From: Thiomicrorhabdus indica
Lineage (GTDB): Bacteria > Pseudomonadota > Gammaproteobacteria > Thiomicrospirales > Thiomicrospiraceae
NCBI RefSeq assembly: GCF_004293625.1
Contig: NZ_CP033040.1
Span: 1,426,001 to 1,490,000 of the forward strand
Direction: 5' to 3'
DNA length: 64,000 bases
Of the stretch, positions 1-64,000 are shown one piece after another. The position numbers and the translations under genes were made by a program. The stretch's first letter is position 1. Each line of letters begins with the position of its first letter. The notes under the pieces were generated by a model. The model had not been told where the DNA came from, ran no database searches, and saw only the letters and a list, made by a program, of their open reading frames with translations.

Positions 1-116
1 AAAATCTTTTTTACCGAACAGCCTTGAATAAATAAACTTTATCTCTAAATACTTATAAAGCTGATTACTTTATGGATACAAGTAGTCAGTGATTATAAAA
101 ACTAGAAAACACAAGA

Positions 117-716
117 ATGGATAATATGATTGAAAACGCATTAGTGCCAATGGTAATTGAGCAAACCAGTCGTGGTGAGCGATCTTATGATATTTACTCA
201 CGTCTTCTAAAAGAACGCGTCATATTTTTGGTTGGGCAAGTCGAAGACCATATGGCGAATTTGATTGTGGCACAAATGCTTTTTTTAGAATCCGAAAACC
301 CAGATAAAGATATCCATTTGTATATCAATTCCCCAGGAGGAAGTGTTACTGCAGGGATGGCCATCTACGACACTATGCGCTTTATCAAGCCGAATGTCAG
401 CACGATGTGTATTGGTCAAGCAGCTAGTATGGGTGCTTTTTTATTATCAGCTGGTGAAAAAGGAAAACGTTTTGTCTTGCCTAACTCTCGTGTGATGATT
501 CACCAGCCCTTAGGAGGTTTCCAAGGGCAAGCAAGTGATATTCAAATTCATGCTCAGGAAATTTTGCAAATTAAGCAGCGTTTAAACGAAGCATTGGCAG
601 ATCATACTGGGCAAGACTTGGAAACCATTGAGCGTGACACGGATCGCGATAATTTTTTAAGTGCTCAAGCCGCAGTCGACTACGGTCTAGTTGATAAAGT
701 TGTTTCTAGCCGCTAA
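117..716 (+). CDS. clpP: ATP-dependent Clp protease proteolytic subunit ClpP
   Basis: Serine protease that forms the tetradecameric chamber of ClpXP/ClpAP and degrades unfolded or tagged cytosolic proteins. The 199-residue length matches the family. The catalytic triad is visible as Ser104 (in AASMGA), His129 (MIHQP) and Asp178 (DTDRDNF), and the NSPGG oxyanion-loop motif is present. ATG 117 is the first start; a second in-frame ATG at 126 is possible because no strong ribosome binding site precedes either. clpX follows after 10 bp, so the two are surely one operon. In many gammaproteobacteria tig lies just upstream, which would be outside this window. The first 116 bases hold no gene that I can see. 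Confidence 0.97.
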
Positions 717-726
717 GGGGGAGTCT

Positions 727-1989
727 ATGACTGAAAAACACCTATATTGTTCATTTTGTGGCAAGAGTCAGAATGAAGTTCGTAAATTAATCGCTGGGCC
801 AGAAGTCTATATTTGTGATGAGTGTGTTGATCTCTGCAACGATATTCTTAAAGAGGAGTTTGGTAGTGATGAAGAGTTCAATAGCTTAGATTTAGAAAAT
901 CTACCGACACCAAAAGAGATTAGTCAAATTTTGGACGATTATGTCATTGGTCAAAATCAAGCAAAAAAAGTTCTATCAGTTGCGGTGTATAACCACTATA
1001 AGCGATTAAATTCAAAATCTCATACGGACGATGTTGAGCTAACCAAAAGCAATATTCTGTTGATTGGACCCACTGGTTCGGGGAAAACCTTGCTAGCACA
1101 AACGCTTGCCAGATTGTTGGATGTTCCGTTCGCTATCGCTGACGCAACAACCTTGACAGAAGCCGGTTATGTTGGTGAAGATGTTGAAAGCATTGTTCAA
1201 AAATTGCTTCAACGTTGTGAGAATGACTCTGATAAAGCGGAAATGGGAATAATTTATATTGATGAAATCGATAAGATTACCCGTAAATCTGAAAACCCGT
1301 CCATTACTCGAGATGTCTCCGGAGAAGGTGTTCAGCAAGCGTTACTAAAGTTGGTTGAAGGCACGATTGCGAACATTCCTCCACAAGGAGGTCGTAAACA
1401 CCCAAATCAGCAAGATATGATTCAAGTTGATACGTCAAAAATTTTATTTATCGTGGGTGGGGCTTTTGAAGGTCTGGATAAAATCATTGAACAACGTACT
1501 TCTACAGATGTTGGAATTGGTTTTTCTGCGGAAATTCGTAGCAAAGACAACGAAGTGACAATCACTGAGAAATATAAACAAATTGAACCGGAAGATTTGG
1601 TGAAGTTTGGTTTGATTCCAGAATTTGTTGGGCGGTTGCCAATGGTTGCTTCACTTGAGGAATTGGATGAAGAGGCGCTAATTCGAATTTTAGTTGAACC
1701 TAAAAATGCTCTAGTGAAACAGTTCCAAAAAATGTTCGAAATGGAAAATGTGGAACTGCAATTTAGAAAAGATGCGCTGAATGAAATTGCAAAACTTGCG
1801 ATAAAGAGAAAAACCGGTGCTCGTGGATTGCGCTCAATTATGGAAAATCTATTACTGGATACCATGTACGAACTGCCAGGCATTAAAAATGTTGAGAAAA
1901 TTGTGATTAATAAATCGGTTGTACTAGGTGACAAGAACCCTATCTATGTTTATCAGGATGAACCTAAAGCAATGGCTTCAAGTGAATAG
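727..1989 (+). CDS. clpX: ClpX, AAA+ unfoldase of the ClpXP protease
   Basis: Substrate-recognising ATPase that unfolds proteins and threads them into ClpP. The N-terminal C4 zinc-binding domain has Cys8, Cys11, Cys30 and Cys33. The AAA+ module has Walker A GPTGSGKT at residues 114-121, Walker B IIYIDEID near 180, the GYVGED pore loop and the IGF loop used to dock on ClpP. I chose ATG 727 (420 aa), because AAGGGGGAG at 715-723 is a strong ribosome binding site and the protein then begins [13 protein letters not shown] longer reading from 691 would run back into clpP. A Rho-independent terminator follows at 2036-2057. Confidence 0.97.
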
Positions 1990-2035
1990 TTTATCTGTCT
2001 TATAAGCTTTCAATCAAAAGTCTTTCAATCAGATG

Positions 2036-2057
2036 CCCAGCGAAAGCTGGGTTTTTT
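2036..2057 (+). terminator. Rho-independent terminator after clpPX
   Basis: CCCAGC and GCTGGG form a 6-bp GC-rich stem around a GAAA tetraloop, followed directly by six T. It lies 47 bp after the clpX stop and separates clpPX from lon. Confidence 0.9.
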
Positions 2058-2147
2058 GTAATAAAGCTCCAAAACTAATCTGTTTGGTAAAAACTTGAGA
2101 CAAGACACAAAACTAGTGATACAACTAAAGCATTAATGAAGGGCTAG

Positions 2148-2179
2148 CGAAAGGCGATGAAATAAGATTTCGTCTTTCG
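2148..2179 (+). promoter_or_regulatory. Inverted repeat in the lon leader
   Basis: CGAAAG at 2148-2153 pairs with CTTTCG at 2174-2179, extended inward by G-T, C-G and G-C pairs. The potential hairpin lies 15 bp before the lon ribosome binding site. It could be an operator or an RNA structure; its role is unknown. The pairing is seen directly and the regulatory role is inference. Confidence 0.45.
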
Positions 2180-2205
2180 AAAAAAAATAATAAAAAGGAA
2201 ACAAA

Positions 2206-4632
2206 ATGGATACTGATAGCATTGCAATGAAAATGAATGTTTTAGTGCTACCTCTACGAGATGTGGTACTTTTACCTGGAAATGTCATGCCATTGTTTGT
2301 TGGTCGTGAGAAGTCTATGAAAGCGCTTCAGATGGCAATGGATGGTGAAAAAGAAATCTTTTTGATAGCACAAAAGGAAGCAACACTGGACTCACCTTTG
2401 AAAGAAGATTTATATCCAGTCGGTACCATGGCCAATATTTTGCAACTTCTAAAGCTGCCAGACGGTACAGTCAAAGTTTTGGTAGAAGGTTCAAAGCGCT
2501 ATCATTTGGATGCTCTGCATGAAGAAACAGATGTGTTACGCGGTGATATTTCTGAGTTTCAAAGTGTGGAAGATTCGCACGAAGAAGTAAAGTTACTGAT
2601 TGCAACACTTAAGAGCCGTTTTGCCCATTTAGCAGGATTAAAAAAGAAAATTCCTAGTACGGTTCGTGAATCTATAAAAAATGAAGAACACGCAGATCGT
2701 ATAGTTGACTTACTCACTTTGCATTTAGAAGTCTCTTTAGCGGATAAACAAAAAATTCTTGAAACGGCTTCACGAAGTGAACGATTAGAAAAAGTATTGG
2801 TTTTATTAGAGACTGAAGTTGATTTATTGCAGTCAGAGCAACGCATTGCAAAACGTGTTAAGCAACAAATGGATAAAACTCAGCGTGAGTATTATTTAAA
2901 CGAAAAAATAAAAGCGATTAACACTGAACTTGCAGGAGGTGATGACACACCTAATGAAATGGATTTACTGGCTGAGAAAATTGAATCCATTGGAATGCCT
3001 GAACCTGCAGTCATAAAAGCAAAATCTGAATTAAAGAAATTAAAACAAATGCCTTCTCAGTCTTCAGAAGCAACAGTTATTCGAAACTACTTAGATTGGC
3101 TATTGGAAATGCCATGGAAAAAGCGTACTCGTGTTAATAAAGATTTAAAGAAGGCAGAAAAAATTCTTGACCAACAGCATTATGGTTTAGAAAAAGTTAA
3201 AGAAAGGATTGTTGAATACCTAGCGGTTCAAAAGCGCGTTCGAAAAAGTAAAGGCCCAATCCTGTGTTTAGTCGGACCACCAGGAGTAGGGAAAACCTCT
3301 TTAGCCAAGTCAATTGCCGAAGCAACCAATCGTAAATATGTCCGTATGGCGCTTGGTGGAGTTAGGGATGAAGCAGAAATCCGTGGACATAGAAAAACTT
3401 ATGTCGGCGCATTACCGGGGAAAATAGCCCAAAAAATGCATTCTGCTGGGACAAAAAACCCTCTATTTTTGCTCGATGAAATTGACAAAATGACAAGTGA
3501 CATGCGTGGCGATCCTGCTTCCGCGTTGTTAGAGGTTCTAGATCCTGAACAAAACCATAGCTTTAACGATCACTATCTTGAAGTGGATTATGATTTATCG
3601 GATGTTTTATTCATCGCAACGTCTAATTCCATGGATATTCCTGAGGCGCTTTTAGATCGAATGGAGGTCATTAACCTTGCTGGCTATACCGAGGATGAAA
3701 AAATGCACATTGCTAATGAGCATTTACTATCTCGTGCAAAAAAAGACCATGGTTTGAAAAAAGACGAATTAACTGTCACTGATGACGCGATTAAAACCAT
3801 TATTCAAACCTATACTCGTGAAGCAGGTGTTCGTTTATTGGCTCGTGAATTGGCAAAAATTTGTCGCAAAGCTGTAAAAAGAATTGTTACAGATAATATT
3901 GATACGCCCTTAAGTGTTACCTCTGAACAGCTTGAAGACTATTTAGGAGTGGCAAGACATCGCATTGGATTAGCCGATAAAGAAAATCGAATTGGCCAAG
4001 TGGCAGGACTTGCATGGACTCGTGTTGGTGGTGATTTATTAAGAATTGAGGCAACAGCAATGCCGGGGAAAGGTAAGTTAGTTAGTACAGGACAATTAGG
4101 CTCCGTCATGCAAGAATCTGTTCAGGCAGCGATGAGCGTCATTCGTAGTCGTTCTGATTCATTAGGTCTCGAAAAAGATTTTTATGAAAAATTTGATTTA
4201 CATATACATTTTCCAGAAGGTGCTATAAAAAAAGATGGTCCTAGTGCAGGGATTGCAATCTGTACAGCTATCAGTTCGGTATTTACGGGAATTCCCGTTC
4301 GTTCCGACGTTGCCATGACAGGAGAGATTACTTTACGAGGCGAAGTTTTACCTATCGGCGGACTTAAGGAAAAATTATTAGCAGCGATTCGAGGCGGTAT
4401 TAAAAAAGTATTAATTCCTATTGATAATGTTCGTGACTTGAGTGAAATTTCAGATGAAGTTAAAAATTCATTAGAAATTTGCCCTGTACAGTGGGTTGAT
4501 GAAGTCATCAAACACGCATTGGTTCTTGAACCAAAGCCTTTGGAACAAAATCGTGAAATTGTGAAAGATAAAACGGTCTTTAAGGAAAAAGACGCAGAAA
4601 ATAGTGAGAAATTGGGTTCTGCTCATCATTAA
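2206..4632 (+). CDS. lon: Lon ATP-dependent protease
   Basis: Homohexameric AAA+ serine protease that degrades misfolded and regulatory proteins in the cytosol. Domain order: N-terminal LON substrate domain (about 13-205), coiled helical region, AAA+ domain with Walker A GPPGVGKT at 357-364 and Walker B at 420-425, then the C-terminal protease domain with the Ser680/Lys723 dyad (DGPSAG and GGLKEK). Length is 808 residues against 784 in E. coli. The excess is mostly a charged C-terminal tail. The start at 2206 follows an AAGGA site at 2195-2199; in-frame ATGs at 2227 and 2233 are less likely. It is separated from clpX by a terminator, so it has its own promoter in 2058-2190, where I see no convincing sigma70 or sigma32 box. 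Confidence 0.97.
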
Positions 4633-4655
4633 TAGTGATTTTAAGCGTTTTTCGC

Positions 4656-4684
4656 TTGAACTTCTCTAAAGCCCTTGCTATAAA
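4656..4684 (+). promoter_or_regulatory. Sigma70 promoter for hupB
   Basis: TTGAAC (4656-4661) and TATAAA (4679-4684) are spaced by 17 bp and lie 55 bp upstream of the hupB start, just after the lon stop. Confidence 0.7.
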
Positions 4685-4738
4685 TGTTTCAGCCTCTGGC
4701 TTATTAAATATACAAACAATAAACCCATGGAGAATCAC

Positions 4739-5014
4739 ATGAATAAATCTGAACTAGTCGCTGCAATTGCTGAAGAAGCTGGATTAACAAAAGCGGATGC
4801 AGGCAAAGCATTAGATGCAACGGTTAAATCAATTACAAATGCAATGGCATCTGGTGACTCAATTGCTATTATCGGTTTTGGTACTTTTGCGGTAGGTGAG
4901 CGCGCTGCACGTACAGGACGTAACCCTCAAACAGGTAAAGAAATGCAAATTCCTGCGGCTAAAGTTCCTAAATTTAAGCCAGGTAAATCACTTAAAGATG
5001 CTGTTAACGGATAA
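4739..5014 (+). CDS. hupB: HU family DNA-binding protein
   Basis: Small basic nucleoid protein that bends DNA as a dimer. The 91-residue reading from ATG 4739 begins [15 protein letters not shown] and has the [10 protein letters not shown] beta-arm tip with the intercalating proline, and the [12 protein letters not shown]-terminus. GGAG at 4729-4732 is correctly spaced for ATG 4739, so the ATG at 4727 is not the start. The position directly after lon is the classic clpX-lon-hupB order. It resembles the HU-beta type more than IHF; a true IHF-beta is encoded at 27260. Confidence 0.96.
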
Positions 5015-5048
5015 ACAGTAAAAAACACGAAAAAATGATTAAAAGTGT

Positions 5049-5076
5049 TTGACAACTTCTTTTAGCTCTCTATAAT
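5049..5076 (+). promoter_or_regulatory. Strong promoter of the Val/Asp tRNA operon
   Basis: Perfect consensus TTGACA (5049-5054) and TATAAT (5071-5076) with a 16-bp spacer. The first tRNA starts 95 bp after the -10 box, so there is a leader. It is G-rich, with repeated GAGAGC-like words (5108-5145). Confidence 0.9.
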
Positions 5077-5171
5077 ACGCCACATCAATTAAGCGCGGCT
5101 TTAAGAGAGCTGAAAGACAGAGCTAGAGCGGCTTTGAGAGCGTCTAGAATTTTTGTCTAACATGTTTAATT

Positions 5172-5247
5172 GGGTGATTAGCTCAGTTGGGAGAGCATCG
5201 CCCTTACAAGGCGAGGGTCACTGGTTCGAGCCCAGTATCACCCACCA
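5172..5247 (+). tRNA. tRNA-Val (UAC), copy 1
   Basis: 76 nt with encoded CCA. The acceptor stem GGGTGAT pairs with ATCACCC, the anticodon loop is CTTACAA (anticodon UAC) and the T arm contains GGTTCGAGCC. Confidence 0.97.
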
Positions 5248-5248
5248 C

Positions 5249-5325
5249 GGAGCGGTAGTTCAGCTGGTTAGAATACCTGCCTGTCACGCAGGGGGTCGCG
5301 GGTTCGAATCCCGTCCGCTCCGCCA
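5249..5325 (+). tRNA. tRNA-Asp (GUC), copy 1
   Basis: 77 nt with encoded CCA. The acceptor stem GGAGCGG pairs with CCGCTCC, the anticodon loop is CTGTCAC (anticodon GUC) and GGTTCGAATC lies in the T arm. Confidence 0.97.
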
Positions 5326-5333
5326 TATTTTTG

Positions 5334-5358
5334 AAATGAGTCTTAGGACTCATTTTTT
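5334..5358 (+). terminator. Terminator-like hairpin inside the tRNA array
   Basis: AATGAGTC and GACTCATT form an 8-bp stem with a TTAG loop, followed by a T run. It lies between tRNA pairs one and two, so part of the transcription may stop after the first pair, or pairs two and three may have their own promoter. It could also serve as a 3' processing signal. Confidence 0.7.
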
Positions 5359-5413
5359 ATGCAACAAAATAATTGCATGATTAGCGTGTGACTTAATAAA
5401 ACACGGTTTATCT

Positions 5414-5489
5414 GGGTGATTAGCTCAGTTGGGAGAGCATCGCCCTTACAAGGCGAGGGTCACTGGTTCGAGCCCAGTATCACCCACCA
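5414..5489 (+). tRNA. tRNA-Val (UAC), copy 2
   Basis: Same 76-nt sequence as copy 1, with anticodon UAC and encoded CCA. Confidence 0.97.
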
Positions 5490-5497
5490 TACAATTT

Positions 5498-5574
5498 GGA
5501 GCGGTAGTTCAGCTGGTTAGAATACCTGCCTGTCACGCAGGGGGTCGCGGGTTCGAATCCCGTCCGCTCCGCCA
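5498..5574 (+). tRNA. tRNA-Asp (GUC), copy 2
   Basis: Same 77-nt sequence as copy 1, anticodon GUC. The following spacer carries a small hairpin (GCAAGT/ACTTGC, 5583-5599) without a T tail. Confidence 0.97.
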
Positions 5575-5653
5575 TTATTCAAGCAAGTTCAGGACTTGCC
5601 CAACAAACGCTGAGATTGAATTCTCATAAGACGTTAGTGTTGAAACCAATCCT

Positions 5654-5729
5654 GGGTGATTAGCTCAGTTGGGAGAGCATCGCCCTTACAAGGCGAGGGT
5701 CACTGGTTCGAGCCCAGTATCACCCACCA
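5654..5729 (+). tRNA. tRNA-Val (UAC), copy 3
   Basis: Same 76-nt sequence as copies 1 and 2, anticodon UAC. Confidence 0.97.
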
Positions 5730-5737
5730 TACAATTT

Positions 5738-5814
5738 GGAGCGGTAGTTCAGCTGGTTAGAATACCTGCCTGTCACGCAGGGGGTCGCGGGTTCGAATCC
5801 CGTCCGCTCCGCCA
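5738..5814 (+). tRNA. tRNA-Asp (GUC), copy 3
   Basis: Same 77-nt sequence as copies 1 and 2, anticodon GUC, followed 6 bp later by a terminator. Confidence 0.97.
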
Positions 5815-5820
5815 TCATTC

Positions 5821-5855
5821 AAAGCCACTTAGGAATTTTCTTAAGTGGCTTTTTT
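5821..5855 (+). terminator. Terminator of the Val/Asp tRNA operon
   Basis: AAAGCCACTTA pairs with TAAGTGGCTTT, followed by a T run. It lies immediately after the third tRNA-Asp. Confidence 0.92.
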
Positions 5856-5904
5856 ATTGCCTAAAATCTTGCTATAAAATTACCGGCCGGTAGAGTTTAG
5901 GAAC

Positions 5905-5929
5905 AAAAAAACCAGCACATGGCTGGTTT
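5905..5929 (-). terminator. Terminator of fabI
   Basis: Read on the minus strand, AAACCAGC and GCTGGTTT form an 8-bp stem with a 5-base loop, followed by seven T. It lies 150 bp beyond the fabI stop. A second weaker hairpin (CAGCC/GGCTG, about 5953-5968) lies between. The rest of 5930-6078 holds nothing recognisable. Confidence 0.88.
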
Positions 5930-6078
5930 CATACAAACGTTAAAATGAAATACAGCCATAGGCTGATTTTATCTTAAAGCGAGGAGAAAGTTTTCTGTTC
6001 GAGGCGTAGAGAGCGTAGTTTAGTTTGTCCAAATGAGCGAGCTACAACAAAGAACAGGAGGCTTTTAACCGCTATTAC

Positions 6079-6855
6079 TTAGTTGGAGGCTGTGATGTTG
6101 TATCCGCCATCCACATAAGTCACTTCACCAGTAATACCTGATGCTAAATCTGAGCACAAAAAGGCTGAAGTATTCCCAACTTCTTCAATCGTTACATTAC
6201 GGCGTAGAGGCGTTGATTGGGCTGCTTTATCTAGCATTGAACGGAAGTCTTTAATACCAGCGGCAGCTAATGTGCGAATTGGACCAGCAGATACAGCGTT
6301 GACACGAATGTTATCTTGACCAAGATCTGCTGCTAAATAACGAACCGTAGCTTCTAATGACGCTTTTGCAATTCCCATGACATTATAGTTTGGAACAGCA
6401 CGTTCAGCTCCTAAGTAAGAGACAGTTAAAACCGATCCATTGCTCTTTTTCAACAATTTATGGGCTGCTTTAGTGCAAGCGGTTAGAGAATAAGCAGAAA
6501 TATCGTGGGCGATTTTAAAGCCTTCACGAGTTGATGCATCAATCATGCGACCTTCGAGTTCTTCACGTGGTGCAAATGCAACAGAATGAACAAGAATATC
6601 CAAACCATCCCATTTTTGTCCAATTTTAGCCATGACTTCATCAATTTGAGCATCATCAGCAACGTCAAGTGGTAATACTAACTCTGAACCGAGTTCTTCA
6701 GCGACCTTTTCAACGCGACCTTTTAATTTTTCAGTTTGATAAGTTAAGGCAATTTCAGCGCCTTGTTCGCGCATCTGCTTTGCAATACCATACGCAATCG
6801 ATTTATTGTTAGCGACACCTATAATTAACGCTTTTTTACCACTTAGGAATCCCAT
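6079..6855 (-). CDS. fabI: Enoyl-[acyl-carrier-protein] reductase (NADH) FabI
   Basis: Catalyses the last, NADH-dependent reduction of each fatty acid elongation cycle in the cytosol. It is an SDR-fold protein with the FabI-type nucleotide loop [11 protein letters not shown] near residue 13 and catalytic Tyr157 and Lys164 in NYNVMGIAK. The ATG at 6855 (258 aa) is preceded on the minus strand by GGAG with a 7-bp gap; the upstream extension to 6927 has no such site. Position 93 is Ala (HSVAFAP), where E. coli FabI has Gly93, a residue in the triclosan pocket. It is a single-gene unit, divergent from the peptide transporter. Confidence 0.96.
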
Positions 6856-6945
6856 TGTGTTTCTCCAGTGTTTTGTCTTTAGTTGGTTCTGATGTCTTGA
6901 AATTAACTGTAGCAAGATGTTAAACATCAGGTAGAATCGGAGCTC

Positions 6946-6984
6946 ATTATAACGTTTATTTCAGTTAAAAAAGTTGGTTATAAT
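6946..6984. promoter_or_regulatory. Divergent -10 elements for fabI and the peptide transporter
   Basis: TATAAT reads on the minus strand at 6951-6946 (toward fabI) and on the plus strand at 6979-6984 (toward the transporter). Neither has a good -35 box at 16-18 bp, so the assignment rests on the -10 boxes and the divergent layout. Confidence 0.45.
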
Positions 6985-7065
6985 GGCTGCTATTACAGAT
7001 TGATGCGTCATCAGGCCCAAACAAATAGTCAAATGAATTGAAAGAAATTCGAGGAGATCAGGGAT

Positions 7066-9399
7066 TTGAAAATTTCATCATTTCATGACGATAAGAAAAT
7101 ATTAGTTTTAATTTCTTTTTTGTTTTTGTGCGCTTTGTCTATGCTCATGCAATATACAAATGTGAACGCTAGTTGGAATTCACCCAACGTAACCTCAAGC
7201 GACTCTAATAAGAAAACACTTTATAGTAGTTTCAGTGCTTCACCAAAACACCTCGATCCAGTTCGATCCTATAGTTCAAATGAGTGGGCAATTATCAGTC
7301 AAATATATGAGCCACCACTTCAATATTATTATTTTAAACGACCTTATGAACTCCAGCCATTAACATTAAAATCCATGCCTAAGCTTGTATTTTTGGATAA
7401 AAACTTTCAGCGCGTTTCAGAATCTCAAAAAAACAATGGTCAATTTGACTATACAAGGTACGACTTTGAACTGAGGGAAGATGTGTTTTACCAACCTCAT
7501 CCTGCGTTTGCTAAAAATAACAATGGTTATCTGTATCACCGTCTTGACAAGAAAATTGAAACGCTCAAAAAGCAAAATAATCCAGAGAAAGTATCCGAAC
7601 TTGAAAGTATCAAAAAACTTTCCGAGTTTGCAAAAGTTGGTAGTCGCCAGCTTGTTGCAGATGACTATATTTATGCCATAAAACGTATGGCTGTCCGTCA
7701 GAATCATTCACCAATTTTAGATACAATGAAACAGTATATTGTTGGTTTAGATGCATTTAGTCAAAGCATATCTCAGCAGTTAAAGTCTGAATTGGAAACT
7801 TCTGGTAAGTCTTTGAAAGAGCACTATTTTGATCTTGGTCAACATGGCATAAAAGGCGTTAAAAAACACTCCGACTTTTCATTTTCGATCCTAATAAAAG
7901 GGCACTATCCTCAGTTTCTCTACTGGATGAGTATGAACTTTTTTGCTCCCATTCCTTGGGAAGCCATGAAGTTTTATCAACAACCTTTTATGAATGAAAG
8001 AAATCTTACATTGGATACTAGTCCGGTTGGAACGGGGCCTTTTTACTTGGCTGAAAACAACCCGAATCAACGGATGCGTTTGGTAAAGAACCCAAATTTT
8101 CATCCGGAGGCTTTTCCTGAGGTTCCTAATGATTTTCCCGAAAACCTAAAACAAAATTACCAAGAAGACACTGGTAAAACTTTACCTTTGATAGATGAGG
8201 TGATTTATTCTTTGGAGAAAGAATCAGTTCCGCTTTGGAATAAATTCTTGCAAGGTTACTATGATGCCTCTGGTGTCAGCTCTGACAGTTTTGATCAAGC
8301 CATTTCCGTTTCGAGTAATGGAAATTTAGGTCTGACATCAGCGATGAAAGAAAAGGGCATTCAGTTTCTCAATGCGATTCAGCCGACTATTTTCTATTTT
8401 GGGTTTAATATGGCCGACCCTACTGTTGGCGGTTACTCTGAAAAGCAGCAGAAATTGCGTCAAGCGATTAGCATCGCTATCAACTTTGAAGAGTATATTT
8501 CCATATTTTTAAACGGTCGAGGCGTAGCTGCACAAAGCCCGATTCCACCGGGTATTTTTGGACATCAGTCTTTACCGGCCGGTATAAATTCCCAGGTATA
8601 TCATTTGGACGGTGAGCGAATTAAACGTAAATCCTTGCAAGAGGCTAAACAGCTTTTGGCTGATGCGGGTTATCCAAATGGTAAAAAATCTGATGGCACA
8701 CCTTTACAGCTTTTTTATGACACTGCGGCTACTGGACCTGATAGTCAGTCGATGTTGAATTGGTACCGAAAGCAATTTGCAAAGTTAGGCATTGAGTTGG
8801 TTATTCGTGCGACAGATTACAACCGGTTCCAAGATAAAGTGCGAGGTGCAAAAGTCCAGATGTTTTCTTGGGGGTGGAATGCGGATTATCCAGACCCTGA
8901 AAACTTCTTATTTTTACTTTATGGCGGTAATGCGGCCATAAATACTAATGGTTCTGGCATTAATAGCGCCAACTATGATAATCCAGAATTTAATCGTCTT
9001 TTTAAACAGATAAAAACCATGGGAAATTCACCTGAACGTTTACGTCTAATCGAACAGATGATTCAAATAGCTCAAAAGGACGCGCCTTGGGCTTGGGGAT
9101 TCTACCCAAAATCCTTAGCGCTTTATCACTCTTGGCTACGAAACCTTTGGCCAAATGCCATGGCGAACAATACGCTTAAATATCGTAATGTTGATGCCCA
9201 ATTGCGCAGTCAACAACAAGAAAAATGGAATCAACCAATTGTATGGCCGCTATGGATTTTGTTTGCGATACTACTGATTAGTATTTGGCCTCTTTATAGC
9301 GCTTATCGTAAACGCCAAAATTACCGAGTGCAAAGTCACCAAGAAGAAAGCGTCATAACCCACTCCGATGAACTCAACCGAAAAATAAAGGAGTCATAA
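7066..9399 (+). CDS. Peptide ABC transporter substrate-binding protein (SBP_bac_5 family)
   Basis: Extracytoplasmic receptor of a peptide/nickel-type ABC importer. It starts at TTG 7066, supported by GAGGAG at 7051-7056; there is no ATG nearby in frame. The N-terminus has a hydrophobic segment (about residues 10-28) that is a signal sequence or anchor. The middle contains family signatures such as LDPVRSYSSNEW and the ADYPDPENFLFLLYGG region. Unusually, a second hydrophobic helix (about 730-750, WPLWILFAILLISIW) and a basic tail close the protein, so it may be held in the inner membrane at its C-terminus. At 777 residues it is longer than DppA/OppA (about 535) or YejA (about 600). The permease gene follows after 3 bp. 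The substrate is not known; the operon layout resembles yejABEF. Confidence 0.85.
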   Translation: MKISSFHDDKKILVLISFLFLCALSMLMQYTNVNASWNSPNVTSSDSNKKTLYSSFSASPKHLDPVRSYSSNEWAIISQIYEPPLQYYYFKRPYELQPLTLKSMPKLVFLDKNFQRVSESQKNNGQFDYTRYDFELREDVFYQPHPAFAKNNNGYLYHRLDKKIETLKKQNNPEKVSELESIKKLSEFAKVGSRQLVADDYIYAIKRMAVRQNHSPILDTMKQYIVGLDAFSQSISQQLKSELETSGKSLKEHYFDLGQHGIKGVKKHSDFSFSILIKGHYPQFLYWMSMNFFAPIPWEAMKFYQQPFMNERNLTLDTSPVGTGPFYLAENNPNQRMRLVKNPNFHPEAFPEVPNDFPENLKQNYQEDTGKTLPLIDEVIYSLEKESVPLWNKFLQGYYDASGVSSDSFDQAISVSSNGNLGLTSAMKEKGIQFLNAIQPTIFYFGFNMADPTVGGYSEKQQKLRQAISIAINFEEYISIFLNGRGVAAQSPIPPGIFGHQSLPAGINSQVYHLDGERIKRKSLQEAKQLLADAGYPNGKKSDGTPLQLFYDTAATGPDSQSMLNWYRKQFAKLGIELVIRATDYNRFQDKVRGAKVQMFSWGWNADYPDPENFLFLLYGGNAAINTNGSGINSANYDNPEFNRLFKQIKTMGNSPERLRLIEQMIQIAQKDAPWAWGFYPKSLALYHSWLRNLWPNAMANNTLKYRNVDAQLRSQQQEKWNQPIVWPLWILFAILLISIWPLYSAYRKRQNYRVQSHQEESVITHSDELNRKIKES

Positions 9400-9402
9400 C
9401 GA

Positions 9403-10380
9403 ATGTTTGCTTATATTATTCGTCGACTTCTGTTTGCAATACCGATTCTAATAGGGGTCAATTTCATAACGTTTGCGCTCTTTTTTATGGTAAATACGCC
9501 GGACGATATGGCTCGTGCTCAATTGGGAGCAAAGCAGACATCGCCTGAAATGATTCAAGCTTGGAAAGAAGAAAGAGGGTACGATAAACCTTTATTTATC
9601 AATGACCAAGCACATGGTCTTTCTATTGTCTCTGAGACGTTATTTGTTCAAGAATCCTTAAAACTGTTCTCATTCGATTTTGGACAATCCGATGCCGGCC
9701 GGCAGATTTCTAGTGATATTCAAGAACGAATGATTCCCAGCTTGGCGATTGCTTTACCGACTTTCTTGATCGGTTTAATCACAACCATTGCGATTGCACT
9801 GTTAATTGTCCTGTTTCGAGGCACGGCTTTGGATACTGTGACCATGATGATTGCCGTCGCTATTATGTCCATATCTGGACTGTTTTACATCATTGCCGGT
9901 CAAGTATTATTTAGTAAAATGCTGCATTGGGTTCCGATTTCTGGCTATAGTGATGGGATAGATGCATGGCGTTTTTTGATTTTACCGGTTCTGATAGGTG
10001 TGTTTGCTGGGCTGGGTAGTGGTGTCCGATGGTATCGCAGTATATTTCTTGAAGAAATGAACAAAGATTACGTAAGAACAGCAAGAGCTAAAGGTGTAAG
10101 TGAAATAAAGGTTTTATTTACGCATGTGTTACGTAATGGATTTCTACCGATTTTGACGGGGGTGGTCGTTGTTATTCCGACATTGTTTATGGGGAGCTTG
10201 ATTATGGAATCCTTTTTTGGCATTCCAGGACTGGGCAGTTACACCATTGATGCCATTAATGCTCAGGATTTTTCTATTGTGAAGGCTATGGTCTTTTTAG
10301 GTTCTGTGCTTTATATCATCGGCTTGATTCTCACCGACATTTCTTACACCTTGTTTGATCCTAGAGTAAAACTATCATGA
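9403..10380 (+). CDS. Peptide ABC transporter permease, DppB/YejB type
   Basis: Inner-membrane permease with six predicted helices starting MFAYIIRRLLFAIPIL, the standard N-terminus of this family. The EAA coupling motif toward the ATPase is in the segment around EEMNKDYVRTARAKG. The 325-residue length is normal. It lies 3 bp after the substrate-binding protein gene, and its TGA stop overlaps the next ATG (10377), which indicates translational coupling. Confidence 0.92.
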   Translation: MFAYIIRRLLFAIPILIGVNFITFALFFMVNTPDDMARAQLGAKQTSPEMIQAWKEERGYDKPLFINDQAHGLSIVSETLFVQESLKLFSFDFGQSDAGRQISSDIQERMIPSLAIALPTFLIGLITTIAIALLIVLFRGTALDTVTMMIAVAIMSISGLFYIIAGQVLFSKMLHWVPISGYSDGIDAWRFLILPVLIGVFAGLGSGVRWYRSIFLEEMNKDYVRTARAKGVSEIKVLFTHVLRNGFLPILTGVVVVIPTLFMGSLIMESFFGIPGLGSYTIDAINAQDFSIVKAMVFLGSVLYIIGLILTDISYTLFDPRVKLS

Positions 10381-11879
10381 TCGGTTCTTTGATTGATTTT
10401 TTGGACTCCTCCTATTCACTTGAATGGGTCATGCTTTGGACCGATGTCATGGTTTGGGGGATTTTGATTGCTTTATTACTTGGGATTCGATCCATTCGCC
10501 GGTCGTTACAGTCTCGTCGTCAATGGCTACAGGTCTTTGAATCGCCGATTGCCATGGCATCCGGTCTCATTCTATGTGTCTATTTCGCAATCGCTTTGGT
10601 CGACTCGGTGCATTTCAAAATCGTGTCACCTCAAACAGAAACTCAAACCCTTGAGCAGTTCGAAGGCGACGACAGATTCAACTTATCGCCCGCTTTAGAA
10701 GGGCGGGTATTTAGTGTTCTAGATACGATTTTTGTCCATCTTTTGGAGCGCAATGAGCGAACCTATTCTGCCCCCTTTGCTTTGACAGAATATTCCTCGA
10801 GTGTTCAGTATTTGGCCAATGGTGACGTTGAACAAGTCTATCTGCCCCTAAAGTATGCAGGTCAGCATCTTTTGGATATCAATAGAAACCAACTAAACGT
10901 CAACACTGAATCTATCTCGATGGGTTGGGATATCACAGAAAAAACCAGTAGCGTTATGATTACCAGTGTTCTGGTTGTGGTTGTCATTCTCCTTTTTCAG
11001 CTCTATTGGCGCATGCATAGTCTAATCTTTCGTGCAAAGCCAGAAATGGTTGGGGAGCCGATTCATCTTCCTTGGAAAACCTTCTACATTACTTTATTCA
11101 TCATTATATTTACGCTTATATGGCTTTATGAGATGAGTCAATACTATTATGTATTGGGAACAGATAAAGTTGGTCAAGATGTTTTGTATCAATCGATCAA
11201 GAGTATTCGAACAGGGGTGATGATTGGCCTATTAACGACATTGGTGATGTTACCTCTCGCGCTCTTTTTGGGAATAAGCGCAGGGTATTTCAAAGGGTGG
11301 ATTGATGATGTCATCCAGTACCTTTATACCACCTTAAATTCCATTCCAGGCGTATTACTAATTGCTGCTGCGGTATTGGTGATGCAGTCCATCTTAGCGC
11401 AAAATCAGGATTGGTTCGGGTCGACAGAAGAACGAGCTGATTTAAGATTATTATTTTTGATTCTGATTTTAGGAATCACCTCATGGACAGGGTTGTGCCG
11501 TCTGCTTCGAGCTGAAACCTTGAAACTATCACAACTTGAATACGTGCAATCTGCAAGAGCCTTTGGCCTAAGCGGTTTTAAAATCATTACTAAACATATT
11601 ATGCCTAACTTAATGCACCTCGTGTTAATCGCCCTAGTGCTTGATTTCAGTGGCTTAGTGCTAGCTGAAGCGGTTTTGTCCTACGTTGGAGTTGGGGTTG
11701 ATCCCACGACACCAAGTTGGGGGAATATGATTAACCAAGCGCGTTTAGAGATGGCACGAGAGCCGATGGTTTGGTGGTCTTTACTATCGGCGTTCACCTT
11801 TATGTTTATTCTGGTGTTAGCCGCCAACCTTTTTTCAGACAGAGTTCAGCGCGTACTCGATCCGCGTGGAAAAAACTAA
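10377..11879 (+). CDS. Peptide ABC transporter permease, DppC/YejE type, with long N-terminal region
   Basis: Second permease of the importer. The C-terminal half (about 260-500) is a normal BPD_transp_1 domain with the EAA-type segment SARAFGLSGFKIITKH and the Pro-Ser-Trp-Gly motif near the end. The N-terminal half holds extra helices at about 20-40, 58-78 and 195-213 with a large, probably periplasmic stretch (about 80-190) between them. At 500 residues it is roughly 150-200 longer than DppC or YejE. The ATG overlaps the upstream stop by 4 bp. The long extracytoplasmic part could dock the anchored binding protein; that is inference. Confidence 0.9.
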   Translation: MIGSLIDFLDSSYSLEWVMLWTDVMVWGILIALLLGIRSIRRSLQSRRQWLQVFESPIAMASGLILCVYFAIALVDSVHFKIVSPQTETQTLEQFEGDDRFNLSPALEGRVFSVLDTIFVHLLERNERTYSAPFALTEYSSSVQYLANGDVEQVYLPLKYAGQHLLDINRNQLNVNTESISMGWDITEKTSSVMITSVLVVVVILLFQLYWRMHSLIFRAKPEMVGEPIHLPWKTFYITLFIIIFTLIWLYEMSQYYYVLGTDKVGQDVLYQSIKSIRTGVMIGLLTTLVMLPLALFLGISAGYFKGWIDDVIQYLYTTLNSIPGVLLIAAAVLVMQSILAQNQDWFGSTEERADLRLLFLILILGITSWTGLCRLLRAETLKLSQLEYVQSARAFGLSGFKIITKHIMPNLMHLVLIALVLDFSGLVLAEAVLSYVGVGVDPTTPSWGNMINQARLEMAREPMVWWSLLSAFTFMFILVLAANLFSDRVQRVLDPRGKN

Positions 11880-11894
11880 TAGGAATCCGTTCAA

Positions 11895-13619
11895 ATGCAG
11901 GAAGTTCTCCCAGAACCGGTATTAAAAGTTCAGAATCTATCTGTTCAAGTCGCCAATGATCTGCTGATTAATCGCATCAGTTTCTCCATTCAAAAAGGGG
12001 AAATCTTTGCATTGGTCGGCGAGTCTGGAAGCGGAAAATCCTTAACCTCTTTAGCGATTATGCGCTTACTACCTGAAGCGCTAGATATCGTCGATGGCGA
12101 TATTTTTCTTCAAAAAGACTCTCTGTTTTCAATGACCGAGTCACAAATGCAAAAAGTCCGTGGCAGACGAATTGCCATGATTTTCCAAGAACCGATGACC
12201 TCGTTAAACCCTGTTATGAAAGTTGGCATTCAAGTGCAAGAAGTCATTAGCCGACATCTGAAGCTTTCAGGTAGAGCAGCTCGCCAAAAGGTGGTGGAAC
12301 TTTTCGAGGAAGTCGGAATTCCGGATGCTGCCGAACGTTTTCATTGGTACCCTCATCAATTGTCAGGCGGGCAGAAACAGCGCGTTATGATCGCTATGGC
12401 ACTGGCGTGTGAACCGGATGTTTTAATCGCCGATGAGCCGACTACCGCTCTGGATGTAACGATTCAGGCCCAAGTCTTAAAATTGTTAAGAAAAATTCGT
12501 GATGAGCGTCAGTTGTCCATTTTGTTTATTACACACGATATGGGCGTGGTCCATGAAATGGCCGATACAATTGCGGTCATGAAGAGCGGAAAGATTATTG
12601 AGCAAGCGTCTAAGGAAATGTTTTTTGCAAATCCACAGCAAGACTATACGCAACAATTACTGTCAGATGCGATTCCAAAACCTATTTCAATCGCACCCAC
12701 GACTTCCAATCTGGAAAATAATGAAGAAGATTCCATCACTTTACACCGGCCGGTAACTTCTGAAAGTTCGGTTGTCACGCTATCCGATGACTTATTGCGT
12801 TTGGATGATATTAAAATTCATTTTCCCATTAAGAAAGGGGTTTTTCAGCGCACGGTCGGTCACGTCAAGGCGGTGGATGGCGTGAGTTTAAAAATTCCTA
12901 AAGGAAAAACCCTTGCTTTAGTCGGGGAGTCTGGAAGTGGAAAAAGTACACTTGGTATGGGAATTTTAAAACTGGTCAAAATGACCTCCGGAAAAGTCTT
13001 TTATCAAGCTCATAACAACTCTGAACAGGAGTTAACGCACCTAAGTGAAAGACAGATGCGGCCGCTACGCAGAAAAATCCAAGTTATCTTTCAAGACCCA
13101 TTTTCCGCCTTAAATCCTAGAATGACGATTGGTGAAATCATCCGTGAGGGAATGGTCAGTTTAAAGGTCGGTTCTCAAGACAAAAACGAGCAACGCACTC
13201 GTGTTGAAGAGTTGCTTGTTCAAGTTGGGTTAGAAAAATCGCATATCCATCGTTATCCACATGAGTTTTCCGGTGGTCAACGTCAGCGGATCGGAATTGC
13301 GCGAGCTTTAGCAGTAGAGCCGGAGTTAATTATTTGTGATGAGCCGACCAGCGCCTTAGATGTATCGGTAAGAGCGCAAGTGCTTGGATTGTTGAAAGAG
13401 TTACAGGAAAAATATCACCTGTCCTATCTGTTTATTACGCACGATCTTTCCATTATTCCAAGCATCGCACATGAAGTGGCGGTTATGCAAAAAGGCAAGA
13501 TTGTCGAGCAGGGTCCAGTTGAAGAGGTCATGCGTCACCCAGAGCACGCATACACTCAATCTTTGCTCGCCTCTGCACCAGAATTAGTTCGAAATGCGTT
13601 GAATATATCTGTCGCCTAA
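11895..13619 (+). CDS. Peptide ABC transporter ATPase with two fused ABC domains (YejF-like)
   Basis: Energises the importer encoded upstream. Domain one has Walker A GESGSGKS at 42-49, signature LSGGQKQR and Walker [14 protein letters not shown]. Domain two has Walker A at 344-351, signature FSGGQRQR and Walker [14 protein letters not shown]. Each half ends with an oligopeptide-type C-terminal extension (YTQQLL / YTQSLL). Fusion of the DppD- and DppF-like subunits in one chain is the arrangement of YejF. ATG 11895 follows AGGAA with a 10-bp gap. It closes the four-gene operon. Confidence 0.93.
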
Positions 13620-13660
13620 AACCAAGCCATTTCTAGGGGAGCCTAATTTCCCCAAATAAT

Positions 13661-13696
13661 TTCGCCCTTGATTCATTATTAGCCTTATAGGGCGAA
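13661..13696. terminator. Inverted repeat between convergent genes
   Basis: TTCGCCCT at 13661-13668 pairs with AGGGCGAA at 13689-13696 across a 20-base loop. It lies between the transporter operon and the convergent SDR gene and may terminate both. A smaller hairpin (GGGGA/TCCCC, about 13636-13653) precedes it. There is no long T tract, so confidence is moderate. Confidence 0.5.
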
Positions 13697-13699
13697 TAT

Positions 13700-14407
13700 T
13701 TATGGCGTGGAGATTATCTCAATGAAATCGGTTGAAGGCTTGTCCATGATTCCCATTTTTGTTAAAAGTTCCACCGCAATTTCTGAGGTTTGAGGTAGTT
13801 GCATTGGATTTTCACCCGGAAATAATCGTCCGCGAGCTTCGGTAGCAAAGGCTGGTGTGCGTGCGATGTAGCAGTGTAGGCACTTCTCACAATGTTCATT
13901 TGCAAGACTTTTTATCAGTTGTTCCAGTCCTGCTTTGGCAACACCGTAGGCTCCGTAAAAAGCGGGTTTATCAAAACAGTCTTTATCACTTATGGCGACT
14001 AAATCCCCCTTGGCTTTTAAGAGCAATGGCAAGGTTTGCTGGATCAGTTGAAAATTGGCATTCAGATTGGTGTGCATGACCTCATACCATTGCTTCGTAT
14101 CAAAGTGCTCAATCGGTGTGAAGGCTGGCAAAATTGCGGCATTCAGAAACACCCCATCCAATTTGCCAAACTCTGTTTCAATGACTTGCCCAAACTCTTC
14201 CCAATTTTGTAAATCCGCTCCTAATAAGTCTAGAGGATACAAAGCTAACCGGCCGGTAAATTCTTGTTGTTGAAGCTGGTCAGACAAGGCATTTAAACGC
14301 TGTAAGTCTTTATCCAGCAGAATCATCTGATGGCCAAGTGCGTAGAGTTGTTCAGTAAGTGTGCGACCTAAACCTTGAGCGGCACCGGTAATAAGATAGG
14401 TTTTCAT
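13700..14407 (-). CDS. yciK: Short-chain dehydrogenase, YciK-like
   Basis: Cytosolic SDR oxidoreductase of unknown substrate. Seen: NAD(P)-binding TGAAQGLGR at about 7-15, LNAAI in place of NNAG, and the active-site YxxxK in YGAYGVAKAG. The segment DLQNWEEFGQVIETEFGKLDGV and the C-terminal third resemble E. coli YciK. The order ubiG - HAD phosphatase - yciK next to gyrA is the one known from Pseudomonas, which supports the name. Length is 235 residues. It is the last gene of a three-gene minus-strand operon, 119 bp after the phosphatase gene. Confidence 0.75.
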   Translation of the reverse strand: MKTYLITGAAQGLGRTLTEQLYALGHQMILLDKDLQRLNALSDQLQQQEFTGRLALYPLDLLGADLQNWEEFGQVIETEFGKLDGVFLNAAILPAFTPIEHFDTKQWYEVMHTNLNANFQLIQQTLPLLLKAKGDLVAISDKDCFDKPAFYGAYGVAKAGLEQLIKSLANEHCEKCLHCYIARTPAFATEARGRLFPGENPMQLPQTSEIAVELLTKMGIMDKPSTDFIEIISTP

Positions 14408-14526
14408 AAAGTGGTTCTTTTATTTTATCTTTGTATTAGGCTGTAAAAGTTTTGCAGGCTATCTCTGGATGAAATTAATTTAGCAAAGTATTTTTACATC
14501 CTCAATGCAAGTGAGTAGATACATTT

Positions 14527-15189
14527 TTAAAGTGTTTGAATAAATTCGCTGATTTCATAAGGAGTATGGAAGTCATAATCTGCATTCCAGTCACTGGCCG
14601 ATGCGGTTTTGGGTAAATAGCCAAAAAATGCAGAACCCGTTTGCATATTTGCATTTTTGCCCGCTTCAATATCACGAGGGTGATCTCCCAGATACAGGCA
14701 ATGTTCTGGATCGACACCACACTGTTTTGCAGCCAGCAACATAGGCTCAGGGTCTGGCTTTCGCACTTTTAAGGTGTCACCACAAATCACAGTATACGGC
14801 TCAGAAGGAAATACGAAAGACTCCAATAGTTTTTTCGTTAACCAAGTGGGTTTATTGGTCACAATACCCCATGGGATTTCATTTTCTGCCAAGTACTCAA
14901 GCCCGGAATGTAAGCCTGGGAATAAGTCAGTGTGAAGTGCAATATGATTAAAATATACCTCCAAAAAGAATTGTCGTTTTTCCTCCAGCGCATCGCCTGT
15001 TAAATCCGCAAATGCCAACTGAGTGACCGCCAAGCCACCTTGGGAAACTGTATTTCGGATGGTTGAATAATCGACCACTGGCCGGTTAAAAGCTTCACAG
15101 GTTTTTTTCAATGCATAGGCAAAATCATAGGACGTATCTAAAAGGGTTCCGTCTAAATCAAACAGAACACATTCAATCGGTTTTTGCAT
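14527..15189 (-). CDS. HAD-family phosphatase, MupP/Gph-like
   Basis: Phosphomonoesterase of HAD subfamily IA. Motif I is DLDGTLLDTS with the nucleophile Asp11 and acid/base Asp13; motif II is the Thr in IVTNKP; motif III/IV are the Lys in the KVRKPDPEP segment and GDHPRDIEAG. Either N-acetylmuramate 6-phosphate phosphatase (MupP) or phosphoglycolate phosphatase (Gph) fits. The ubiG-mupP-yciK order of Pseudomonas favours MupP, while an autotrophic host would need Gph. The ATG lies 2 bp after the ubiG stop, so the two are co-translated. Confidence 0.8.
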   Translation of the reverse strand: MQKPIECVLFDLDGTLLDTSYDFAYALKKTCEAFNRPVVDYSTIRNTVSQGGLAVTQLAFADLTGDALEEKRQFFLEVYFNHIALHTDLFPGLHSGLEYLAENEIPWGIVTNKPTWLTKKLLESFVFPSEPYTVICGDTLKVRKPDPEPMLLAAKQCGVDPEHCLYLGDHPRDIEAGKNANMQTGSAFFGYLPKTASASDWNADYDFHTPYEISEFIQTL

Positions 15190-15191
15190 GA

Positions 15192-15908
15192 TTAAGCCTC
15201 TGGTTTACGAAATGCCATAATGTAGTTAATCGATAAATCTTTATTTAAGGCGTAACGTTGTAATAATGGATTGAATTCAACCCCAACACTATCAATGAGT
15301 TCCAGTCCCGCTTGACGTGCCATCGCCGCCATCTCAGATGGTTTAATAAATTTATCCGGGTCATGAGTGCCTTTGGGAACCAAATTTAGAAGGTTCTCAG
15401 CGGCATAAACCGCTAGCAATTGAGATTTTAAATTTCGATTAAGTGTTGAGAAAAAAACTAAACCGCCTGGTTTGACAGCGTGGGCTGCGGCAGAAATAAT
15501 CGCTTGCGGATTTGGAACATGTTCCAGCATTTCCATGCAGGTCACTATATCGTGTGTTTCTGGGTTTAGAGTTGCATACTCTTCAGCGGCGATAAGCTGA
15601 TAATCGACCTTTATTTGTGCGTCTAGTGCATGCAATTTGGCGACTTGCAACACCTGTTCGGCCAAGTCGATTCCTGTTACATTTGCCTGTAGTTGCGCCA
15701 TGGATTCTGACAAGATTCCACCGCCACAACCAATGTCCAAAATTGACCGGCCGGTTAAACATTGGTGTTGTTGCATATATTGCAAACGTAATGGATTGAT
15801 TTTGTGTAAAGCACCAAATTCGCCATCTTCGTCCCACCATTTATGACTCAGGCGGTTGAAGTTATCTAACTCTTTGGTATCGGCATTATTGTGTTGTTGT
15901 GTACTCAT
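15192..15908 (-). CDS. ubiG: Ubiquinone biosynthesis O-methyltransferase UbiG
   Basis: SAM-dependent methyltransferase that carries out both O-methylations in ubiquinone synthesis. Motif I is ILDIGCGGGILSE near residue 57, followed by the acidic GIDLAEQ strand and the EMLEHVPNP motif typical of UbiG. Its 238 residues match the E. coli protein (240). It is the first gene of the ubiG-phosphatase-yciK operon and diverges from gyrA across 252 bp. That gap carries the ACCGGCCGGT site at 15990 but no second gene. Confidence 0.96.
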   Translation of the reverse strand: MSTQQHNNADTKELDNFNRLSHKWWDEDGEFGALHKINPLRLQYMQQHQCLTGRSILDIGCGGGILSESMAQLQANVTGIDLAEQVLQVAKLHALDAQIKVDYQLIAAEEYATLNPETHDIVTCMEMLEHVPNPQAIISAAAHAVKPGGLVFFSTLNRNLKSQLLAVYAAENLLNLVPKGTHDPDKFIKPSEMAAMARQAGLELIDSVGVEFNPLLQRYALNKDLSINYIMAFRKPEA

Positions 15909-16112
15909 TGATTAGGAGCCATAAGATTCATTTAAAAACGTGTCTGCGATTATACCCAAAACTGTTAAAAATTCCTTGCGTGAATCTCTACCGGCCGGTA
16001 GAAAACTAAAATAAAATTATCGTCTAGGTGGCGAGAAAAAAATAAAAGTGGCTAGAAGGGCTTTATTTTGGCTTTTAAGGCTATTTTTAGTCAATCGAAA
16101 GCATTTTGCGCA

Positions 16113-16118
16113 TATAAT
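16113..16118 (+). promoter_or_regulatory. -10 box upstream of gyrA
   Basis: Perfect TATAAT 42 bp before the gyrA ATG, in an AT-rich stretch. The -35 region at 16-18 bp is poor (TAGTCA-like words around 16088), so only the -10 element is supported. Confidence 0.55.
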
Positions 16119-16160
16119 ATAACCCCTAAAAATAATATGAATCAGTAGTCAGGATACCCT

Positions 16161-18758
16161 ATGTCTGAATTTGCCAAAGAAATTGTCCCCATTGCACTTG
16201 AAGATGAAATGGAGCAATCCTATCTGAGTTATGCGATGAGCGTTATTGTTGGACGCGCGCTACCAGATGTTCGTGATGGTCTCAAGCCGGTTCACCGTCG
16301 TGTGCTTTATGCCATGAACGAATTGCGTAATGATTTCAATAAGCCTTATAAAAAATCTGCCCGTATTGTCGGGGATGTCATCGGTAAATATCACCCGCAT
16401 GGTGACATCGCTGTCTATGACACGATTGTTCGTATGGCCCAGCCGTTTTCATTGCGTTATATGCTCGTCGATGGTCAAGGAAACTTTGGTTCAGTTGATG
16501 GTGACTCTCCTGCAGCCATGCGTTATACCGAAATCCGCATGTCGAAAATTGCCCACCAACTGTTAGCAGATTTGGATAAAGAAACCGTCAATTTTCACGA
16601 AAACTACGATGGCTCTGAAACCGAGCCAACAGTATTACCAACACGTATCCCAAATTTATTGGTGAATGGATCCTCCGGGATTGCAGTCGGGATGGCGACC
16701 AATATCCCACCTCATAACTTGAATGAAACCATTAATGCGTGTTTGGCGTTTATTGATAATCCGCAAATTGATATTACAGGATTGATGGAACACCTTCATG
16801 GTCCAGATTTCCCGACGCACGGTATTATCAATGGAACTGCAGGGATTCGCCAAGCTTATGAAACCGGTCGTGGTCGAGTGCAAATGCGCGCTCGTACAGA
16901 AATCGAGACCGATAAGAACGGCAAAAACAAAATCGTTGTCAAAGAAATTCCTTATCAGGTTAATAAAGCCAAATTAATTGAGCGTATTGCCGAACTGGTG
17001 AAAGAGAAAAAGATTGAAGGTATTACTGCTCTGCGCGATGAGTCAGACAAGGATGGTATGCGCATTGTGATTGAACTTCGTAAAGAAGAAGTTCCTGAAG
17101 TCATTATTAATAATCTTTACAAGCAAACATCAATGCAGACGGTGTTTGGTGTCAATATGGTCGCGCTGATTGATGGCCAGCCAAAACTTCTCAACCTGAA
17201 GCAAGTCATCGAAGCCTTTGTGAAACACCGCAGAGAAGTGGTGACCCGCCGTACGATTTACGAGCTTCGTAAGGCTCGTGAAAAAGCTCACGTTTTGGAA
17301 GGTTTAGCAGTTGCCTTGACCAATATTGATGAGATGATCGAGTTGATTAAAGCGTCACCAAGCCCAGCAGTTGCGAAAGAGCGCATGCTGGAACGTGATT
17401 GGCCAATTGGTTCTGTTGTCGATTTATTAGATCGTGTCGAAATGGATGATGTTCGTCCAGAAGATTTACCGGCCGGTTTTGGTGCGGATGGCGCAATCTA
17501 TAAACTGTCACCTGTTCAGGCGCAAGCCATTCTGGAAATGCGTTTACATCGTCTAACAGGGCTTGAGCAAGACAAAATCTTGGAAGAATATCGAGGTTTG
17601 ATTGCAAGAATTGCTGAATTCCTTGAAATCCTACGTAACCCGGACCGTTTGACTGAAGTGGTGAAAGAGGAGTTACTAGAGGTTGTAGAGAACTTTGGTG
17701 ACAAGCGTCGTACAGAAATCGATCACGCTTACCAAGATTTGGATGCCGAAGATTTAATCGCCGAAGAAGACCGAATTGTCACACTTTCGCGTGATGGTTA
17801 TATCAAAACTCAGCCTTTAAGTGATTATCGTGCACAGCGCCGTGGTGGTCGAGGCAAATCCGCAACAGCGATGAAAGAAGAAGACGAGATTGGTCAACTA
17901 TTTGTCGCCAGTACACATGATATGCTGTTGTGTTTCTCGAACCGTGGCAAGATGTACTGGCAAAAAACTTGGCAGCTTCCTTTAGCCAGTCGCGGTAGTC
18001 GTGGTAAACCAATTGTCAATATCTTACCTGTTGAAGAAGGGGAGTACATTACATCAGTGCTACCTGTGAATGAATTTGATGAGCGTGTTGTCTTTATGGC
18101 GACACGTAATTCTGTCGTGAAACGGGTCGCCCTTAAAGACTTCTCTCGTCCTCGTGCCAATGGCATTATTGCGGTGGATCTCTTGGAAGACGATGAATTG
18201 GTTGGTACGGCTTTAACCGATGGAGAGCAAGAAATTATGCTCTTTAGCGATATCGGAAAAGCGATACGTTTTAAAGAATCCGATGTCCGTGTGATGGGGC
18301 GCACTGCACGTGGTGTTCGCGGTATGAAGTTACCGGCCGGCGCTAAGGTAATCAGCATGCAGGTTGCCAAACCGGAGCAACTTATTTTGACGGCAACCGA
18401 AAACGGTTACGGGAAATGTACACCAGTAGACGATTACTCAACCATCAACCGTGGTGGTCAGGGTGTGATTTCCATCAAAACCACTGATCGTAATGGTTCA
18501 GTGGTCAGTGCAGTTTCAGTCAGTACTGATCAAGAGATGGTATTGATTACCAATAAAGGGACTTTGGTACGTACCCGTGTCTCGGAAGTCTCTGTAGTTG
18601 GCCGTAATACCCAAGGCGTTAAACTGATTAATGTCGGTAAAGGTGAGCAGGTCGTAGGTCTTGCGGTGGTTGATGTTGAGGTTGAGGTCGACGATGAGTT
18701 GGAAGAGGAGATTGTTGCAAATGATTCTTCAAATACTGACCAAGCAACAGAAGAATAA
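16161..18758 (+). CDS. gyrA: DNA gyrase subunit A
   Basis: Breakage-reunion subunit of DNA gyrase, which introduces negative supercoils. The catalytic Tyr122 is in AAMRYTEIR, the QRDR spans about 67-106, and the GyrA box QRRGGRG begins the beta-pinwheel C-terminal domain that wraps DNA. It ends in an acidic tail. Length is 865 (E. coli 875) and residue numbering matches E. coli through the QRDR. Position 83 is Ile ([10 protein letters not shown], codon ATC), where E. coli has Ser83; Asp87 is unchanged. The gene starts the aromatic supra-operon, with serC 79 bp downstream behind a small inverted repeat (GATGTTT/AAACATC, 18776-18796). Confidence 0.98.
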
Positions 18759-18837
18759 TTATTTAGAAGGGCTAAGATGTTTTTGCTACAAACATCATTA
18801 ACCCATTCTTGAATTAAATTTTTAAGGATTTATCCAA

Positions 18838-19929
18838 ATGCGTTCATTTAATTTTAGTGCAGGTCCGGCGATGTTGCCGGAAGCGGTCATGAAAAGAGCA
18901 CAAGACGAATTTCTTGATTGGAATAACACGACCATGTCAGTGATGGAAATGAGTCACCGTAGTGCAGAGTACCTATCGGTTGCACATCAAATGGAAGCTG
19001 ACTTACGCGACGTTATGAATATTCCTGAGAACTACAAAGTTCTCTTCTTACATGGTGGTGCATCGCTTCAGTTTGCAGGGATTCCAATGAACCTTACACA
19101 AGCTGGCGATACGGTAGATTATTTTGATACCGGTGTATGGTCTGCGAAAGCAATCAAAGAAGCCAAGCGTTATGTCAATGTCAATATTGTCGCCGGTGGT
19201 GGTCAAAACCCTACCGAAATTCCCGACAGTTCTGAATGGAAGTTTTCAGAAGACGCCAAATATATACACATTTGTTCAAATGAAACCATTACGGGCGTTG
19301 AGTTTAAAGAAGCGCAACTAGAGCAAGTGTTTGCACAAGGCAAACCTGTGATTGCCGATATGTCATCAAACATATTATGTCGTGAAATTGATGTCTCGAA
19401 ATACGGCATGATTTACGCTGGTGCTCAGAAAAATATCGGTCCAGCCGGTTTGGCGATTGTGATTGTCCGAGAAGATCTGATTGGCCACGCACGATCTGAT
19501 TGTCCAAATTTAATGAACTGGAAGACTTATGCAGATAACGAATCAATGTTCAACACTCCAAATACTTGGGCATGGTATTTAGCGGGTCTTGTGTTTGATT
19601 GGATTAAAACTTCTGGCGGGGTTAAGGCCATTGCTGAAATCAATCAGCGTAAAGCGCAAAAATTGTATGACTACATAGACAATTCAGGCTATTACAGTAA
19701 CTCAATAAAAGTTGAACAGCGCTCATGGATGAATGTTACCTTTAATTTGCCAAACGAAGATTTGAATGCGGATTTTCTGGCACAAACTAAAGCGGTAGGG
19801 CTTTTGAGTTTGAAAGGACACAAAGCCTTTGGTGGAATGCGTGCCAGCATCTATAATGCGATGCCTGAAGCGGGCGTGGACGCACTGATTGACTTTATGC
19901 AAAAATTTGCACAATCTAATCCTGTGTAA
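18838..19929 (+). CDS. serC: Phosphoserine aminotransferase SerC
   Basis: PLP enzyme converting 3-phosphohydroxypyruvate to phosphoserine, also acting in pyridoxal phosphate synthesis. It begins MRSFNFSAGPAMLPE, the family signature. The PLP lysine is Lys198 in YAGAQKNIGPAG, the same number as in E. coli. Length is 363 residues. AAGGA at 18824-18828 precedes the ATG. It is the second gene of the gyrA-serC-pheA-hisC-tyrA-aroA-cmk-rpsA cluster, in which serine and aromatic synthesis are linked to translation and replication genes. A long hairpin follows, so pheA may be separately controlled. Confidence 0.97.
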   Translation: MRSFNFSAGPAMLPEAVMKRAQDEFLDWNNTTMSVMEMSHRSAEYLSVAHQMEADLRDVMNIPENYKVLFLHGGASLQFAGIPMNLTQAGDTVDYFDTGVWSAKAIKEAKRYVNVNIVAGGGQNPTEIPDSSEWKFSEDAKYIHICSNETITGVEFKEAQLEQVFAQGKPVIADMSSNILCREIDVSKYGMIYAGAQKNIGPAGLAIVIVREDLIGHARSDCPNLMNWKTYADNESMFNTPNTWAWYLAGLVFDWIKTSGGVKAIAEINQRKAQKLYDYIDNSGYYSNSIKVEQRSWMNVTFNLPNEDLNADFLAQTKAVGLLSLKGHKAFGGMRASIYNAMPEAGVDALIDFMQKFAQSNPV

Positions 19930-19946
19930 CATACTTCGCAATCCTT

Positions 19947-19984
19947 AAAGGGCAACGATTTTTTTAGAATAATCGTTGCCCTTT
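19947..19984 (+). terminator. Long hairpin after serC
   Basis: AAAGGGCAACGATT (19947-19960) is perfectly complementary to 19971-19984, giving a 14-bp stem with a 10-base loop. The T tail is short and interrupted, so it may attenuate rather than fully stop transcription. An ACCGGCCGGT site follows at 19993, then pheA. Confidence 0.7.
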
Positions 19985-20059
19985 AATAGTTTACCGGCCG
20001 GTATATTTGCGCCTTAAAAGACAAAACTAAGCAATTAACTAAGTATTAATTAAAAGATT

Positions 20060-21175
20060 ATGAGCGAAACAGTTTCAGTACCTAATCCAGAAGAAGCGCA
20101 GCAGCTTTTAGAAATCCGTAATCAGATTGATAGCATTGATCGCCAAATTCAAGAACTTTTGGGTAAGCGAGCTCAGTGTGCGCAAAAGGTTGCGGATATT
20201 AAAACGCAAGGTGGTACGGTGGAGGCTGTGTTTTACCGTCCAGAACGCGAGGCGCAAGTTTTACGTGCGGTAAAAGAACGTAATCAAAGCTTACTGCCGG
20301 ATGAAACAATGGCCAAGCTTTTTCGTGAGATTATGTCGGCATGTTTAGCACTTGAACAACCGGTTACAGTTGCGTATTTAGGTCCAGAAGGTAGTTATAC
20401 CCATGCAAGTGTCATAAAACAATTTGGTTCCTATGCTCACCCTCATGCCGTTTCAACTATTGAAGAAGTGTTCGAATCAGTCGAAAGAGGTGAGACGCAA
20501 TACGGAATAGTACCGCTAGAAAATTCGACTGAAGGTGCAGTTAAGCAAACACAAAACAAACTAATTGAAACCTCTCTCACCGTTTCTGGTGAAGTTGAGT
20601 TGGCGATAGATCACTGTCTGTTGTCAAAAGCGATCTCTACGGATCAAGTAAAAATAGTGCGAGCCCATCCTCAGGCGTTAGGGCAATGTGAAAACTGGTT
20701 AAGAAATAATTTGCCATGGGCACAATTGGAAGAAGTTGATTCTAATGCAGCAGCAGCGGTAATGGCACAAAATGATTCGACTGTTGCTGCAATCGCTTCA
20801 GAACAGGCTGCACGAATTTATGATTTGACGGTTTTGGAATCCCATATTTCAGATCAAAAAGGCAATAGCACTAAATTTTGGCTTTTAGGCAAAGAAAAGG
20901 TTGAGCCTAGCGGTGATGATAAGACAGCATTATTGGTATCAATTAAAAATGAATCGGGTGCTTTGTTGAATCTTTTGGAATCCTTTTATTCTAGAGCGAT
21001 TAATATGACTCGGATCGTTTCACGTCCATCCAATAATAAACAGTGGGATTATATGTTTTTTATTGATGTTCAAGGACATCAGGACGAAGAGCCCTTAAAA
21101 ACTGCTTTAGCTGAAGCAAAAAAACTATGTGACTTTTATAAAGTGCTCGGCTCTTTTCCCGTTTCTCCACTGTAA
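20060..21175 (+). CDS. pheA: Bifunctional chorismate mutase / prephenate dehydratase (P-protein)
   Basis: Makes phenylpyruvate from chorismate for phenylalanine synthesis. Three domains are visible: AroQ chorismate mutase (about 15-100, with RNQIDSIDRQIQELL), prephenate dehydratase (about 103-275, with GPEGSYTH, PLENSTEGAV and GNSTKFW), and a C-terminal ACT domain (about 290-365, ESGALLNLLESF) that binds phenylalanine for feedback inhibition. Length is 371 residues. The ribosome binding site is weak (AAAAG shortly before the ATG). hisC follows after 21 bp. Confidence 0.96.
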   Translation: MSETVSVPNPEEAQQLLEIRNQIDSIDRQIQELLGKRAQCAQKVADIKTQGGTVEAVFYRPEREAQVLRAVKERNQSLLPDETMAKLFREIMSACLALEQPVTVAYLGPEGSYTHASVIKQFGSYAHPHAVSTIEEVFESVERGETQYGIVPLENSTEGAVKQTQNKLIETSLTVSGEVELAIDHCLLSKAISTDQVKIVRAHPQALGQCENWLRNNLPWAQLEEVDSNAAAAVMAQNDSTVAAIASEQAARIYDLTVLESHISDQKGNSTKFWLLGKEKVEPSGDDKTALLVSIKNESGALLNLLESFYSRAINMTRIVSRPSNNKQWDYMFFIDVQGHQDEEPLKTALAEAKKLCDFYKVLGSFPVSPL

Positions 21176-21196
21176 TTTAAACGAGTTCTTTTCTAT

Positions 21197-22300
21197 ATGA
21201 CCATCAATTTCAAATCTCTATGTAATGAGTATGTGCAAGGTGTCAATCCTTACATTCCAGGTAAACCTATTAGTGAGTTGCAGCGAGAACTTGGCTTAAC
21301 ACGTATTTCAAAACTAGCCTCAAACGAAAATCCTTTGGGTTGTTCGCCAATTGCGGTCGAGGCAATGCAAAAGGCAGCTTTAGATATTGCACGATATCCC
21401 GATGGTAACAGTTATCAATTGCGCGATGCATTGGCTGAGTTTTGGAAAGTTCGTTCAAATCAGATTTTGCTAGGGAATGGTTCCAACGAAGTCTTGGAGC
21501 TCATTGCGCGAACTTTTGCAGGATCGGGTGATGAAATTATCTTTTCGCAATATGCCTTTGCCGTGTATGAGATTTCCACACAACTGGTGGGTGCGACGCC
21601 GATTAAAGTCCCCGCCAAAGGCTTTGCTCACGACTTAGAGGCGATGGCATCCGCAATTACTGACAACACCAAGATTATCTATATTGCGAATCCAAATAAC
21701 CCAACCGGAACAGTGTTTGATCAATCCGTCTGGAATGAGTTTATTGTCAAAGTGCCTAAAAATGTCTTGGTCGTGGTGGATGAAGCTTATATTGAATACG
21801 CCCAAGCGAAAATGGTCAATGACTATCCTGATGTCATGCAAGATTTGGAATCCTATCCGAATATATTGATAACTCGTACATTTTCTAAGGCATATGGCTT
21901 AGCCGGATTGAGAATTGGTGCGTTAATCGCTCAATCAGAAGTGATTGACCTGATTCAGCGTGTGCGAGAACCTTTTAATGTGAATGCAATGGCCCAAGCA
22001 GGGGCTCTGGCTGCTTTGCAAGATCAAGCATTTATTAAGCAATCCATTGTCTTGAACAATCAAGGAATGCAGCAAATTGAAGATTTCCTGAATGAAAAAG
22101 GCATTAACTTTATTGAATCCTATGGAAATTTCATTACCGCAAGGTTTAAAAATGCATCACAGTTAAACCAAGAGTTACTGAAAGAAGGGGTAATTGTCCG
22201 ACCACAAGCCGGTTACGGCATGACGGACTATTTGCGTATCTCGATTGGTTCTGAAACGGAAAATCAGCACTTTATTGAAGCTTTAACTAAGCTTGCATAG
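21197..22300 (+). CDS. hisC: Histidinol-phosphate / aromatic aminotransferase
   Basis: Fold-type I PLP aminotransferase of the HisC family. Seen: SNENPLGCSP near residue 38, NPNNPTG, the DEAYIEY motif and the PLP lysine Lys231 in FSKAYGLAGLR. Located between pheA and tyrA, it probably transaminates phenylpyruvate/hydroxyphenylpyruvate or prephenate as well as imidazole-acetol phosphate; in Pseudomonas the copy at this place is called hisC2. Length is 367 residues. The other his genes are not in the window, so this function choice is inference from context. Confidence 0.92.
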   Translation: MTINFKSLCNEYVQGVNPYIPGKPISELQRELGLTRISKLASNENPLGCSPIAVEAMQKAALDIARYPDGNSYQLRDALAEFWKVRSNQILLGNGSNEVLELIARTFAGSGDEIIFSQYAFAVYEISTQLVGATPIKVPAKGFAHDLEAMASAITDNTKIIYIANPNNPTGTVFDQSVWNEFIVKVPKNVLVVVDEAYIEYAQAKMVNDYPDVMQDLESYPNILITRTFSKAYGLAGLRIGALIAQSEVIDLIQRVREPFNVNAMAQAGALAALQDQAFIKQSIVLNNQGMQQIEDFLNEKGINFIESYGNFITARFKNASQLNQELLKEGVIVRPQAGYGMTDYLRISIGSETENQHFIEALTKLA

Positions 22301-22309
22301 ACAAAAAAA

Positions 22310-23218
22310 ATGATAAAAAAAACCTTACAAGATGTAGAGAAAATTGAGTGTCCTAAACTCAATAAAATTACCATTATTGGCGTTGGATTGATTGGTGGCT
22401 CTTTTGCGAAAGGCATCAAACAACTTGGACTTGCTAAAGAAGTCCATGGATTTGGTCATAATGAAATCAACTTGCAAACAGCCATAGAATTAAATGTACT
22501 TGACTCTTATAGCATAGATATTAAAACTGCCGTTCAAGATTGTGATTTACTCATGCTCGCTGTGCCTTTAGGAGCAATGTCATCGATTTTTAAGGAGGTG
22601 GCAAAATATCTACCGGCCGGTGCTATTATCACTGATGCAGGTTCTGCAAAACAGAGTGTAATTGATGCTGCTCAAACGGCCTTTGGTGAACTTCCTGAAG
22701 GTTTCGTTCCGGGACACCCCATTGCCGGAAAAGAAAAAAGCGGTGTAAGTGCATCGGATGAAAGTTTATATATAGACCATAGAGTAATCCTAACGCCGAC
22801 AGATAGGAGTTCCTCGCAATCTATTGAAGTTGTTGAGAAAATTTGGAAATCATTAGGTGCAAATGTTGAAAAAATGTCGGCCAGTTTTCATGATGAAGTG
22901 TTTGCAGCAACTTCACATCTTCCTCATCTATTGGCGTTTGCGTTAGTTGAGATGTTGCATGAACATCCAGAACTTGGCAATGTGTTTAAATATACCGCTG
23001 GTGGTTTTCGTGACTTTACACGAATTGCTTCCAGTGATGCGACCATGTGGCGAGACATTTCAGTGACCAATCATAAAGCGATTGCCAAATGGTTGACTGA
23101 ATACCGTGATTATTTAAGCGATATGATTCCGCTGGTCGAAAATCAAAATGCTGATGCCTTATATGAACTGTTCGAAACGGCAAAGCACGCTCGCGATCAA
23201 CATATCGTGAATAGATAA
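22310..23218 (+). CDS. tyrA: Prephenate dehydrogenase
   Basis: NAD(P)-dependent enzyme of tyrosine synthesis. A Rossmann motif IGVGLIGGSFAKG lies near residue 24, followed by the conserved HPIAGKEKSG and ATSHLPHLLAFAL segments of the family. The 302-residue protein has no chorismate mutase domain. In Pseudomonas the equivalent gene is fused to aroA; here tyrA and aroA are separate, with the aroA start 45 bp beyond the tyrA stop. It carries an ACCGGCCGGT site that encodes Pro-Ala-Gly (22612). Confidence 0.95.
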   Translation: MIKKTLQDVEKIECPKLNKITIIGVGLIGGSFAKGIKQLGLAKEVHGFGHNEINLQTAIELNVLDSYSIDIKTAVQDCDLLMLAVPLGAMSSIFKEVAKYLPAGAIITDAGSAKQSVIDAAQTAFGELPEGFVPGHPIAGKEKSGVSASDESLYIDHRVILTPTDRSSSQSIEVVEKIWKSLGANVEKMSASFHDEVFAATSHLPHLLAFALVEMLHEHPELGNVFKYTAGGFRDFTRIASSDATMWRDISVTNHKAIAKWLTEYRDYLSDMIPLVENQNADALYELFETAKHARDQHIVNR

Positions 23219-23263
23219 GTGCATAAAAAAGAATTAAATTTTAAGAACTTAGAGAATAAACTT

Positions 23264-24601
23264 ATGTCTAATATTCAATTCCATGTCCAGCCGGGTGGCA
23301 AAATTCAAGGCCGTGTGCGTGTTCCGGGTGATAAGTCAATTTCACACCGCAGTATTATGTTGGGTTCTATTGCTGAAGGTACCACTACGGTCACTGGTTT
23401 TCTTGAAGGAGCTGATGCCTTGGCAACTTTGAATGCATTCCGAGAGATGGGGGTTGAAATTGAAGGGCCGATCGATGGTAAAGTCATTGTTCATGGGGTG
23501 GGTCTTAAGGGGCTTAAAAAGCCTAGTAAACCACTGGATATGGGGAATTCAGGTACCTCAACACGTCTGCTAGCAGGGATTATTGCAGGGCAAGACTTTG
23601 ATGTAACACTTGTCGGTGATGCTTCGCTCTCGAAACGACCAATGAAACGCGTAGTCAACCCATTAACTGAGATGGGGGCACAAATTGAAACGCAAGAGGG
23701 CGGAACTCTTCCGATGTTGATTAAAGGTAATGGTGAGCCTTTAAAAGCGATTGACTACACACTACCAATGGCGAGTGCTCAAGTTAAATCTTGCGTATTG
23801 TTGGCAGGACTTTACGCCGATGGAAAAACATGTGCGCTAGAACCTGCACCAACTCGAGACCATACTGAACGTATGTTGAATGGTTTTGGTTATGAAGTGA
23901 AATCCAAAAAAATCGATGCTCAGCAAACAAAAGCTTGCTTGCAAGGTGGCGGAAAATTAACCGGAATGCATATTGATGTACCATCCGATATTTCGTCAGC
24001 CGCTTTCTTTATGGTTGCAGCGGCGATTTCAGAAGGTTCAGATCTTGTTATTGAACATGTTGGCATGAACCCAACGCGTACCGGCATTATCGATATTCTA
24101 AAACTGATGGGAGCGGACTTAACGCTAGAGAACTTCCATGAAGTCGGTGGAGAGCCCGTTGCAGATGTGCATATAAAATATGCCCCATTAAAAGGAATTG
24201 AAATCCCTGAAGAATTAGTGGCACTTGCGATTGATGAATTCCCTGTATTATTTGTGGCAGCGTCTGTGGCAGATGGTAAGACGGTTCTTACCGGTGCGGA
24301 AGAATTACGTGTAAAAGAGTCTGATCGTATTCAAGTTATGGCAGATGCTTTACAAGCGGTAGGTATTGATGCCCAACCGACACCTGATGGCATGATTATT
24401 ACCGGCGGTGTGCAATCTAAACAAACCGCTGAAATCCAGAGCCATCATGACCACCGAATCTCTATGGCGATGACTGTAGCAGGGCTTCGTGGCGCTGATA
24501 CCATTGTGATTGATGATTGTGCCAATGTGAATACATCCTTCCCGATTTTTTTGGATTTAATTAATAAAGTCGGTATGAATGTCAAAGCGGTTAAGGCCTA
24601 A
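23264..24601 (+). CDS. aroA: 3-phosphoshikimate 1-carboxyvinyltransferase (EPSP synthase)
   Basis: Sixth step of the shikimate pathway, and the target of glyphosate. The substrate-binding Lys24 is in PGDKSISHR and the phosphoenolpyruvate loop is GNSGTSTRLL. That second motif differs from the GNAGTAMRPL of E. coli, so this is a class II-like enzyme. I chose ATG 23264 (445 aa) because the protein then begins directly with the first beta strand; an upstream GTG at 23219 adds 15 residues with no homologous role. The upstream AGAG is a weak ribosome binding site. Confidence 0.95.
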   Translation: MSNIQFHVQPGGKIQGRVRVPGDKSISHRSIMLGSIAEGTTTVTGFLEGADALATLNAFREMGVEIEGPIDGKVIVHGVGLKGLKKPSKPLDMGNSGTSTRLLAGIIAGQDFDVTLVGDASLSKRPMKRVVNPLTEMGAQIETQEGGTLPMLIKGNGEPLKAIDYTLPMASAQVKSCVLLAGLYADGKTCALEPAPTRDHTERMLNGFGYEVKSKKIDAQQTKACLQGGGKLTGMHIDVPSDISSAAFFMVAAAISEGSDLVIEHVGMNPTRTGIIDILKLMGADLTLENFHEVGGEPVADVHIKYAPLKGIEIPEELVALAIDEFPVLFVAASVADGKTVLTGAEELRVKESDRIQVMADALQAVGIDAQPTPDGMIITGGVQSKQTAEIQSHHDHRISMAMTVAGLRGADTIVIDDCANVNTSFPIFLDLINKVGMNVKAVKA

Positions 24602-24613
24602 AGGATTCCAGTG

Positions 24614-25279
24614 ATGACAGCACCAATTATTACCATTGATGGACCAAGTGGTGTCGGTAAAGGCACACTTGCACAGTGGCTTGCGTGTAAAACCGGTTTT
24701 CACTTTTTAGACAGTGGGGCGATTTATCGATCCCTTGCTTATGGTGTTATGCAGAAAAACCTATCAATAGATAATTTAGAGCCGATTATTGAGCTTGCCA
24801 AAATGCTCCCCGTCGAATTTAAAGCCACATCGATTTTGTATAATGGTCAAGACATTACCTCAAAAGTGCGTACAGAAGAGGTTGCTGCAATTGCTTCACA
24901 AGTCGCTCCGGTTCCCGAAGTTCGAGTGGCATTGTTGCAACGTCAAAAAGATTTTGCCCAGCTGCCAGGCTTAGTCGCGGATGGTCGCGATATGGGAACA
25001 GTGGTGTTTCCAGAAGCTCCGGTCAAACTCTATTTAACCGCTTCCGCAGAAATTCGAGCTGAACGACGTGTTAAACAGTTGAAAAACCAAGGAAATGATG
25101 CTAACATCGCGCAAATTATTCAGGACATCAAGGAACGTGACGAGCGAGACTCGAATCGTAAAACGGCTCCATTGAAGCCTGCCGACGATGCATTCCTGAT
25201 TGATACTTCTAATCTCGATATTGATGAAGTTTGTCAAAAAGCGGAATCAATACTTTGGGATAAAGGTATTTTGAAATAG
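24614..25279 (+). CDS. cmk: Cytidylate kinase
   Basis: Phosphorylates CMP and dCMP. The P-loop GPSGVGKGT is at about residues 9-17, and the conserved DGRDMGTVVFP and RDxxDSNRKTAPL segments are present. AAGGA at 24601-24605 fits ATG 24614 (221 aa) with an 8-bp gap; the GTG 3 bases earlier is less well spaced. The aroA stop overlaps the ribosome binding site region, so it is co-transcribed. A terminator or attenuator lies 50 bp downstream, before rpsA. Confidence 0.96.
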   Translation: MTAPIITIDGPSGVGKGTLAQWLACKTGFHFLDSGAIYRSLAYGVMQKNLSIDNLEPIIELAKMLPVEFKATSILYNGQDITSKVRTEEVAAIASQVAPVPEVRVALLQRQKDFAQLPGLVADGRDMGTVVFPEAPVKLYLTASAEIRAERRVKQLKNQGNDANIAQIIQDIKERDERDSNRKTAPLKPADDAFLIDTSNLDIDEVCQKAESILWDKGILK

Positions 25280-25328
25280 CAGTGAATATTAGCTTTATGA
25301 GCTAACTATTTGATCTGTAATGATTTTT

Positions 25329-25368
25329 AAAATCCCTAGGCTTTTCGGAGTCTGGGGTTTTGTTTTTT
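25329..25368 (+). terminator. Terminator or attenuator between cmk and rpsA
   Basis: AAAATCCC-AGGCT pairs with AGTCTGGGGTTTT (one bulged T and two G-T pairs, 6-base loop), followed by TGTTTTTTAT. It lies 110 bp before the rpsA start and abuts the ACCGGCCGGT site at 25372. rpsA therefore probably has its own promoter in 25382-25450, which I cannot place confidently. Confidence 0.75.
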
Positions 25369-25478
25369 ATTACCGGCCGGTTGGGAATGGCTGGTTACTT
25401 GAAACTGACCCGACTGATTTACCAATACTCCCATTGGCAGTAAAACAGACGGATAGGAAAATTTTGGTATATATATCC

Positions 25479-27140
25479 ATGAGTGAATTATCTTTCGCTG
25501 AATTATTTGAAGAATCACTAAAGAGTGAAAAATTTAATGCAGGTTCTCTAATCATCGGTACCGTTGTTGGTATCGATAAGGAAGCTGTACTTGTCGACGC
25601 TGGTATGAAATCAGAGTCTGCAATTCCAAAAAACCAATTCATCGATGCTGAAGGCAATCTAGAAGTTGCTGTAGGTGACGAAGTAGAAGTTTATTTGGAA
25701 ACTTTAGAAGATGGTATGGGTGAAACTCGTCTTTCTCGTGAGAAAGCAAAACGTGCGAAAACCTGGGATCGTCTTGAAACGGCTATGGAAGAAGAAGAAG
25801 TCGTTAAAGGTTTCGTTACTGGTAAGGTTAAAGGTGGTCTTACTGTTGACGTTGAAGGTGTACGTGGTTTCCTACCTGGTTCTCTTGTGGATATCCGTCC
25901 TATCCGTGACTTCGGCTTCTTGGAAGGTAAAGAAGTTGAGCTAAAGCTTGTTAAGTTAGATCGTAAGCGTAACAACGTGGTTGTTTCTCGTCGTGCAGTC
26001 ATTGAACAAGAATCTTCTGCAGAGCGCGAAGCGATTCTTGCGAGCATGGAAGAAGGTTCAGTACTTAAAGGTATCGTTAAGAACCTTACTGACTATGGTG
26101 CGTTTATCGATCTTGGTGGTGTTGATGGTCTTCTTCACATCACTGATATGGCATGGCGTCGTGTTAACCACCCATCTGAAATCGTTCAAGTTGGTGATGA
26201 TATCGAAGTTAAGGTTCTTAAGTTCGACAAAGAGCGTAACCGTGTATCTCTTGGTCTTAAGCAGCTTGAAGAAGATCCTTGGGCAGATATGGTGTCTCGT
26301 TACCCTATGGGTGCAGAAGTTGCTGGTAAAGTGGCTAACATCACTGATTACGGTGCTTTCATTGAAATCGAAGATGGCATTGAAGGTCTTGTTCACACTT
26401 CTGAATTGGATTGGACAAACCGTAACATCCACCCATCTAAAGTGGTTCACCTAGGTCAAGAAGTTCGCGTCAAGATTCTAGATGTTGATCAAGAACGTCG
26501 TCGTATTTCTCTATCGATTAAACAGTGTACTGTTAATCCTTGGGAAGGCTTCTCAGCGACTCACGCTAAGGGTGACAAAATCTCTGGTTCTATCAAGTCA
26601 ATCACTGATTTCGGTATCTTTATCGGTCTAGATGGTGGTATCGATGGTCTTGTTCATTTGACAGATATCTCTTGGAACCAGCCAGGTGAAGAAGCCATTC
26701 GTGACTTCAAGAAAGGTGATGAGCTAGAAACGATCATCTTGTCTATCGACCCAGATCGTGAGCGTATCTCTCTAGGTCTTAAGCAGCTAGAACAAGATCC
26801 ATTCGGTCAGTTCATGGCAGCGAACGGTAAAGGTTCTATCGTAACTGGTACTGTTAAGTCTGTTGACGAGCGTGGTGCAGTGATTGATTTAGCTCCTGAA
26901 GTTGAAGGTTACCTTCGCGTTCAAGAACTTGTAGAAGATACTCGTGATGCTTCTTCAGTTCTTAAAGAAGGTCAGGACGTTACGGCTAAGATCGTTAATG
27001 TAGATCGTAAAAACCGTTCAGTTTCTTTGTCTGTTAAAGCGAAAGAAGCTCATGACGAGCAAGAAGCGATCAAAGGTTACAATGAGCAACAACCTGTTAC
27101 AGGTAACACTCTTGGTGATCTACTTAAAGACAAAATGTAA
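25479..27140 (+). CDS. rpsA: 30S ribosomal protein S1
   Basis: Six-domain S1 protein that helps the ribosome bind and unfold mRNA. Six S1 repeats are visible, for example [17 protein letters not shown] and [17 protein letters not shown]. Starting at ATG 25479 gives 553 residues beginning [14 protein letters not shown], like other gammaproteobacterial S1 (557). The reading frame is open back to 25320 but that extension has no homologous role. No good Shine-Dalgarno lies within 15 bp of the ATG, as in E. coli rpsA, whose leader is autoregulated. Codon use is strongly biased (CGT, GGT, AAC), as expected for high expression. Confidence 0.98.
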
Positions 27141-27159
27141 TCTGACGGATTCATAGTCC

Positions 27160-27205
27160 AAACCGGCTGGTAACTTTACCGGCCGGTCAAATTTGGTCTT
27201 TTATT
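27160..27205 (+). terminator. rpsA terminator built from two ACCGGCCGGT-like palindromes
   Basis: ACCGGCTGGT at 27162-27171 and ACCGGCCGGT at 27178-27187 pair with each other (one G-T) around an AACTTT loop. Flanking CCAAA and TTTGG can extend the stem, and a T-rich tract follows. Each copy could also fold on itself. This is a direct case of the dispersed palindrome forming a terminator stem. Confidence 0.75.
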
Positions 27206-27259
27206 GTTTCCACAATAATCCAGAACACTCAGTTTAAACATTTTAAAGAGTAGACTCAG

Positions 27260-27565
27260 ATGACCAAGTCAGAACTAATTGAACTCATTGCACGTCGTCA
27301 GACACAATTTTCACAAAAAGATGTGGAAATTGCAGTGAATCAAATTGTCGATTCTATGATAAATACCTTATCGCAAGGCGATCGAATTGAAATTCGTGGT
27401 TTTGGGAGTTTTAGTCTTCATCATAGAAAAGCGCGTGTTGGACGTAATCCAAAAACAGGTGAAACTGTTAAGTTGAATGATAAACGTGTTCCGCACTTTA
27501 AGCCTGGAAAGGCTTTACGCGAGGCAGTTGATCAATCTAAAGATTACACTGACATTATCGCTTAA
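27260..27565 (+). CDS. ihfB: Integration host factor subunit beta
   Basis: DNA-bending nucleoid protein that pairs with IHF-alpha. It begins [14 protein letters not shown] and has the [12 protein letters not shown] beta-arm and [13 protein letters not shown] end. The rpsA-ihfB order is conserved. Length is 101 residues, slightly longer than E. coli (94) at the C-terminus. AAAGAG precedes the ATG. A strong terminator follows directly. Confidence 0.97.
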
Positions 27566-27567
27566 TC

Positions 27568-27600
27568 AAAAGGGAGCTTATTGCTCCCTTTTTTATTTTT
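27568..27600 (+). terminator. Terminator of ihfB
   Basis: AAAAGGGAGC pairs with GCTCCCTTTT around a TTATT loop, followed by a T-rich run. It ends the supra-operon. Confidence 0.93.
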
Positions 27601-27649
27601 TCCAAAAGTCATGTTCTCGTATTTTTTGTTAGTTAATTCTGAACTATCA

Positions 27650-27678
27650 TTCAAATCTCTGTCTAACTCTTCTATAAT
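27650..27678 (+). promoter_or_regulatory. Promoter of lapA-pyrF
   Basis: TTCAAA (27650-27655) and TATAAT (27673-27678) with a 17-bp spacer, 32 bp before the lapA ATG. Confidence 0.65.
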
Positions 27679-27709
27679 TCAAGCATCATTCGCTTGGATT
27701 TAGAGTCAA

Positions 27710-28042
27710 ATGTTAAAAATCATATCTTTAATTGCAACAGTTTTATTTTTAGCCGCCGGTATTCTTTTAGGCGTTTTAAATCCAACACCTATTAAGCTCG
27801 ATTTATTCTGGTTAACACCAACATTACCGTTAAGCCTGATTATGGCATTTATGTTTATTTTTGGGTTGTTTCTTGGTTCATTGTTAATGGTTCCAAAGGT
27901 TCTACGTCTTCGTTGGCAGTTGAATAAGGAATCTAAGCGAAACCGTAAACAAGCAAATCAAATCATTGAACTGAAAGCAGAGCTTAGTAAAAAACAAGAG
28001 GCAGAACAGCCTTCAAATCTACCTGCATTAAACAATAAATAA
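27710..28042 (+). CDS. lapA: LapA domain inner-membrane protein (YciS)
   Basis: Small inner-membrane protein of 110 residues with two helices (about 2-22 and 38-60) and a cytosolic basic, coiled-coil-like tail from about residue 68. This is the LapA/DUF1049 layout. In E. coli LapA works with LapB in lipopolysaccharide assembly and LpxC control. Here lapB is absent and pyrF follows after 10 bp, although lapA-lapB-pyrF is the usual order. Either lapB lies elsewhere or it has been lost. Confidence 0.88.
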
Positions 28043-28052
28043 AGAGAGTTTC

Positions 28053-28754
28053 ATGTCTACAAACGATCCGAAAGTTGTCATAGCCTTAGACTTTGCAAAC
28101 AGTGAATCGGCTAACCAATTTGTTTCCGAACTTAACCCTGAAGATTGCCGTTTAAAAGTTGGAAAAGAGTTATTTGCAGTGGCAGGGCCAGAATTTGTAA
28201 AAGGTTTGGTTGATAAGGGTTTTGATGTTTTTCTGGATTTGAAGTATCACGATATTCCAAATACTGTTGCTAAGGCGGTGCAAGCAGCGGCAAGAATGGG
28301 GGTTTGGATGGTGAATGTTCACGCATCGGGTGGATCGAAAATGATGAAGGCTGCAAAAGAGGCGCTAGCAGAATTTGAAAATCCTCCATTATTAATTGCC
28401 GTTACCGTTCTCACATCAATGCAACAAGAAGATTTAGCTGAACTTGGGCTTAATATTGAACCCAAAGAACAGGTAAAACGCTTAGCAAAATTAACGAAAG
28501 CGTCAGGATTAGATGGGGTTGTCTGTTCTGCGCAAGAAGTGGAAATGCTTCGTAAAGAAATTGGCAATGATTTTTGTTTGGTGACACCGGGTATTCGACC
28601 GGCCGGTAGCGATGTCAATGATCAAAAACGTATTATGACACCGAAAGATGCGTTAACTGCTGGTTCGAGCTATCTAGTGATTGGTCGTCCAATTACTCAA
28701 GCACAAAGTGCAGTTCAGGCTTTACAAGATATTAACCAATCAATTCAAAATTAA
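28053..28754 (+). CDS. pyrF: Orotidine 5'-phosphate decarboxylase
   Basis: Final step of UMP synthesis. The catalytic Asp/Lys array is visible in [11 protein letters not shown], with a TPGIRP phosphate-binding motif and VIGRPIT near the C-terminus. Length is 233 residues. It is co-transcribed with lapA. An ACCGGCCGGT site at 28598 supplies the Pro-Ala-Gly after the TPGIR motif. Confidence 0.97.
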
Positions 28755-28790
28755 TTAACAGCTAATAGGCCAGTTTATTGTATTGATTAG

Positions 28791-28808
28791 CGATTTTTCA
28801 AAATCGCA
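28791..28808 (+). terminator. Short palindrome after pyrF
   Basis: GCGATTTT and AAAATCGC form an 8-bp inverted repeat with a 2-base centre, 37 bp after the pyrF stop. There is no T tail, so it is a weak terminator candidate. The rest of 28755-28898 shows no gene. Confidence 0.4.
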
Positions 28809-28898
28809 ATAGGATCTTATGTTTGGCTTTACCAACAACAGAGTGTCTTGTGCAACTGTTTAAGGTCCTAATTGATACAATACTATAAAATTAAATTA

Positions 28899-28927
28899 TT
28901 GTTATTTAAAGGCAAAGCCGTTATAAT
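28899..28927 (+). promoter_or_regulatory. Promoter of the rpsF ribosomal operon
   Basis: TTGTTA (28899-28904) and TATAAT (28922-28927) with a 17-bp spacer and a GC-rich discriminator (CCGCGAC), typical of growth-rate-regulated genes. The leader to rpsF is about 110 nt. Confidence 0.75.
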
Positions 28928-29044
28928 CCGCGACTTTCACGCATAAGTGTGATTTCCTTGTCTCACCACTATTTGGTTTTCATAAGTAATTACGATTTCT
29001 GAATTTTAGGGAGACTGACTTTTTATCCATAAGGAGATAGTTAA

Positions 29045-29401
29045 ATGCGTCATTATGAAGTCGTATTTCTAGTGCACCCTGATCAGTCTGAACAGGTTCC
29101 TGCAATGGTTGAGCGTTACCGCGCAATGATCGAACAATCTGGTGGTGCTATTCACCGTCAAGAAGATTGGGGTCGTCGTCAATTAGCTTACCTAATCAAT
29201 AAAGTCCACAAAGCACATTATATTCTAATGAACATCGAATGTGATTCAGATACGCTTGCTGAACTTGAAAACGCTTTCTACTATAACGATGCTGTTTTAC
29301 GTAGCATGGTTGTTAAGCAAAAAGAAGCGATTACTGAACCTTCAGTAATGATGTCTAAGAAAGATGACAAAGGCGATAAGCGCCAAGCAAGAGGAGCGTA
29401 A
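29045..29401 (+). CDS. rpsF: 30S ribosomal protein S6
   Basis: Small-subunit protein that pairs with S18. It begins [18 protein letters not shown] and has the [12 protein letters not shown] segment. It ends in a charged tail that includes [20 protein letters not shown] precedes the ATG. rpsR follows after 2 bp; priB, which sits between them in enterobacteria, is absent. Confidence 0.98.
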
Positions 29402-29403
29402 TC

Positions 29404-29631
29404 ATGGCACGTGGATTTGGACGTAAAAAATTCTGTCGTTTTACTGCGGATGGCGTAAAACAAATTGATTACAAAGACATGGATACTTTGAAAGCCTACA
29501 TTACGGAAACAGGTAAAATTGTTCCTAGCCGTATTACAGGAACAAGCGCTAAGTATCAGCGTCAATTAGCAACTGCGGTTAAACGTGCGCGTTACATCGC
29601 TTTGTTGCCATATACCGATCAACACAAGTAA
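29404..29631 (+). CDS. rpsR: 30S ribosomal protein S18
   Basis: 75-residue basic protein with the family core [19 protein letters not shown] and the [24 protein letters not shown] end. GAGG lies 6 bp before the ATG, inside the end of rpsF, so the two are translationally coupled. Confidence 0.98.
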
Positions 29632-29691
29632 TTTTGTTTGACGGAAAAAATTAATAAACAAAATTTTAAATAGCAGAGTCAAAGGAACCTT

Positions 29692-30582
29692 ATGCTGGGC
29701 ATTGCTAACTACTCCATGAAAGGGCCAAAACAGGCAGCGATTGCAGTAGTGCTTTCTTCCGCATTAAGCGTAATACTTGCACCCATCGGTTTAATTACCG
29801 GCGGGTTAATCGCTTTGGTTACCTTGAGAATTTCAAGCATAGAAGGCTTTAAGTCTCTTGCTTTGGCGGTGGTGGCACAACTTGCTGTTACCATGATGAT
29901 TACCGGTAATGCGTTGCCGGCTTTTATTGCCATAATGGAATTCCTTTTGCCGGTTTGGGTTCTCAGTGTTGTATTACGCGAGACTCAAAGTTTTGCAAAA
30001 ACTCTGCAAGCTGCACTAATATTTATTGCCATAGGTTTGGCGCTATTCCATTTAAGTGTGTCGGATACCGCGGCTTACTGGTTAGCGCTCTACAATGAAA
30101 CCATTGCACCAGTGCTTGCTGAAGCTAAGGTCGAATACGATTTAGAGCTCATTACACAGTTAGCTAATATGGTGACCATGCTAATCGCAGTTTTTGCTTT
30201 AGTCTTATGGTTTTCGATTGTTTTGATCGGCCGATGGTGGCAAAGCCAGTTATATGCGCCTGGACAGTTTCGCAAAGACTTTTATGAGTTACGTGTTTCT
30301 AGCCAGACGGCTTATGCAGGAATTGCAATTTCGATTGCATCACTTGCTCTAGGTCAAACAAATGGTTTGATTTATGATTTAACCGGGCTTTTTATTGCAG
30401 TATTTATGTTTCAGGGATTAGCGATTGCCCACGCAACCGTTGACCAAAAGCAAGCCAGTGTTGGTTGGCTTGTTGGAATATATATTTTGTTATTTATATT
30501 TCCACAAACGATGCTGATATTAGCAACCCTCGGCTTGATTGACACTTGGATGGATTTCCGACGCCGATGGGATTCTGAATAA
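29692..30582 (+). CDS. DUF2232-type membrane protein between rpsR and rplI
   Basis: Integral membrane protein of 296 residues with about eight hydrophobic segments and a short cytosolic end. It probably belongs to the DUF2232/YybS-like family, often found at exactly this place in Pseudomonas-type genomes. The function is unknown; the embedding in a ribosomal operon suggests growth-linked expression. AAAGGAACC precedes the ATG, and rplI follows after 15 bp. The 60 bp after rpsR show no terminator. Confidence 0.8.
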   Translation: MLGIANYSMKGPKQAAIAVVLSSALSVILAPIGLITGGLIALVTLRISSIEGFKSLALAVVAQLAVTMMITGNALPAFIAIMEFLLPVWVLSVVLRETQSFAKTLQAALIFIAIGLALFHLSVSDTAAYWLALYNETIAPVLAEAKVEYDLELITQLANMVTMLIAVFALVLWFSIVLIGRWWQSQLYAPGQFRKDFYELRVSSQTAYAGIAISIASLALGQTNGLIYDLTGLFIAVFMFQGLAIAHATVDQKQASVGWLVGIYILLFIFPQTMLILATLGLIDTWMDFRRRWDSE

Positions 30583-30597
30583 ATTGAGGTTTAAGCC

Positions 30598-31047
30598 ATG
30601 AATGTTATTCTGCTTGAAAAAGTACAAAATCTAGGGACTTTGGGTGACCAAGTTTCTGTAAAATCAGGTTACGCACGTAACTTCTTGATTCCACAAGGTA
30701 AAGCAAAAGCTGCAACGAAAGAAAATATCGCTGAGTTTGAAGCACGTCGTGCGGAATTAGAAAAAGCTGCGGCAGCACAACTAGCTGTAGCACAAGGTGT
30801 TTACGAGAACCTAAACGGTCAAGTAATCACAATCGAATCTGTTGCTGGTGATGAAGGTAAACTATTCGGTTCTGTTGGTACTCAAGACATCGCAGATGCT
30901 CTTAAAGCTGCTGGCTTTGAAGTTGAGCGTCGTGACGTCCGTATGCCTGAAGGTTCTTTACGTTTTGTTGGGACTTTTGAAATCGATGTTCAGTTACACA
31001 CTGACGTTGTTGCTTCAATTACGGTTGAAGTGAAAGCTGCTGAATAA
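30598..31047 (+). CDS. rplI: 50S ribosomal protein L9
   Basis: 149-residue two-domain rRNA-binding protein. It begins [13 protein letters not shown] and has the [17 protein letters not shown] signature, a long connecting helix (about 42-75) and the C-terminal domain with [12 protein letters not shown]. It is the last gene of the rpsF operon. A terminator follows. Confidence 0.98.
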
Positions 31048-31070
31048 TTTTTAAAATTATTTTTTGCTTT

Positions 31071-31107
31071 AAAAACGGCCTTTCGAGTTTTCGGAAGGCC
31101 GTTTTTT
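31071..31107 (+). terminator. Terminator of the rpsF-rplI operon
   Basis: AAAAACGGCCTT pairs with AAGGCCGTTTTT around a 12-base loop that can pair further, ending in a T run. Confidence 0.93.
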
Positions 31108-31140
31108 ATTTCTACAACCGCCTTTCTTACATAGTATTTA

Positions 31141-31160
31141 ACCGGCCGGCTAAGTATAAT
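31141..31160 (+). promoter_or_regulatory. dnaB promoter region containing an ACCGGCCGGC palindrome
   Basis: TATAAT at 31155-31160 lies 51 bp before dnaB. The palindrome variant at 31141-31150 lies 4 bp upstream of that box, in the place of the spacer, and no good -35 box is seen. A protein bound to the palindrome would overlap RNA polymerase. Confidence 0.45.
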
Positions 31161-31211
31161 GAGCAGTCATATTTACGCCCATAACTTAACGCTCTGCGAC
31201 GTCTACTAACT

Positions 31212-32690
31212 ATGTCTGAAAAACAACCTTCAAATTCTATTTTTCAAACGCATTCCAAAACGTCACAGCAAAGTGATAATCCTTTAAAAATTCCTCCACA
31301 TTCGCTCGATGCTGAACAAGCTGTTCTAGCAGGTTTAATGTTAAGCGACGATGAAATTGATGATGTTGTCAGTATTGTCAATATTCATGATTTTTATACA
31401 AAACCTCATCAAATGATTTTTGACGCAGTTCTAGAACTAAATGCTGCTGGCAAGCCACTGGATTTATTATCAGTTATTGAACACTTAAACTCTAATGGAC
31501 AGCTCGCTGCAGTTGGGGATAAAGCTTACTTAGCCGAAATGGTCAAAAGTATACCGAGTGCGTCAAATATTCTTTATTACGCTCAAATTGTTCGTGATAA
31601 AGCGATTCTCCGAAACCTAATTCAAGCAAGTAATGAGATTGCTGAGGCCTCTTATTTTCCTGAAGGAAAAGATATTCGAGAAATATTAGACATTGCAGAA
31701 TCGCATATTATGCGGATCGCTGAACATGGCGAGGGGAAAGAGCGTAATTATAAAGATATGCCGCAACTGTTGAGCATGGCGGTAGATAAAATAACAGAAT
31801 TGTTCAATACCGATGGCACCATTACCGGCGAAGCCACGCATCTGTCCGAATTTGATGATCTTACCGCAGGATTGCAAAAAGGGGATTTAATCATTGTTGC
31901 TGGCCGTCCTTCAATGGGAAAAACCACTTTCTCCATGAATATTGCTGAAAATATCGCAACAAAAAATAAAACACCCGTTGCGGTATTTTCAATGGAAATG
32001 CCTGGCGAGTCTCTAGCTATGCGTATGATTAGTTCCTTAGGAAGGGTTGATGCGGGGCGAATGCGAACCGGGAAACTTGAACAACAAGACTGGCCTAACT
32101 TTAACCGTGCCATAAGCATGCTCTCTGAAGCTAAAATATTTATTGACGACACGCCTGCTCTCATGATCAATGAGTTACGAGCAAGAGCTCGAAGAATCGA
32201 TAAAGATATCCGCGCTCAACAGCTAAAAGAGGCAACAGAAGCTGGGCATCCTGATCCTGAATCACAAGTGACAGGCTTAGGTTTGGTACTCATCGATTAT
32301 CTTCAGCTGATGCGTGGCTCGGCCAAAGCTGAAAACCGAGTGAATGAGATATCAGAAATTTCGCGAGGATTAAAGGCTCTGGCAAAAGAGCTTAATATTC
32401 CAGTGATTGCACTTTCGCAGTTGAATCGCAGTTTGGAACAACGCCCCAATAAACGCCCAGTCATGTCGGATTTGCGTGAATCAGGAGCGATTGAGCAGGA
32501 TGCCGACTTAATCATCTTTATTTATCGGGATGAAGTCTATAACAAAGATTCCGAAGATAAAGGTACCGCAGAAATCATTCTCGGAAAACATCGTAATGGT
32601 GCTTTGGGTACTGTTCGCTTAACCTTCTTAGGACAATATACTCGCTTCGAAAACTTTGCGAGTTTTGATGACCACGGAGAGAGTTATTAA
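31212..32690 (+). CDS. dnaB: Replicative DNA helicase DnaB
   Basis: Hexameric 5'-3' helicase at the replication fork. The N-terminal domain (about 27-130) begins with PHSLDAEQAVLAGLM. The RecA-like C-terminal domain has Walker A GRPSMGKT at 231-238, followed by FSMEMPGESL and the Walker B strand LVLIDYLQLM. No intein is present. Length is 492 residues (E. coli 471). There is no clear ribosome binding site before ATG 31212. alr follows after 51 bp, the usual dnaB-alr order. Confidence 0.97.
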   Translation: MSEKQPSNSIFQTHSKTSQQSDNPLKIPPHSLDAEQAVLAGLMLSDDEIDDVVSIVNIHDFYTKPHQMIFDAVLELNAAGKPLDLLSVIEHLNSNGQLAAVGDKAYLAEMVKSIPSASNILYYAQIVRDKAILRNLIQASNEIAEASYFPEGKDIREILDIAESHIMRIAEHGEGKERNYKDMPQLLSMAVDKITELFNTDGTITGEATHLSEFDDLTAGLQKGDLIIVAGRPSMGKTTFSMNIAENIATKNKTPVAVFSMEMPGESLAMRMISSLGRVDAGRMRTGKLEQQDWPNFNRAISMLSEAKIFIDDTPALMINELRARARRIDKDIRAQQLKEATEAGHPDPESQVTGLGLVLIDYLQLMRGSAKAENRVNEISEISRGLKALAKELNIPVIALSQLNRSLEQRPNKRPVMSDLRESGAIEQDADLIIFIYRDEVYNKDSEDKGTAEIILGKHRNGALGTVRLTFLGQYTRFENFASFDDHGESY

Positions 32691-32741
32691 ACTTTTGCTA
32701 CTCACAGAATTGATGTATTCGAATGGAAACTTCCGACTCTG

Positions 32742-33833
32742 ATGTTTTATCGACCTACTAAAGCTTATATAAACTTAAAAGCTTTGCGCCATAACCTACA
32801 ACAAGTTAAAAAGCTTGCGACTGCCAGTAAAGTTTTAGCCGTCATCAAAGCTAATGGGTACGGTCATGGTATTGAACGTGTCGCCAAACAACTTACGTCT
32901 GCCGACGGCTTTGGTGTTGCTTCAATAGATGATGCGCTTCGTTTGCGGCAAAAAGGTTTTCTTCACCCAATTTTGCTGTTGGAGGGTGTCTTCTCAAAAG
33001 AAGAATTAAGTTTAGTGACACAAAATCGATTAGACATTGTCGTTCATTCTCAATATCAAGTGGAATGGCTTTTGAACCAGCGTTTTGAACAATCTCAAAA
33101 TATCTGGATCAAAATCAATACGGGAATGCATCGGCTTGGCTTTGAGCCTGATTCTATTTCCTCAGTGATTGCACAGCTTCAAAGCAGTGAAAACCCGTTT
33201 AATTTTACCTTAATGAGCCATTTTTCTAGTGCCGATGTGGCTACTGAAGTCGGAGAGAAGACAACCTTAAAGCAGCTGTCTTGTTTTGAAAAATTTAAAC
33301 CTGATCAATTCACGGCTAGCATTGCGAATAGTGCAGCGCTCGTCCGATATCCACAATCTCAATATGATTGGGTCCGTCCCGGTATTATGCTTTATGGTGC
33401 AGGGCTTGGAACGCAATTATTAAATCGTTACAACCTTCAACCTGTCATGCGTTTAGAATCAACCATTCAAGCTTTACATTGGGTGGCAAAAGGGGAATCC
33501 GTTGGCTATGGTCAAAAATGGACTGCATCTGAGGATTCATTGATTGCGGTAGTGGCAATTGGTTATGGTGATGGATATCCGAGACATGCGAAAAATGGAA
33601 CACCTGTCGAAATACATAATCAGAAAGTGCCTTTAGCAGGAACGGTCTCTATGGATATGATTACCGTTGATGTGACTAAGATTGCTAATCAGGTTTCGAT
33701 TCATGATAAAGTGATTTTATGGGGTAGCCAACAGTTATCTGTAGACGAAGTTGCCGAACACTCTGGAACGATTGGCTATGAGTTGCTATGTGGTGTGACT
33801 CAGAGGGTTCCACATATTGAAGAAAATGCGTAA
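32742..33833 (+). CDS. alr: Alanine racemase
   Basis: PLP enzyme supplying D-alanine for peptidoglycan. The PLP lysine is Lys36 in AVIKANGYGHG and the second catalytic base is Tyr256 in SVGYGQKW. The 363-residue protein has the TIM barrel followed by the C-terminal beta domain (GTVSMDMITVDV). The next gene overlaps its end. As the only alr/dadX in the window it may be the essential copy. Confidence 0.97.
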   Translation: MFYRPTKAYINLKALRHNLQQVKKLATASKVLAVIKANGYGHGIERVAKQLTSADGFGVASIDDALRLRQKGFLHPILLLEGVFSKEELSLVTQNRLDIVVHSQYQVEWLLNQRFEQSQNIWIKINTGMHRLGFEPDSISSVIAQLQSSENPFNFTLMSHFSSADVATEVGEKTTLKQLSCFEKFKPDQFTASIANSAALVRYPQSQYDWVRPGIMLYGAGLGTQLLNRYNLQPVMRLESTIQALHWVAKGESVGYGQKWTASEDSLIAVVAIGYGDGYPRHAKNGTPVEIHNQKVPLAGTVSMDMITVDVTKIANQVSIHDKVILWGSQQLSVDEVAEHSGTIGYELLCGVTQRVPHIEENA

Positions 33834-34482
33834 GCCAGAGCTTGTAATGAAATCTTTAAAAATTTTTCAGATAAATAAACTTGTCACTCTTTATAGTGGG
33901 TTTTTCTCCTACCTAAAGTTGGATGTTAGTCATAGTCTGTATCATAAAGACCCAAGCAAGCCCCAAGAATTTTCAGAAGAACTCCACCGTGAAGTTATGA
34001 GTAGAGGCGATGCCATTGCAGTCTTACTATTTAATTTAGAGTGCAAAGAACTCCTATTGGTTGAACAGTTTAGAGCAGGTGCAATGGTGTCTATCCATCT
34101 TAATCAACAAACAACTTCGCAAAGTGATGCCTGGTTAGTTGAACCGGTTGCTGGGTGCATCGATCAAGGTGAATCTCCAATAGAGGCAGTAAAAAGAGAA
34201 GCATTGGAAGAAGCCGGAGTAAAAGTGACCAATATTCATAAACTCGCATGTTACTATCCGTCACCTGCAGCCTGTGATGAACGAATTTTTCTCTATGCTG
34301 CTGAGTATGATAGCTGTCATAATCAGCGTTATGGCGGGGTTGCAGCCGAGAATGAAGATATTGCAGTGGTAAAGTTATCGTTTAAAGAGGCAAAGATGAT
34401 GCTTGAGCAACAAAGTTTCAATGTGAGTACGACAATTATGTCTTTACAGTGGTTTTTTAACCGTTATTCAAATTTTATTTAA
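33826..34482 (+). CDS. nudF: NUDIX hydrolase, ADP-ribose pyrophosphatase type
   Basis: Hydrolyses ADP-ribose and related nucleoside diphosphate sugars. The Nudix box G(x5)E(x7)REUxEExGU is complete (it starts GCIDQGESPIEA and ends REALEEAG). The flanking LYSGFFSYLKLDV, LVEQFRAGA and CYYPSPAACDER segments match NudF/TrgB. The start is uncertain. ATG 33826 overlaps alr by 8 bp and gives 218 residues; ATG 33847 is also reasonable. It is co-transcribed with alr. Confidence 0.85.
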   Translation: MRKPELVMKSLKIFQINKLVTLYSGFFSYLKLDVSHSLYHKDPSKPQEFSEELHREVMSRGDAIAVLLFNLECKELLLVEQFRAGAMVSIHLNQQTTSQSDAWLVEPVAGCIDQGESPIEAVKREALEEAGVKVTNIHKLACYYPSPAACDERIFLYAAEYDSCHNQRYGGVAAENEDIAVVKLSFKEAKMMLEQQSFNVSTTIMSLQWFFNRYSNFI

Positions 34483-34494
34483 GAGACCTGATTA

Positions 34495-34914
34495 ATGCTC
34501 TGTTTATTTAGAAACTCCTTAATTCATCCCAGGCTTGACCCCGTCGCGGTTGCTCTCAGTTGGGCAGCCACGCTTTACTGGTTGTATTTCGCTTTTATTG
34601 AGAAAGCCTTGTGGTCAAAAATTCTTCAGGGTGAGGCCATTATCATCGATTTGGTTTTTGGATTGCCTTTAGTTCTGGCTTTTGCAATTATGACGTATGC
34701 CAGTGTTTATTGGAGCTTTAAGCTCATTTTGGTGCTTTTATACCCGGCCGGTTTAACTGATAAACCGAGTAATGAAATCGACGACTCATACGAAAATGAA
34801 TCTAATCAGCTTATGGAAAAAAAATTAGGTGCGGATTATTGGCATCAGAAAGAAGACGTTCAACCAGTAAAACCTAACAATAATTCTCAAAAGAATGATT
34901 CAAATCACAGATAA
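34495..34914 (+). CDS. Small membrane protein of unknown function
   Basis: 139 residues with two hydrophobic segments (about 16-36 and 50-84, the second long enough for two helices) and a hydrophilic, Asn/Asp/Lys-rich tail from about 90. I do not recognise a family. It follows nudF by 12 bp with AGAGA before the ATG, so it is in the same transcript. A CCCGGCCGGT variant of the dispersed palindrome lies in the gene at 34743. Confidence 0.65.
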   Translation: MLCLFRNSLIHPRLDPVAVALSWAATLYWLYFAFIEKALWSKILQGEAIIIDLVFGLPLVLAFAIMTYASVYWSFKLILVLLYPAGLTDKPSNEIDDSYENESNQLMEKKLGADYWHQKEDVQPVKPNNNSQKNDSNHR

Positions 34915-34974
34915 ATAAAGGATAACAGGGTAGTATTTTTTAAAACTTACTGCTCCCAATGAAAACCTGATTCA

Positions 34975-36390
34975 ATGTTTAATTTTCACGAATACCGATG
35001 GCTTGATTTAAAGCTTGAAGCCAAAACACTCTTCAAATTGGCCTTACCCATTTTATTTGCTCAGTTAGCGCTAACAGGCCTCGGTGTTGTCGATACATTG
35101 ATGTCAGGTGCCGTCGGAGTGGTTGACCTAGCCGCCATCGGTTTAGGTTCCAGTATTATGTTACCCATTTTTATCATGGGCACAGGTATACTTCTGGCAA
35201 TTACACCAATTGTTGGAAAAGCAAGGGGCAAAGAGCAGAAGAATGCTTCGTTAATTCAACACCTTCTGCAAGGTCTCTGGATTTCATTGCCCATAGGTTT
35301 AATCAGTTTATTACTTATGAGTAACATGCAATGGCTTTTAAACTTGTTGGAATTGAGTCCTCAGCTTTACCAATTAACTGAAGATTATCTTTACTTTGTT
35401 GCCTTCGGAATGCCGGCCATTGCTCTTTATCAAGCCATGCGATTTTATTGGGAAGGTTTGGGCAAAACATTGCCCACTATGTGGATCAGCTTTTTTGCTT
35501 TAATTCTGAATATTCCTCTTAACGCAATATTCATCTATGGATTTGGTCCATTTGAGGCGATGGGGGCGGCTGGATGCGGAGTAGCAACCTCTCTTGTAAT
35601 GTGGAGTATGCTGTTAATTGGATTCAGTTATATTTTAAAAACGCAAATCCTACCTGATGTCAAAAATACAAACCAGCAAAGACAGCACCACATTTGCTGG
35701 CGCCCAAAGTGGCAGGGTGGTTGCAGGGATATTTTGAAAATAGGGGTTCCAAATGCCTTCGCACTTCTATTTGAAGTCGGTTTATTCATGTTTATTGCTT
35801 TGTTTATTGCACCACTCGGTGCAACTGTCATCGCAGGGCATCAAATCGCTATCAGCGTCACTTCACTTTTGTTTATGATACCGCTAAGTTTAGGAATGGC
35901 AGTCACTGTTCGAGTGAGTCAAGCTCATGGTGAACACAGTCTTCAAAACCTAGTAACGGTACTTCGAACCGCACTTCTTTTTTCAATTCTTGCGGGGCTG
36001 ATTTTAGCCATAGTCACGTTTGTGTTTAAAGATTACATCATTGGATTCTATACTGACAGCACTGAAGTTTACGCAGTAGCCATTAGCTTAATTATTTTGG
36101 CATCGGTTTATCAATTGTTCGACTCAATCCAAGTGACAGCAGCCGGGTGCTTACGAGGATTTCATGATACGCACTTTACAATGTGGGTCACTTTGGTGAG
36201 TTACTGGTTGGTCGGGTTAGGCGTCGGTTACCTGTTAACCTTTACAGACTGGATTGTCCCTGCAATGGGAGTTGATGGCTTTTGGATCGGTATTGTCCTT
36301 GGTCTGATCATTTCCGCTATTCTCTTAAGTTGGCGACTCCATCAAACTTTCCATCGGATTCAGCCAACGCTTTTGACATCGAATGGATGA
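34975..36390 (+). CDS. MATE family multidrug/cation exporter (NorM type)
   Basis: Twelve-helix antiporter using a sodium or proton gradient to expel cationic compounds. The 471 residues show the two-fold repeat of the family, with LPILFAQLALTGLGVVDTLMSG at the start of helix 1 and the matching GVPNAFALLFEVGLFMFIALF segment near residue 258 at the start of the second half. The substrate is unknown. It lies 60 bp after the small membrane protein. Its stop codon overlaps the possible start of the next, broken gene. Confidence 0.9.
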   Translation: MFNFHEYRWLDLKLEAKTLFKLALPILFAQLALTGLGVVDTLMSGAVGVVDLAAIGLGSSIMLPIFIMGTGILLAITPIVGKARGKEQKNASLIQHLLQGLWISLPIGLISLLLMSNMQWLLNLLELSPQLYQLTEDYLYFVAFGMPAIALYQAMRFYWEGLGKTLPTMWISFFALILNIPLNAIFIYGFGPFEAMGAAGCGVATSLVMWSMLLIGFSYILKTQILPDVKNTNQQRQHHICWRPKWQGGCRDILKIGVPNAFALLFEVGLFMFIALFIAPLGATVIAGHQIAISVTSLLFMIPLSLGMAVTVRVSQAHGEHSLQNLVTVLRTALLFSILAGLILAIVTFVFKDYIIGFYTDSTEVYAVAISLIILASVYQLFDSIQVTAAGCLRGFHDTHFTMWVTLVSYWLVGLGVGYLLTFTDWIVPAMGVDGFWIGIVLGLIISAILLSWRLHQTFHRIQPTLLTSNG

Positions 36391-36843
36391 TGGTATTCAT
36401 GAATCAACTCAATAATATCACTATAAAGCATTGTCCCTGCCATAGCGGTAAATCCTATGAACAATGTTGTCGACTGTTTCATTTGGATTTTTATCAGGCG
36501 CAAACCGCTGAAGATTTAATGCGATCAAGGTTTACGGCATTTGCAATAGGCTCCATGAACTCGGAAAACCAGAAATTCTTTGAACAATACTTACTACAGG
36601 ACTTGGCATCCGAAAACGAGACCGGCAGAGATGCAACTGGATACTTCCATTGAATGGATTAATTTAAAAATCAAAGGCCGTAAAGATGGGAAAAAAAGAC
36701 ATCACAAAGGAATGGTTCATTTTTCAGCAGAATTTCAAGATAAGTTAAATCCAAAAAATACTGGAACTTTAGAAGAGATGAGTCAGTTCGAAAAAGACTC
36801 AAAGGGTGGCTGGTTATACGTTGAAGGAGAAGTGATCAACTAA
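36387..36843 (+). pseudogene. YchJ-like SEC-C motif protein broken by one base
   Basis: The first part (36387 or 36399 to about 36598) encodes the metal-binding CPCHSGKSYEQCC motif and LMRSRFTAFAIG. The family then expects a TWHPKTRP segment, which is found in another frame from about 36600 (TWHPKTRP, then LDTSIEWINLKIKGRK to GWLYVEGEVIN at 36843). Removing a single G at about 36599-36600 (CTACAGG-ACTTGG) joins EQYLLQ to TWHPKTRP in one frame of about 150 codons. It is therefore either a recent frameshift or a sequencing error. YchJ proteins (UPF0225) have no firmly known role; SEC-C binds zinc. Confidence 0.85.
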
Positions 36844-36890
36844 TAGTTCATACGCTTCAAAGTTTTGTAAACACAAGTCGCAAGCGATGA

Positions 36891-37019
36891 TTACTGCTCA
36901 TCCTTATTCTTAAAAACTCGATATAACCACCACATTAAAAATCCTACAATAAGGATTGAGACTCCCAAAAAGCTAAAAGTTATAAGAAGTGCGGAACCAA
37001 CTTGCTCCATATCAGGCAT
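36891..37019 (-). CDS. Predicted 42-residue single-span membrane protein
   Basis: Minus-strand ORF beginning MPDMEQVGSALL, with one hydrophobic helix (about residues 9-33, rich in Leu, Ile, Phe) and a charged end YRVFKNKDEQ. GGAAG lies 5 bp before the ATG, and the topology follows the positive-inside rule. It faces the broken ychJ-like gene and diverges from the SPOR gene 102 bp away. No family recognised. Such small proteins often belong to larger membrane complexes, but nothing nearby indicates which. Confidence 0.55.
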   Translation of the reverse strand: MPDMEQVGSALLITFSFLGVSILIVGFLMWWLYRVFKNKDEQ

Positions 37020-37120
37020 AATAATCTTCCAATCTATTATTCATTTTCAGTCATAGCATTTGCTTGCAAAGCATTCTACAATAAATACCATTAATTTCTA
37101 CCAAAACCAAAGAGAAGACT

Positions 37121-38542
37121 ATGCCGACCATTTCTGAAATTGAAGCTGAAAGAGCAAAAATTCTTGCGGAAATTGAAGATCGTGCCAAGCAAAATGCAGC
37201 AAACCCAGAAGGGGCTAGTCTTAAGGATTGGCTGAATGCTGCTCAAGAGGTTGTCCCTCCAGGAGCACTTGGACAAGCAAATAACCTAGAAAATAATACT
37301 CAATCCAATATTTCTAATTATCAAGCAACAGCGGAACAGTCGACAGCCGACATCTACTCAGATGATGATGTCAAAACAAGTTTTTCTCAAGCGATGCAAC
37401 AAAGTATGCAAACACCCTCTGCAACAGCTGAAGCATCGAGTTCTCAGACCACTACATCCTTGAATGCGAATAAAAACACAACTATGCAAAACCCTAAATC
37501 AAATGCAGCTGGCTTTTCAATTGCCGCGTTATTATTGCAAATTTCTATCCTGACCATTTTTTCATTGATTTTATATTTTGGTCATCGTGACCTTACCAAA
37601 CAAATTAGTGACATTCGTAGCACCTCTTCGGAAGAACTTGCTGAAATCAAGCAAGCAATCGAGCAAGGTGGAATAAATGAAGAAGCTCAAAAACAAATGA
37701 GTGCAATGGATGAACGTATCCAATTTTTAGAATCACAGTTAAGTTTGTTGCAAGAGCAGATATCTGAAATGAGCAGTCAGTCGACACAACAGCTTGATCT
37801 GTCTAACTTGTCTGAACTCAGCCAAGAGCAGAAACAGACTATTGGAAAAACTTTGTCATTAAATACAGGACTGAGCGAGGAACTGCTCGACAAAAAGTTG
37901 AGTCAATATAATGAAAAATTAGCCAAACAACTTGATGCACGTTTAGATCAAAAATTAAGACCTATTTTGGCCAAATTAAATTTACAACCTCAAAAAACTC
38001 CGGTCACGGTTGCTGAACCAGAGGAAAACAATATAACCATTAAAGCTCCTGAATCTCCGGAACTTCCTGAAGTGAAAACACCTATTATGGAAACTCCTTT
38101 ACTGACAATGGTCGCTCCAAAAGTAGATGAGAAAAAAAATGTGGGGTCTGTGAAATCTATCCAGCCTGTTAAACCGATAGAGTCTCCTAAAAAAGCTGCC
38201 GAGTCTAAAAAAATAGCAACTAATAATTCTCTTCCAAAATTTGTGGATATTAAGTCCGAAGATTTACAGTGGGTCAAGTCTCAAAAAGCCTCATCATTCA
38301 CTTTACAATTAGCCAGCATGAAAACGGCCAAAGACTTACAGCGTTTAGTAGCAAACAAAGGCTTAAAGGATACAAAAATCCTACCGCAAGTACGCAATGG
38401 AAATGTGAACTATATTTTGTTGTATGAAACCATCGACAATCGAGAAATAGCCAAGAAACTAGCGGATGACATTAAAAAGCAAACAGGCATATCGCCTTGG
38501 ATTCGTAAACTACAGGATATTCAAGGTAAAACAGGGCAGTAA
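37121..38542 (+). CDS. SPOR domain protein with transmembrane helix and coiled coil
   Basis: 473 residues in four parts: a cytosolic, Gln/Ala/Ser-rich N-terminus (1-128), one transmembrane helix (about 130-152), a long periplasmic coiled coil (about 158-295) followed by a Pro/Lys-rich linker, and a C-terminal SPOR domain (about 385-462, starting ASSFTLQLASM). SPOR domains bind denuded peptidoglycan glycans at division sites. The layout is like FtsN/DamX-type proteins, so a role in cell envelope or division is likely but unproven. AGAGAAG precedes the ATG. Single-gene unit. Confidence 0.8.
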   Translation: MPTISEIEAERAKILAEIEDRAKQNAANPEGASLKDWLNAAQEVVPPGALGQANNLENNTQSNISNYQATAEQSTADIYSDDDVKTSFSQAMQQSMQTPSATAEASSSQTTTSLNANKNTTMQNPKSNAAGFSIAALLLQISILTIFSLILYFGHRDLTKQISDIRSTSSEELAEIKQAIEQGGINEEAQKQMSAMDERIQFLESQLSLLQEQISEMSSQSTQQLDLSNLSELSQEQKQTIGKTLSLNTGLSEELLDKKLSQYNEKLAKQLDARLDQKLRPILAKLNLQPQKTPVTVAEPEENNITIKAPESPELPEVKTPIMETPLLTMVAPKVDEKKNVGSVKSIQPVKPIESPKKAAESKKIATNNSLPKFVDIKSEDLQWVKSQKASSFTLQLASMKTAKDLQRLVANKGLKDTKILPQVRNGNVNYILLYETIDNREIAKKLADDIKKQTGISPWIRKLQDIQGKTGQ

Positions 38543-38566
38543 TAGCGTTTATTTACTCTGTCAACG

Positions 38567-38590
38567 ACTCTTTACCGGCCGGTAAAGAGT
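38567..38590. terminator. Perfect 24-bp palindrome between convergent genes
   Basis: ACTCTTTACCGG and its exact complement meet at 38578/38579 and contain ACCGGCCGGT at the centre. It is placed between the SPOR gene and the convergent histidine kinase gene, with T/A-rich sequence on both sides (TTCTTTATATT after it), so it is a plausible bidirectional terminator or a protein-binding palindrome. Confidence 0.7.
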
Positions 38591-38608
38591 TCTTTATATT
38601 CATTTTGA

Positions 38609-40165
38609 TTATTTATTAGTAATCAAAGGTAATTCAATTTGGAATCGAACGCCTTTAATTGCTTGATTTTGCATACGATTAACGTTTTCTGCATTAATTG
38701 TTCCACCGTGGTAATCCGTAATCAACTTTGCAATATGCAAACCCAAACCTAAATGCGCTTGATCATCTTGATTCATTTTTCGAATCGAAGTCATACCATC
38801 AAAAATCTGTTCTTCATAACCTTCTGGCAACAAAGGCCCAGAGTTTTCAATGGTTATGAAAACACTGTTCTGACCATGAAAAGCGGCTGCACGAATCGGT
38901 AGTTGTTTATCCGAAAAGTCTTTCGCATTACTGATAATCTTATCCAGTAACTGCTCAATCATAAAACCATCGCCCATAACCATTTCAGACTCGCCAATTT
39001 GGCAATCAAACACTAGATCGTATTCTGGATGGAGCGCTTGTACATTTTCAAAATAATGGCTCAACATTAAACCTATAGGAAAAGCCTCAGGTTGTTGGAT
39101 GTGGAGGCTATCTTCAATACTTGTCGCTTCAGAAAGGCTAGAAATAATTTGTTTAAGTTGTGCTAAAGCATGCTTTGCATAATCTAACTGTGAATGCTGA
39201 CAGTTCTCTTCCAACAAACTTAAGCTCATTGACAAACGATTCAGAGGATTGTGAAGTTCATGTCGTAGGGTCTTCGGAAGTTGTTTTAAATAACGTTCAT
39301 AACTTCCTAATTGTCTTAACATTTCATAAATATGATGTCGAAGATCTGATAGCTCATCACGATAATAGCGTTGACGACAATCAGGGAAATCTAGATTGGT
39401 TAAGCGTCCTTTTAGATGAAAGGTTTTCTTTACATCATCGTCCAATCGTAAAATTCGATTAGACAAACTGGCCGTATAAATCATCGCTCCCAATAAAACA
39501 AACAAGAAAATCAACGAACCAATTCCAATTAAACGATAAAAGTAATTTAAACTTTCACTGAATAAATTCTCCATTCGTTCTTCCAACACTAAGGTTCCAA
39601 TAATTTGACCTTTCATTAAAAGTGGCGTGGCAGACATTAAGGAAATGGGTTGATAACTTGAATTCATCCGATATTGCTGAAAAGTTTGTCCAGTTAATGC
39701 TTTGGTAATTAAGAGCTTTTCAGGGTTTTCACTTTGAGGGTAGGGATAAGGTAAAGAATAGGGTAAAAAGGTGGCCAACGTTTTTATGAGTAATTTACCT
39801 GTTGCCGTAAAAACATCACCACTTTCCTGATCTGATTGTGACGGCAAAGCGCCTACGACATAGGTCGTTTGTCCAAATTCATTCACAACCCACAACACAG
39901 AATTTTTTAAATTCAGATGTGATAGGTGAGTCGGTTTTCCAGACTGGATTTGTAAAGCCCATAAATCTGTCCGATTAGCCAAAATCAAGGCAAGGTTTTC
40001 AACGGTCTGCTTTTGGACAATCGCTTGGTTGGTCAACATAATTCGATGCAGGTCGATTGCGAATCGGTAGGCCAAAAAAGGCAGAATGGTTAGTAACAGT
40101 GACAAAATAAAAAAACGAGACCGAATCGAAAGGCGAAGTCGAAGTTTATTGAGTGCCGATATCAT
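38609..40165 (-). CDS. Sensor histidine kinase resembling the proteobacterial sortase-associated type (PdsS-like)
   Basis: Inner-membrane kinase of 518 residues. Two transmembrane helices (about 16-36 and 207-230) flank a periplasmic sensor region. HisKA follows with phospho-acceptor His302 in LRHELHNPLNR (Asn-Pro instead of the common Arg-Thr-Pro), then HATPase with the N box DKIISNAKDF and G box HLGLGLHIAKLITDYHGG. The N-terminal style and the partner regulator upstream resemble the 'dedicated sortase system' kinases, but no sortase or target is in the window. It is separated from the regulator gene by 171 bp with two palindromes. Confidence 0.75.
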   Translation of the reverse strand: MISALNKLRLRLSIRSRFFILSLLLTILPFLAYRFAIDLHRIMLTNQAIVQKQTVENLALILANRTDLWALQIQSGKPTHLSHLNLKNSVLWVVNEFGQTTYVVGALPSQSDQESGDVFTATGKLLIKTLATFLPYSLPYPYPQSENPEKLLITKALTGQTFQQYRMNSSYQPISLMSATPLLMKGQIIGTLVLEERMENLFSESLNYFYRLIGIGSLIFLFVLLGAMIYTASLSNRILRLDDDVKKTFHLKGRLTNLDFPDCRQRYYRDELSDLRHHIYEMLRQLGSYERYLKQLPKTLRHELHNPLNRLSMSLSLLEENCQHSQLDYAKHALAQLKQIISSLSEATSIEDSLHIQQPEAFPIGLMLSHYFENVQALHPEYDLVFDCQIGESEMVMGDGFMIEQLLDKIISNAKDFSDKQLPIRAAAFHGQNSVFITIENSGPLLPEGYEEQIFDGMTSIRKMNQDDQAHLGLGLHIAKLITDYHGGTINAENVNRMQNQAIKGVRFQIELPLITNK

Positions 40166-40240
40166 TGAAAATTACCTTATAAATAACCGTTTTAAAGGTC
40201 TATTAGTATCAATTTGTCAAAATATTGATTTTAAAATGCA

Positions 40241-40274
40241 ACCGGCCGGTAAAAATTAATTTCTACCGGCCGGT
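40241..40274. repeat. Two ACCGGCCGGT palindromes 24 bp apart in an intercistronic gap
   Basis: Exact copies at 40241-40250 and 40265-40274, separated by 14 bp, between the response regulator and kinase genes. The copies can pair with each other or each with itself, in DNA or in the RR-HK mRNA. Confidence 0.9.
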
Positions 40275-40336
40275 CGTAAATTATCAGTGGCTGAAAGGAT
40301 TAATCTGCTTTACTTGAGAGAGGGAAGCATATTTGT

Positions 40337-41053
40337 TTAATCTTTTGATTGCCACGAATAGCCTCTTCCGTATTCGTTATGAATCAGATTAAAATCAGGG
40401 GTGACTTTTTTAAAGGCATTTCGGATTCGACAAATATGAGTATTAATCGTATTTCGTTCAACCACGCCTTGAGTGGAAGCTTGTAAAGAGTCGTAAGAAA
40501 CAACCGTACCTTCGCCAGAGATTGCAAATTGTTTCAACATTTCAAATTCAGTCGCAGTAAGATCTAATTGTTTTTCATGCCAGTAAGCTTTAAATTTTTC
40601 CTGCGAAAGTTCTAAACCAGGAATTTTTGAAGCAAATTCACCTAATTGTTCTTTTTGACCTGTACTAGAAGTGATTCTCAGTAAGTTTTTAACCTTAACA
40701 ATTAACACGTTTAAGCTTATTGGTTTAGGAAGATAATCAATTGCCCCTAATGCATGACCAGTGTAAATATCAAACTCCGATTGTCGTTCTGATAAGAAAA
40801 TAATGGGTATCGGTTGATTATAGCTAAGAAGGTGTTTAGCTAAATCAAAACCTCCATCCATTTCTGACCCAAGAATAATGTCTGAAATCACCAAATCTGG
40901 GAGCTTTTCATTAAATGCATTCTGGGCATCTTCACGATTTGTATAAGATTCAACGGTGAAACCCTGTTGCTCTAAACCAGTGACTAGGCTTGCTAGTTGT
41001 AATTCATCATCTTCAATGACCGCAATGCGATGGCTTTGAATGGTGTTTGTCAT
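40337..41053 (-). CDS. OmpR-family response regulator, sortase-system (PdsR) like
   Basis: 238 residues. The receiver domain has acidic pocket EDD at 14-16, phospho-acceptor Asp58 and Lys in DYLPKP. A winged-helix DNA-binding domain follows (about 140-235, ending in the EYGRGYSW motif). DGGFDLAKHL, PIIFLSERQSEFD and NTINTHICRIRNAF resemble the response regulators annotated in 'proteobacterial dedicated sortase' loci. GAGGAG precedes the ATG. It presumably receives phosphate from the kinase encoded downstream. The target genes are unknown. Confidence 0.8.
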   Translation of the reverse strand: MTNTIQSHRIAVIEDDELQLASLVTGLEQQGFTVESYTNREDAQNAFNEKLPDLVISDIILGSEMDGGFDLAKHLLSYNQPIPIIFLSERQSEFDIYTGHALGAIDYLPKPISLNVLIVKVKNLLRITSSTGQKEQLGEFASKIPGLELSQEKFKAYWHEKQLDLTATEFEMLKQFAISGEGTVVSYDSLQASTQGVVERNTINTHICRIRNAFKKVTPDFNLIHNEYGRGYSWQSKD

Positions 41054-41109
41054 AACTTTTCTCCTCGATTTGTCGAGTTTTTCAATAATTTTAAGTCATC
41101 TTAGTGCAC

Positions 41110-41145
41110 AAAAACCACTCAAATGTGAATTAAAAGTGGTTTTTT
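41110..41145 (-). terminator. Terminator of the rpoN-cupin operon
   Basis: AAAAACCACT (41110-41119) and AGTGGTTTTT (41135-41144) form a 10-bp stem with T runs on both strands. It lies 25 bp beyond the cupin stop on the minus strand. Confidence 0.85.
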
Positions 41146-41169
41146 ATGAAGTGATGATTGTCTGAATGA

Positions 41170-42093
41170 TTATTTCAAGTACTGGAAGTCAAGCACTTGC
41201 ATATTCATAATCAGTCCAGCATCTTGAATCGGTAGAACAATCGCGTCTTGATCGGAATGGTTATGATGCGAGTGCCACCAGCCCGGCGGCGTAATAAATG
41301 CAGAGCCTGGGGTCCACATTGCTTTCACAGGGTCTTTGATAGAACCATCTTCATTCAGCTCTTTGCCAATCATGGTGTAAGTTTCAGGACCTGCTGCCAC
41401 GCAATAATCTAAAGCAATTGAATTATGGCGATGTGGTTTTTGAACAACACCGGCCGGTAAAACATTGTATAGCGCCCAAAGTGTGTGTGTGAGCGTCATC
41501 GTCAGTGGAAAATTAGGGTTTGCTAACAAAATCCCTGTACGATTCCGGCCTTCCGCTTCTTTACGGACTTTTGTTAATTCAGCAGTCAAATGTTCCTTGG
41601 TGTAAAGCACCGGTTCAAAACGTTCTGAGTTTGGAATTACGCCTAAATAACTGAGCACCGGTGCATCCGTTACCCAATAAATTGCCGTATCTTCATCTGC
41701 ACTATGTAATGCGTCAGGAACCGCCGGTAATGTAAACAAATCTCCCTCTTTCCACTCAATCGTACCATGACGCATTTGAGTACGACCTTTACCACGAATG
41801 ACATAAAAAAGCTGCGAACTTGCATTAGCATCTGTTTTTAAGCAGTCATTGGTTTTAATTCGTAAAAAGGATGCCAATAAGTTTGGAGAAGTTGCAGGGT
41901 AAGTTGTTTCGAGTTGTTGAGACAAATCAAACGGAATAATTCGAGTATCGCCATCTTTATGAAGGGCGCTTTCGTAGGCAATGACATCAATTTTTGGCAT
42001 CGGTGGGTTTACCGCAGACATGTATTCTTTGAATTCAGCCTGTTGTTGCCATTTCTGTTGCGCAGCTTCTTGAATTTGTTCGGTATTTTTCAT
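41170..42093 (-). CDS. Bicupin protein, gentisate dioxygenase-like
   Basis: 307 residues with two cupin barrels. The N-terminal barrel spans about 80-150 (FYVIRGKGRTQM..EWKEGDLFTLP). The C-terminal barrel (about 205-295) carries metal-ligand histidines in KPHRHNSIALDY and GWWHSHHNH. The overall layout is like gentisate 1,2-dioxygenases, but no aromatic-degradation neighbours are present and the second barrel holds the clearest metal site. The function is therefore open. AGGAA precedes the ATG, 16 bp after the rpoN stop, so the gene is co-transcribed with rpoN. It contains a Pro-Ala-Gly encoded by ACCGGCCGGT at 41449. Confidence 0.7.
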   Translation of the reverse strand: MKNTEQIQEAAQQKWQQQAEFKEYMSAVNPPMPKIDVIAYESALHKDGDTRIIPFDLSQQLETTYPATSPNLLASFLRIKTNDCLKTDANASSQLFYVIRGKGRTQMRHGTIEWKEGDLFTLPAVPDALHSADEDTAIYWVTDAPVLSYLGVIPNSERFEPVLYTKEHLTAELTKVRKEAEGRNRTGILLANPNFPLTMTLTHTLWALYNVLPAGVVQKPHRHNSIALDYCVAAGPETYTMIGKELNEDGSIKDPVKAMWTPGSAFITPPGWWHSHHNHSDQDAIVLPIQDAGLIMNMQVLDFQYLK

Positions 42094-42109
42094 TAAAGGT
42101 TTCCTGACA

Positions 42110-43606
42110 CTAAAATTTATATTTGTTTAATTTTTTACGTTCACTGGAGGAAGGGATATTCAAGGCTTCACGATATTTTGCAATCGTTCGTCGAGCAACA
42201 TTGATCTCTTTTTCCTCGAGTAATGCCATTAACTTATTGTCACTTAAAGGTTTTTTGGGGTCTTCATTATCAATAAGGTTCTTGATGTGTGCTTTAATTG
42301 CCGTTGATGATTGGTCTGCGCTTCCATATTGCCCAATACCGGTCGAGAAAAAATATTTCAACTCAAAAGTTCCACGCGGAGTTTGAATGTATTTTTGATT
42401 AGTTGCACGTGAAATCGTAGATTCATGCAAATCCAACTCATCAGCAACTTCTCGTAAAACCATCGGTTGCATAGCTTCTTCGCCTTTTTCAAAAAACTCT
42501 TTTTGGCGTTTGATAATAAATGCACCAACTCGTAATAAAGTCTCACCGCGTGAATGAACGCTTTTAATTAAGCCTTTTGCTTCCAACAGCTGCTCTTTCA
42601 TTTTCTTTGAGTCTTCGCTTTTACTCATTTTATTGACTAAATCGACATAGGTTGAATTAACACTCAGCCTTGGAAATGCGTCCGCATTTAACTCAACCAA
42701 CCAACCGTTTTTGACATCGCGTTTAAGGCGTAAATCGGGAATGACTACTTCAGCTTCTGTATCGGCGTATTCACGACCTGGTCGAGGATTTAAGGTTTGA
42801 ATCAGTTTTAAAAGGGTGGTTAACTCCTGATCATTTAAACCGTAGAACTTTTTAATGCGTTTGTGATCGTGAAAACTTAACCATTCAAAATTTTCAGAAA
42901 TAAGTTGTTTTGCAGTAACCACAAAGGGCGTTTGTTTCTGCGCATTCAACTGTAAAATCAGGGTTTCTTGCAAATTTCTTGCTGCAACGCCCGTTGGTTC
43001 AAACTGTTGAATAACAGTTAAAACAGCTTCAATATCTTCAAGAGTTAGTTCTGAAATCCCTGTTATTTCAGATTCATTATTTTGGATGTTTTCAAGAATC
43101 GAAGTTAAAGGTTCGATCAAAAACCCTTCGTCATTTATTTCATCGATAATGTATGAAGCAACCACACTTTCGTAGCCAGGATTAAAAGCAATTTCCGCTT
43201 GCCATTGTAAATGGTCATAAAGCGAAGTATGAGCTGCTGTGTAGTTTTCAGCACTGGTAAATTCATCACTAGATGCAGAGCCGGATGAAGAAGAGGTATG
43301 ATCACTGAAAACCTCATTCCAACTCATATCTAACTCAATTTCTTCACTCAAGGATTGATCATTTTCAATATCAAGCTCATTGTTTAAATCAACGTTTTCA
43401 TCAACATCATCTTTAAAATCCTCCTCAATTTCCTCATCAAATTCCATATCATCTGTTTCAAGCATATAGTTGCTTTCAAGCGTGGTTTTAATGACTTGCT
43501 GAACTTCCAATGCGGAATATTGCAGTATCTTGATGGATTGCTGTAACTGAGGCGTTAATTTTAGTTGTTGGCCAATGTTGAGCTGTAAGCCGGGCATGAG
43601 CGCCAT
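42110..43606 (-). CDS. rpoN: RNA polymerase sigma-54 factor RpoN
   Basis: Alternative sigma factor recognising -24/-12 promoters and needing enhancer-binding ATPases. Region I is Gln/Leu-rich (LNIGQQLKLTPQLQQSIKIL), region II is acidic (about 50-90), and region III has the core-binding and DNA-binding parts with the RpoN box ARRTIAKYREA near the C-terminus. Length is 498 residues. The usual neighbours lptB, hpf and ptsN are absent; only the cupin gene is downstream. Met4 is an alternative start. Confidence 0.97.
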   Translation of the reverse strand: MALMPGLQLNIGQQLKLTPQLQQSIKILQYSALEVQQVIKTTLESNYMLETDDMEFDEEIEEDFKDDVDENVDLNNELDIENDQSLSEEIELDMSWNEVFSDHTSSSSGSASSDEFTSAENYTAAHTSLYDHLQWQAEIAFNPGYESVVASYIIDEINDEGFLIEPLTSILENIQNNESEITGISELTLEDIEAVLTVIQQFEPTGVAARNLQETLILQLNAQKQTPFVVTAKQLISENFEWLSFHDHKRIKKFYGLNDQELTTLLKLIQTLNPRPGREYADTEAEVVIPDLRLKRDVKNGWLVELNADAFPRLSVNSTYVDLVNKMSKSEDSKKMKEQLLEAKGLIKSVHSRGETLLRVGAFIIKRQKEFFEKGEEAMQPMVLREVADELDLHESTISRATNQKYIQTPRGTFELKYFFSTGIGQYGSADQSSTAIKAHIKNLIDNEDPKKPLSDNKLMALLEEKEINVARRTIAKYREALNIPSSSERKKLNKYKF

Positions 43607-43775
43607 AAACTTCTACCTTATCAATTCAATTTCTCTGAGTGTTGCGCTTTCAACGCAAAACCTAGGTGCAAAAACGTGATGAGTAGATATAATAATTCAA
43701 AATTTCGACAAATTGGAAGTAAAGATACCGTAGATTCAGGGCTAAAACCTGACAGCGACCAATGAATTGCACAAT

Positions 43776-43797
43776 CAGAATGATTAAAATCGTTCTG
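43776..43797. promoter_or_regulatory. Inverted repeat between rpoN and the divergent membrane protein
   Basis: CAGAATGAT and ATCGTTCTG are complementary with one G-T and a TAAA centre, 67 bp before the 43865 gene. It could be an operator or a leader hairpin. The remaining part of 43607-43864 holds a plus-strand TATAAT (43688-43693) without a clear -35, and no gene. Confidence 0.4.
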
Positions 43798-43864
43798 CAT
43801 GAATAAGGTTTGAAATTTAGAATTTCGTCAAAATCATAATAAAACAAAGAGTTAGAGGATTGAT

Positions 43865-44293
43865 ATGACTATTAAAGCTGAAACGCAAGCGATCTTAGAC
43901 CAATTAGGTGACAATGCGACTTGGGATGATTTCATTAGAGAGCTGTATAAACAGAAAAAAATTACCCTTGGTTTGACCGATATTGAACTCGTTCAGGATC
44001 AATTAGATGATTCGGATGTAAGTACGATTTTGGCACGTTTAGAATCTTCTAGCTCGCAACCGTCTGATATGCGAAATACAAAATCATACAATCCGGGCAA
44101 CGCGGTCACTTTGGGTATGATTTCCGGTGTCATCGCGATATTATTTGGTTTTGTATTTCCTCCGATAGCATGGGCGGCGGCGGTTGTCGCGCTGGTTGCA
44201 GGGGGATATGGAATTAGTCAAAAAGAGGAAAAAGCTTGGATTCCACTTTTATTGGCGGGCGTGTCGTTACTACCAATCTTAGCCATTATTTAG
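43865..44293 (+). CDS. Small protein with antitoxin-like N-terminus and membrane C-terminus
   Basis: 142 residues. The first 45 (NATWDDFIRELYKQKKITLGLTDIE) resemble the short helical 'ATWDD..MYAIYVRQKIEAGL' segments seen in some small antitoxin-like proteins. From about residue 78 there are two or three hydrophobic helices (GMISGVIAILFGFVFPP..). No toxin gene is adjacent, and the membrane part argues against a simple antitoxin. AGAGGAT precedes the ATG. Function unknown. Confidence 0.6.
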   Translation: MTIKAETQAILDQLGDNATWDDFIRELYKQKKITLGLTDIELVQDQLDDSDVSTILARLESSSSQPSDMRNTKSYNPGNAVTLGMISGVIAILFGFVFPPIAWAAAVVALVAGGYGISQKEEKAWIPLLLAGVSLLPILAII

Positions 44294-44358
44294 CCAAATA
44301 ATCAAGCTATCCGAGGAGAGGAAATATAACTCTCCTCAAAGCCCAATCAAAATTTGGA

Positions 44359-44643
44359 TTAATCATTTAAACCTTGTAAATGTGCAAAGCTATGACGATT
44401 CAGAAACTGGTCTTTCACATCTAACGGAATTTCTTGTTGCCACTCTAAACCGTCTGCCTCTGCAAGTTCTTGCCACTCTGTGGGCGTAATTTCATGAACA
44501 CCGTTGTTTTCTGGATTGAAAATCGTTAGATACACTGGCTGATTATCTTCACCGTCAGAGATATCCATAATAAAAAGGGCCGCACCGGTAAAGTCTCCTC
44601 GAGTCGACTTGTAAATACCGGTTTTGAGATTAATTGATTCCAT
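44359..44643 (-). CDS. Conserved-looking small cytosolic protein of unknown function
   Basis: 94 acidic residues beginning MESINLKTGIYKSTRGDF, rich in beta-type sequence, with no membrane segment or known motif. GGAG lies 6 bp before the ATG at 44643, which is why I prefer it to the longer reading from 44682. It stands alone, convergent with the preceding membrane protein gene. Confidence 0.6.
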   Translation of the reverse strand: MESINLKTGIYKSTRGDFTGAALFIMDISDGEDNQPVYLTIFNPENNGVHEITPTEWQELAEADGLEWQQEIPLDVKDQFLNRHSFAHLQGLND

Positions 44644-44792
44644 TACTTGCTCCACATACTTGATTAAACTTAGAGTGCACAAGATACCAAAATAATAGGA
44701 TTAGTTAAGTTACTCTGTATCAAAATTAACAAAAAATAAATCTTTACCGGCCGGTAGCTTTTAAAACAGCGTAAAGATCTAGCTATAACCTA

Positions 44793-44820
44793 ACTTCGTA
44801 TAATGTATATTATGTTAAAT
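44793..44820 (+). other. dif: dif site: XerCD chromosome dimer resolution site
   Basis: The 28-bp site matches the E. coli dif site at 24 of 28 positions. The XerD arm TTATGTTAAAT and the 6-bp central region TGTATA are identical. The XerC arm reads ACTTCGTATAA, against GGTGCGCATAA in E. coli, which fits the variable gammaproteobacterial consensus. XerC and XerD recombine here, under FtsK control, to separate chromosome dimers, so the replication terminus should be close. It lies in a 275-bp intergenic region with an ACCGGCCGGT site 47 bp upstream (44746). The remaining part of 44644-44918 has no gene. Confidence 0.93.
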
Positions 44821-44918
44821 TAAAATATATCTATTTTAAACTCATGGAGTTATTAGCCACTCCACTACCAACTAGATTTGTACTATTCAAATAAACCAGC
44901 TCTAGACCTTGGAAAGTT

Positions 44919-45308
44919 TCATTCTGTTTTGAATAACGCTTGTACGTTTTCTGGTGGCCGTCCTATTACAGCTTTGTTATTAAATTGAACAATCGGTCTT
45001 TCAATCAGTTTTGAATGTTTTTGTAGAACATTCAGCCAATGCTCTTCATCATAATGATTTAAGTCGGCTTTAGTATAGCCTAGCTCTTTAAACAGCTTTT
45101 CACCTGTACGGATAATTTCTTGCACGGGCACATTCAACAGCTGACATACTTCTTTCAGAATTTCACTACTGGGTGGATTTTCTAAATAACGAATTTCTTC
45201 AATTTGAATTTCTGGATGTTGTTCACAATATTCACTAACAATCTTTAAGGTTTCACGACTCTTTGAACATTTAGGATTGTGATAAATGGTAATGGTTTGC
45301 TGGCTCAT
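44919..45308 (-). CDS. arsC: ArsC-family reductase (YfgD/arsenate reductase-like)
   Basis: Thioredoxin-fold protein of 129 residues with HNPKCSKSRETL (Cys14) and RPIVQFNNKAVIGRPPE, the Cys and Arg positions used by glutaredoxin-dependent arsenate reductases. The sequence is closest in style to E. coli YfgD, whose role in arsenate reduction is unproven. No arsR, arsB or acr3 is nearby, so an arsenic function is uncertain. It is the last gene of the dusA-xseA-xseB run, 22 bp after xseB. Confidence 0.8.
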   Translation of the reverse strand: MSQQTITIYHNPKCSKSRETLKIVSEYCEQHPEIQIEEIRYLENPPSSEILKEVCQLLNVPVQEIIRTGEKLFKELGYTKADLNHYDEEHWLNVLQKHSKLIERPIVQFNNKAVIGRPPENVQALFKTE

Positions 45309-45330
45309 AGTTTTTTAACTTTTTAGTACT

Positions 45331-45591
45331 TTAAAACGGAACTTGTGATGAATTATTGTCATCGCTATCTGGATTTATTACAGACTCGCCAGTTTCAGAT
45401 TCTGTATCGTCTAGTCGCTCACTTAAAGCTTTTTCAACGGCTTCTAATCGTGATTTACAAATCTGATAAGCTTGACTGGCTTCATCAACCATTGGAATAA
45501 GTTCATCAATATCGACTTCTCCTGCAGAGGATAATTTCTGCGCAATCATTTGTAACTTTTGATAGTTCTCTGTAAATTTTTCTTCAGACAT
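45331..45591 (-). CDS. xseB: Exonuclease VII small subunit
   Basis: 86-residue helical protein (FTENYQKLQMIAQKL, then VDEASQAYQICKSRLEAVEKAL) with an acidic tail. Several XseB chains wrap one XseA. It lies 35 bp after xseA on the same strand. In E. coli xseB sits with ispA and dxs instead, so subunit adjacency here supports the call. Confidence 0.88.
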   Translation of the reverse strand: MSEEKFTENYQKLQMIAQKLSSAGEVDIDELIPMVDEASQAYQICKSRLEAVEKALSERLDDTESETGESVINPDSDDNNSSQVPF

Positions 45592-45626
45592 TTTGTTTAC
45601 TCATCTGGATTTTAAAGGTAGTTGAA

Positions 45627-47351
45627 TTATGACTGTTGCTTGAATTCTAATACTTGAACATTCAGATCGCCATCTTGATAAGAGATGGTCAATTGCTGTT
45701 CTTTTTGCCCTTGCTTTACTGATGTAATCAACTTTCCTTGACTATTTTTAGTAATCGCAAAACCACGTTGCATCTGTGTTTGGGGTCCGCTGTTTAAAAT
45801 TATTTGCATAGAATATTTAATTGATTGTTGCTTATACTCAATGGCATTTTGACTATGTGCTACTACACCTTGAAAAGATTGATTAATGAGGTGTTTTTTT
45901 AATTGAACAGCTTGAGTTGCCAGGCTCGATATTTGCATTTGCTGTTTTTTTAGATAATGTTTTTGTGTCTCAATTGTCTGACGTGATTTACGTGCAATCT
46001 GATAAGACAACGGTGCCAATTTAGCTTGAGCCCCCTGCCAAACTTGCCATGAATTCTGTTTAACCTGATTAAGAAGTCGCTCAATTTCATGGATAGGTTT
46101 TTTAACTATAAATTGACTTCGTTGTTGAATTTGTAGCCAATTTTTTTGCGCTGTCTGGGCATTATTAATGATTTCTCCTCGAATAAAATGAACAACTTTA
46201 CTTGGGGTATCACATCGCATTGCGGCCATTTCATCTAGAATACAATTATCCTTCTCGTGCCCAATTCCGGTAATTACGGGAAGTTGAAGCTCGCTTAAAG
46301 ATTTTGCGATAGCATATTGGTTTAAATACTGTAAATCCAACTTCGCTCCACCACCACGGATAATAACAACCGCATCGTATTTGGAGGGATTGAGTAAAAT
46401 TTGAGATTGAATAAGATTCAGTGCATTTGAAAGTTCTTTGAGGACTTTTTCACCTTGAAAACTCGCCGTGAAATAAACAAAAGTGCAAAGTCCAAGCGCT
46501 TCTAATCGGTCGGCATCTACTTTGAAATCACCAAGCCCAGCAGCTTTAGGTGGCGCTACGACTGCAATACGAAAGAAATCGTGAGGAATTCGATACACTT
46601 TATTGGATTCTAATCGTTTTTCTTGGCGAAGTTTCTCACGTAATTCTACCAGCGCTCGCTCCATTTCCCCCAAAGAAAAGCTGGCATCAATATCTTCAAT
46701 TTGTAATGAAAATCCATATTGTTCATGAAAATTAACATTTACCAACATCAGGAGTTTCTGGCCTGTTTCAATTGATTTACCAGTATTTTTCTCAAATTCA
46801 GGCAATATAATCTGCGCAGTTCTCGACCAAATCATTGCACGTGTTTTAGCAAGTTGACGACCTTTTGAATCAGTTTGTGTCAGTTCCAGGTAATAATGAC
46901 CGTTACGAAGTTGTACATTTGCAACTTCAGCGATTAGCCATTGAGCTTGTACAAAACTGGATTGCAGTGCACTTTTAACTTTATTGAGTAGTCCTGAGAG
47001 TGTTATAGCCTGATTTTCTCTTGCTGAGTTCTGGTGTTCAATATGACTTGTATAGTCTTGATTTGGTCGTTTTTTTTGTGGTTTATCAATGTCTTGTGAG
47101 TCATTTATAGGTAAATCTATGCCCACTTCAACTTGCTCATTAGGCTGACTCACTGGTTCTGATGATGGGCTGAGCTTATTTTGTGAGTCTGATAAGATAG
47201 ATTCACTCTCTTCTAAAAACCATTTAGAGAACTTATCAGACTCGTTTAATAGTGCTTGAGGAATATACCAACGTCGAGCAATCGCATCCCAACGAGCACC
47301 TAATGCTTTGGCTTCATCTTTTTGAGAAAATGGAACGTTTAGATATCTCAT
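45627..47351 (-). CDS. xseA: Exonuclease VII large subunit with an extra N-terminal DUF5710-like domain
   Basis: Nuclease subunit that degrades single-stranded DNA from both ends. Residues 1-48 (RYLNVPFSQKDEAKALGARW..RRWYIPQ) match the small DUF5710 module seen in some plasmid primase and helicase proteins. After a linker comes the OB fold (about 120-215), then the catalytic domain with IRGGGAKLDLQYLNQYAIA, GIGHEKDNCILDEMAA and CDTPSKVV, and a long coiled coil to the end. 574 residues against 456 in E. coli; most of the excess is N-terminal. The start abuts the dusA stop. Confidence 0.93.
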   Translation of the reverse strand: MRYLNVPFSQKDEAKALGARWDAIARRWYIPQALLNESDKFSKWFLEESESILSDSQNKLSPSSEPVSQPNEQVEVGIDLPINDSQDIDKPQKKRPNQDYTSHIEHQNSARENQAITLSGLLNKVKSALQSSFVQAQWLIAEVANVQLRNGHYYLELTQTDSKGRQLAKTRAMIWSRTAQIILPEFEKNTGKSIETGQKLLMLVNVNFHEQYGFSLQIEDIDASFSLGEMERALVELREKLRQEKRLESNKVYRIPHDFFRIAVVAPPKAAGLGDFKVDADRLEALGLCTFVYFTASFQGEKVLKELSNALNLIQSQILLNPSKYDAVVIIRGGGAKLDLQYLNQYAIAKSLSELQLPVITGIGHEKDNCILDEMAAMRCDTPSKVVHFIRGEIINNAQTAQKNWLQIQQRSQFIVKKPIHEIERLLNQVKQNSWQVWQGAQAKLAPLSYQIARKSRQTIETQKHYLKKQQMQISSLATQAVQLKKHLINQSFQGVVAHSQNAIEYKQQSIKYSMQIILNSGPQTQMQRGFAITKNSQGKLITSVKQGQKEQQLTISYQDGDLNVQVLEFKQQS

Positions 47352-48479
47352 TTAAGATTCATTACTTACTAATTTATCATTTTCAAATTGCCGTTTTTGT
47401 TCAGCCATGCGCTGAATTTCATTTTCTACCATGCATAAAGCATCTACAACCGTTTGAGTTGAAGCCTCAGGTTTAAAAGCATTTTGACTTAGATAACGAC
47501 GCCACATTCTTCCGCCAGGCAATCCATGAAATAATCCAAGCATATGACGGGTAATTTGTATTAACTTACCACCGTTATCAAGGTGCTGCTCAATGTAAGG
47601 GAGCATTTCATTGACCACTTCCTTTCGAGTTTTGGTACTTTTATCGCAGCCGTAATAACGCTCATCAACCTCATTTAACAAAAAAGGTTGTTCATAGATG
47701 ATACGACCAAGCATAACTCCATCTACCGGTGTATCAAAGTTACCGGCCGGTATGGATTCAAGGTGAGAAATGGCTTGCGTATGCGACTTGATACCTCCAT
47801 TGATGGTAATCGGTAATGTTGCAAACTGGTGTTTAACCGCATGAACCAAATCATAGTTTAGAGGAGGTACGTCCCGATTATCTTTGGATGAAAGCCCCTG
47901 CAACCATGCTTTTCGTGCATGGATAACCAAACCGTCAACTCCAACTTGATTGAGTTTATCCACTAAAGTGAATAATTCTTCTTGCTCATTTTGATCATCC
48001 ACCCCAATACGACATTTAACCGTGACAGGAATATCGACTGATTGCTTCATCGCATCGACCGCTTCCGCAAGAATTTGCGGGTGCTGCATTAAACATGCAC
48101 CAATCATATTGTTTTGCACGCGATCACTTGGACAGCCAACATTCAAATTAATTTCTGAATAGCCCCACTCTTGTCCTAATTTGGCACAATGTGCAAGTTC
48201 TTGAGCATTGCTCCCACCTAGTTGCAATACAACAGGGTCTTCCGTCGGATTAAAGCCTAAAAAACGCGGTAAATTATCACCGTAAATAATCGCACCAGTG
48301 GTCACCATCTCTGAATAAAGCCACGAATTCTGCGTCATGGTTCGATAAAAGTAACGACAGTGTTTATCTGTCCAATCCAACATCGGCGCAACGCTGAAAT
48401 GCATGGCGCTGTTTTCTAAACGGTCGGTAGAAATTTCGGCTAGAGGTTTAGAAGAGTTGCAAGATGTTAAAAGTGGCAT
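47352..48479 (-). CDS. dusA: tRNA-dihydrouridine synthase A
   Basis: FMN enzyme reducing uridines in the D loop of tRNA (positions 20/20a in E. coli). Signatures are FSVAPMLDWTDKHCRYF, MVTTGAI, NLNVGCPSDRVQ (catalytic Cys), IHARKAWLQGLSPK-like SSKDNRD and TINGGI. ATG 48479 gives 375 residues; the frame is open to 48536 but that adds no homologous sequence. It heads the minus-strand dusA-xseA-xseB-arsC run. Confidence 0.95.
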   Translation of the reverse strand: MPLLTSCNSSKPLAEISTDRLENSAMHFSVAPMLDWTDKHCRYFYRTMTQNSWLYSEMVTTGAIIYGDNLPRFLGFNPTEDPVVLQLGGSNAQELAHCAKLGQEWGYSEINLNVGCPSDRVQNNMIGACLMQHPQILAEAVDAMKQSVDIPVTVKCRIGVDDQNEQEELFTLVDKLNQVGVDGLVIHARKAWLQGLSSKDNRDVPPLNYDLVHAVKHQFATLPITINGGIKSHTQAISHLESIPAGNFDTPVDGVMLGRIIYEQPFLLNEVDERYYGCDKSTKTRKEVVNEMLPYIEQHLDNGGKLIQITRHMLGLFHGLPGGRMWRRYLSQNAFKPEASTQTVVDALCMVENEIQRMAEQKRQFENDKLVSNES

Positions 48480-48715
48480 ATTTTTGTGGTTCTTAGCAGT
48501 GATTATATTGTCCACTATTGTAGCGAATCTAAACACCTTGTCTAAAATTTACAATGCAAATTGAGGCAAATAAATTCTAATATTAAAAGCGCAAAAAACA
48601 TTTTAATCAAAAGAACTTTGATTGAGTAAACTTGATATTTATTACGTTATTCAGCATAAAATGGTAAGCTGAAATAATCAGGTATTTCTAGTTAACCCTT
48701 TTGAGAGTGAGTGTA

Positions 48716-51574
48716 ATGCCTAGGTTGAAATGTCATAAAAAGTGTTTTTTGGGATCAAAAACGGATTTTTTTCAGTTTTTTGCATTTGCTGGAATAGCTA
48801 CTTCTGCTTTGTTTCGTCCCCTATCTAATCCTCTCTCTCGAAACCTGTTTATCGCCTACATCTCTCTATTTCTATTGATATTTCTTGTACTTAACCCTCT
48901 CATAGTTTTTTCGAGTGTCAATATAGAACCGCCAAATAGTGCAACAGAGTCATCCAACGAAAAATCAGTTTTTCCCAGTCATTCACTTAAATCAAAGCAA
49001 TTTAAAAACGATTTAAAACCTATTAAAGTAATGGTGAATTGGAATCATCAATTTCAATTTGCAGGGTTTTATGCGGCTATTGCAAAAGGATTCTATAAGC
49101 AAAAAGGTTTAGATGTTGAGGTGCTCGACTGGCGACCTGGTTATAAAGGTTTTCAGCATCTTTCATCTGGTGACATTGATTTTAGCGTAGCACAGAATGA
49201 TAGCTTACTTGAATTGGCCAAGGGGGCGCCCTTTAAGTTAGTAATGGCTAACTTTCAATATTCTCCTTTAGTATTGTTATCACATAAACCTATAAGCAAC
49301 TTATCTGAGCTTTCTGGAGCCAAAGTTATGCATAACGGGAGCTTACAGATTCGAACATTACTACAAAAAGCCTACTTAAAAACGGGAATTTTTTCTGATG
49401 TAGAACCTTCTTCAGGAAGTCTACAAGATTTCATTGAAAAAAAAGTCGACTTTTATGGTGCTTTTAACACAAACGAACCCTTTATTCTTCAGCGTAAAAA
49501 AATTCCCTATTCAGTGATTGATCCGAAAATTTATGGGGTACAAAGCTATGATGGTTTGGTAATAACTCGATCTGAATTAGTCGTTGAGCAACCACAACTT
49601 GTTTCGAATTTTAGAGATGCGACCATTCAAGGGTGGTCTTATGCCTTAGATCAACCAGAGGAAATTGTCGATTACATCATTGAACATTACAAAACCCATA
49701 AAACTAAAGAAGACATGCTAAATGAAGCGAGAGCGATTGCTCAGTATGTTCAACCATCGCCAGGAATGATTGGTCAAATTGACGTCAATAAACTAGAAAC
49801 CATTTTATCGGATGCCAGAAAATATCTACAGTCGGATTACCAGCCTCTGTCAGAACAGGTTTTAAAAAATTTCATTTTTAGCAGCGAGACTGACTTTTTA
49901 TCCATCAAAGAAAAAGCTTTTCTAAAAAATAATCCAGTGATTTATTTAGGGAACGCCAGTGACTGGCACCCTTTTGATTACATAGAAGATGGGAACTATA
50001 AAGGGCTTGCAGCTGACTACCTAAAGTTAATGGCATCAAAACTGGGTATTGAGTTTAAGCCCAGAAATAACCTTTGGTCTGAAGTTACCAATTTGATCCA
50101 ACAAGACCAACCTATTGTTTTCCCTGCAATAGTAAAATCGACATTTAGAAGTCAACATCTCTATTTTACCGATCCTTATGTCCACCTCCCTTTTGTTTTA
50201 GCAAGTTATCATAAGGACGGATTTATTAAAAATTTTGGACGTCTAATGGGGCACACAGTATCCGTCATTAACAAATCATGGGCCCATGATTACTTCCGAG
50301 AGAACTATCCAAATATACAATTACTTTTAGTGGATACGGCAAAACAAGGATTACAAAGCGTTTTGGAACGCAAAAGTTTGGTGTATGCAGGTAATTTAGG
50401 TGCGATTAATTATGCTTTAAAACATGAAGGTCTCACCGATTTCAATATTGTTGGACGTGCAGAACAAAGCTATCAACTTTCAATGGCCGTGAGTAAAGAA
50501 TATCCTGAACTTTTCTCGATTATTCAAAAAGCACTAAGTCAGATCACACCTCTGGAAAGAGAGCACCTTTATGAAAAATGGTTTCCTATTACCATGGTCA
50601 ACAAATTTGACTCTCAGCAATTCTGGCAAGTAATTGCTCTCCTACTATCGGTTATCATCGGTATTTCTTTGTTTCTAGCCGTTGTGTTAAAAAGACAAAG
50701 TTATATCAACTCGATTTATGAACTTTCACTAGCGACAACCATTGACCTTAAAACATTGAAAATTTCGAGTGTGAGTGATTCTTTTTGTGAATTAAGTGGT
50801 TATAGTCGCAAGGAATTAATTAATAAAAATTATTTGGAGTTAAGTAAAAATAAAATTCCACAAGAACAGATTCAGCAGGTTAAAGAACTGCTAGCATCAG
50901 GTAAAACATGGAAAGGAGATTTTCCTGCGATTCGTAAAGATGGAGAAGAATACTGGGTCGCTTTAACCATGACACCACATAAAAACTTTTTTAATCAAGT
51001 AAATAAAGTCGTCATTACGCGATACGACATCACTGATCGAAAACGCGTTGAACAAGTTTCTATTACCGATGAACTGACAGGATTATTAAACCGTCGAAAA
51101 TTCAATGAAACCCTTCCTATTGAGATCAATAGAGCACATCGAGAAAAAACCAATCTTGCTTTGATTATGCTAGATATCGATTTTTTCAAAAGTGTTAATG
51201 ATGAATATGGGCATGATATTGGTGATGAAGTGTTAATTGAAATTGCAACATCACTTAATAGTTATTTCCATCGTGCCACAGATATGATTTTTAGAATTGG
51301 TGGTGAAGAATTTATGGTCATTACCCACTTTGACAACCTTCGATCTTTAGAAGTCCATATCAATAACCTTTTAATTTATGTCCGATCATTGGGGATTGAG
51401 AATCGTCAAGCCCCCCTCAAAGTGGTTACCCTTTCTGCTGGAGCTATTTTGTGTTATCCAGAACATAAGATGAGCGCAAAAGAATTAATGAAAAAAGCCG
51501 ATCAACTTCTCTACAAATCAAAGAATGCTGGTCGAAATACTTTCCATTATTCAGTGATAAAACATAATGACTAA
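48716..51574 (+). CDS. Membrane diguanylate cyclase with NMT1 and SBP_bac_3 sensor domains, PAS and GGDEF
   Basis: Makes cyclic di-GMP in response to an extracytoplasmic ligand. Order: basic N-terminus, hydrophobic segment (about 45-70), NMT1/THI5-like binding domain (about 105-330, NWNHQFQFAGFYAAIAKGFY), SBP_bac_3 domain (about 395-625), transmembrane helix (about 635-660), PAS (about 670-775) and GGDEF. The active-site motif is GGEEF at 862-866 and the inhibitory I-site RATD is at 853-856, five residues before it, so the cyclase should be active and feedback-inhibited. No EAL domain. ATG 48716 follows a GAG-rich stretch; TTG 48701 is possible. Ligands unknown; the first domain resembles pyrimidine-precursor binders. 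Confidence 0.88.
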   Translation: MPRLKCHKKCFLGSKTDFFQFFAFAGIATSALFRPLSNPLSRNLFIAYISLFLLIFLVLNPLIVFSSVNIEPPNSATESSNEKSVFPSHSLKSKQFKNDLKPIKVMVNWNHQFQFAGFYAAIAKGFYKQKGLDVEVLDWRPGYKGFQHLSSGDIDFSVAQNDSLLELAKGAPFKLVMANFQYSPLVLLSHKPISNLSELSGAKVMHNGSLQIRTLLQKAYLKTGIFSDVEPSSGSLQDFIEKKVDFYGAFNTNEPFILQRKKIPYSVIDPKIYGVQSYDGLVITRSELVVEQPQLVSNFRDATIQGWSYALDQPEEIVDYIIEHYKTHKTKEDMLNEARAIAQYVQPSPGMIGQIDVNKLETILSDARKYLQSDYQPLSEQVLKNFIFSSETDFLSIKEKAFLKNNPVIYLGNASDWHPFDYIEDGNYKGLAADYLKLMASKLGIEFKPRNNLWSEVTNLIQQDQPIVFPAIVKSTFRSQHLYFTDPYVHLPFVLASYHKDGFIKNFGRLMGHTVSVINKSWAHDYFRENYPNIQLLLVDTAKQGLQSVLERKSLVYAGNLGAINYALKHEGLTDFNIVGRAEQSYQLSMAVSKEYPELFSIIQKALSQITPLEREHLYEKWFPITMVNKFDSQQFWQVIALLLSVIIGISLFLAVVLKRQSYINSIYELSLATTIDLKTLKISSVSDSFCELSGYSRKELINKNYLELSKNKIPQEQIQQVKELLASGKTWKGDFPAIRKDGEEYWVALTMTPHKNFFNQVNKVVITRYDITDRKRVEQVSITDELTGLLNRRKFNETLPIEINRAHREKTNLALIMLDIDFFKSVNDEYGHDIGDEVLIEIATSLNSYFHRATDMIFRIGGEEFMVITHFDNLRSLEVHINNLLIYVRSLGIENRQAPLKVVTLSAGAILCYPEHKMSAKELMKKADQLLYKSKNAGRNTFHYSVIKHND

Positions 51575-51680
51575 TTTTATAAACTGAAAACTTGCTAGAA
51601 TGATTTAAAATTCTACACGTACCTAACATACCTACGTAAAATAATAAAAATGATTAATGTCACTTTGACTAAAGAAGCCT

Positions 51681-53867
51681 ATGTCAAGTTCATCACAAAA
51701 TCAGTCTCAAAGTATTTCTGAAAGCGTAAAACAAGTTTTCTCTAAAACATTTCCAGAACGCTGCCTTACATCTGAAGACAGTTATCACCTACAAGCCTGT
51801 GTAAATGCTTGTGAAATGGCTCTTGAAGCACAATCACTTCCACAAAAAGGTATTGTTAGAAGTGTTGATGTCGCTGAAATACTTGCTCAATTAAAACTGG
51901 ATGACGACACCATGATTGCAGCGCTCGTTAGTGATGCGAATCTTGATCCTGTCTACCCTCTTGAACTCATTCGAGAACGATTCGGAAAAACCGTTGCAAA
52001 TTTAGTGGAAGGAATTCGTAAACTCAATCAGTTCCGTGAATTCCAGATTGCTGAAAATGATCAAATTCAACATGAACGCTTACGCCAAATGTTGCTGGCA
52101 ATGACATCTGATATCCGAATCATGGTATTGAAACTTGGATACCGTGTTGCGCGTCTCCGAAATCTAAAATACGAAGATGAGCTTATTCAACGCGAAGTTG
52201 CCTATGAAACCCAACTGATCTTTGCTCCGCTTGCCAACCGTTTAGGGATCGCTCAGTTAAAGTGGGAGCTTGAGGATCTTTCATTCCGTTTTCTCAACCC
52301 TATTGAATACAAATCTATTGCAAAAGGCTTGCAATCAAAGCGTGCCGAGCGTGAAACCTATATTGAAAAAATGCTAGCAGATTTGGATACATTGCTTGCA
52401 ACCGAAAACATTCATGCAAAGATTACCGGCCGGCCAAAACATATTTATAGTATTTGGAAAAAAATGACTAAGAAAAATGTGCCGATTGAAGAGTTGTATG
52501 ATCTTCGTGCAGTGCGCATTTATGTTGATTCCATCCGTTTGTGTTATGAAGTTTTGGGGCTAATTCACAGTAAATGGAATTATATCAAGCAAGAATTTGA
52601 TGATTATATCGCCACGCCTAAAGACAATGGCTATCAATCCATTCACACAGTAATTATTGGGCCGGAAGGACATACGGTTGAAATTCAAATTCGTACCTTT
52701 GACATGCATCACAATGCTGAATATGGTGTTGCAGCACATTGGCGCTACAAAGAAGGTGAAAACGGTGTTGATAAAAACCTAGAACGTTCGATTGCCAACG
52801 TTCGGCAAATGCTGGAAAACGCGGACAATCCGGATATTTTTCAAGAGATTAGTACTGAGCTACAAAGTCAGCACATTTATGTTATGACGCCAAATAATGA
52901 AATCATTACTTTACAGCAAGGCTCTACACCTCTTGACTTCGCTTATAACATCCATACTGAACTCGGACATCGTTGCCGTGGCGCTAAAATCAATGGCAGA
53001 ATACGTCCCCTCAACACTCCCTTAGAAACAGGTGACAAAGTTGAAGTATTGACCATCAACCAAGGTCAACCTAGTCGTAATTGGTTAAATCCTAACCTTG
53101 GTTATTTAAAAAGCAATAGTGCCCGTCAAAAGGTCCGTACTTGGTTCAACAAACAAAATCGCTATGAAAACATTCAGGCTGGTGAATCTTTATTTCATAA
53201 AGAAATCAAACGATTGCATGCCGAGAATCTAAAGATTGATGACATTGTTGAACGTTTTCACCATACAGAACAAGAAAGCTTTTTTGAAGATCTGGGTAAA
53301 GGACGTATTAACGAGCGGCAACTTGCACATGCAATTCAAGCAGTACTTCATCCTAAAAAGAAAACAGTTCATGTTCATCAGCCAGCAGTTATTGCGACAG
53401 ATGAAAATGCCCATGCCTATGTTATTGGTTCAACTAATATCCATACCTCGTTAGCCCCCTGTTGTGATCCAGCAGTTGGAGACTCCATTGTTGGTTATGT
53501 CACGCGTGGTCGCGGTGTAACAGTTCATAAATCAGATTGTAATAACATCCTAAATCTTAATGATGAGGAACGTCGTCGTTTAATTGATGTTACTTGGGAT
53601 CGACAAATTGCTGAAAATCGTTGCTATGAAGCAGAGTTACATGTATTGGCGTTTGACCGTAAAGGCTTATTGAGAGATGTAATGGCAACATTATCTGAAA
53701 TGAATATCAACTTGATTGAATCTGAAACTCAAACAGATAAAGAAGAAAGAACTGTGACAATGAAACTAACCTTAGAAGTTGAAACAGCCCTTTCGTTAGG
53801 ACATCTTTTGGATAAAATTGAAATGATTCAAAATATTGAATCAGTATCGATTAAAACGCTTCCATAA
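51681..53867 (+). CDS. relA: (p)ppGpp synthetase RelA
   Basis: Stringent-response enzyme making (p)ppGpp on starved ribosomes. The N-terminal hydrolase-like domain (about 40-190) lacks the HD motif of SpoT (ALVSDANLDPVYP stands in its place), so it should not hydrolyse. The synthetase domain (about 230-360) has GRPKHIYSIWKKM, DLRAVRIYV, DNGYQSIHT and EIQIRT. It is followed by TGS (about 395-460, DFAYNIHTELGHRC), a zinc-finger-like region with APCCDPAVGD, and a C-terminal ACT/RRM domain. Length is 728 residues (E. coli 744). Single-gene unit on the plus strand, facing the tRNA cluster. Confidence 0.94.
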   Translation: MSSSSQNQSQSISESVKQVFSKTFPERCLTSEDSYHLQACVNACEMALEAQSLPQKGIVRSVDVAEILAQLKLDDDTMIAALVSDANLDPVYPLELIRERFGKTVANLVEGIRKLNQFREFQIAENDQIQHERLRQMLLAMTSDIRIMVLKLGYRVARLRNLKYEDELIQREVAYETQLIFAPLANRLGIAQLKWELEDLSFRFLNPIEYKSIAKGLQSKRAERETYIEKMLADLDTLLATENIHAKITGRPKHIYSIWKKMTKKNVPIEELYDLRAVRIYVDSIRLCYEVLGLIHSKWNYIKQEFDDYIATPKDNGYQSIHTVIIGPEGHTVEIQIRTFDMHHNAEYGVAAHWRYKEGENGVDKNLERSIANVRQMLENADNPDIFQEISTELQSQHIYVMTPNNEIITLQQGSTPLDFAYNIHTELGHRCRGAKINGRIRPLNTPLETGDKVEVLTINQGQPSRNWLNPNLGYLKSNSARQKVRTWFNKQNRYENIQAGESLFHKEIKRLHAENLKIDDIVERFHHTEQESFFEDLGKGRINERQLAHAIQAVLHPKKKTVHVHQPAVIATDENAHAYVIGSTNIHTSLAPCCDPAVGDSIVGYVTRGRGVTVHKSDCNNILNLNDEERRRLIDVTWDRQIAENRCYEAELHVLAFDRKGLLRDVMATLSEMNINLIESETQTDKEERTVTMKLTLEVETALSLGHLLDKIEMIQNIESVSIKTLP

Positions 53868-53950
53868 CAACAGCTAAATTTTCCTACCGGCCGGTTAAGT
53901 AGAAATAATCGGCTAGTCGTCCTCCATCTTTTTTTGGATCACTGAAAATA

Positions 53951-53989
53951 AAAAAGCCCGATAAGAAAGTTATTCTCATCGGGCTTTTG
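53951..53989. terminator. Bidirectional terminator between relA and the tRNA cluster
   Basis: AAAAGCCCGAT pairs with ATCGGGCTTTT, extended by AGAA/TTCT, with A and T runs on either side. It serves the minus-strand tRNA operon and probably relA. Confidence 0.9.
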
Positions 53990-53993
53990 AATA

Positions 53994-54069
53994 TGGCGTC
54001 CCGTAGGGGAGTCGAACCCCTGTTACAGCCGTGAAAGGGCCGTGTCCTAGGCCTCTAGACGAACGGGAC
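53994..54069 (-). tRNA. tRNA-Glu (UUC), copy 3
   Basis: 76 nt with encoded CCA. Acceptor GTCCCGT pairs with ACGGGAC and the anticodon loop is CTTTCAC. It is the last gene of the minus-strand tRNA operon. Confidence 0.97.
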
Positions 54070-54293
54070 TTTTTTAATCTTTCTGATATTATTTCCCCCC
54101 CCAATCTTTTTGTCGGTTTTTACTCGAGTACCCTTTTGTATACTCGAAAAAACCTCCTCAATCTTGGAAAAAATTCCTATCAGAAATCTTTAAAAAAGCA
54201 TCTCAAAACAAACAAGTTTATTGAGACTACTTGTAAGACTTATTTCTAAGTCAAATTAGAAGATGTGAAATAATCTTTTCTTCTAATAAAATT

Positions 54294-54369
54294 TGGAGCG
54301 GGAAACGAGGTTCGAACTCGCGACCTCAACCTTGGCAAGGTTGCGCTCTACCAGCTGAGCTATTCCCGC
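54294..54369 (-). tRNA. tRNA-Gly (GCC), copy 2
   Basis: 76 nt with encoded CCA. Acceptor GCGGGAA pairs with TTCCCGC; anticodon GCC in the loop TTGCCAA. Confidence 0.97.
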
Positions 54370-54372
54370 AAA

Positions 54373-54448
54373 TGGCGTCCCGTAGGGGAGTCGAACCCCT
54401 GTTACAGCCGTGAAAGGGCCGTGTCCTAGGCCTCTAGACGAACGGGAC
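54373..54448 (-). tRNA. tRNA-Glu (UUC), copy 2
   Basis: Same 76-nt sequence as copy 3; tRNA-Gly follows after 3 bp. Confidence 0.97.
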
Positions 54449-54663
54449 TTTTTTGATTTTTTAACTGTTATTTTTCTTATTTTCTTTGTCAGCCTGCTAC
54501 CACCTACTCACTTGCAGGTACTTTCATGCTTTCTCGAAATAAAAAAGTCTCTAGCTAAAAATTCTAAAAAAGCTCTCAAATATGAGATCAATTTTTAAAT
54601 GCTTATATTTCAATAAGCGCCCTACTGAAACTCTATTGGACTGAGTATCAATCTGACTAAATT

Positions 54664-54739
54664 TGGAGCGGGAAACGAGGTTCGAACTCGCGACCTCAAC
54701 CTTGGCAAGGTTGCGCTCTACCAGCTGAGCTATTCCCGC
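54664..54739 (-). tRNA. tRNA-Gly (GCC), copy 1
   Basis: Same 76-nt sequence as the other tRNA-Gly. A 215-bp spacer separates it from the next tRNA-Glu. Confidence 0.97.
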
Positions 54740-54742
54740 AAA

Positions 54743-54818
54743 TGGCGTCCCGTAGGGGAGTCGAACCCCTGTTACAGCCGTGAAAGGGCCGTGTCCTAGG
54801 CCTCTAGACGAACGGGAC
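54743..54818 (-). tRNA. tRNA-Glu (UUC), copy 1
   Basis: 76 nt, anticodon UUC, 19 bp after tRNA-Ala. Confidence 0.97.
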
Positions 54819-54837
54819 AAATTGTAATATCAGTAAA

Positions 54838-54913
54838 TGGTGGAGCTAAGCGGGATCGAACCGCTGACCTCAACACTGCCAGTGTTGCGCTCTCCCAGCT
54901 GAGCTATAGCCCC
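54838..54913 (-). tRNA. tRNA-Ala (GGC)
   Basis: 76 nt with encoded CCA. Acceptor GGGGCTA pairs with TAGCTCC (with a G-T), anticodon GGC in the loop CTGGCAG. First gene of the operon. Confidence 0.97.
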
Positions 54914-54929
54914 GAACTGATGAGCGCGT

Positions 54930-54957
54930 ATTATAATGACTTCTGTTTATCGGTCAA
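54930..54957 (-). promoter_or_regulatory. Promoter of the Ala-Glu-Gly tRNA operon
   Basis: On the minus strand TTGACC (54957-54952) and TATAAT (54935-54930) are spaced by 16 bp, 17 bp before tRNA-Ala, with a GC-rich discriminator (ACGCGC). Confidence 0.88.
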
Positions 54958-55085
54958 GCGCAAAACTTAAAAAAAATTAATTTAATTTTTGAGTTTTTTA
55001 AAACACCTAAATCAATCAATCTTAACTTATTGATTTTTCAAAATTGACTGGCATTTCGAATGAAATTTACTTAGTCCAAAGAACT

Positions 55086-56498
55086 TCAAGCGTTCTTCGC
55101 TCTCTCCTCAACAAAAGCAATCGCCATATCTAATCGAGTTAAACAACGCTCTTTTCCAATCAATTGAGCGGTTGCATCAATCGCAGGAGATTGACCACCT
55201 CCGGTGATGGCAACACGTAATGGCATACCAACTTTACCCATCCCTACTTCAAGCTCATCTGCAGTGCCTTGGATACAAGCATGTATAGGTTCAGCAGTCC
55301 AATCGTCCAATGCGGTTAATTTCGTTCTGAGTAATTGTAAAGCCTCCAAAGCAGCTGGTCGTAAATGCTTTTTCGCTGCGCCGGCTTCAAACTCTTCAAA
55401 ATCGTTATAGAAATAAACTGCCCCATCAGCCATTTCAATTAAGGTTTTGGCTCGCTCACGTAAAAGATTAGCAACCTCCGAGAGTTTTGGACCTTGATCA
55501 AGGTCACATCCTTTGTCAGCCATAAATGGCGCAAGATGGGTTGCTAAATGATCAGCAGTTGCCACTTTGATATGTTGTTCGTTAATCCAAGTTAGCTTGA
55601 CACTGTCGAATGTTGAAGGTGAACCATTAACATGCTCTAAATCGAACTTCTGAACCATTTCATCAATCGTAAAGACTTCTTGATCACCATGAGACCAACC
55701 CAAACGGACTAAATAGTTTAGTAAAGCCTCAGGCAGGAATCCTTGTTCTTTATATTGGAGGACACTGACAGCACCATGACGCTTCGACAAACGAGAGCCA
55801 TCTTCACCCAATACCATTGGAATGTGCGCAAATTTAGGAAGCTCAGCGCCTAGCGCTTTGTAAAGGTTAATTTGTCGAGGCGTGTTATTTAAATGATCAT
55901 CACCACGAATCACATGTGTGACACCCATATCCCAATCGTCAACCACCACAGTTAAATTGTAAGTTGGCGTACCATCTGAACGAGCAATAATCAAATCGTC
56001 TAACTCTCGGTTGTTGACGACAACCTTACCTTTCACCAAATCTTCGATTTCAACATCACCATCAATCGGATTTTTAAAGCGGATTACAGGATCGACACCG
56101 GCCGGTGGTTCTCCAGAAAAATCACGGTAACGCCCATCATAACGAGGTTTTTCACCGTTAGCTTTTTGCTTTTCTCGCATTTCATCCAATTCTTCAGGCG
56201 TTGCGTAGCAATAATAAGCCAACCCTTTATCAAACAACTGCTGAATGACCTCTTTGTATCGGTCAAAACGTTTAGTTTGGTAGAACGGACCTTCATTGTA
56301 GTCAAGACCTAACCAAGTCATGCCTTCCAAAATGGCATTGACTGACTCAACACTCGAACGTTCAAGATCTGTATCCTCAATACGAAGAATAAAATCACCG
56401 CCATGGCGTTTTGCATAAAGCCATGAATATAAAGCAGTTCTAACACCACCGATATGAAGGTAACCCGTCGGGCTTGGGGCAAATCGAGTACGAATCAC
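55086..56498 (-). CDS. gltX: Glutamyl-tRNA synthetase
   Basis: Charges tRNA-Glu, three copies of which lie directly downstream on the same strand. Class I signatures are [15 protein letters not shown] (HIGH-type) and GSRLSKRHG (KMSKS-type). The zinc-binding cysteines of the E. coli enzyme are absent from the [10 protein letters not shown] region, which is common in other groups. I chose GTG 56498 (470 aa) because GGAG lies 6 bp before it and the protein then starts [10 protein letters not shown], matching the family. The gltX/tRNA-Ala-Glu neighbourhood is known from other gammaproteobacteria. Confidence 0.96.
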
Positions 56499-56697
56499 AA
56501 AAGACTCCAAAGTTTTAGGAATAACAAGTAAATAAATAAGCGGCTAATTATAACGCAGTTCAACTTGTCTGTTCGTTTTCTCAACTGAAACAATACATAG
56601 AATTCATGGGCGTTGATGAATAACTTTTATAGTAAATTCATAAAAGTTTTCGCTAAGGTTTGCTATATTCAAATGCTATTTTTTGAGGAAAAATATA

Positions 56698-57678
56698 ATG
56701 GCAGAACAATCAAATCAAAGGCTCGCACATTTCCCCATTAATTTATTCGGTGCTGTTATGGGGTTTAGTGGCTTAACACTTGGAACTAAAAAATTAGTGG
56801 AGTTGGGACACCTACCTTTCATACTATTCACCTCCCTAGCGTTATTGACAGTTATTATTTTCACTGTCATTACATTGACCTATTTACTCAAAGTCATCAA
56901 ACACCCTGCTGAAGTCAAACACGATTTCCAACACCCTATTGCTGTGAATTTCTTTCCAGCATTTAGCATCAGCTTGATTTTGATAAGCTTATTTTTACAG
57001 AGTTTTTCAACCACAATCGCCAGCATAATGTGGCATTTGGGGGTTGTTTTACATTTCGTTTTAACGATTGTCATTTTAAATAGCTGGATGCATCATGAAA
57101 AATGGCAGATTACCCATATGAATCCTGCCTGGTTCATTCCAGTGGTTGGTAATATCTTAATTCCATTGGGTGCCGTACAGTTTGAAAACCTAGAATTAGG
57201 CTGGTTTTTCTTCAGCATCGGATTTATTTTCTGGCTATTGTTGTTCAGCATTGTAATGTACCGATTATTTTTCCACCCTCCTATGATGAAAATATTGGAG
57301 CCTACTCTTTTTATAATGATTGCGCCGCCCGCAGTTGGTTTTTTGGCTTACATGGCGCTTAACGGACACCAATTAGATGCTTTTGCCAAAGTGCTTTACT
57401 ACTTCGCGCTGTTTTTAACCATTATGCTACTAAGCCGTCTTCCGCAGTTTATCAAAGTGCCCTTCGCATTATCATGGTGGGCTTACACTTTCCCATTAGC
57501 AGCAATGGCACTTGCAAGCTTTTCAATTTATGAACAAAGTCAGATAGGACTCCATTTAATCATTGGGATGGGTATTTTGATTGGGTTAGCACTTTTAGTT
57601 ATACAGCTTTTCATTAAAACACTGGTAACCATTAAGAATAAACGATTGTGTAAGCCTCATCCTAAACCAAATCCTTAA
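56698..57678 (+). CDS. SLAC1/TehA-type anion channel or transporter (TDT family)
   Basis: Ten-helix inner-membrane protein of 326 residues with the family start RLAHFPINLFGAVMGFSGLTL and internal HMNPAWFIPVVGN and FHPPMM loops. Members include TehA and plant SLAC1, which pass small anions or dicarboxylates; the substrate here is unknown. ATG 56698 has GAGG 9 bp upstream. It has its own terminator and diverges from gltX. Confidence 0.85.
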   Translation: MAEQSNQRLAHFPINLFGAVMGFSGLTLGTKKLVELGHLPFILFTSLALLTVIIFTVITLTYLLKVIKHPAEVKHDFQHPIAVNFFPAFSISLILISLFLQSFSTTIASIMWHLGVVLHFVLTIVILNSWMHHEKWQITHMNPAWFIPVVGNILIPLGAVQFENLELGWFFFSIGFIFWLLLFSIVMYRLFFHPPMMKILEPTLFIMIAPPAVGFLAYMALNGHQLDAFAKVLYYFALFLTIMLLSRLPQFIKVPFALSWWAYTFPLAAMALASFSIYEQSQIGLHLIIGMGILIGLALLVIQLFIKTLVTIKNKRLCKPHPKPNP

Positions 57679-57730
57679 ATCGAAACTAAAACCTGTTTTT
57701 AGACAAACTGCATAGTCGATATTTTTAACG

Positions 57731-57767
57731 AACGCCGGTGTGACATCTGTTACCACCGGCGTTTTTA
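57731..57767 (+). terminator. Terminator after the TDT transporter
   Basis: AACGCCGGTG pairs with CACCGGCGTT around a 13-base loop, then a T run. It ends 43 bp before the M61 peptidase start. Confidence 0.93.
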
Positions 57768-57809
57768 TTGATAGAATGCAGGCAAGATTCATTCAATAAA
57801 CGATCAACT

Positions 57810-59717
57810 ATGTCTAATACCAATCACACCAGCCAATCCCCCGACACTCCAAACTCTTTTGACTTGCACTATCAAATAGAATGCTTTGACGCACATGCAC
57901 ATCTGTTTCGCGTCAAACTGGACATCCAACCAACTACTGGAGAAAAACAGACACTTTCTCTGCCGGCTTGGATTCCAGGCAGTTATTTGATTCGAGATTT
58001 TGCAAAGCATATTGTAGAAATAAACGCACGGGATTCGTCTGGCAACTTGATTGAGCTTATTCCAAATGGTTTATCTGCATGGGATTTTCAGTCCCAATTA
58101 CCTATTAGTGTTGAATATATTGTCTATGCATGGGATTTATCAGTCCGTAAAGCGCACTTTGACCAAACTCATGCATTTTTCAACGGCACCTCGGTATTCC
58201 TAGCCTTGGAAGAACAGAGAGACACTCCAGTAAAAGTAACGATGATTACCAATGACTTTACCCATGATGCTCAATGGAAAGTGGCAACCGGCATGCCAGC
58301 TCTAAAGGTCAACGAGCAAGGGTTTGGAGACTACTGGGCATCCAATTATCGCGACTTAGTGGAATATCCATTTGAGCTGGGTAATTATCATGAAATACAA
58401 TTTACAGCCTGCGGTATCCCTCACAAAATGGTATTTACCGGCCGGTTAAATGCCAATACAGATTTCGAAAGAATTCGCAGCGATGTTCAAAAAATATGTG
58501 AAACGGAAATCGAATTTTTTGGATTGGATGCACCTCAAAACCCTCCAATGTCAGAGTATTTATTTCAAGTGATGCTAACCACATCGGATTATGGTGGCTT
58601 AGAACATAGAAATTCTACAGCTTTAATCTGCGCCCGAGATGATTTGGCCTATATTGGTATGGAAAGTAACACCGATGGCTATATTCAATTTTTAGAGTTA
58701 TGTTCCCATGAATATTTCCACACATGGAATGTGAAAAGAATTCAACCCAAAGCTTATCAAGATTCCAAACTTGACCGGCCGGTAATCTCCGAACAACTTT
58801 GGTGGTTTGAAGGTGTTACCTCTTATTATGACGCGCTATTTCTATTGAAAAGCCAGATAATTAGTGAGGTGGACTACTTGAATTTGCTTGGAAAACAGTT
58901 AACCCGGATTTATATGATGCCTGGGCGCCACAAGCAATCGGTAGCCGAGTCGAGTCATTACACTTGGAGTAAGTTCTATCAACAGGATGAAGACGCCCCT
59001 AACAGTATTATCAGTTATTACACCAAAGGCAGTCTCATTGCACTAGCACTTGACTTAACACTTCGTCAACAAACAGAAAACCGCTGTAGTTTAGACACTG
59101 TCGTGCGATATCTCTGGAATGAATTTGGTTCTAAAAACAATGGAGTAGGAATCGGATTAGAAGAAAAACAAATCGAAGAGATTTGTTCTAGTCTTTGTAT
59201 TGAAAATGGCGGCCAATGCTTAAAAAGCTTCTTTGATCAAGTTCTGTATGGTAAAGACGATTTTGATTTGAAATCTTTATTCAAACCCTTTGGCTATGAT
59301 TTCATTTTACGTCCAGCGAAAAACCCGAGTGATACAGGTGGAAATATTGAGGCAGGTGTATTGCAAAAACTGGTTGAGTCCACACCCAGCTCCATTGGAG
59401 CAAGACTCCAAGACTTACCGGCCGGTGGAATTGAGATCACTCATGTCTGGAATCAACAAGCTGCCTATTTATCTGGCCTGACAAAAGGCGATCAAATTAT
59501 TGCCATTAACGGAATTAAAGTTCGTAATAAATCGTCATTTGAGCAACTTCTTGCAAGGCATCAGGAAGGACAAACCTGGGAATGCCATTATTTTCGTCGC
59601 GATGAGTTATACCAAACACAATTGACTCCACGCAAAGCACCACTTGATAGAGTAACCATTCAGCAAACAGAGTCTGATTCACGCCCTTCAAATAATTTGA
59701 AGTGGTTAAAGGAGTAA
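57810..59717 (+). CDS. M61 family glycyl-aminopeptidase-like protease with PDZ domain
   Basis: Zinc metallopeptidase of 635 residues. A beta-rich N-terminal domain (about 20-190) precedes a thermolysin-like domain with HEYFH at 300-304 followed by TWNVKRIQP, the M61 signature, and a C-terminal PDZ domain (about 535-620, SGLTKGDQIIAINGIKV). There is no signal peptide, so it is probably cytosolic. ATG 57810 lacks a clear Shine-Dalgarno. slyX follows after 6 bp. Three ACCGGCCGGT sites lie within this gene (58437, 58774, 59417), the densest cluster in the window. Confidence 0.9.
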   Translation: MSNTNHTSQSPDTPNSFDLHYQIECFDAHAHLFRVKLDIQPTTGEKQTLSLPAWIPGSYLIRDFAKHIVEINARDSSGNLIELIPNGLSAWDFQSQLPISVEYIVYAWDLSVRKAHFDQTHAFFNGTSVFLALEEQRDTPVKVTMITNDFTHDAQWKVATGMPALKVNEQGFGDYWASNYRDLVEYPFELGNYHEIQFTACGIPHKMVFTGRLNANTDFERIRSDVQKICETEIEFFGLDAPQNPPMSEYLFQVMLTTSDYGGLEHRNSTALICARDDLAYIGMESNTDGYIQFLELCSHEYFHTWNVKRIQPKAYQDSKLDRPVISEQLWWFEGVTSYYDALFLLKSQIISEVDYLNLLGKQLTRIYMMPGRHKQSVAESSHYTWSKFYQQDEDAPNSIISYYTKGSLIALALDLTLRQQTENRCSLDTVVRYLWNEFGSKNNGVGIGLEEKQIEEICSSLCIENGGQCLKSFFDQVLYGKDDFDLKSLFKPFGYDFILRPAKNPSDTGGNIEAGVLQKLVESTPSSIGARLQDLPAGGIEITHVWNQQAAYLSGLTKGDQIIAINGIKVRNKSSFEQLLARHQEGQTWECHYFRRDELYQTQLTPRKAPLDRVTIQQTESDSRPSNNLKWLKE

Positions 59718-59723
59718 ATAATT

Positions 59724-59957
59724 ATGGAAGCAGATAAATTCGTTGAACAACTTCACAGTAAACTCCAAGAAATGGAAATTCAGCAAACCTATCAAGATGA
59801 TGCTATTGAAACCATGGAACGCACGATTGCCGCTCAGCATCAGGAAATCCAGCTGTTAAATAAAAAATTAAGCTTATTGGCTGATTATATTAAAAGTCTT
59901 CCTAAAGACAGCAATATCAAAACGGTTGAAGAAGAAATTCCACCGCCCCACTATTAA
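59724..59957 (+). CDS. slyX: SlyX family protein
   Basis: 77-residue coiled coil with the conserved PPPHY C-terminus. The function of SlyX is unknown. It is co-transcribed with the M61 gene, and its terminator stem overlaps the stop codon. Confidence 0.9.
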   Translation: MEADKFVEQLHSKLQEMEIQQTYQDDAIETMERTIAAQHQEIQLLNKKLSLLADYIKSLPKDSNIKTVEEEIPPPHY

Positions 59958-59968
59958 GGCGGTTTTAA
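59942..59968 (+). terminator. Terminator overlapping the slyX stop
   Basis: ACCGCC at 59942-59947, inside the last slyX codons, pairs with GGCGGT at 59958-59963, followed by TTT. The rest of 59969-60157 holds no recognisable gene. Confidence 0.65.
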
Positions 59969-60157
59969 CATTGTTCATTCAGCTTTATTTGCTTAAAAAA
60001 CCTAAAATCGAAATAAAGTTGAATTAAGAAAAAACGGGAAAGCATGTTATTGCTCATCTCGTAAACCTATATCAAGGAGTTCTTATTCCCTTTATGTTCA
60101 TGTAATATGAAAACAGATTTGACTTAAACCCAACGATAGGGTGCATTAAAGACAACC

Positions 60158-60760
60158 ATGAAAAAATATATCTATCTTTTAATTTTAGTAGGACTATGGT
60201 TTCACTTTTACCATGTCGGTAAAATGAATCCAATTGGCGCTGGTGTCACCTCTGTTGGCGAACCCTATCAAGGTGAAAGCACAATGCAGCGAATTGACAT
60301 TGATAGTTTTGAGATTATTCCAAGAAAAAGCTTTGACGTCGAAGCTAGAATCTTAGATGCTGAACGTTATTATTTTGATCGCAAAGCTTGGCTATCGCCG
60401 ATGGATATTATTGTTGGCTGGAATAGTCTTTCAGATGAAAGCGTTTATCAATTAATCGATTTCAGTTTAAGTGACCGAACATACAGTTGGAAAAATAACT
60501 CTCCTACTGTTGATAATGACGAAATAAAACGTTCAACGGCAAATATCAGTATTATCCCAGCAGATAACACTATCGCTGATCAATTGGATATGCTTAAAAT
60601 CGGCCAAGTAGTGAACCTTCAAGGCCATCTAGTAGACGTGGAACGTACCATGCACTGGAAATGGAAAACCTCCCTAAGCAGAGAGGATTCTGGGGCAAAA
60701 GCTGGAGAGATTCTGTTTCTGCAATCGCTAGAAATTGTCGAACCAACACTCAGTAATTAA
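60158..60760 (+). CDS. Membrane-anchored or exported protein of unknown function
   Basis: 200 residues with an N-terminal hydrophobic signal anchor (about 4-20, YIYLLILVGLWFHFYHVG) and a soluble rest. Segments such as ARILDAERYYFD, WLSPMDIIVGWNSLSDE and VNLQGHLVDVE look conserved and beta-rich, but I do not recognise a named family. It is a single gene, convergent with rluB. Confidence 0.65.
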   Translation: MKKYIYLLILVGLWFHFYHVGKMNPIGAGVTSVGEPYQGESTMQRIDIDSFEIIPRKSFDVEARILDAERYYFDRKAWLSPMDIIVGWNSLSDESVYQLIDFSLSDRTYSWKNNSPTVDNDEIKRSTANISIIPADNTIADQLDMLKIGQVVNLQGHLVDVERTMHWKWKTSLSREDSGAKAGEILFLQSLEIVEPTLSN

Positions 60761-60858
60761 TCATCCATAAAGTGCTCAACTTATTGAACTAGAGGTAACA
60801 AGCCATTCTCAATCGAGAGTTTCTAGGATAGATCTCTATAAACTCTAAGGCTATGTAA

Positions 60859-61800
60859 TCATTTATTTCGATTGCTTCTGTCCGCACTACCAATGCGTGT
60901 CTTTCTTTGTGGTTTGTTACGCCCGAACTTTCCTGCAAGTGTTCGATCAGATTTACTGGCATTACGTTTACTTAAACCCGTTTTATCAAAGCGTTTAGTT
61001 GGACGTTTATCTGGCTGGGATTCTTCCGGCAAATCAACGGAACGCAGTAATTGATTGACCTGCTTCCAAGTAAGCTCTTCAGTTTTGCCTGTACGTAAAT
61101 TACGCGGCATACTCAATTCACCATAACGAATACGATGCAAGCGACTAACCTGAACCCCTTGCGATTCCCAAATCCGACGAACTTCACGTTTGCGCCCTTC
61201 TTTAATAATCACCTTAAACCAACGGTTCATCACGCCATCTTCAGTGGGTAATGGAATAATTCGATTAAACTTTGCCGGCCCATCTTCAAGTTGAACCCCT
61301 TTCTTCATAGCTTGCAGCATTTCGTCGGTCACTTCCCCAAATACACGCACCGTGTATTCTCGCTCCATTTCATAAGATGGATGCATCATACGGTTCGCCA
61401 AATCACCATTATTGGTTAAGACCAACAAACCACTGGTATTTAAATCCAAACGTCCAATACTGATCCAACGCCCTTGAAAAATTTTGGGTAACTGGGAATA
61501 AATGGTATCTCGGCCTTGTTCATCTTTGCGACTACACACAAGCCCTTCCGGTTTGTTGTACAAAATAACGCGGGTCGGTTGTTTCTGAACTCGACTGTCT
61601 TTTAATAATTGATCTTTATATTTAATTTTGTCCGCTTCAGTGACACGAACACCTAACTGAGCGATCTTTCCATTAACCTTAATCTGTCCATGTGCAATCA
61701 GTTCTTCACAGGCACGTCTTGAACCTAGACCTGCTCTTGATAGCACCTTTTGAAGTTTTTCACCGGCCGGTGAGGAATTTGAAGAGGAGTTCGATTGCAT
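60859..61800 (-). CDS. rluB: 23S rRNA pseudouridine synthase RluB
   Basis: RsuA-family enzyme that makes pseudouridine in helix 89 of 23S rRNA. The S4 RNA-binding domain (about 14-75, KLQKVLSRAGLGSRRACEE) is followed by the catalytic domain with SIGRLDLNTSGLL (catalytic Asp) and EGRKREVRRIWE. The basic, Lys/Arg-rich tail (from about 255) is typical of RluB. Length is 313 residues. A Pro-Ala-Gly encoded by ACCGGCCGGT lies at its very N-terminus (61762). Confidence 0.93.
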   Translation of the reverse strand: MQSNSSSNSSPAGEKLQKVLSRAGLGSRRACEELIAHGQIKVNGKIAQLGVRVTEADKIKYKDQLLKDSRVQKQPTRVILYNKPEGLVCSRKDEQGRDTIYSQLPKIFQGRWISIGRLDLNTSGLLVLTNNGDLANRMMHPSYEMEREYTVRVFGEVTDEMLQAMKKGVQLEDGPAKFNRIIPLPTEDGVMNRWFKVIIKEGRKREVRRIWESQGVQVSRLHRIRYGELSMPRNLRTGKTEELTWKQVNQLLRSVDLPEESQPDKRPTKRFDKTGLSKRNASKSDRTLAGKFGRNKPQRKTRIGSADRSNRNK

Positions 61801-61850
61801 AATGGAGCACTCTAATTAGTTAAATGAAAATAAAAGAAAAATCGGAAATT

Positions 61851-62507
61851 CTAAATATGAAAAATACTGTAAATCCAGTGCTGGAAAAAACTAAATGGAC
61901 CTAAAATAAAAGGGGTTAAAAAACCTAAGAACAACAAAGCAATTAGTACTATGAATCCATAGTTTTCGTAGCGAAGATAATAATACGCCCATTTTTTTGG
62001 CATTAACCAGCTTGCAACTCGACTTCCATCTAAAGGAGGAATAGGAAGCAGGTTCAGGACCATTAAAACTAAATTAATCGTTACACCAGCGACACCAGAA
62101 TAAATAAGAAACTGTCCAATATCCGGCTGTGAAGTCTGTAAAACCAATCCTGTTTTCAGAATGGCTGCCCAAAACAACGCCATTAAAAAATTACTGGCCG
62201 GACCTGCAACTGCAACAATCGCCATACCCTGACGTGGTTTTTTAAAGTTATTTGGCGTGATAGGAACGGCTTTTGCCCAACCGAAAACAAAACCACCCAA
62301 TGCCAAAAGTACTCCCGGAACAATAATTGTTCCAAGCGGATCAATATGTTTAATGGGATTTAATGTAATTCGGCCAAGCATTTTTGCAGTAGGGTCGCCT
62401 AATTTATTTGCAACCCACCCATGCGCAACCTCGTGCAAAGTAATCGCAAAAATAACCGGCAAAGCCCAAACCGCTAATTTCTGAATTAGGGTAAGCTCCT
62501 CCATCAT
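61851..62507 (-). CDS. Site-2 protease family (M50) membrane metalloprotease
   Basis: Intramembrane zinc protease of 218 residues with HEVAH at 25-29, the LGRITLNPIKHIDP loop and the third ligand in LLPIPPLDGSRV. About six helices; no PDZ domain, so it is the compact M50 type rather than RseP. The substrate is unknown. Two in-frame ATGs (62507, 62504) overlap the yciO stop, so it is translationally coupled. Confidence 0.9.
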   Translation of the reverse strand: MMEELTLIQKLAVWALPVIFAITLHEVAHGWVANKLGDPTAKMLGRITLNPIKHIDPLGTIIVPGVLLALGGFVFGWAKAVPITPNNFKKPRQGMAIVAVAGPASNFLMALFWAAILKTGLVLQTSQPDIGQFLIYSGVAGVTINLVLMVLNLLPIPPLDGSRVASWLMPKKWAYYYLRYENYGFIVLIALLFLGFLTPFILGPFSFFQHWIYSIFHI

Positions 62508-63127
62508 TGCTCAAAAACTCCTTGACCTTGACGAATTAAAACAGGTTCATCATCGGAAAAATCAATAATGGTGGTTGGCTCAAAACCACAGTAACCACCA
62601 TCTAAAATTGCATCCAATGCATGACCAATTGATTCCTGAACAGCCCAAGCATCCGTCAACGGAAAATCTTCTCCCGGTAAAATGCACGACGCAGTCAATA
62701 AAGGCTGATCAATTAAACTTAGTAATTCATTCGCAACTTTGTTAGGGGATACACGTAATCCGATATATTTCTTTTTTGGTGCTTGTAAACGTTTCGGAAC
62801 TTCTCTACTCGCTGGCAGCAAAAACGTATATGCGCCTGGAAGATGATTCTTTAAAAAACGAAACTGAACATTACCAACTTTAGCATACTCGGAAAGTTTG
62901 CTTAAACTGTCACACATAATAGCCAGTGGATGCTGATCCGGTAATTGACGTATCGCCCGAATTCTTTCCGCCCCTTTTTTATTGTCAAATAAACATCCTA
63001 AAGCGTAGCCTGATTCTGTCGGATAGGCGATAACACCTTGGTTATTTAAAATTTCCACCACCTGATCCAATAATCGTTTTTGAGGATTTTCAGGGTGGAC
63101 ACCAATATATTGACAATTGTGGTTCAA
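62504..63127 (-). CDS. yciO: YciO, Sua5/YrdC family protein
   Basis: 207 residues beginning with IGVHPENPQKRLLDQ and containing YPTESGYALGC and PGAYTFLLPA, which follow E. coli YciO closely. It has the YrdC nucleotide/RNA-binding fold. YciO is a paralogue of TsaC (threonylcarbamoyl-AMP synthase) and its activity in t6A synthesis is weak or debated. The neighbouring rnm gene matches the E. coli yciO-rnm neighbourhood. Confidence 0.9.
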   Translation of the reverse strand: MNHNCQYIGVHPENPQKRLLDQVVEILNNQGVIAYPTESGYALGCLFDNKKGAERIRAIRQLPDQHPLAIMCDSLSKLSEYAKVGNVQFRFLKNHLPGAYTFLLPASREVPKRLQAPKKKYIGLRVSPNKVANELLSLIDQPLLTASCILPGEDFPLTDAWAVQESIGHALDAILDGGYCGFEPTTIIDFSDDEPVLIRQGQGVFEQ

Positions 63128-63223
63128 AGTGACCTCGATTTAGCAAAAAATTAAAGGAATATTATAAACGCTATTACATTCAAAAGAGCTGTCAAAAAGA
63201 TAAATCCTGAGATTTTATTGCGT

Positions 63224-63484
63224 TTAGTTTTCGGGGGGAATCAATGAATGTTTCATATAGTCAACGGCCTGTTGGCCGGCATCCTGCGTTTTTTCAAGAA
63301 TTTTTGCATCTGGCATTAAAAATGCCGCAATTAACAGTATTGCCGCGACAATGAATAGTGCTTTCACAGCATTTAGAATAATTTTCAAAATAAAGAAAAC
63401 GATAATAAACGCACTAATAACCATTAAAAGCGCAAAAACATCACCGGCAATTAAATTACTGTAAATTTGGTTTATAAATTCCAA
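63224..63484 (-). CDS. Small two-helix membrane protein
   Basis: 86 residues with one long or two short hydrophobic stretches (about 15-36 and 42-57) and a hydrophilic end. It starts at TTG 63484, supported by GGAG 7 bp upstream; that GGAG lies directly after the rnm stop, so it is coupled to rnm. No family recognised. It is followed after 96 bp by yciO. Confidence 0.7.
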   Translation of the reverse strand: MEFINQIYSNLIAGDVFALLMVISAFIIVFFILKIILNAVKALFIVAAILLIAAFLMPDAKILEKTQDAGQQAVDYMKHSLIPPEN

Positions 63485-63496
63485 ATGAAAACTCCA

Positions 63497-64000
63497 TTAG
63501 CATGAGTTCGAATGGCTAATCATTTCTGAAATGGACGGATGGAACAGCTCCCATACCGGCCGGCATTCCTTTGGCAAGGGAGCTAACCAACCAAGTCCAC
63601 GCCAACGGTGTTCAGGCCGGTGAAAATCTGAACCAAGAGAAGCATACAACCCATGACGATGCGCTCTTTGCGCCATCCCAATGGAGTCAGCATTTGACCT
63701 AGACTGATTAACCACTTCAATTGCCTGGCCGCCGGCTCCCTTGAAGTCTTCAATGAGCAGGTTTAACTTGTTGGAACTAAGCTTGTAATTTTTTGGATGA
63801 GCAATTACAGCAATGCCTCCGGCTGCGGTAATCCATCTAACAACCTCTTCAAGTTCTGGCCATTCAGGTTTGACATAACCAATTCTGCCACGCTTTAAAA
63901 AGCGGTCAAATGCTTGTTGCGCCTTGTTCACTAAACCTAACTCAATCATTGCTTGTGCAAAATGCCCACGACCAATAATACCTTCACCCACTAATTCTAA
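63497..64000 (-). CDS. rnm: Rnm/YciV PHP-domain nuclease, 5' end outside the window
   Basis: The C-terminal 167 residues of a PHP phosphoesterase. The frame is open to the window edge (reading LELV before GEGIIGRGHFA). Metal-binding motifs VIAHPKNY and GSDFHRP are visible, and GRGHFAQAMIE and FDRFLKRGRIGYVKPEWP match E. coli YciV (Rnm, RNase AM, a 5'-3' exonuclease maturing rRNA 5' ends). The N-terminal HSHT/SDG part lies beyond 64000. Confidence 0.88.
   Translation of the reverse strand, partial: LELVGEGIIGRGHFAQAMIELGLVNKAQQAFDRFLKRGRIGYVKPEWPELEEVVRWITAAGGIAVIAHPKNYKLSSNKLNLLIEDFKGAGGQAIEVVNQSRSNADSIGMAQRAHRHGLYASLGSDFHRPEHRWRGLGWLAPLPKECRPVWELFHPSISEMISHSNSC

Follow-up and report, generated by a model that had tools for sequence, protein, structure and literature searches.

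A highly iterated palindrome of Thiomicrorhabdus indica as a probable dialect of family-wide tags resembling DNA uptake sequences

The literature we examined describes sequence-specific uptake of DNA in two bacterial families. The uptake sequences of Pasteurellaceae (USS) and Neisseriaceae (DUS) occur about once per kb, and their spacing is said to be more regular than random. PMC1939737 gives the known uptake sequences as not palindromic, and PMC3630211 describes eight DUS dialects in Neisseriaceae that are kept within species. This literature places 65% of H. influenzae USS inside ORFs and names ComP as the DUS receptor; the USS receptor ComN is a prediction, and DUS carry no flanking AT motifs. 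The HIPs of cyanobacteria, in turn, are generally paired with cognate methyltransferases.

We analyzed a 64-kb window of the T. indica chromosome in which an initial annotation had pointed out the palindrome ACCGGCCGGT. The motif was unmatched by title or abstract among the literature matches listed and no description of it was found, subscription papers lying outside the scope of the search; 'uptake sequence' with Thiomicrospira gave no literature match. A word search of the main text of three surveys found no 'Thiomicrospira' or 'AGGCCT', and in PMC6501319 'palindrom' occurs only within the word CRISPR.

Number, placement and flanks of the palindrome

A pattern search of the window returned 24 exact copies of ACCGGCCGGT and 8 sites with one mismatch, compared to a mean of 0.41 and a maximum of 3 sites with up to one mismatch in 100 dinucleotide shuffles. 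The window holds 30 CCGGCCGG cores and therefore 24 exact and 6 near copies (Table 1), in number and place as the initial annotation had claimed. GC content, put there at ~43%, was measured at 40.1%. The first 5.9 kb is indeed empty of copies, but this has a chance probability of 12% and is not notable.

Across the 2.83-Mb chromosome we found 1025 copies (~1 per 2.8 kb) and 1 copy of a reversed control pattern. A 464-kb sample, made of the window and 20 evenly spaced 20-kb stretches of the chromosome, contained 177 copies where Markov models of orders 1, 2 and 3 expect 0.12, 0.33 and 0.66. Orders 4, 5 and 6 expect 3, 43 and 134, the last two being high since the over-represented words are the 6- and 7-mers of the motif itself. 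Perfect decamers in this sample outnumber one-off variants (177 vs 43); deviations fall mostly on the outer letters, and at the eight inner positions 15 one-off variants were counted where 7.3 would be expected.

ORFs contain 114 of the 177 sampled copies (64%), and density is three-fold higher outside ORFs (0.89 vs 0.29 per kb), reaching its highest value of 2.16 per kb in convergent intergenic regions, with 0.63 in divergent ones. The variance of 20-kb counts, 3.8 (Poisson 95% range 3.5-13.2), and the coefficient of variation of the gaps, 0.85 (simulated range 0.82-1.07), are both on the low side but within chance. Two gaps only, picked for length, were inspected for gene content. They are the longest motif-free ones among 100 listed places, and between them they contain a cluster for polysaccharide synthesis/export and a MauG/MbnP cluster.

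The extended setting of the palindrome is A-A-W-N-T-T-T-ACCGGCCGGT-A-A-A-N-W-T-T. To the left and right of the core, A/T tracts recur at constant spacing, roughly a helical turn away from the dyad, and these tracts flank coding copies too. Beyond them the flanks differ, which agrees with the original description of copies that are not in larger repeats and are neither transposon nor REP element. The further claim that flanking sequence is not shared thus holds at the repeat scale but overlooks the symmetric tracts common to the copies. Alignment gave 0 gaps at the 14 alignable sites among the 114 coding copies. The alignments therefore indicate that coding copies arose by substitution, not insertion, and, with the differing flanks, rule out a longer shared repeat, REP/MITE or transposon.

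Table 1. Exact and near copies of the palindrome in the window (exact, ACCGGCCGGT).
Position	Copy	Context
5882..5891	exact	between tRNA-Asp and fabI-like gene
8574..8583	exact	within ORF 7066-9399
9694..9703	near, GCCGGCCGGC, core intact	
12745..12754	exact	within ABC-transporter ATPase ORF 11895-13619
14248..14257	exact	within short-chain dehydrogenase ORF 13700-14407
15746..15755	exact	within methyltransferase-domain ORF 15192-15908
15990..15999	exact	intergenic
17468..17477	exact	in gyrA, encodes Leu-Pro-Ala-Gly; relatives shown have Leu-Pro-Glu/Asp-Gly
18332..18341	near, ACCGGCCGGC	
19993..20002	exact	intergenic
22612..22621	exact	within prephenate dehydrogenase ORF
25372..25381	exact	within mechanically called ORF 25320-27140 (ribosomal protein S1-like); probably upstream of its true start, because this part gives no sensible alignment
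27178..27187	exact	intergenic
28598..28607	exact	within OMP decarboxylase ORF 28053-28754; Arg-Pro-Ala-Gly, likewise in several relatives
31141..31150	near, ACCGGCCGGC	
34743..34752	near, CCCGGCCGGT	
38574..38583	exact	between convergent ORFs
40241..40250	exact	first of two copies 24 bp apart
40265..40274	exact	second of the pair
41449..41458	exact	within cupin-domain ORF 41170-42093
44746..44755	exact	intergenic
47742..47751	exact	within dihydrouridine synthase ORF 47352-48536
52425..52434	near, ACCGGCCGGC	
53886..53895	exact	3' of relA-like gene
56097..56106	exact	within glutamyl/glutaminyl-tRNA synthetase-like ORF 55086-56510
58437..58446	exact	within peptidase M61 ORF 57768-59717, which holds three copies
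58774..58783	exact	within peptidase M61 ORF 57768-59717
59417..59426	exact	within peptidase M61 ORF 57768-59717
61762..61771	exact	within pseudouridine synthase ORF 60859-61800
63555..63564	near, ACCGGCCGGC	

Related words and competence genes across the family

Among 62 genomes of the family, including that of the window (G000), ACCGGCCGGT is the dialect of the window's species alone (1/62), and the other 31 Thiomicrorhabdus species have 0-15 copies each. Dialect D1, ACCAGGCCTGGT with the core CAGGCCTG, occurs in 32 of the 62 genomes at 236-1173 copies, D3 (CAGGCCGG) in two and D4 (TCTRCCAGGYTGGG) in three. Sampled loci of the cultured species T. arctica and T. chilensis carry CAGGCCTG. Of the four words, those of the window's species and D1 are palindromic, whereas D3 and D4 are asymmetric; since related species use asymmetric dialects, palindromy is not essential. 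We regard the four words as one family of dialects because in each an A-tract is kept ~11 bp away from the dyad or the equivalent point; beside the A-tract they share a small constant core, CAGG or CCGG. D3 is divided equally between the strands (533/578), and D4, which lacks GGCC, is skewed between strands (428 vs 524, P 0.002). On a GyrA tree of 38 rows the dialects are clustered and follow the tree, with D1 still requiring at least five changes. No dialect was recognized in thin pooled, partly overlapping samples (277, 74, 100 and 76 kb) from the genus's 14 tagless species, where words at z 9-12 in the 74-kb pool of G037-G045 were tentatively taken for sequence shared between orthologous regions. 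Ten tagless genomes lie outside the genus, and a 40-kb sample of one (G017) gave no recognizable dialect.

Sites of CAGGCCTG are kept between species in 380 of 814 cases (47%), compared to 120 of 1325 (9%) for 63 control octamers, one of which, GCCATGGC, is likewise well conserved (42/120). The D1 octamer has a weaker perfect-to-one-off ratio (151 vs 138) than the window's decamer. D3 words often stand on D1 CAGGCCTG sites (22/52 and 22/41 comparisons, 39 kb examined). The window's dialect shares none of the CAGGCCTG sites (0/67, 0/75); its species retains no D1 position (0/75). Excess pairing across the dyad was seen at one of ten flank positions in the window's dialect (P 0.02). Pooled D1 copies pair beyond independent draws at positions -1, -2, -3 and -5 (P <=0.005) and more weakly at two further positions, an excess that can arise because the pool mixes species.

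ComEC was found in 56 of the 62 genomes, in G000 as a 931-aa open frame, and is weak evidence because it is also present in most tagless genomes and in 10 of 14 control genomes, including that of E. coli. It was not found in tagless G050 or in five drafts of 79-99% completeness, including the dialect-bearing drafts G035 (D1, 82% complete) and G036 (D3, 92%). ComEC was rejected as a dialect switch, being missing in G050 yet present in most other tagless genomes. Prepilin genes (PF07963) occur in 17 of 17 genomes tested, and no pilin set tracking dialect was seen by eye in 20 regions of these genomes.

Comparison with uptake sequences and competing explanations

We suggest that ACCGGCCGGT is probably one dialect of family-wide DNA-uptake-sequence-like tags, driven by natural transformation. 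Its basis is the observed number and exactness of the copies, their flanks and substitution origin, the dialects, the maintenance of CAGGCCTG, the ComEC gene and two methyltransferase families without a match; from these we infer transformation as the driver, a receptor with a preference, and the favoring of own-kind fragments. The tags match uptake sequences of Pasteurellaceae and Neisseriaceae in how exact the copies are, in the share inside ORFs, in AT flanks and in having dialects. As in USS of the Hin and Apl types, a short GC-containing core is accompanied by AT tracts at about one helical turn, copies are very numerous, perfect forms outnumber one-off ones, an origin by substitution is apparent and the ORF share is nearly equal (65% in H. 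influenzae, 64% here). USS also have two dialects that follow the tree, as dialects cluster on the GyrA tree here. However, the cores are unrelated, USS are asymmetric with one-sided flanks whereas two of the four dialects here are perfect palindromes with two-sided flanks, and the tags are sparser (1 per 2.8 kb) than USS and DUS. DUS likewise form several dialects per family around a small constant core, but lack the AT flanks and have ComP as receptor, the counterpart of which is only putative here. The asymmetric word typical of USS and DUS is seen in D3 and D4 but not in the window's dialect or D1.

A putative DNA receptor of the natural-transformation machinery would prefer fragments with the tag. 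Conspecific fragments, once taken up, would recombine, and receptor-matching alleles would therefore spread as mismatched ones are replaced. Such biased conversion could accumulate ~1000 exact copies where protein and promoter constraints permit. A shift in receptor specificity would change tags in place (CAGGCCTG to CAGGCCGG) or, alternatively, re-seed them at new places, as may have happened in the window's species. Of the roles first proposed, a recombination signal is the closest to this reading, provided that it is understood as uptake of DNA that then recombines.

The sites could instead bind a dimeric nucleoid or chromosome-organizing protein, a homodimer that bends DNA via the flanking A-tracts and whose specificity drifted between lineages. 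Such a protein would fit the palindromic form and symmetric A-tracts of D1 and the window's dialect, the genome-wide spread of sites and their low number between divergent genes. We nevertheless consider it unlikely: two dialects (D3, D4) lack symmetry, the sites do not show the loose consensus that regulator sites usually have, no motif was recognized in thin samples of 14 other species of the genus, and a change of specificity would unbind ~1000 sites at once, the window's species keeping no D1 position (0/75).

Less probable still is a HIP-like sequence generated through mismatch repair that methylation guides, as in Elhai's model for HIP1 and the alternate HIPs of cyanobacteria. The likeness to HIP1 noted at the outset stands for number and substitution origin: as with HIPs, the word is highly iterated, GC-rich and palindromic and spread by substitution, deviations fall mainly on outer letters, and lineage-specific alternates are substituted in some lineages. 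HIPs generally accompany cognate methyltransferases, however, and here none was found in the two families searched. Neither C5-cytosine methyltransferases (PF00145) nor PF01555 DNA methyltransferases were found in G000, which speaks against a methylation-made HIP as the cause and weakens the suggested methylation or repair mark, the core of ACCGGCCGGT consisting of C and G alone with no A. The methyltransferase-domain ORF of Table 1 is of small-molecule type by Pfam and belongs to no DNA methyltransferase family. PF00145 was also not found in nine genomes (g6), all with D1, of which five have PF01555 over cut-off and a sixth a weak match; in all, 13 of the 32 D1 genomes lack both families. Unlike HIPs, D3 and D4 are non-palindromic, D4 is without GGCC, and A-tract flanks, which form no part of Elhai's model, accompany the words.

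Slightly below this we place another copying or conversion bias, in which, for example, an endonuclease or repair drive propagates the word through gene conversion and natural transformation plays no part. It would fit the exactness of copies, the way D3 takes the place of D1 at common sites and the presence of ComEC in tagless species, but no candidate enzyme is known and uptake bias already accounts for the same facts. Transcription terminators or RNA hairpins are very improbable despite the higher density between convergent genes, flanks that could lengthen a stem and the pairing excess of the species-mixed D1 pool, given that 64% of copies lie within ORFs, flank pairing is scant in the window's dialect and D3 and D4 are non-palindromic.

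Implications for possible uptake words

These 62 genomes bear on how uptake words arise and change. Within one family they hold four related words, lineages with no recognized word, same-site replacement (D1 to D3) and, in the window's species, full relocation, so that comparison can test how a self-recognition word originates, drifts and is lost. The chances seem to us evenly balanced that sulfur-oxidizing bacteria have, in these tags, independently evolved a third uptake-sequence family for self-recognition, and the first to use palindromic words; in it, sites would be edited in concert or the whole genome re-seeded, and each switch would isolate a species from its relatives' DNA. If the driver is not uptake, a new mechanism would be needed that keeps or edits ~1000 scattered sites in concert.

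Abundance, anatomy and placement of the decamer

The initial annotation had listed 24 exact copies of the palindromic decamer (D2) and 6 that keep only its core, and all of these positions in the window proved correct. We found 1025 exact copies in the whole genome, a single contig of 2,829,883 bases in which the window spans positions 1,426,001-1,490,000, against one occurrence of the reversed decamer used as a control. A 464-kb sample, made up of the window and 20 evenly spaced stretches of 20 kb, holds 177 copies, and an order-3 Markov expectation of 0.66 bears out the excess first noticed in the window. The expectations at orders 5 and 6 (43 and 134) are high only because the motif supplies its own 6- and 7-mer counts. 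Counts per 20 kb (mean 7.65, variance 3.8) lie within the range of chance. We conclude that the signal is real, strong and genome-wide.

Around 208 copies of the core CCGGCCGG, which is present in every counted copy by definition, the outer A or T is kept in 92%. Decamers that deviate at a single one of the eight inner places hardly occur (15, against 7.3 expected under an order-2 model), and those that deviate at one of the two outer places number 28 against 1.3 expected. Symmetric tracts extend beyond the decamer, with T at −1 to −3 and A at −5 to −7, and G is rare (6-7%) at position −2. Coding copies carry the same tracts, indicating that the flanks are not merely AT-rich spacer DNA.

ORFs, taken as the longest non-overlapping frames called by script and not as curated annotation, contain 114 of the 177 copies, 79 of them in the frame reading X-Pro-Ala-Gly. 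Copies are denser outside ORFs (0.89 per kb) than within them (0.29), and their density between genes is 2.16 per kb in convergent (18 copies), 1.07 in tandem (32) and 0.63 in divergent (7) arrangements. Within the first 100 listed places, the two longest decamer-free gaps, chosen for length, hold a polysaccharide synthesis/export cluster and a MauG/MbnP cluster; clusters such as these are often recent arrivals.

A relative was counted as alignable at a coding D2 site if it reached at least 50% over 12 residues on each side, as was the case at 14 of 114 sites. All 14 align without gaps across the motif codons, and three of them encode the same peptide as the relative. At the gyrA site the window's genome encodes Leu-Pro-Ala-Gly where the relatives in the seven rows listed, of 15, have Leu-Pro-Glu-Gly or Leu-Pro-Asp-Gly. 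These alignments indicate that D2 copies are edited sequence and not inserts.

Features located in the window
Feature	Position	Strand	Observation
tRNA-Val/tRNA-Asp genes	5172-5814		three tandem pairs downstream of the lon region; Rfam scores equal
tRNA genes	53994-54913	minus	six genes, including three Glu and two Gly
Peptidase M61 ORF	57768-59717		three exact decamer copies

Separately, a protein encoded on a contig titled Pirellulaceae MAG (stretch L131) shares 47% identity with the prephenate dehydrogenase of the window, which may reflect a binning error.

Related words within and beyond the family

The other 61 of the 62 Thiomicrospiraceae genomes hold 0-15 copies of the decamer. A second palindrome, ACCAGGCCTGGT, emerged from word counts in samples of relatives. 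Its core CAGGCCTG (D1) occurs 236-1173 times in 32 of the 62 genomes, carried by 15 species of Thiomicrorhabdus and, in three other genera, by 7 of 11 genomes of g3, all nine of g6 and the sole one of g7; the window's genome has 12 copies. D3 (CAGGCCGG), exposed by a degenerate scan, is present 1111 times in genome G023 and 633 times in G036, with a maximum elsewhere of 410 in G019, where the reversed control reaches 171; its context AAAAACTSAACAGGCCGGGTA is asymmetric (19 copies). D4 (AAAATCTGCCAGGYTGGG, 14 copies profiled) belongs to three g3 genomes, in which its 14-base form is found 296, 304 and 352 times, with one occurrence in each of three other genomes and none in the remaining 56. 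All four words have an A-tract about 11 bp from the dyad or its equivalent, and each keeps CAGG or CCGG. For 24 of the 62 we recognised no dialect; ten of these genomes lie outside the genus, and one of the ten was sampled.

The word AACAGGCCTG of genome G047 (stretches L034-L036) seems intermediate between D1 (ACCAGGCCTGG) and D3 (AACAGGCCGG). In genome G026 (L029-L033) a second set of over-represented words contains GTCATTGCGA, which occurs 24 times in 100 kb when both strands are counted and is distinct from the palindrome.

The degenerate word CMGGCCKG occurs 1251 times in the window's genome (reversed control, 38). Among 365 gammaproteobacterial genomes outside the family, none with at least 100 copies attains ten times its reversed control, the highest being 270 against 29, in a scan that was judged by eye and is blind to D4 and to dialects with other cores. 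Among the papers listed in searches of an open-access library, none describes D1-D4.

Uptake, methylation and hairpins as possible explanations

The published profile of DNA uptake sequences fits the iterated words best. Uptake sequences are described as having a strong consensus, an origin by substitution, AT flanks about one turn away, an excess outside ORFs and several dialects within one family (PMC1626085, PMC3630211, PMC1939737), and 65% of those in H. influenzae lie in ORFs (PMC1626085, PMC1939737). The likeness covers consensus strength, substitution origin, AT flanks, ORF share, non-ORF excess and dialects, whereas the palindromy of the window's word sets it apart. We class this word as one that probably works like a DNA uptake sequence, and we do not count it as a proven member, since the uptake sequences known so far are not palindromes and we infer uptake itself from the sequence profile.

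A ComEC gene is present in 56 of the 62 family genomes, the window's among them; 10 of 14 control genomes also have one, and it is retained in most species without a recognised dialect. One 99% complete genome (G050) has neither a ComEC match nor a recognised dialect. Prepilins were found in all 17 genomes tested. No receptor tracking the dialect appeared among the prepilins of these 17 genomes or the ComEC proteins of the 62, which counts against the uptake reading; in Pasteurellaceae a minor pilin has been predicted to serve as receptor (PMC12616744), so pilins are still the candidates.

The initial annotation had likened the decamer to HIP1 of cyanobacteria, an analogy that describes the pattern but probably does not extend to its cause. 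A HIP made by methylation requires a methyltransferase (Elhai), and neither PF00145 nor PF01555 has a match in the window's genome. PF00145 is likewise without a match in the nine g6 genomes, all D1 carriers. Each of the two Pfam families has matches in 24 of the 62 genomes, and 13 of the 32 D1 carriers lack both. In addition, C is the sole base of the D2 core open to modification, and D4 lacks GGCC. Hairpin formation is disfavoured as a function by the location of copies in ORFs and by D2 flanks that are near-independent across the dyad, although pooled D1 flanks pair above chance at several positions, perhaps from the mixing of species.

Site conservation and change of word

D1 sites keep their positions between species. 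Pairwise alignments (mean identity 74%) show 380 identical octamers among 814 for D1, compared with 120 among 1325 for a control set of 63 other palindromic octamers with the same GC, in counts whose species pairs are not independent; one control octamer, GCCATGGC, is conserved in 42 of 120. In a 38-row GyrA tree, D1 carriers are scattered, which requires at least five changes, and D3 forms a well-supported pair nested among D1 species. The species of the window branches alone in that tree, at an uncertain place.

When 39 kb of D3 DNA is compared with the nearest D1 relatives, the D3 word occupies a D1 site in 22 of 52 cases and in 22 of 41, a rate similar to the sharing of D1 sites among those relatives (48 of 84). 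By contrast, D2 shares 0 of 67 and 0 of 75 D1 places, with alignments that break at a site left out and with D2's nearest relatives no closer than 78% identity in gyrA DNA. Taken together, these results suggest that words may change in two modes, by conversion in place and by complete re-seeding. If the 39-kb pattern is true for all 1111 D3 copies, hundreds of sites would have been altered alike, and on one side only.
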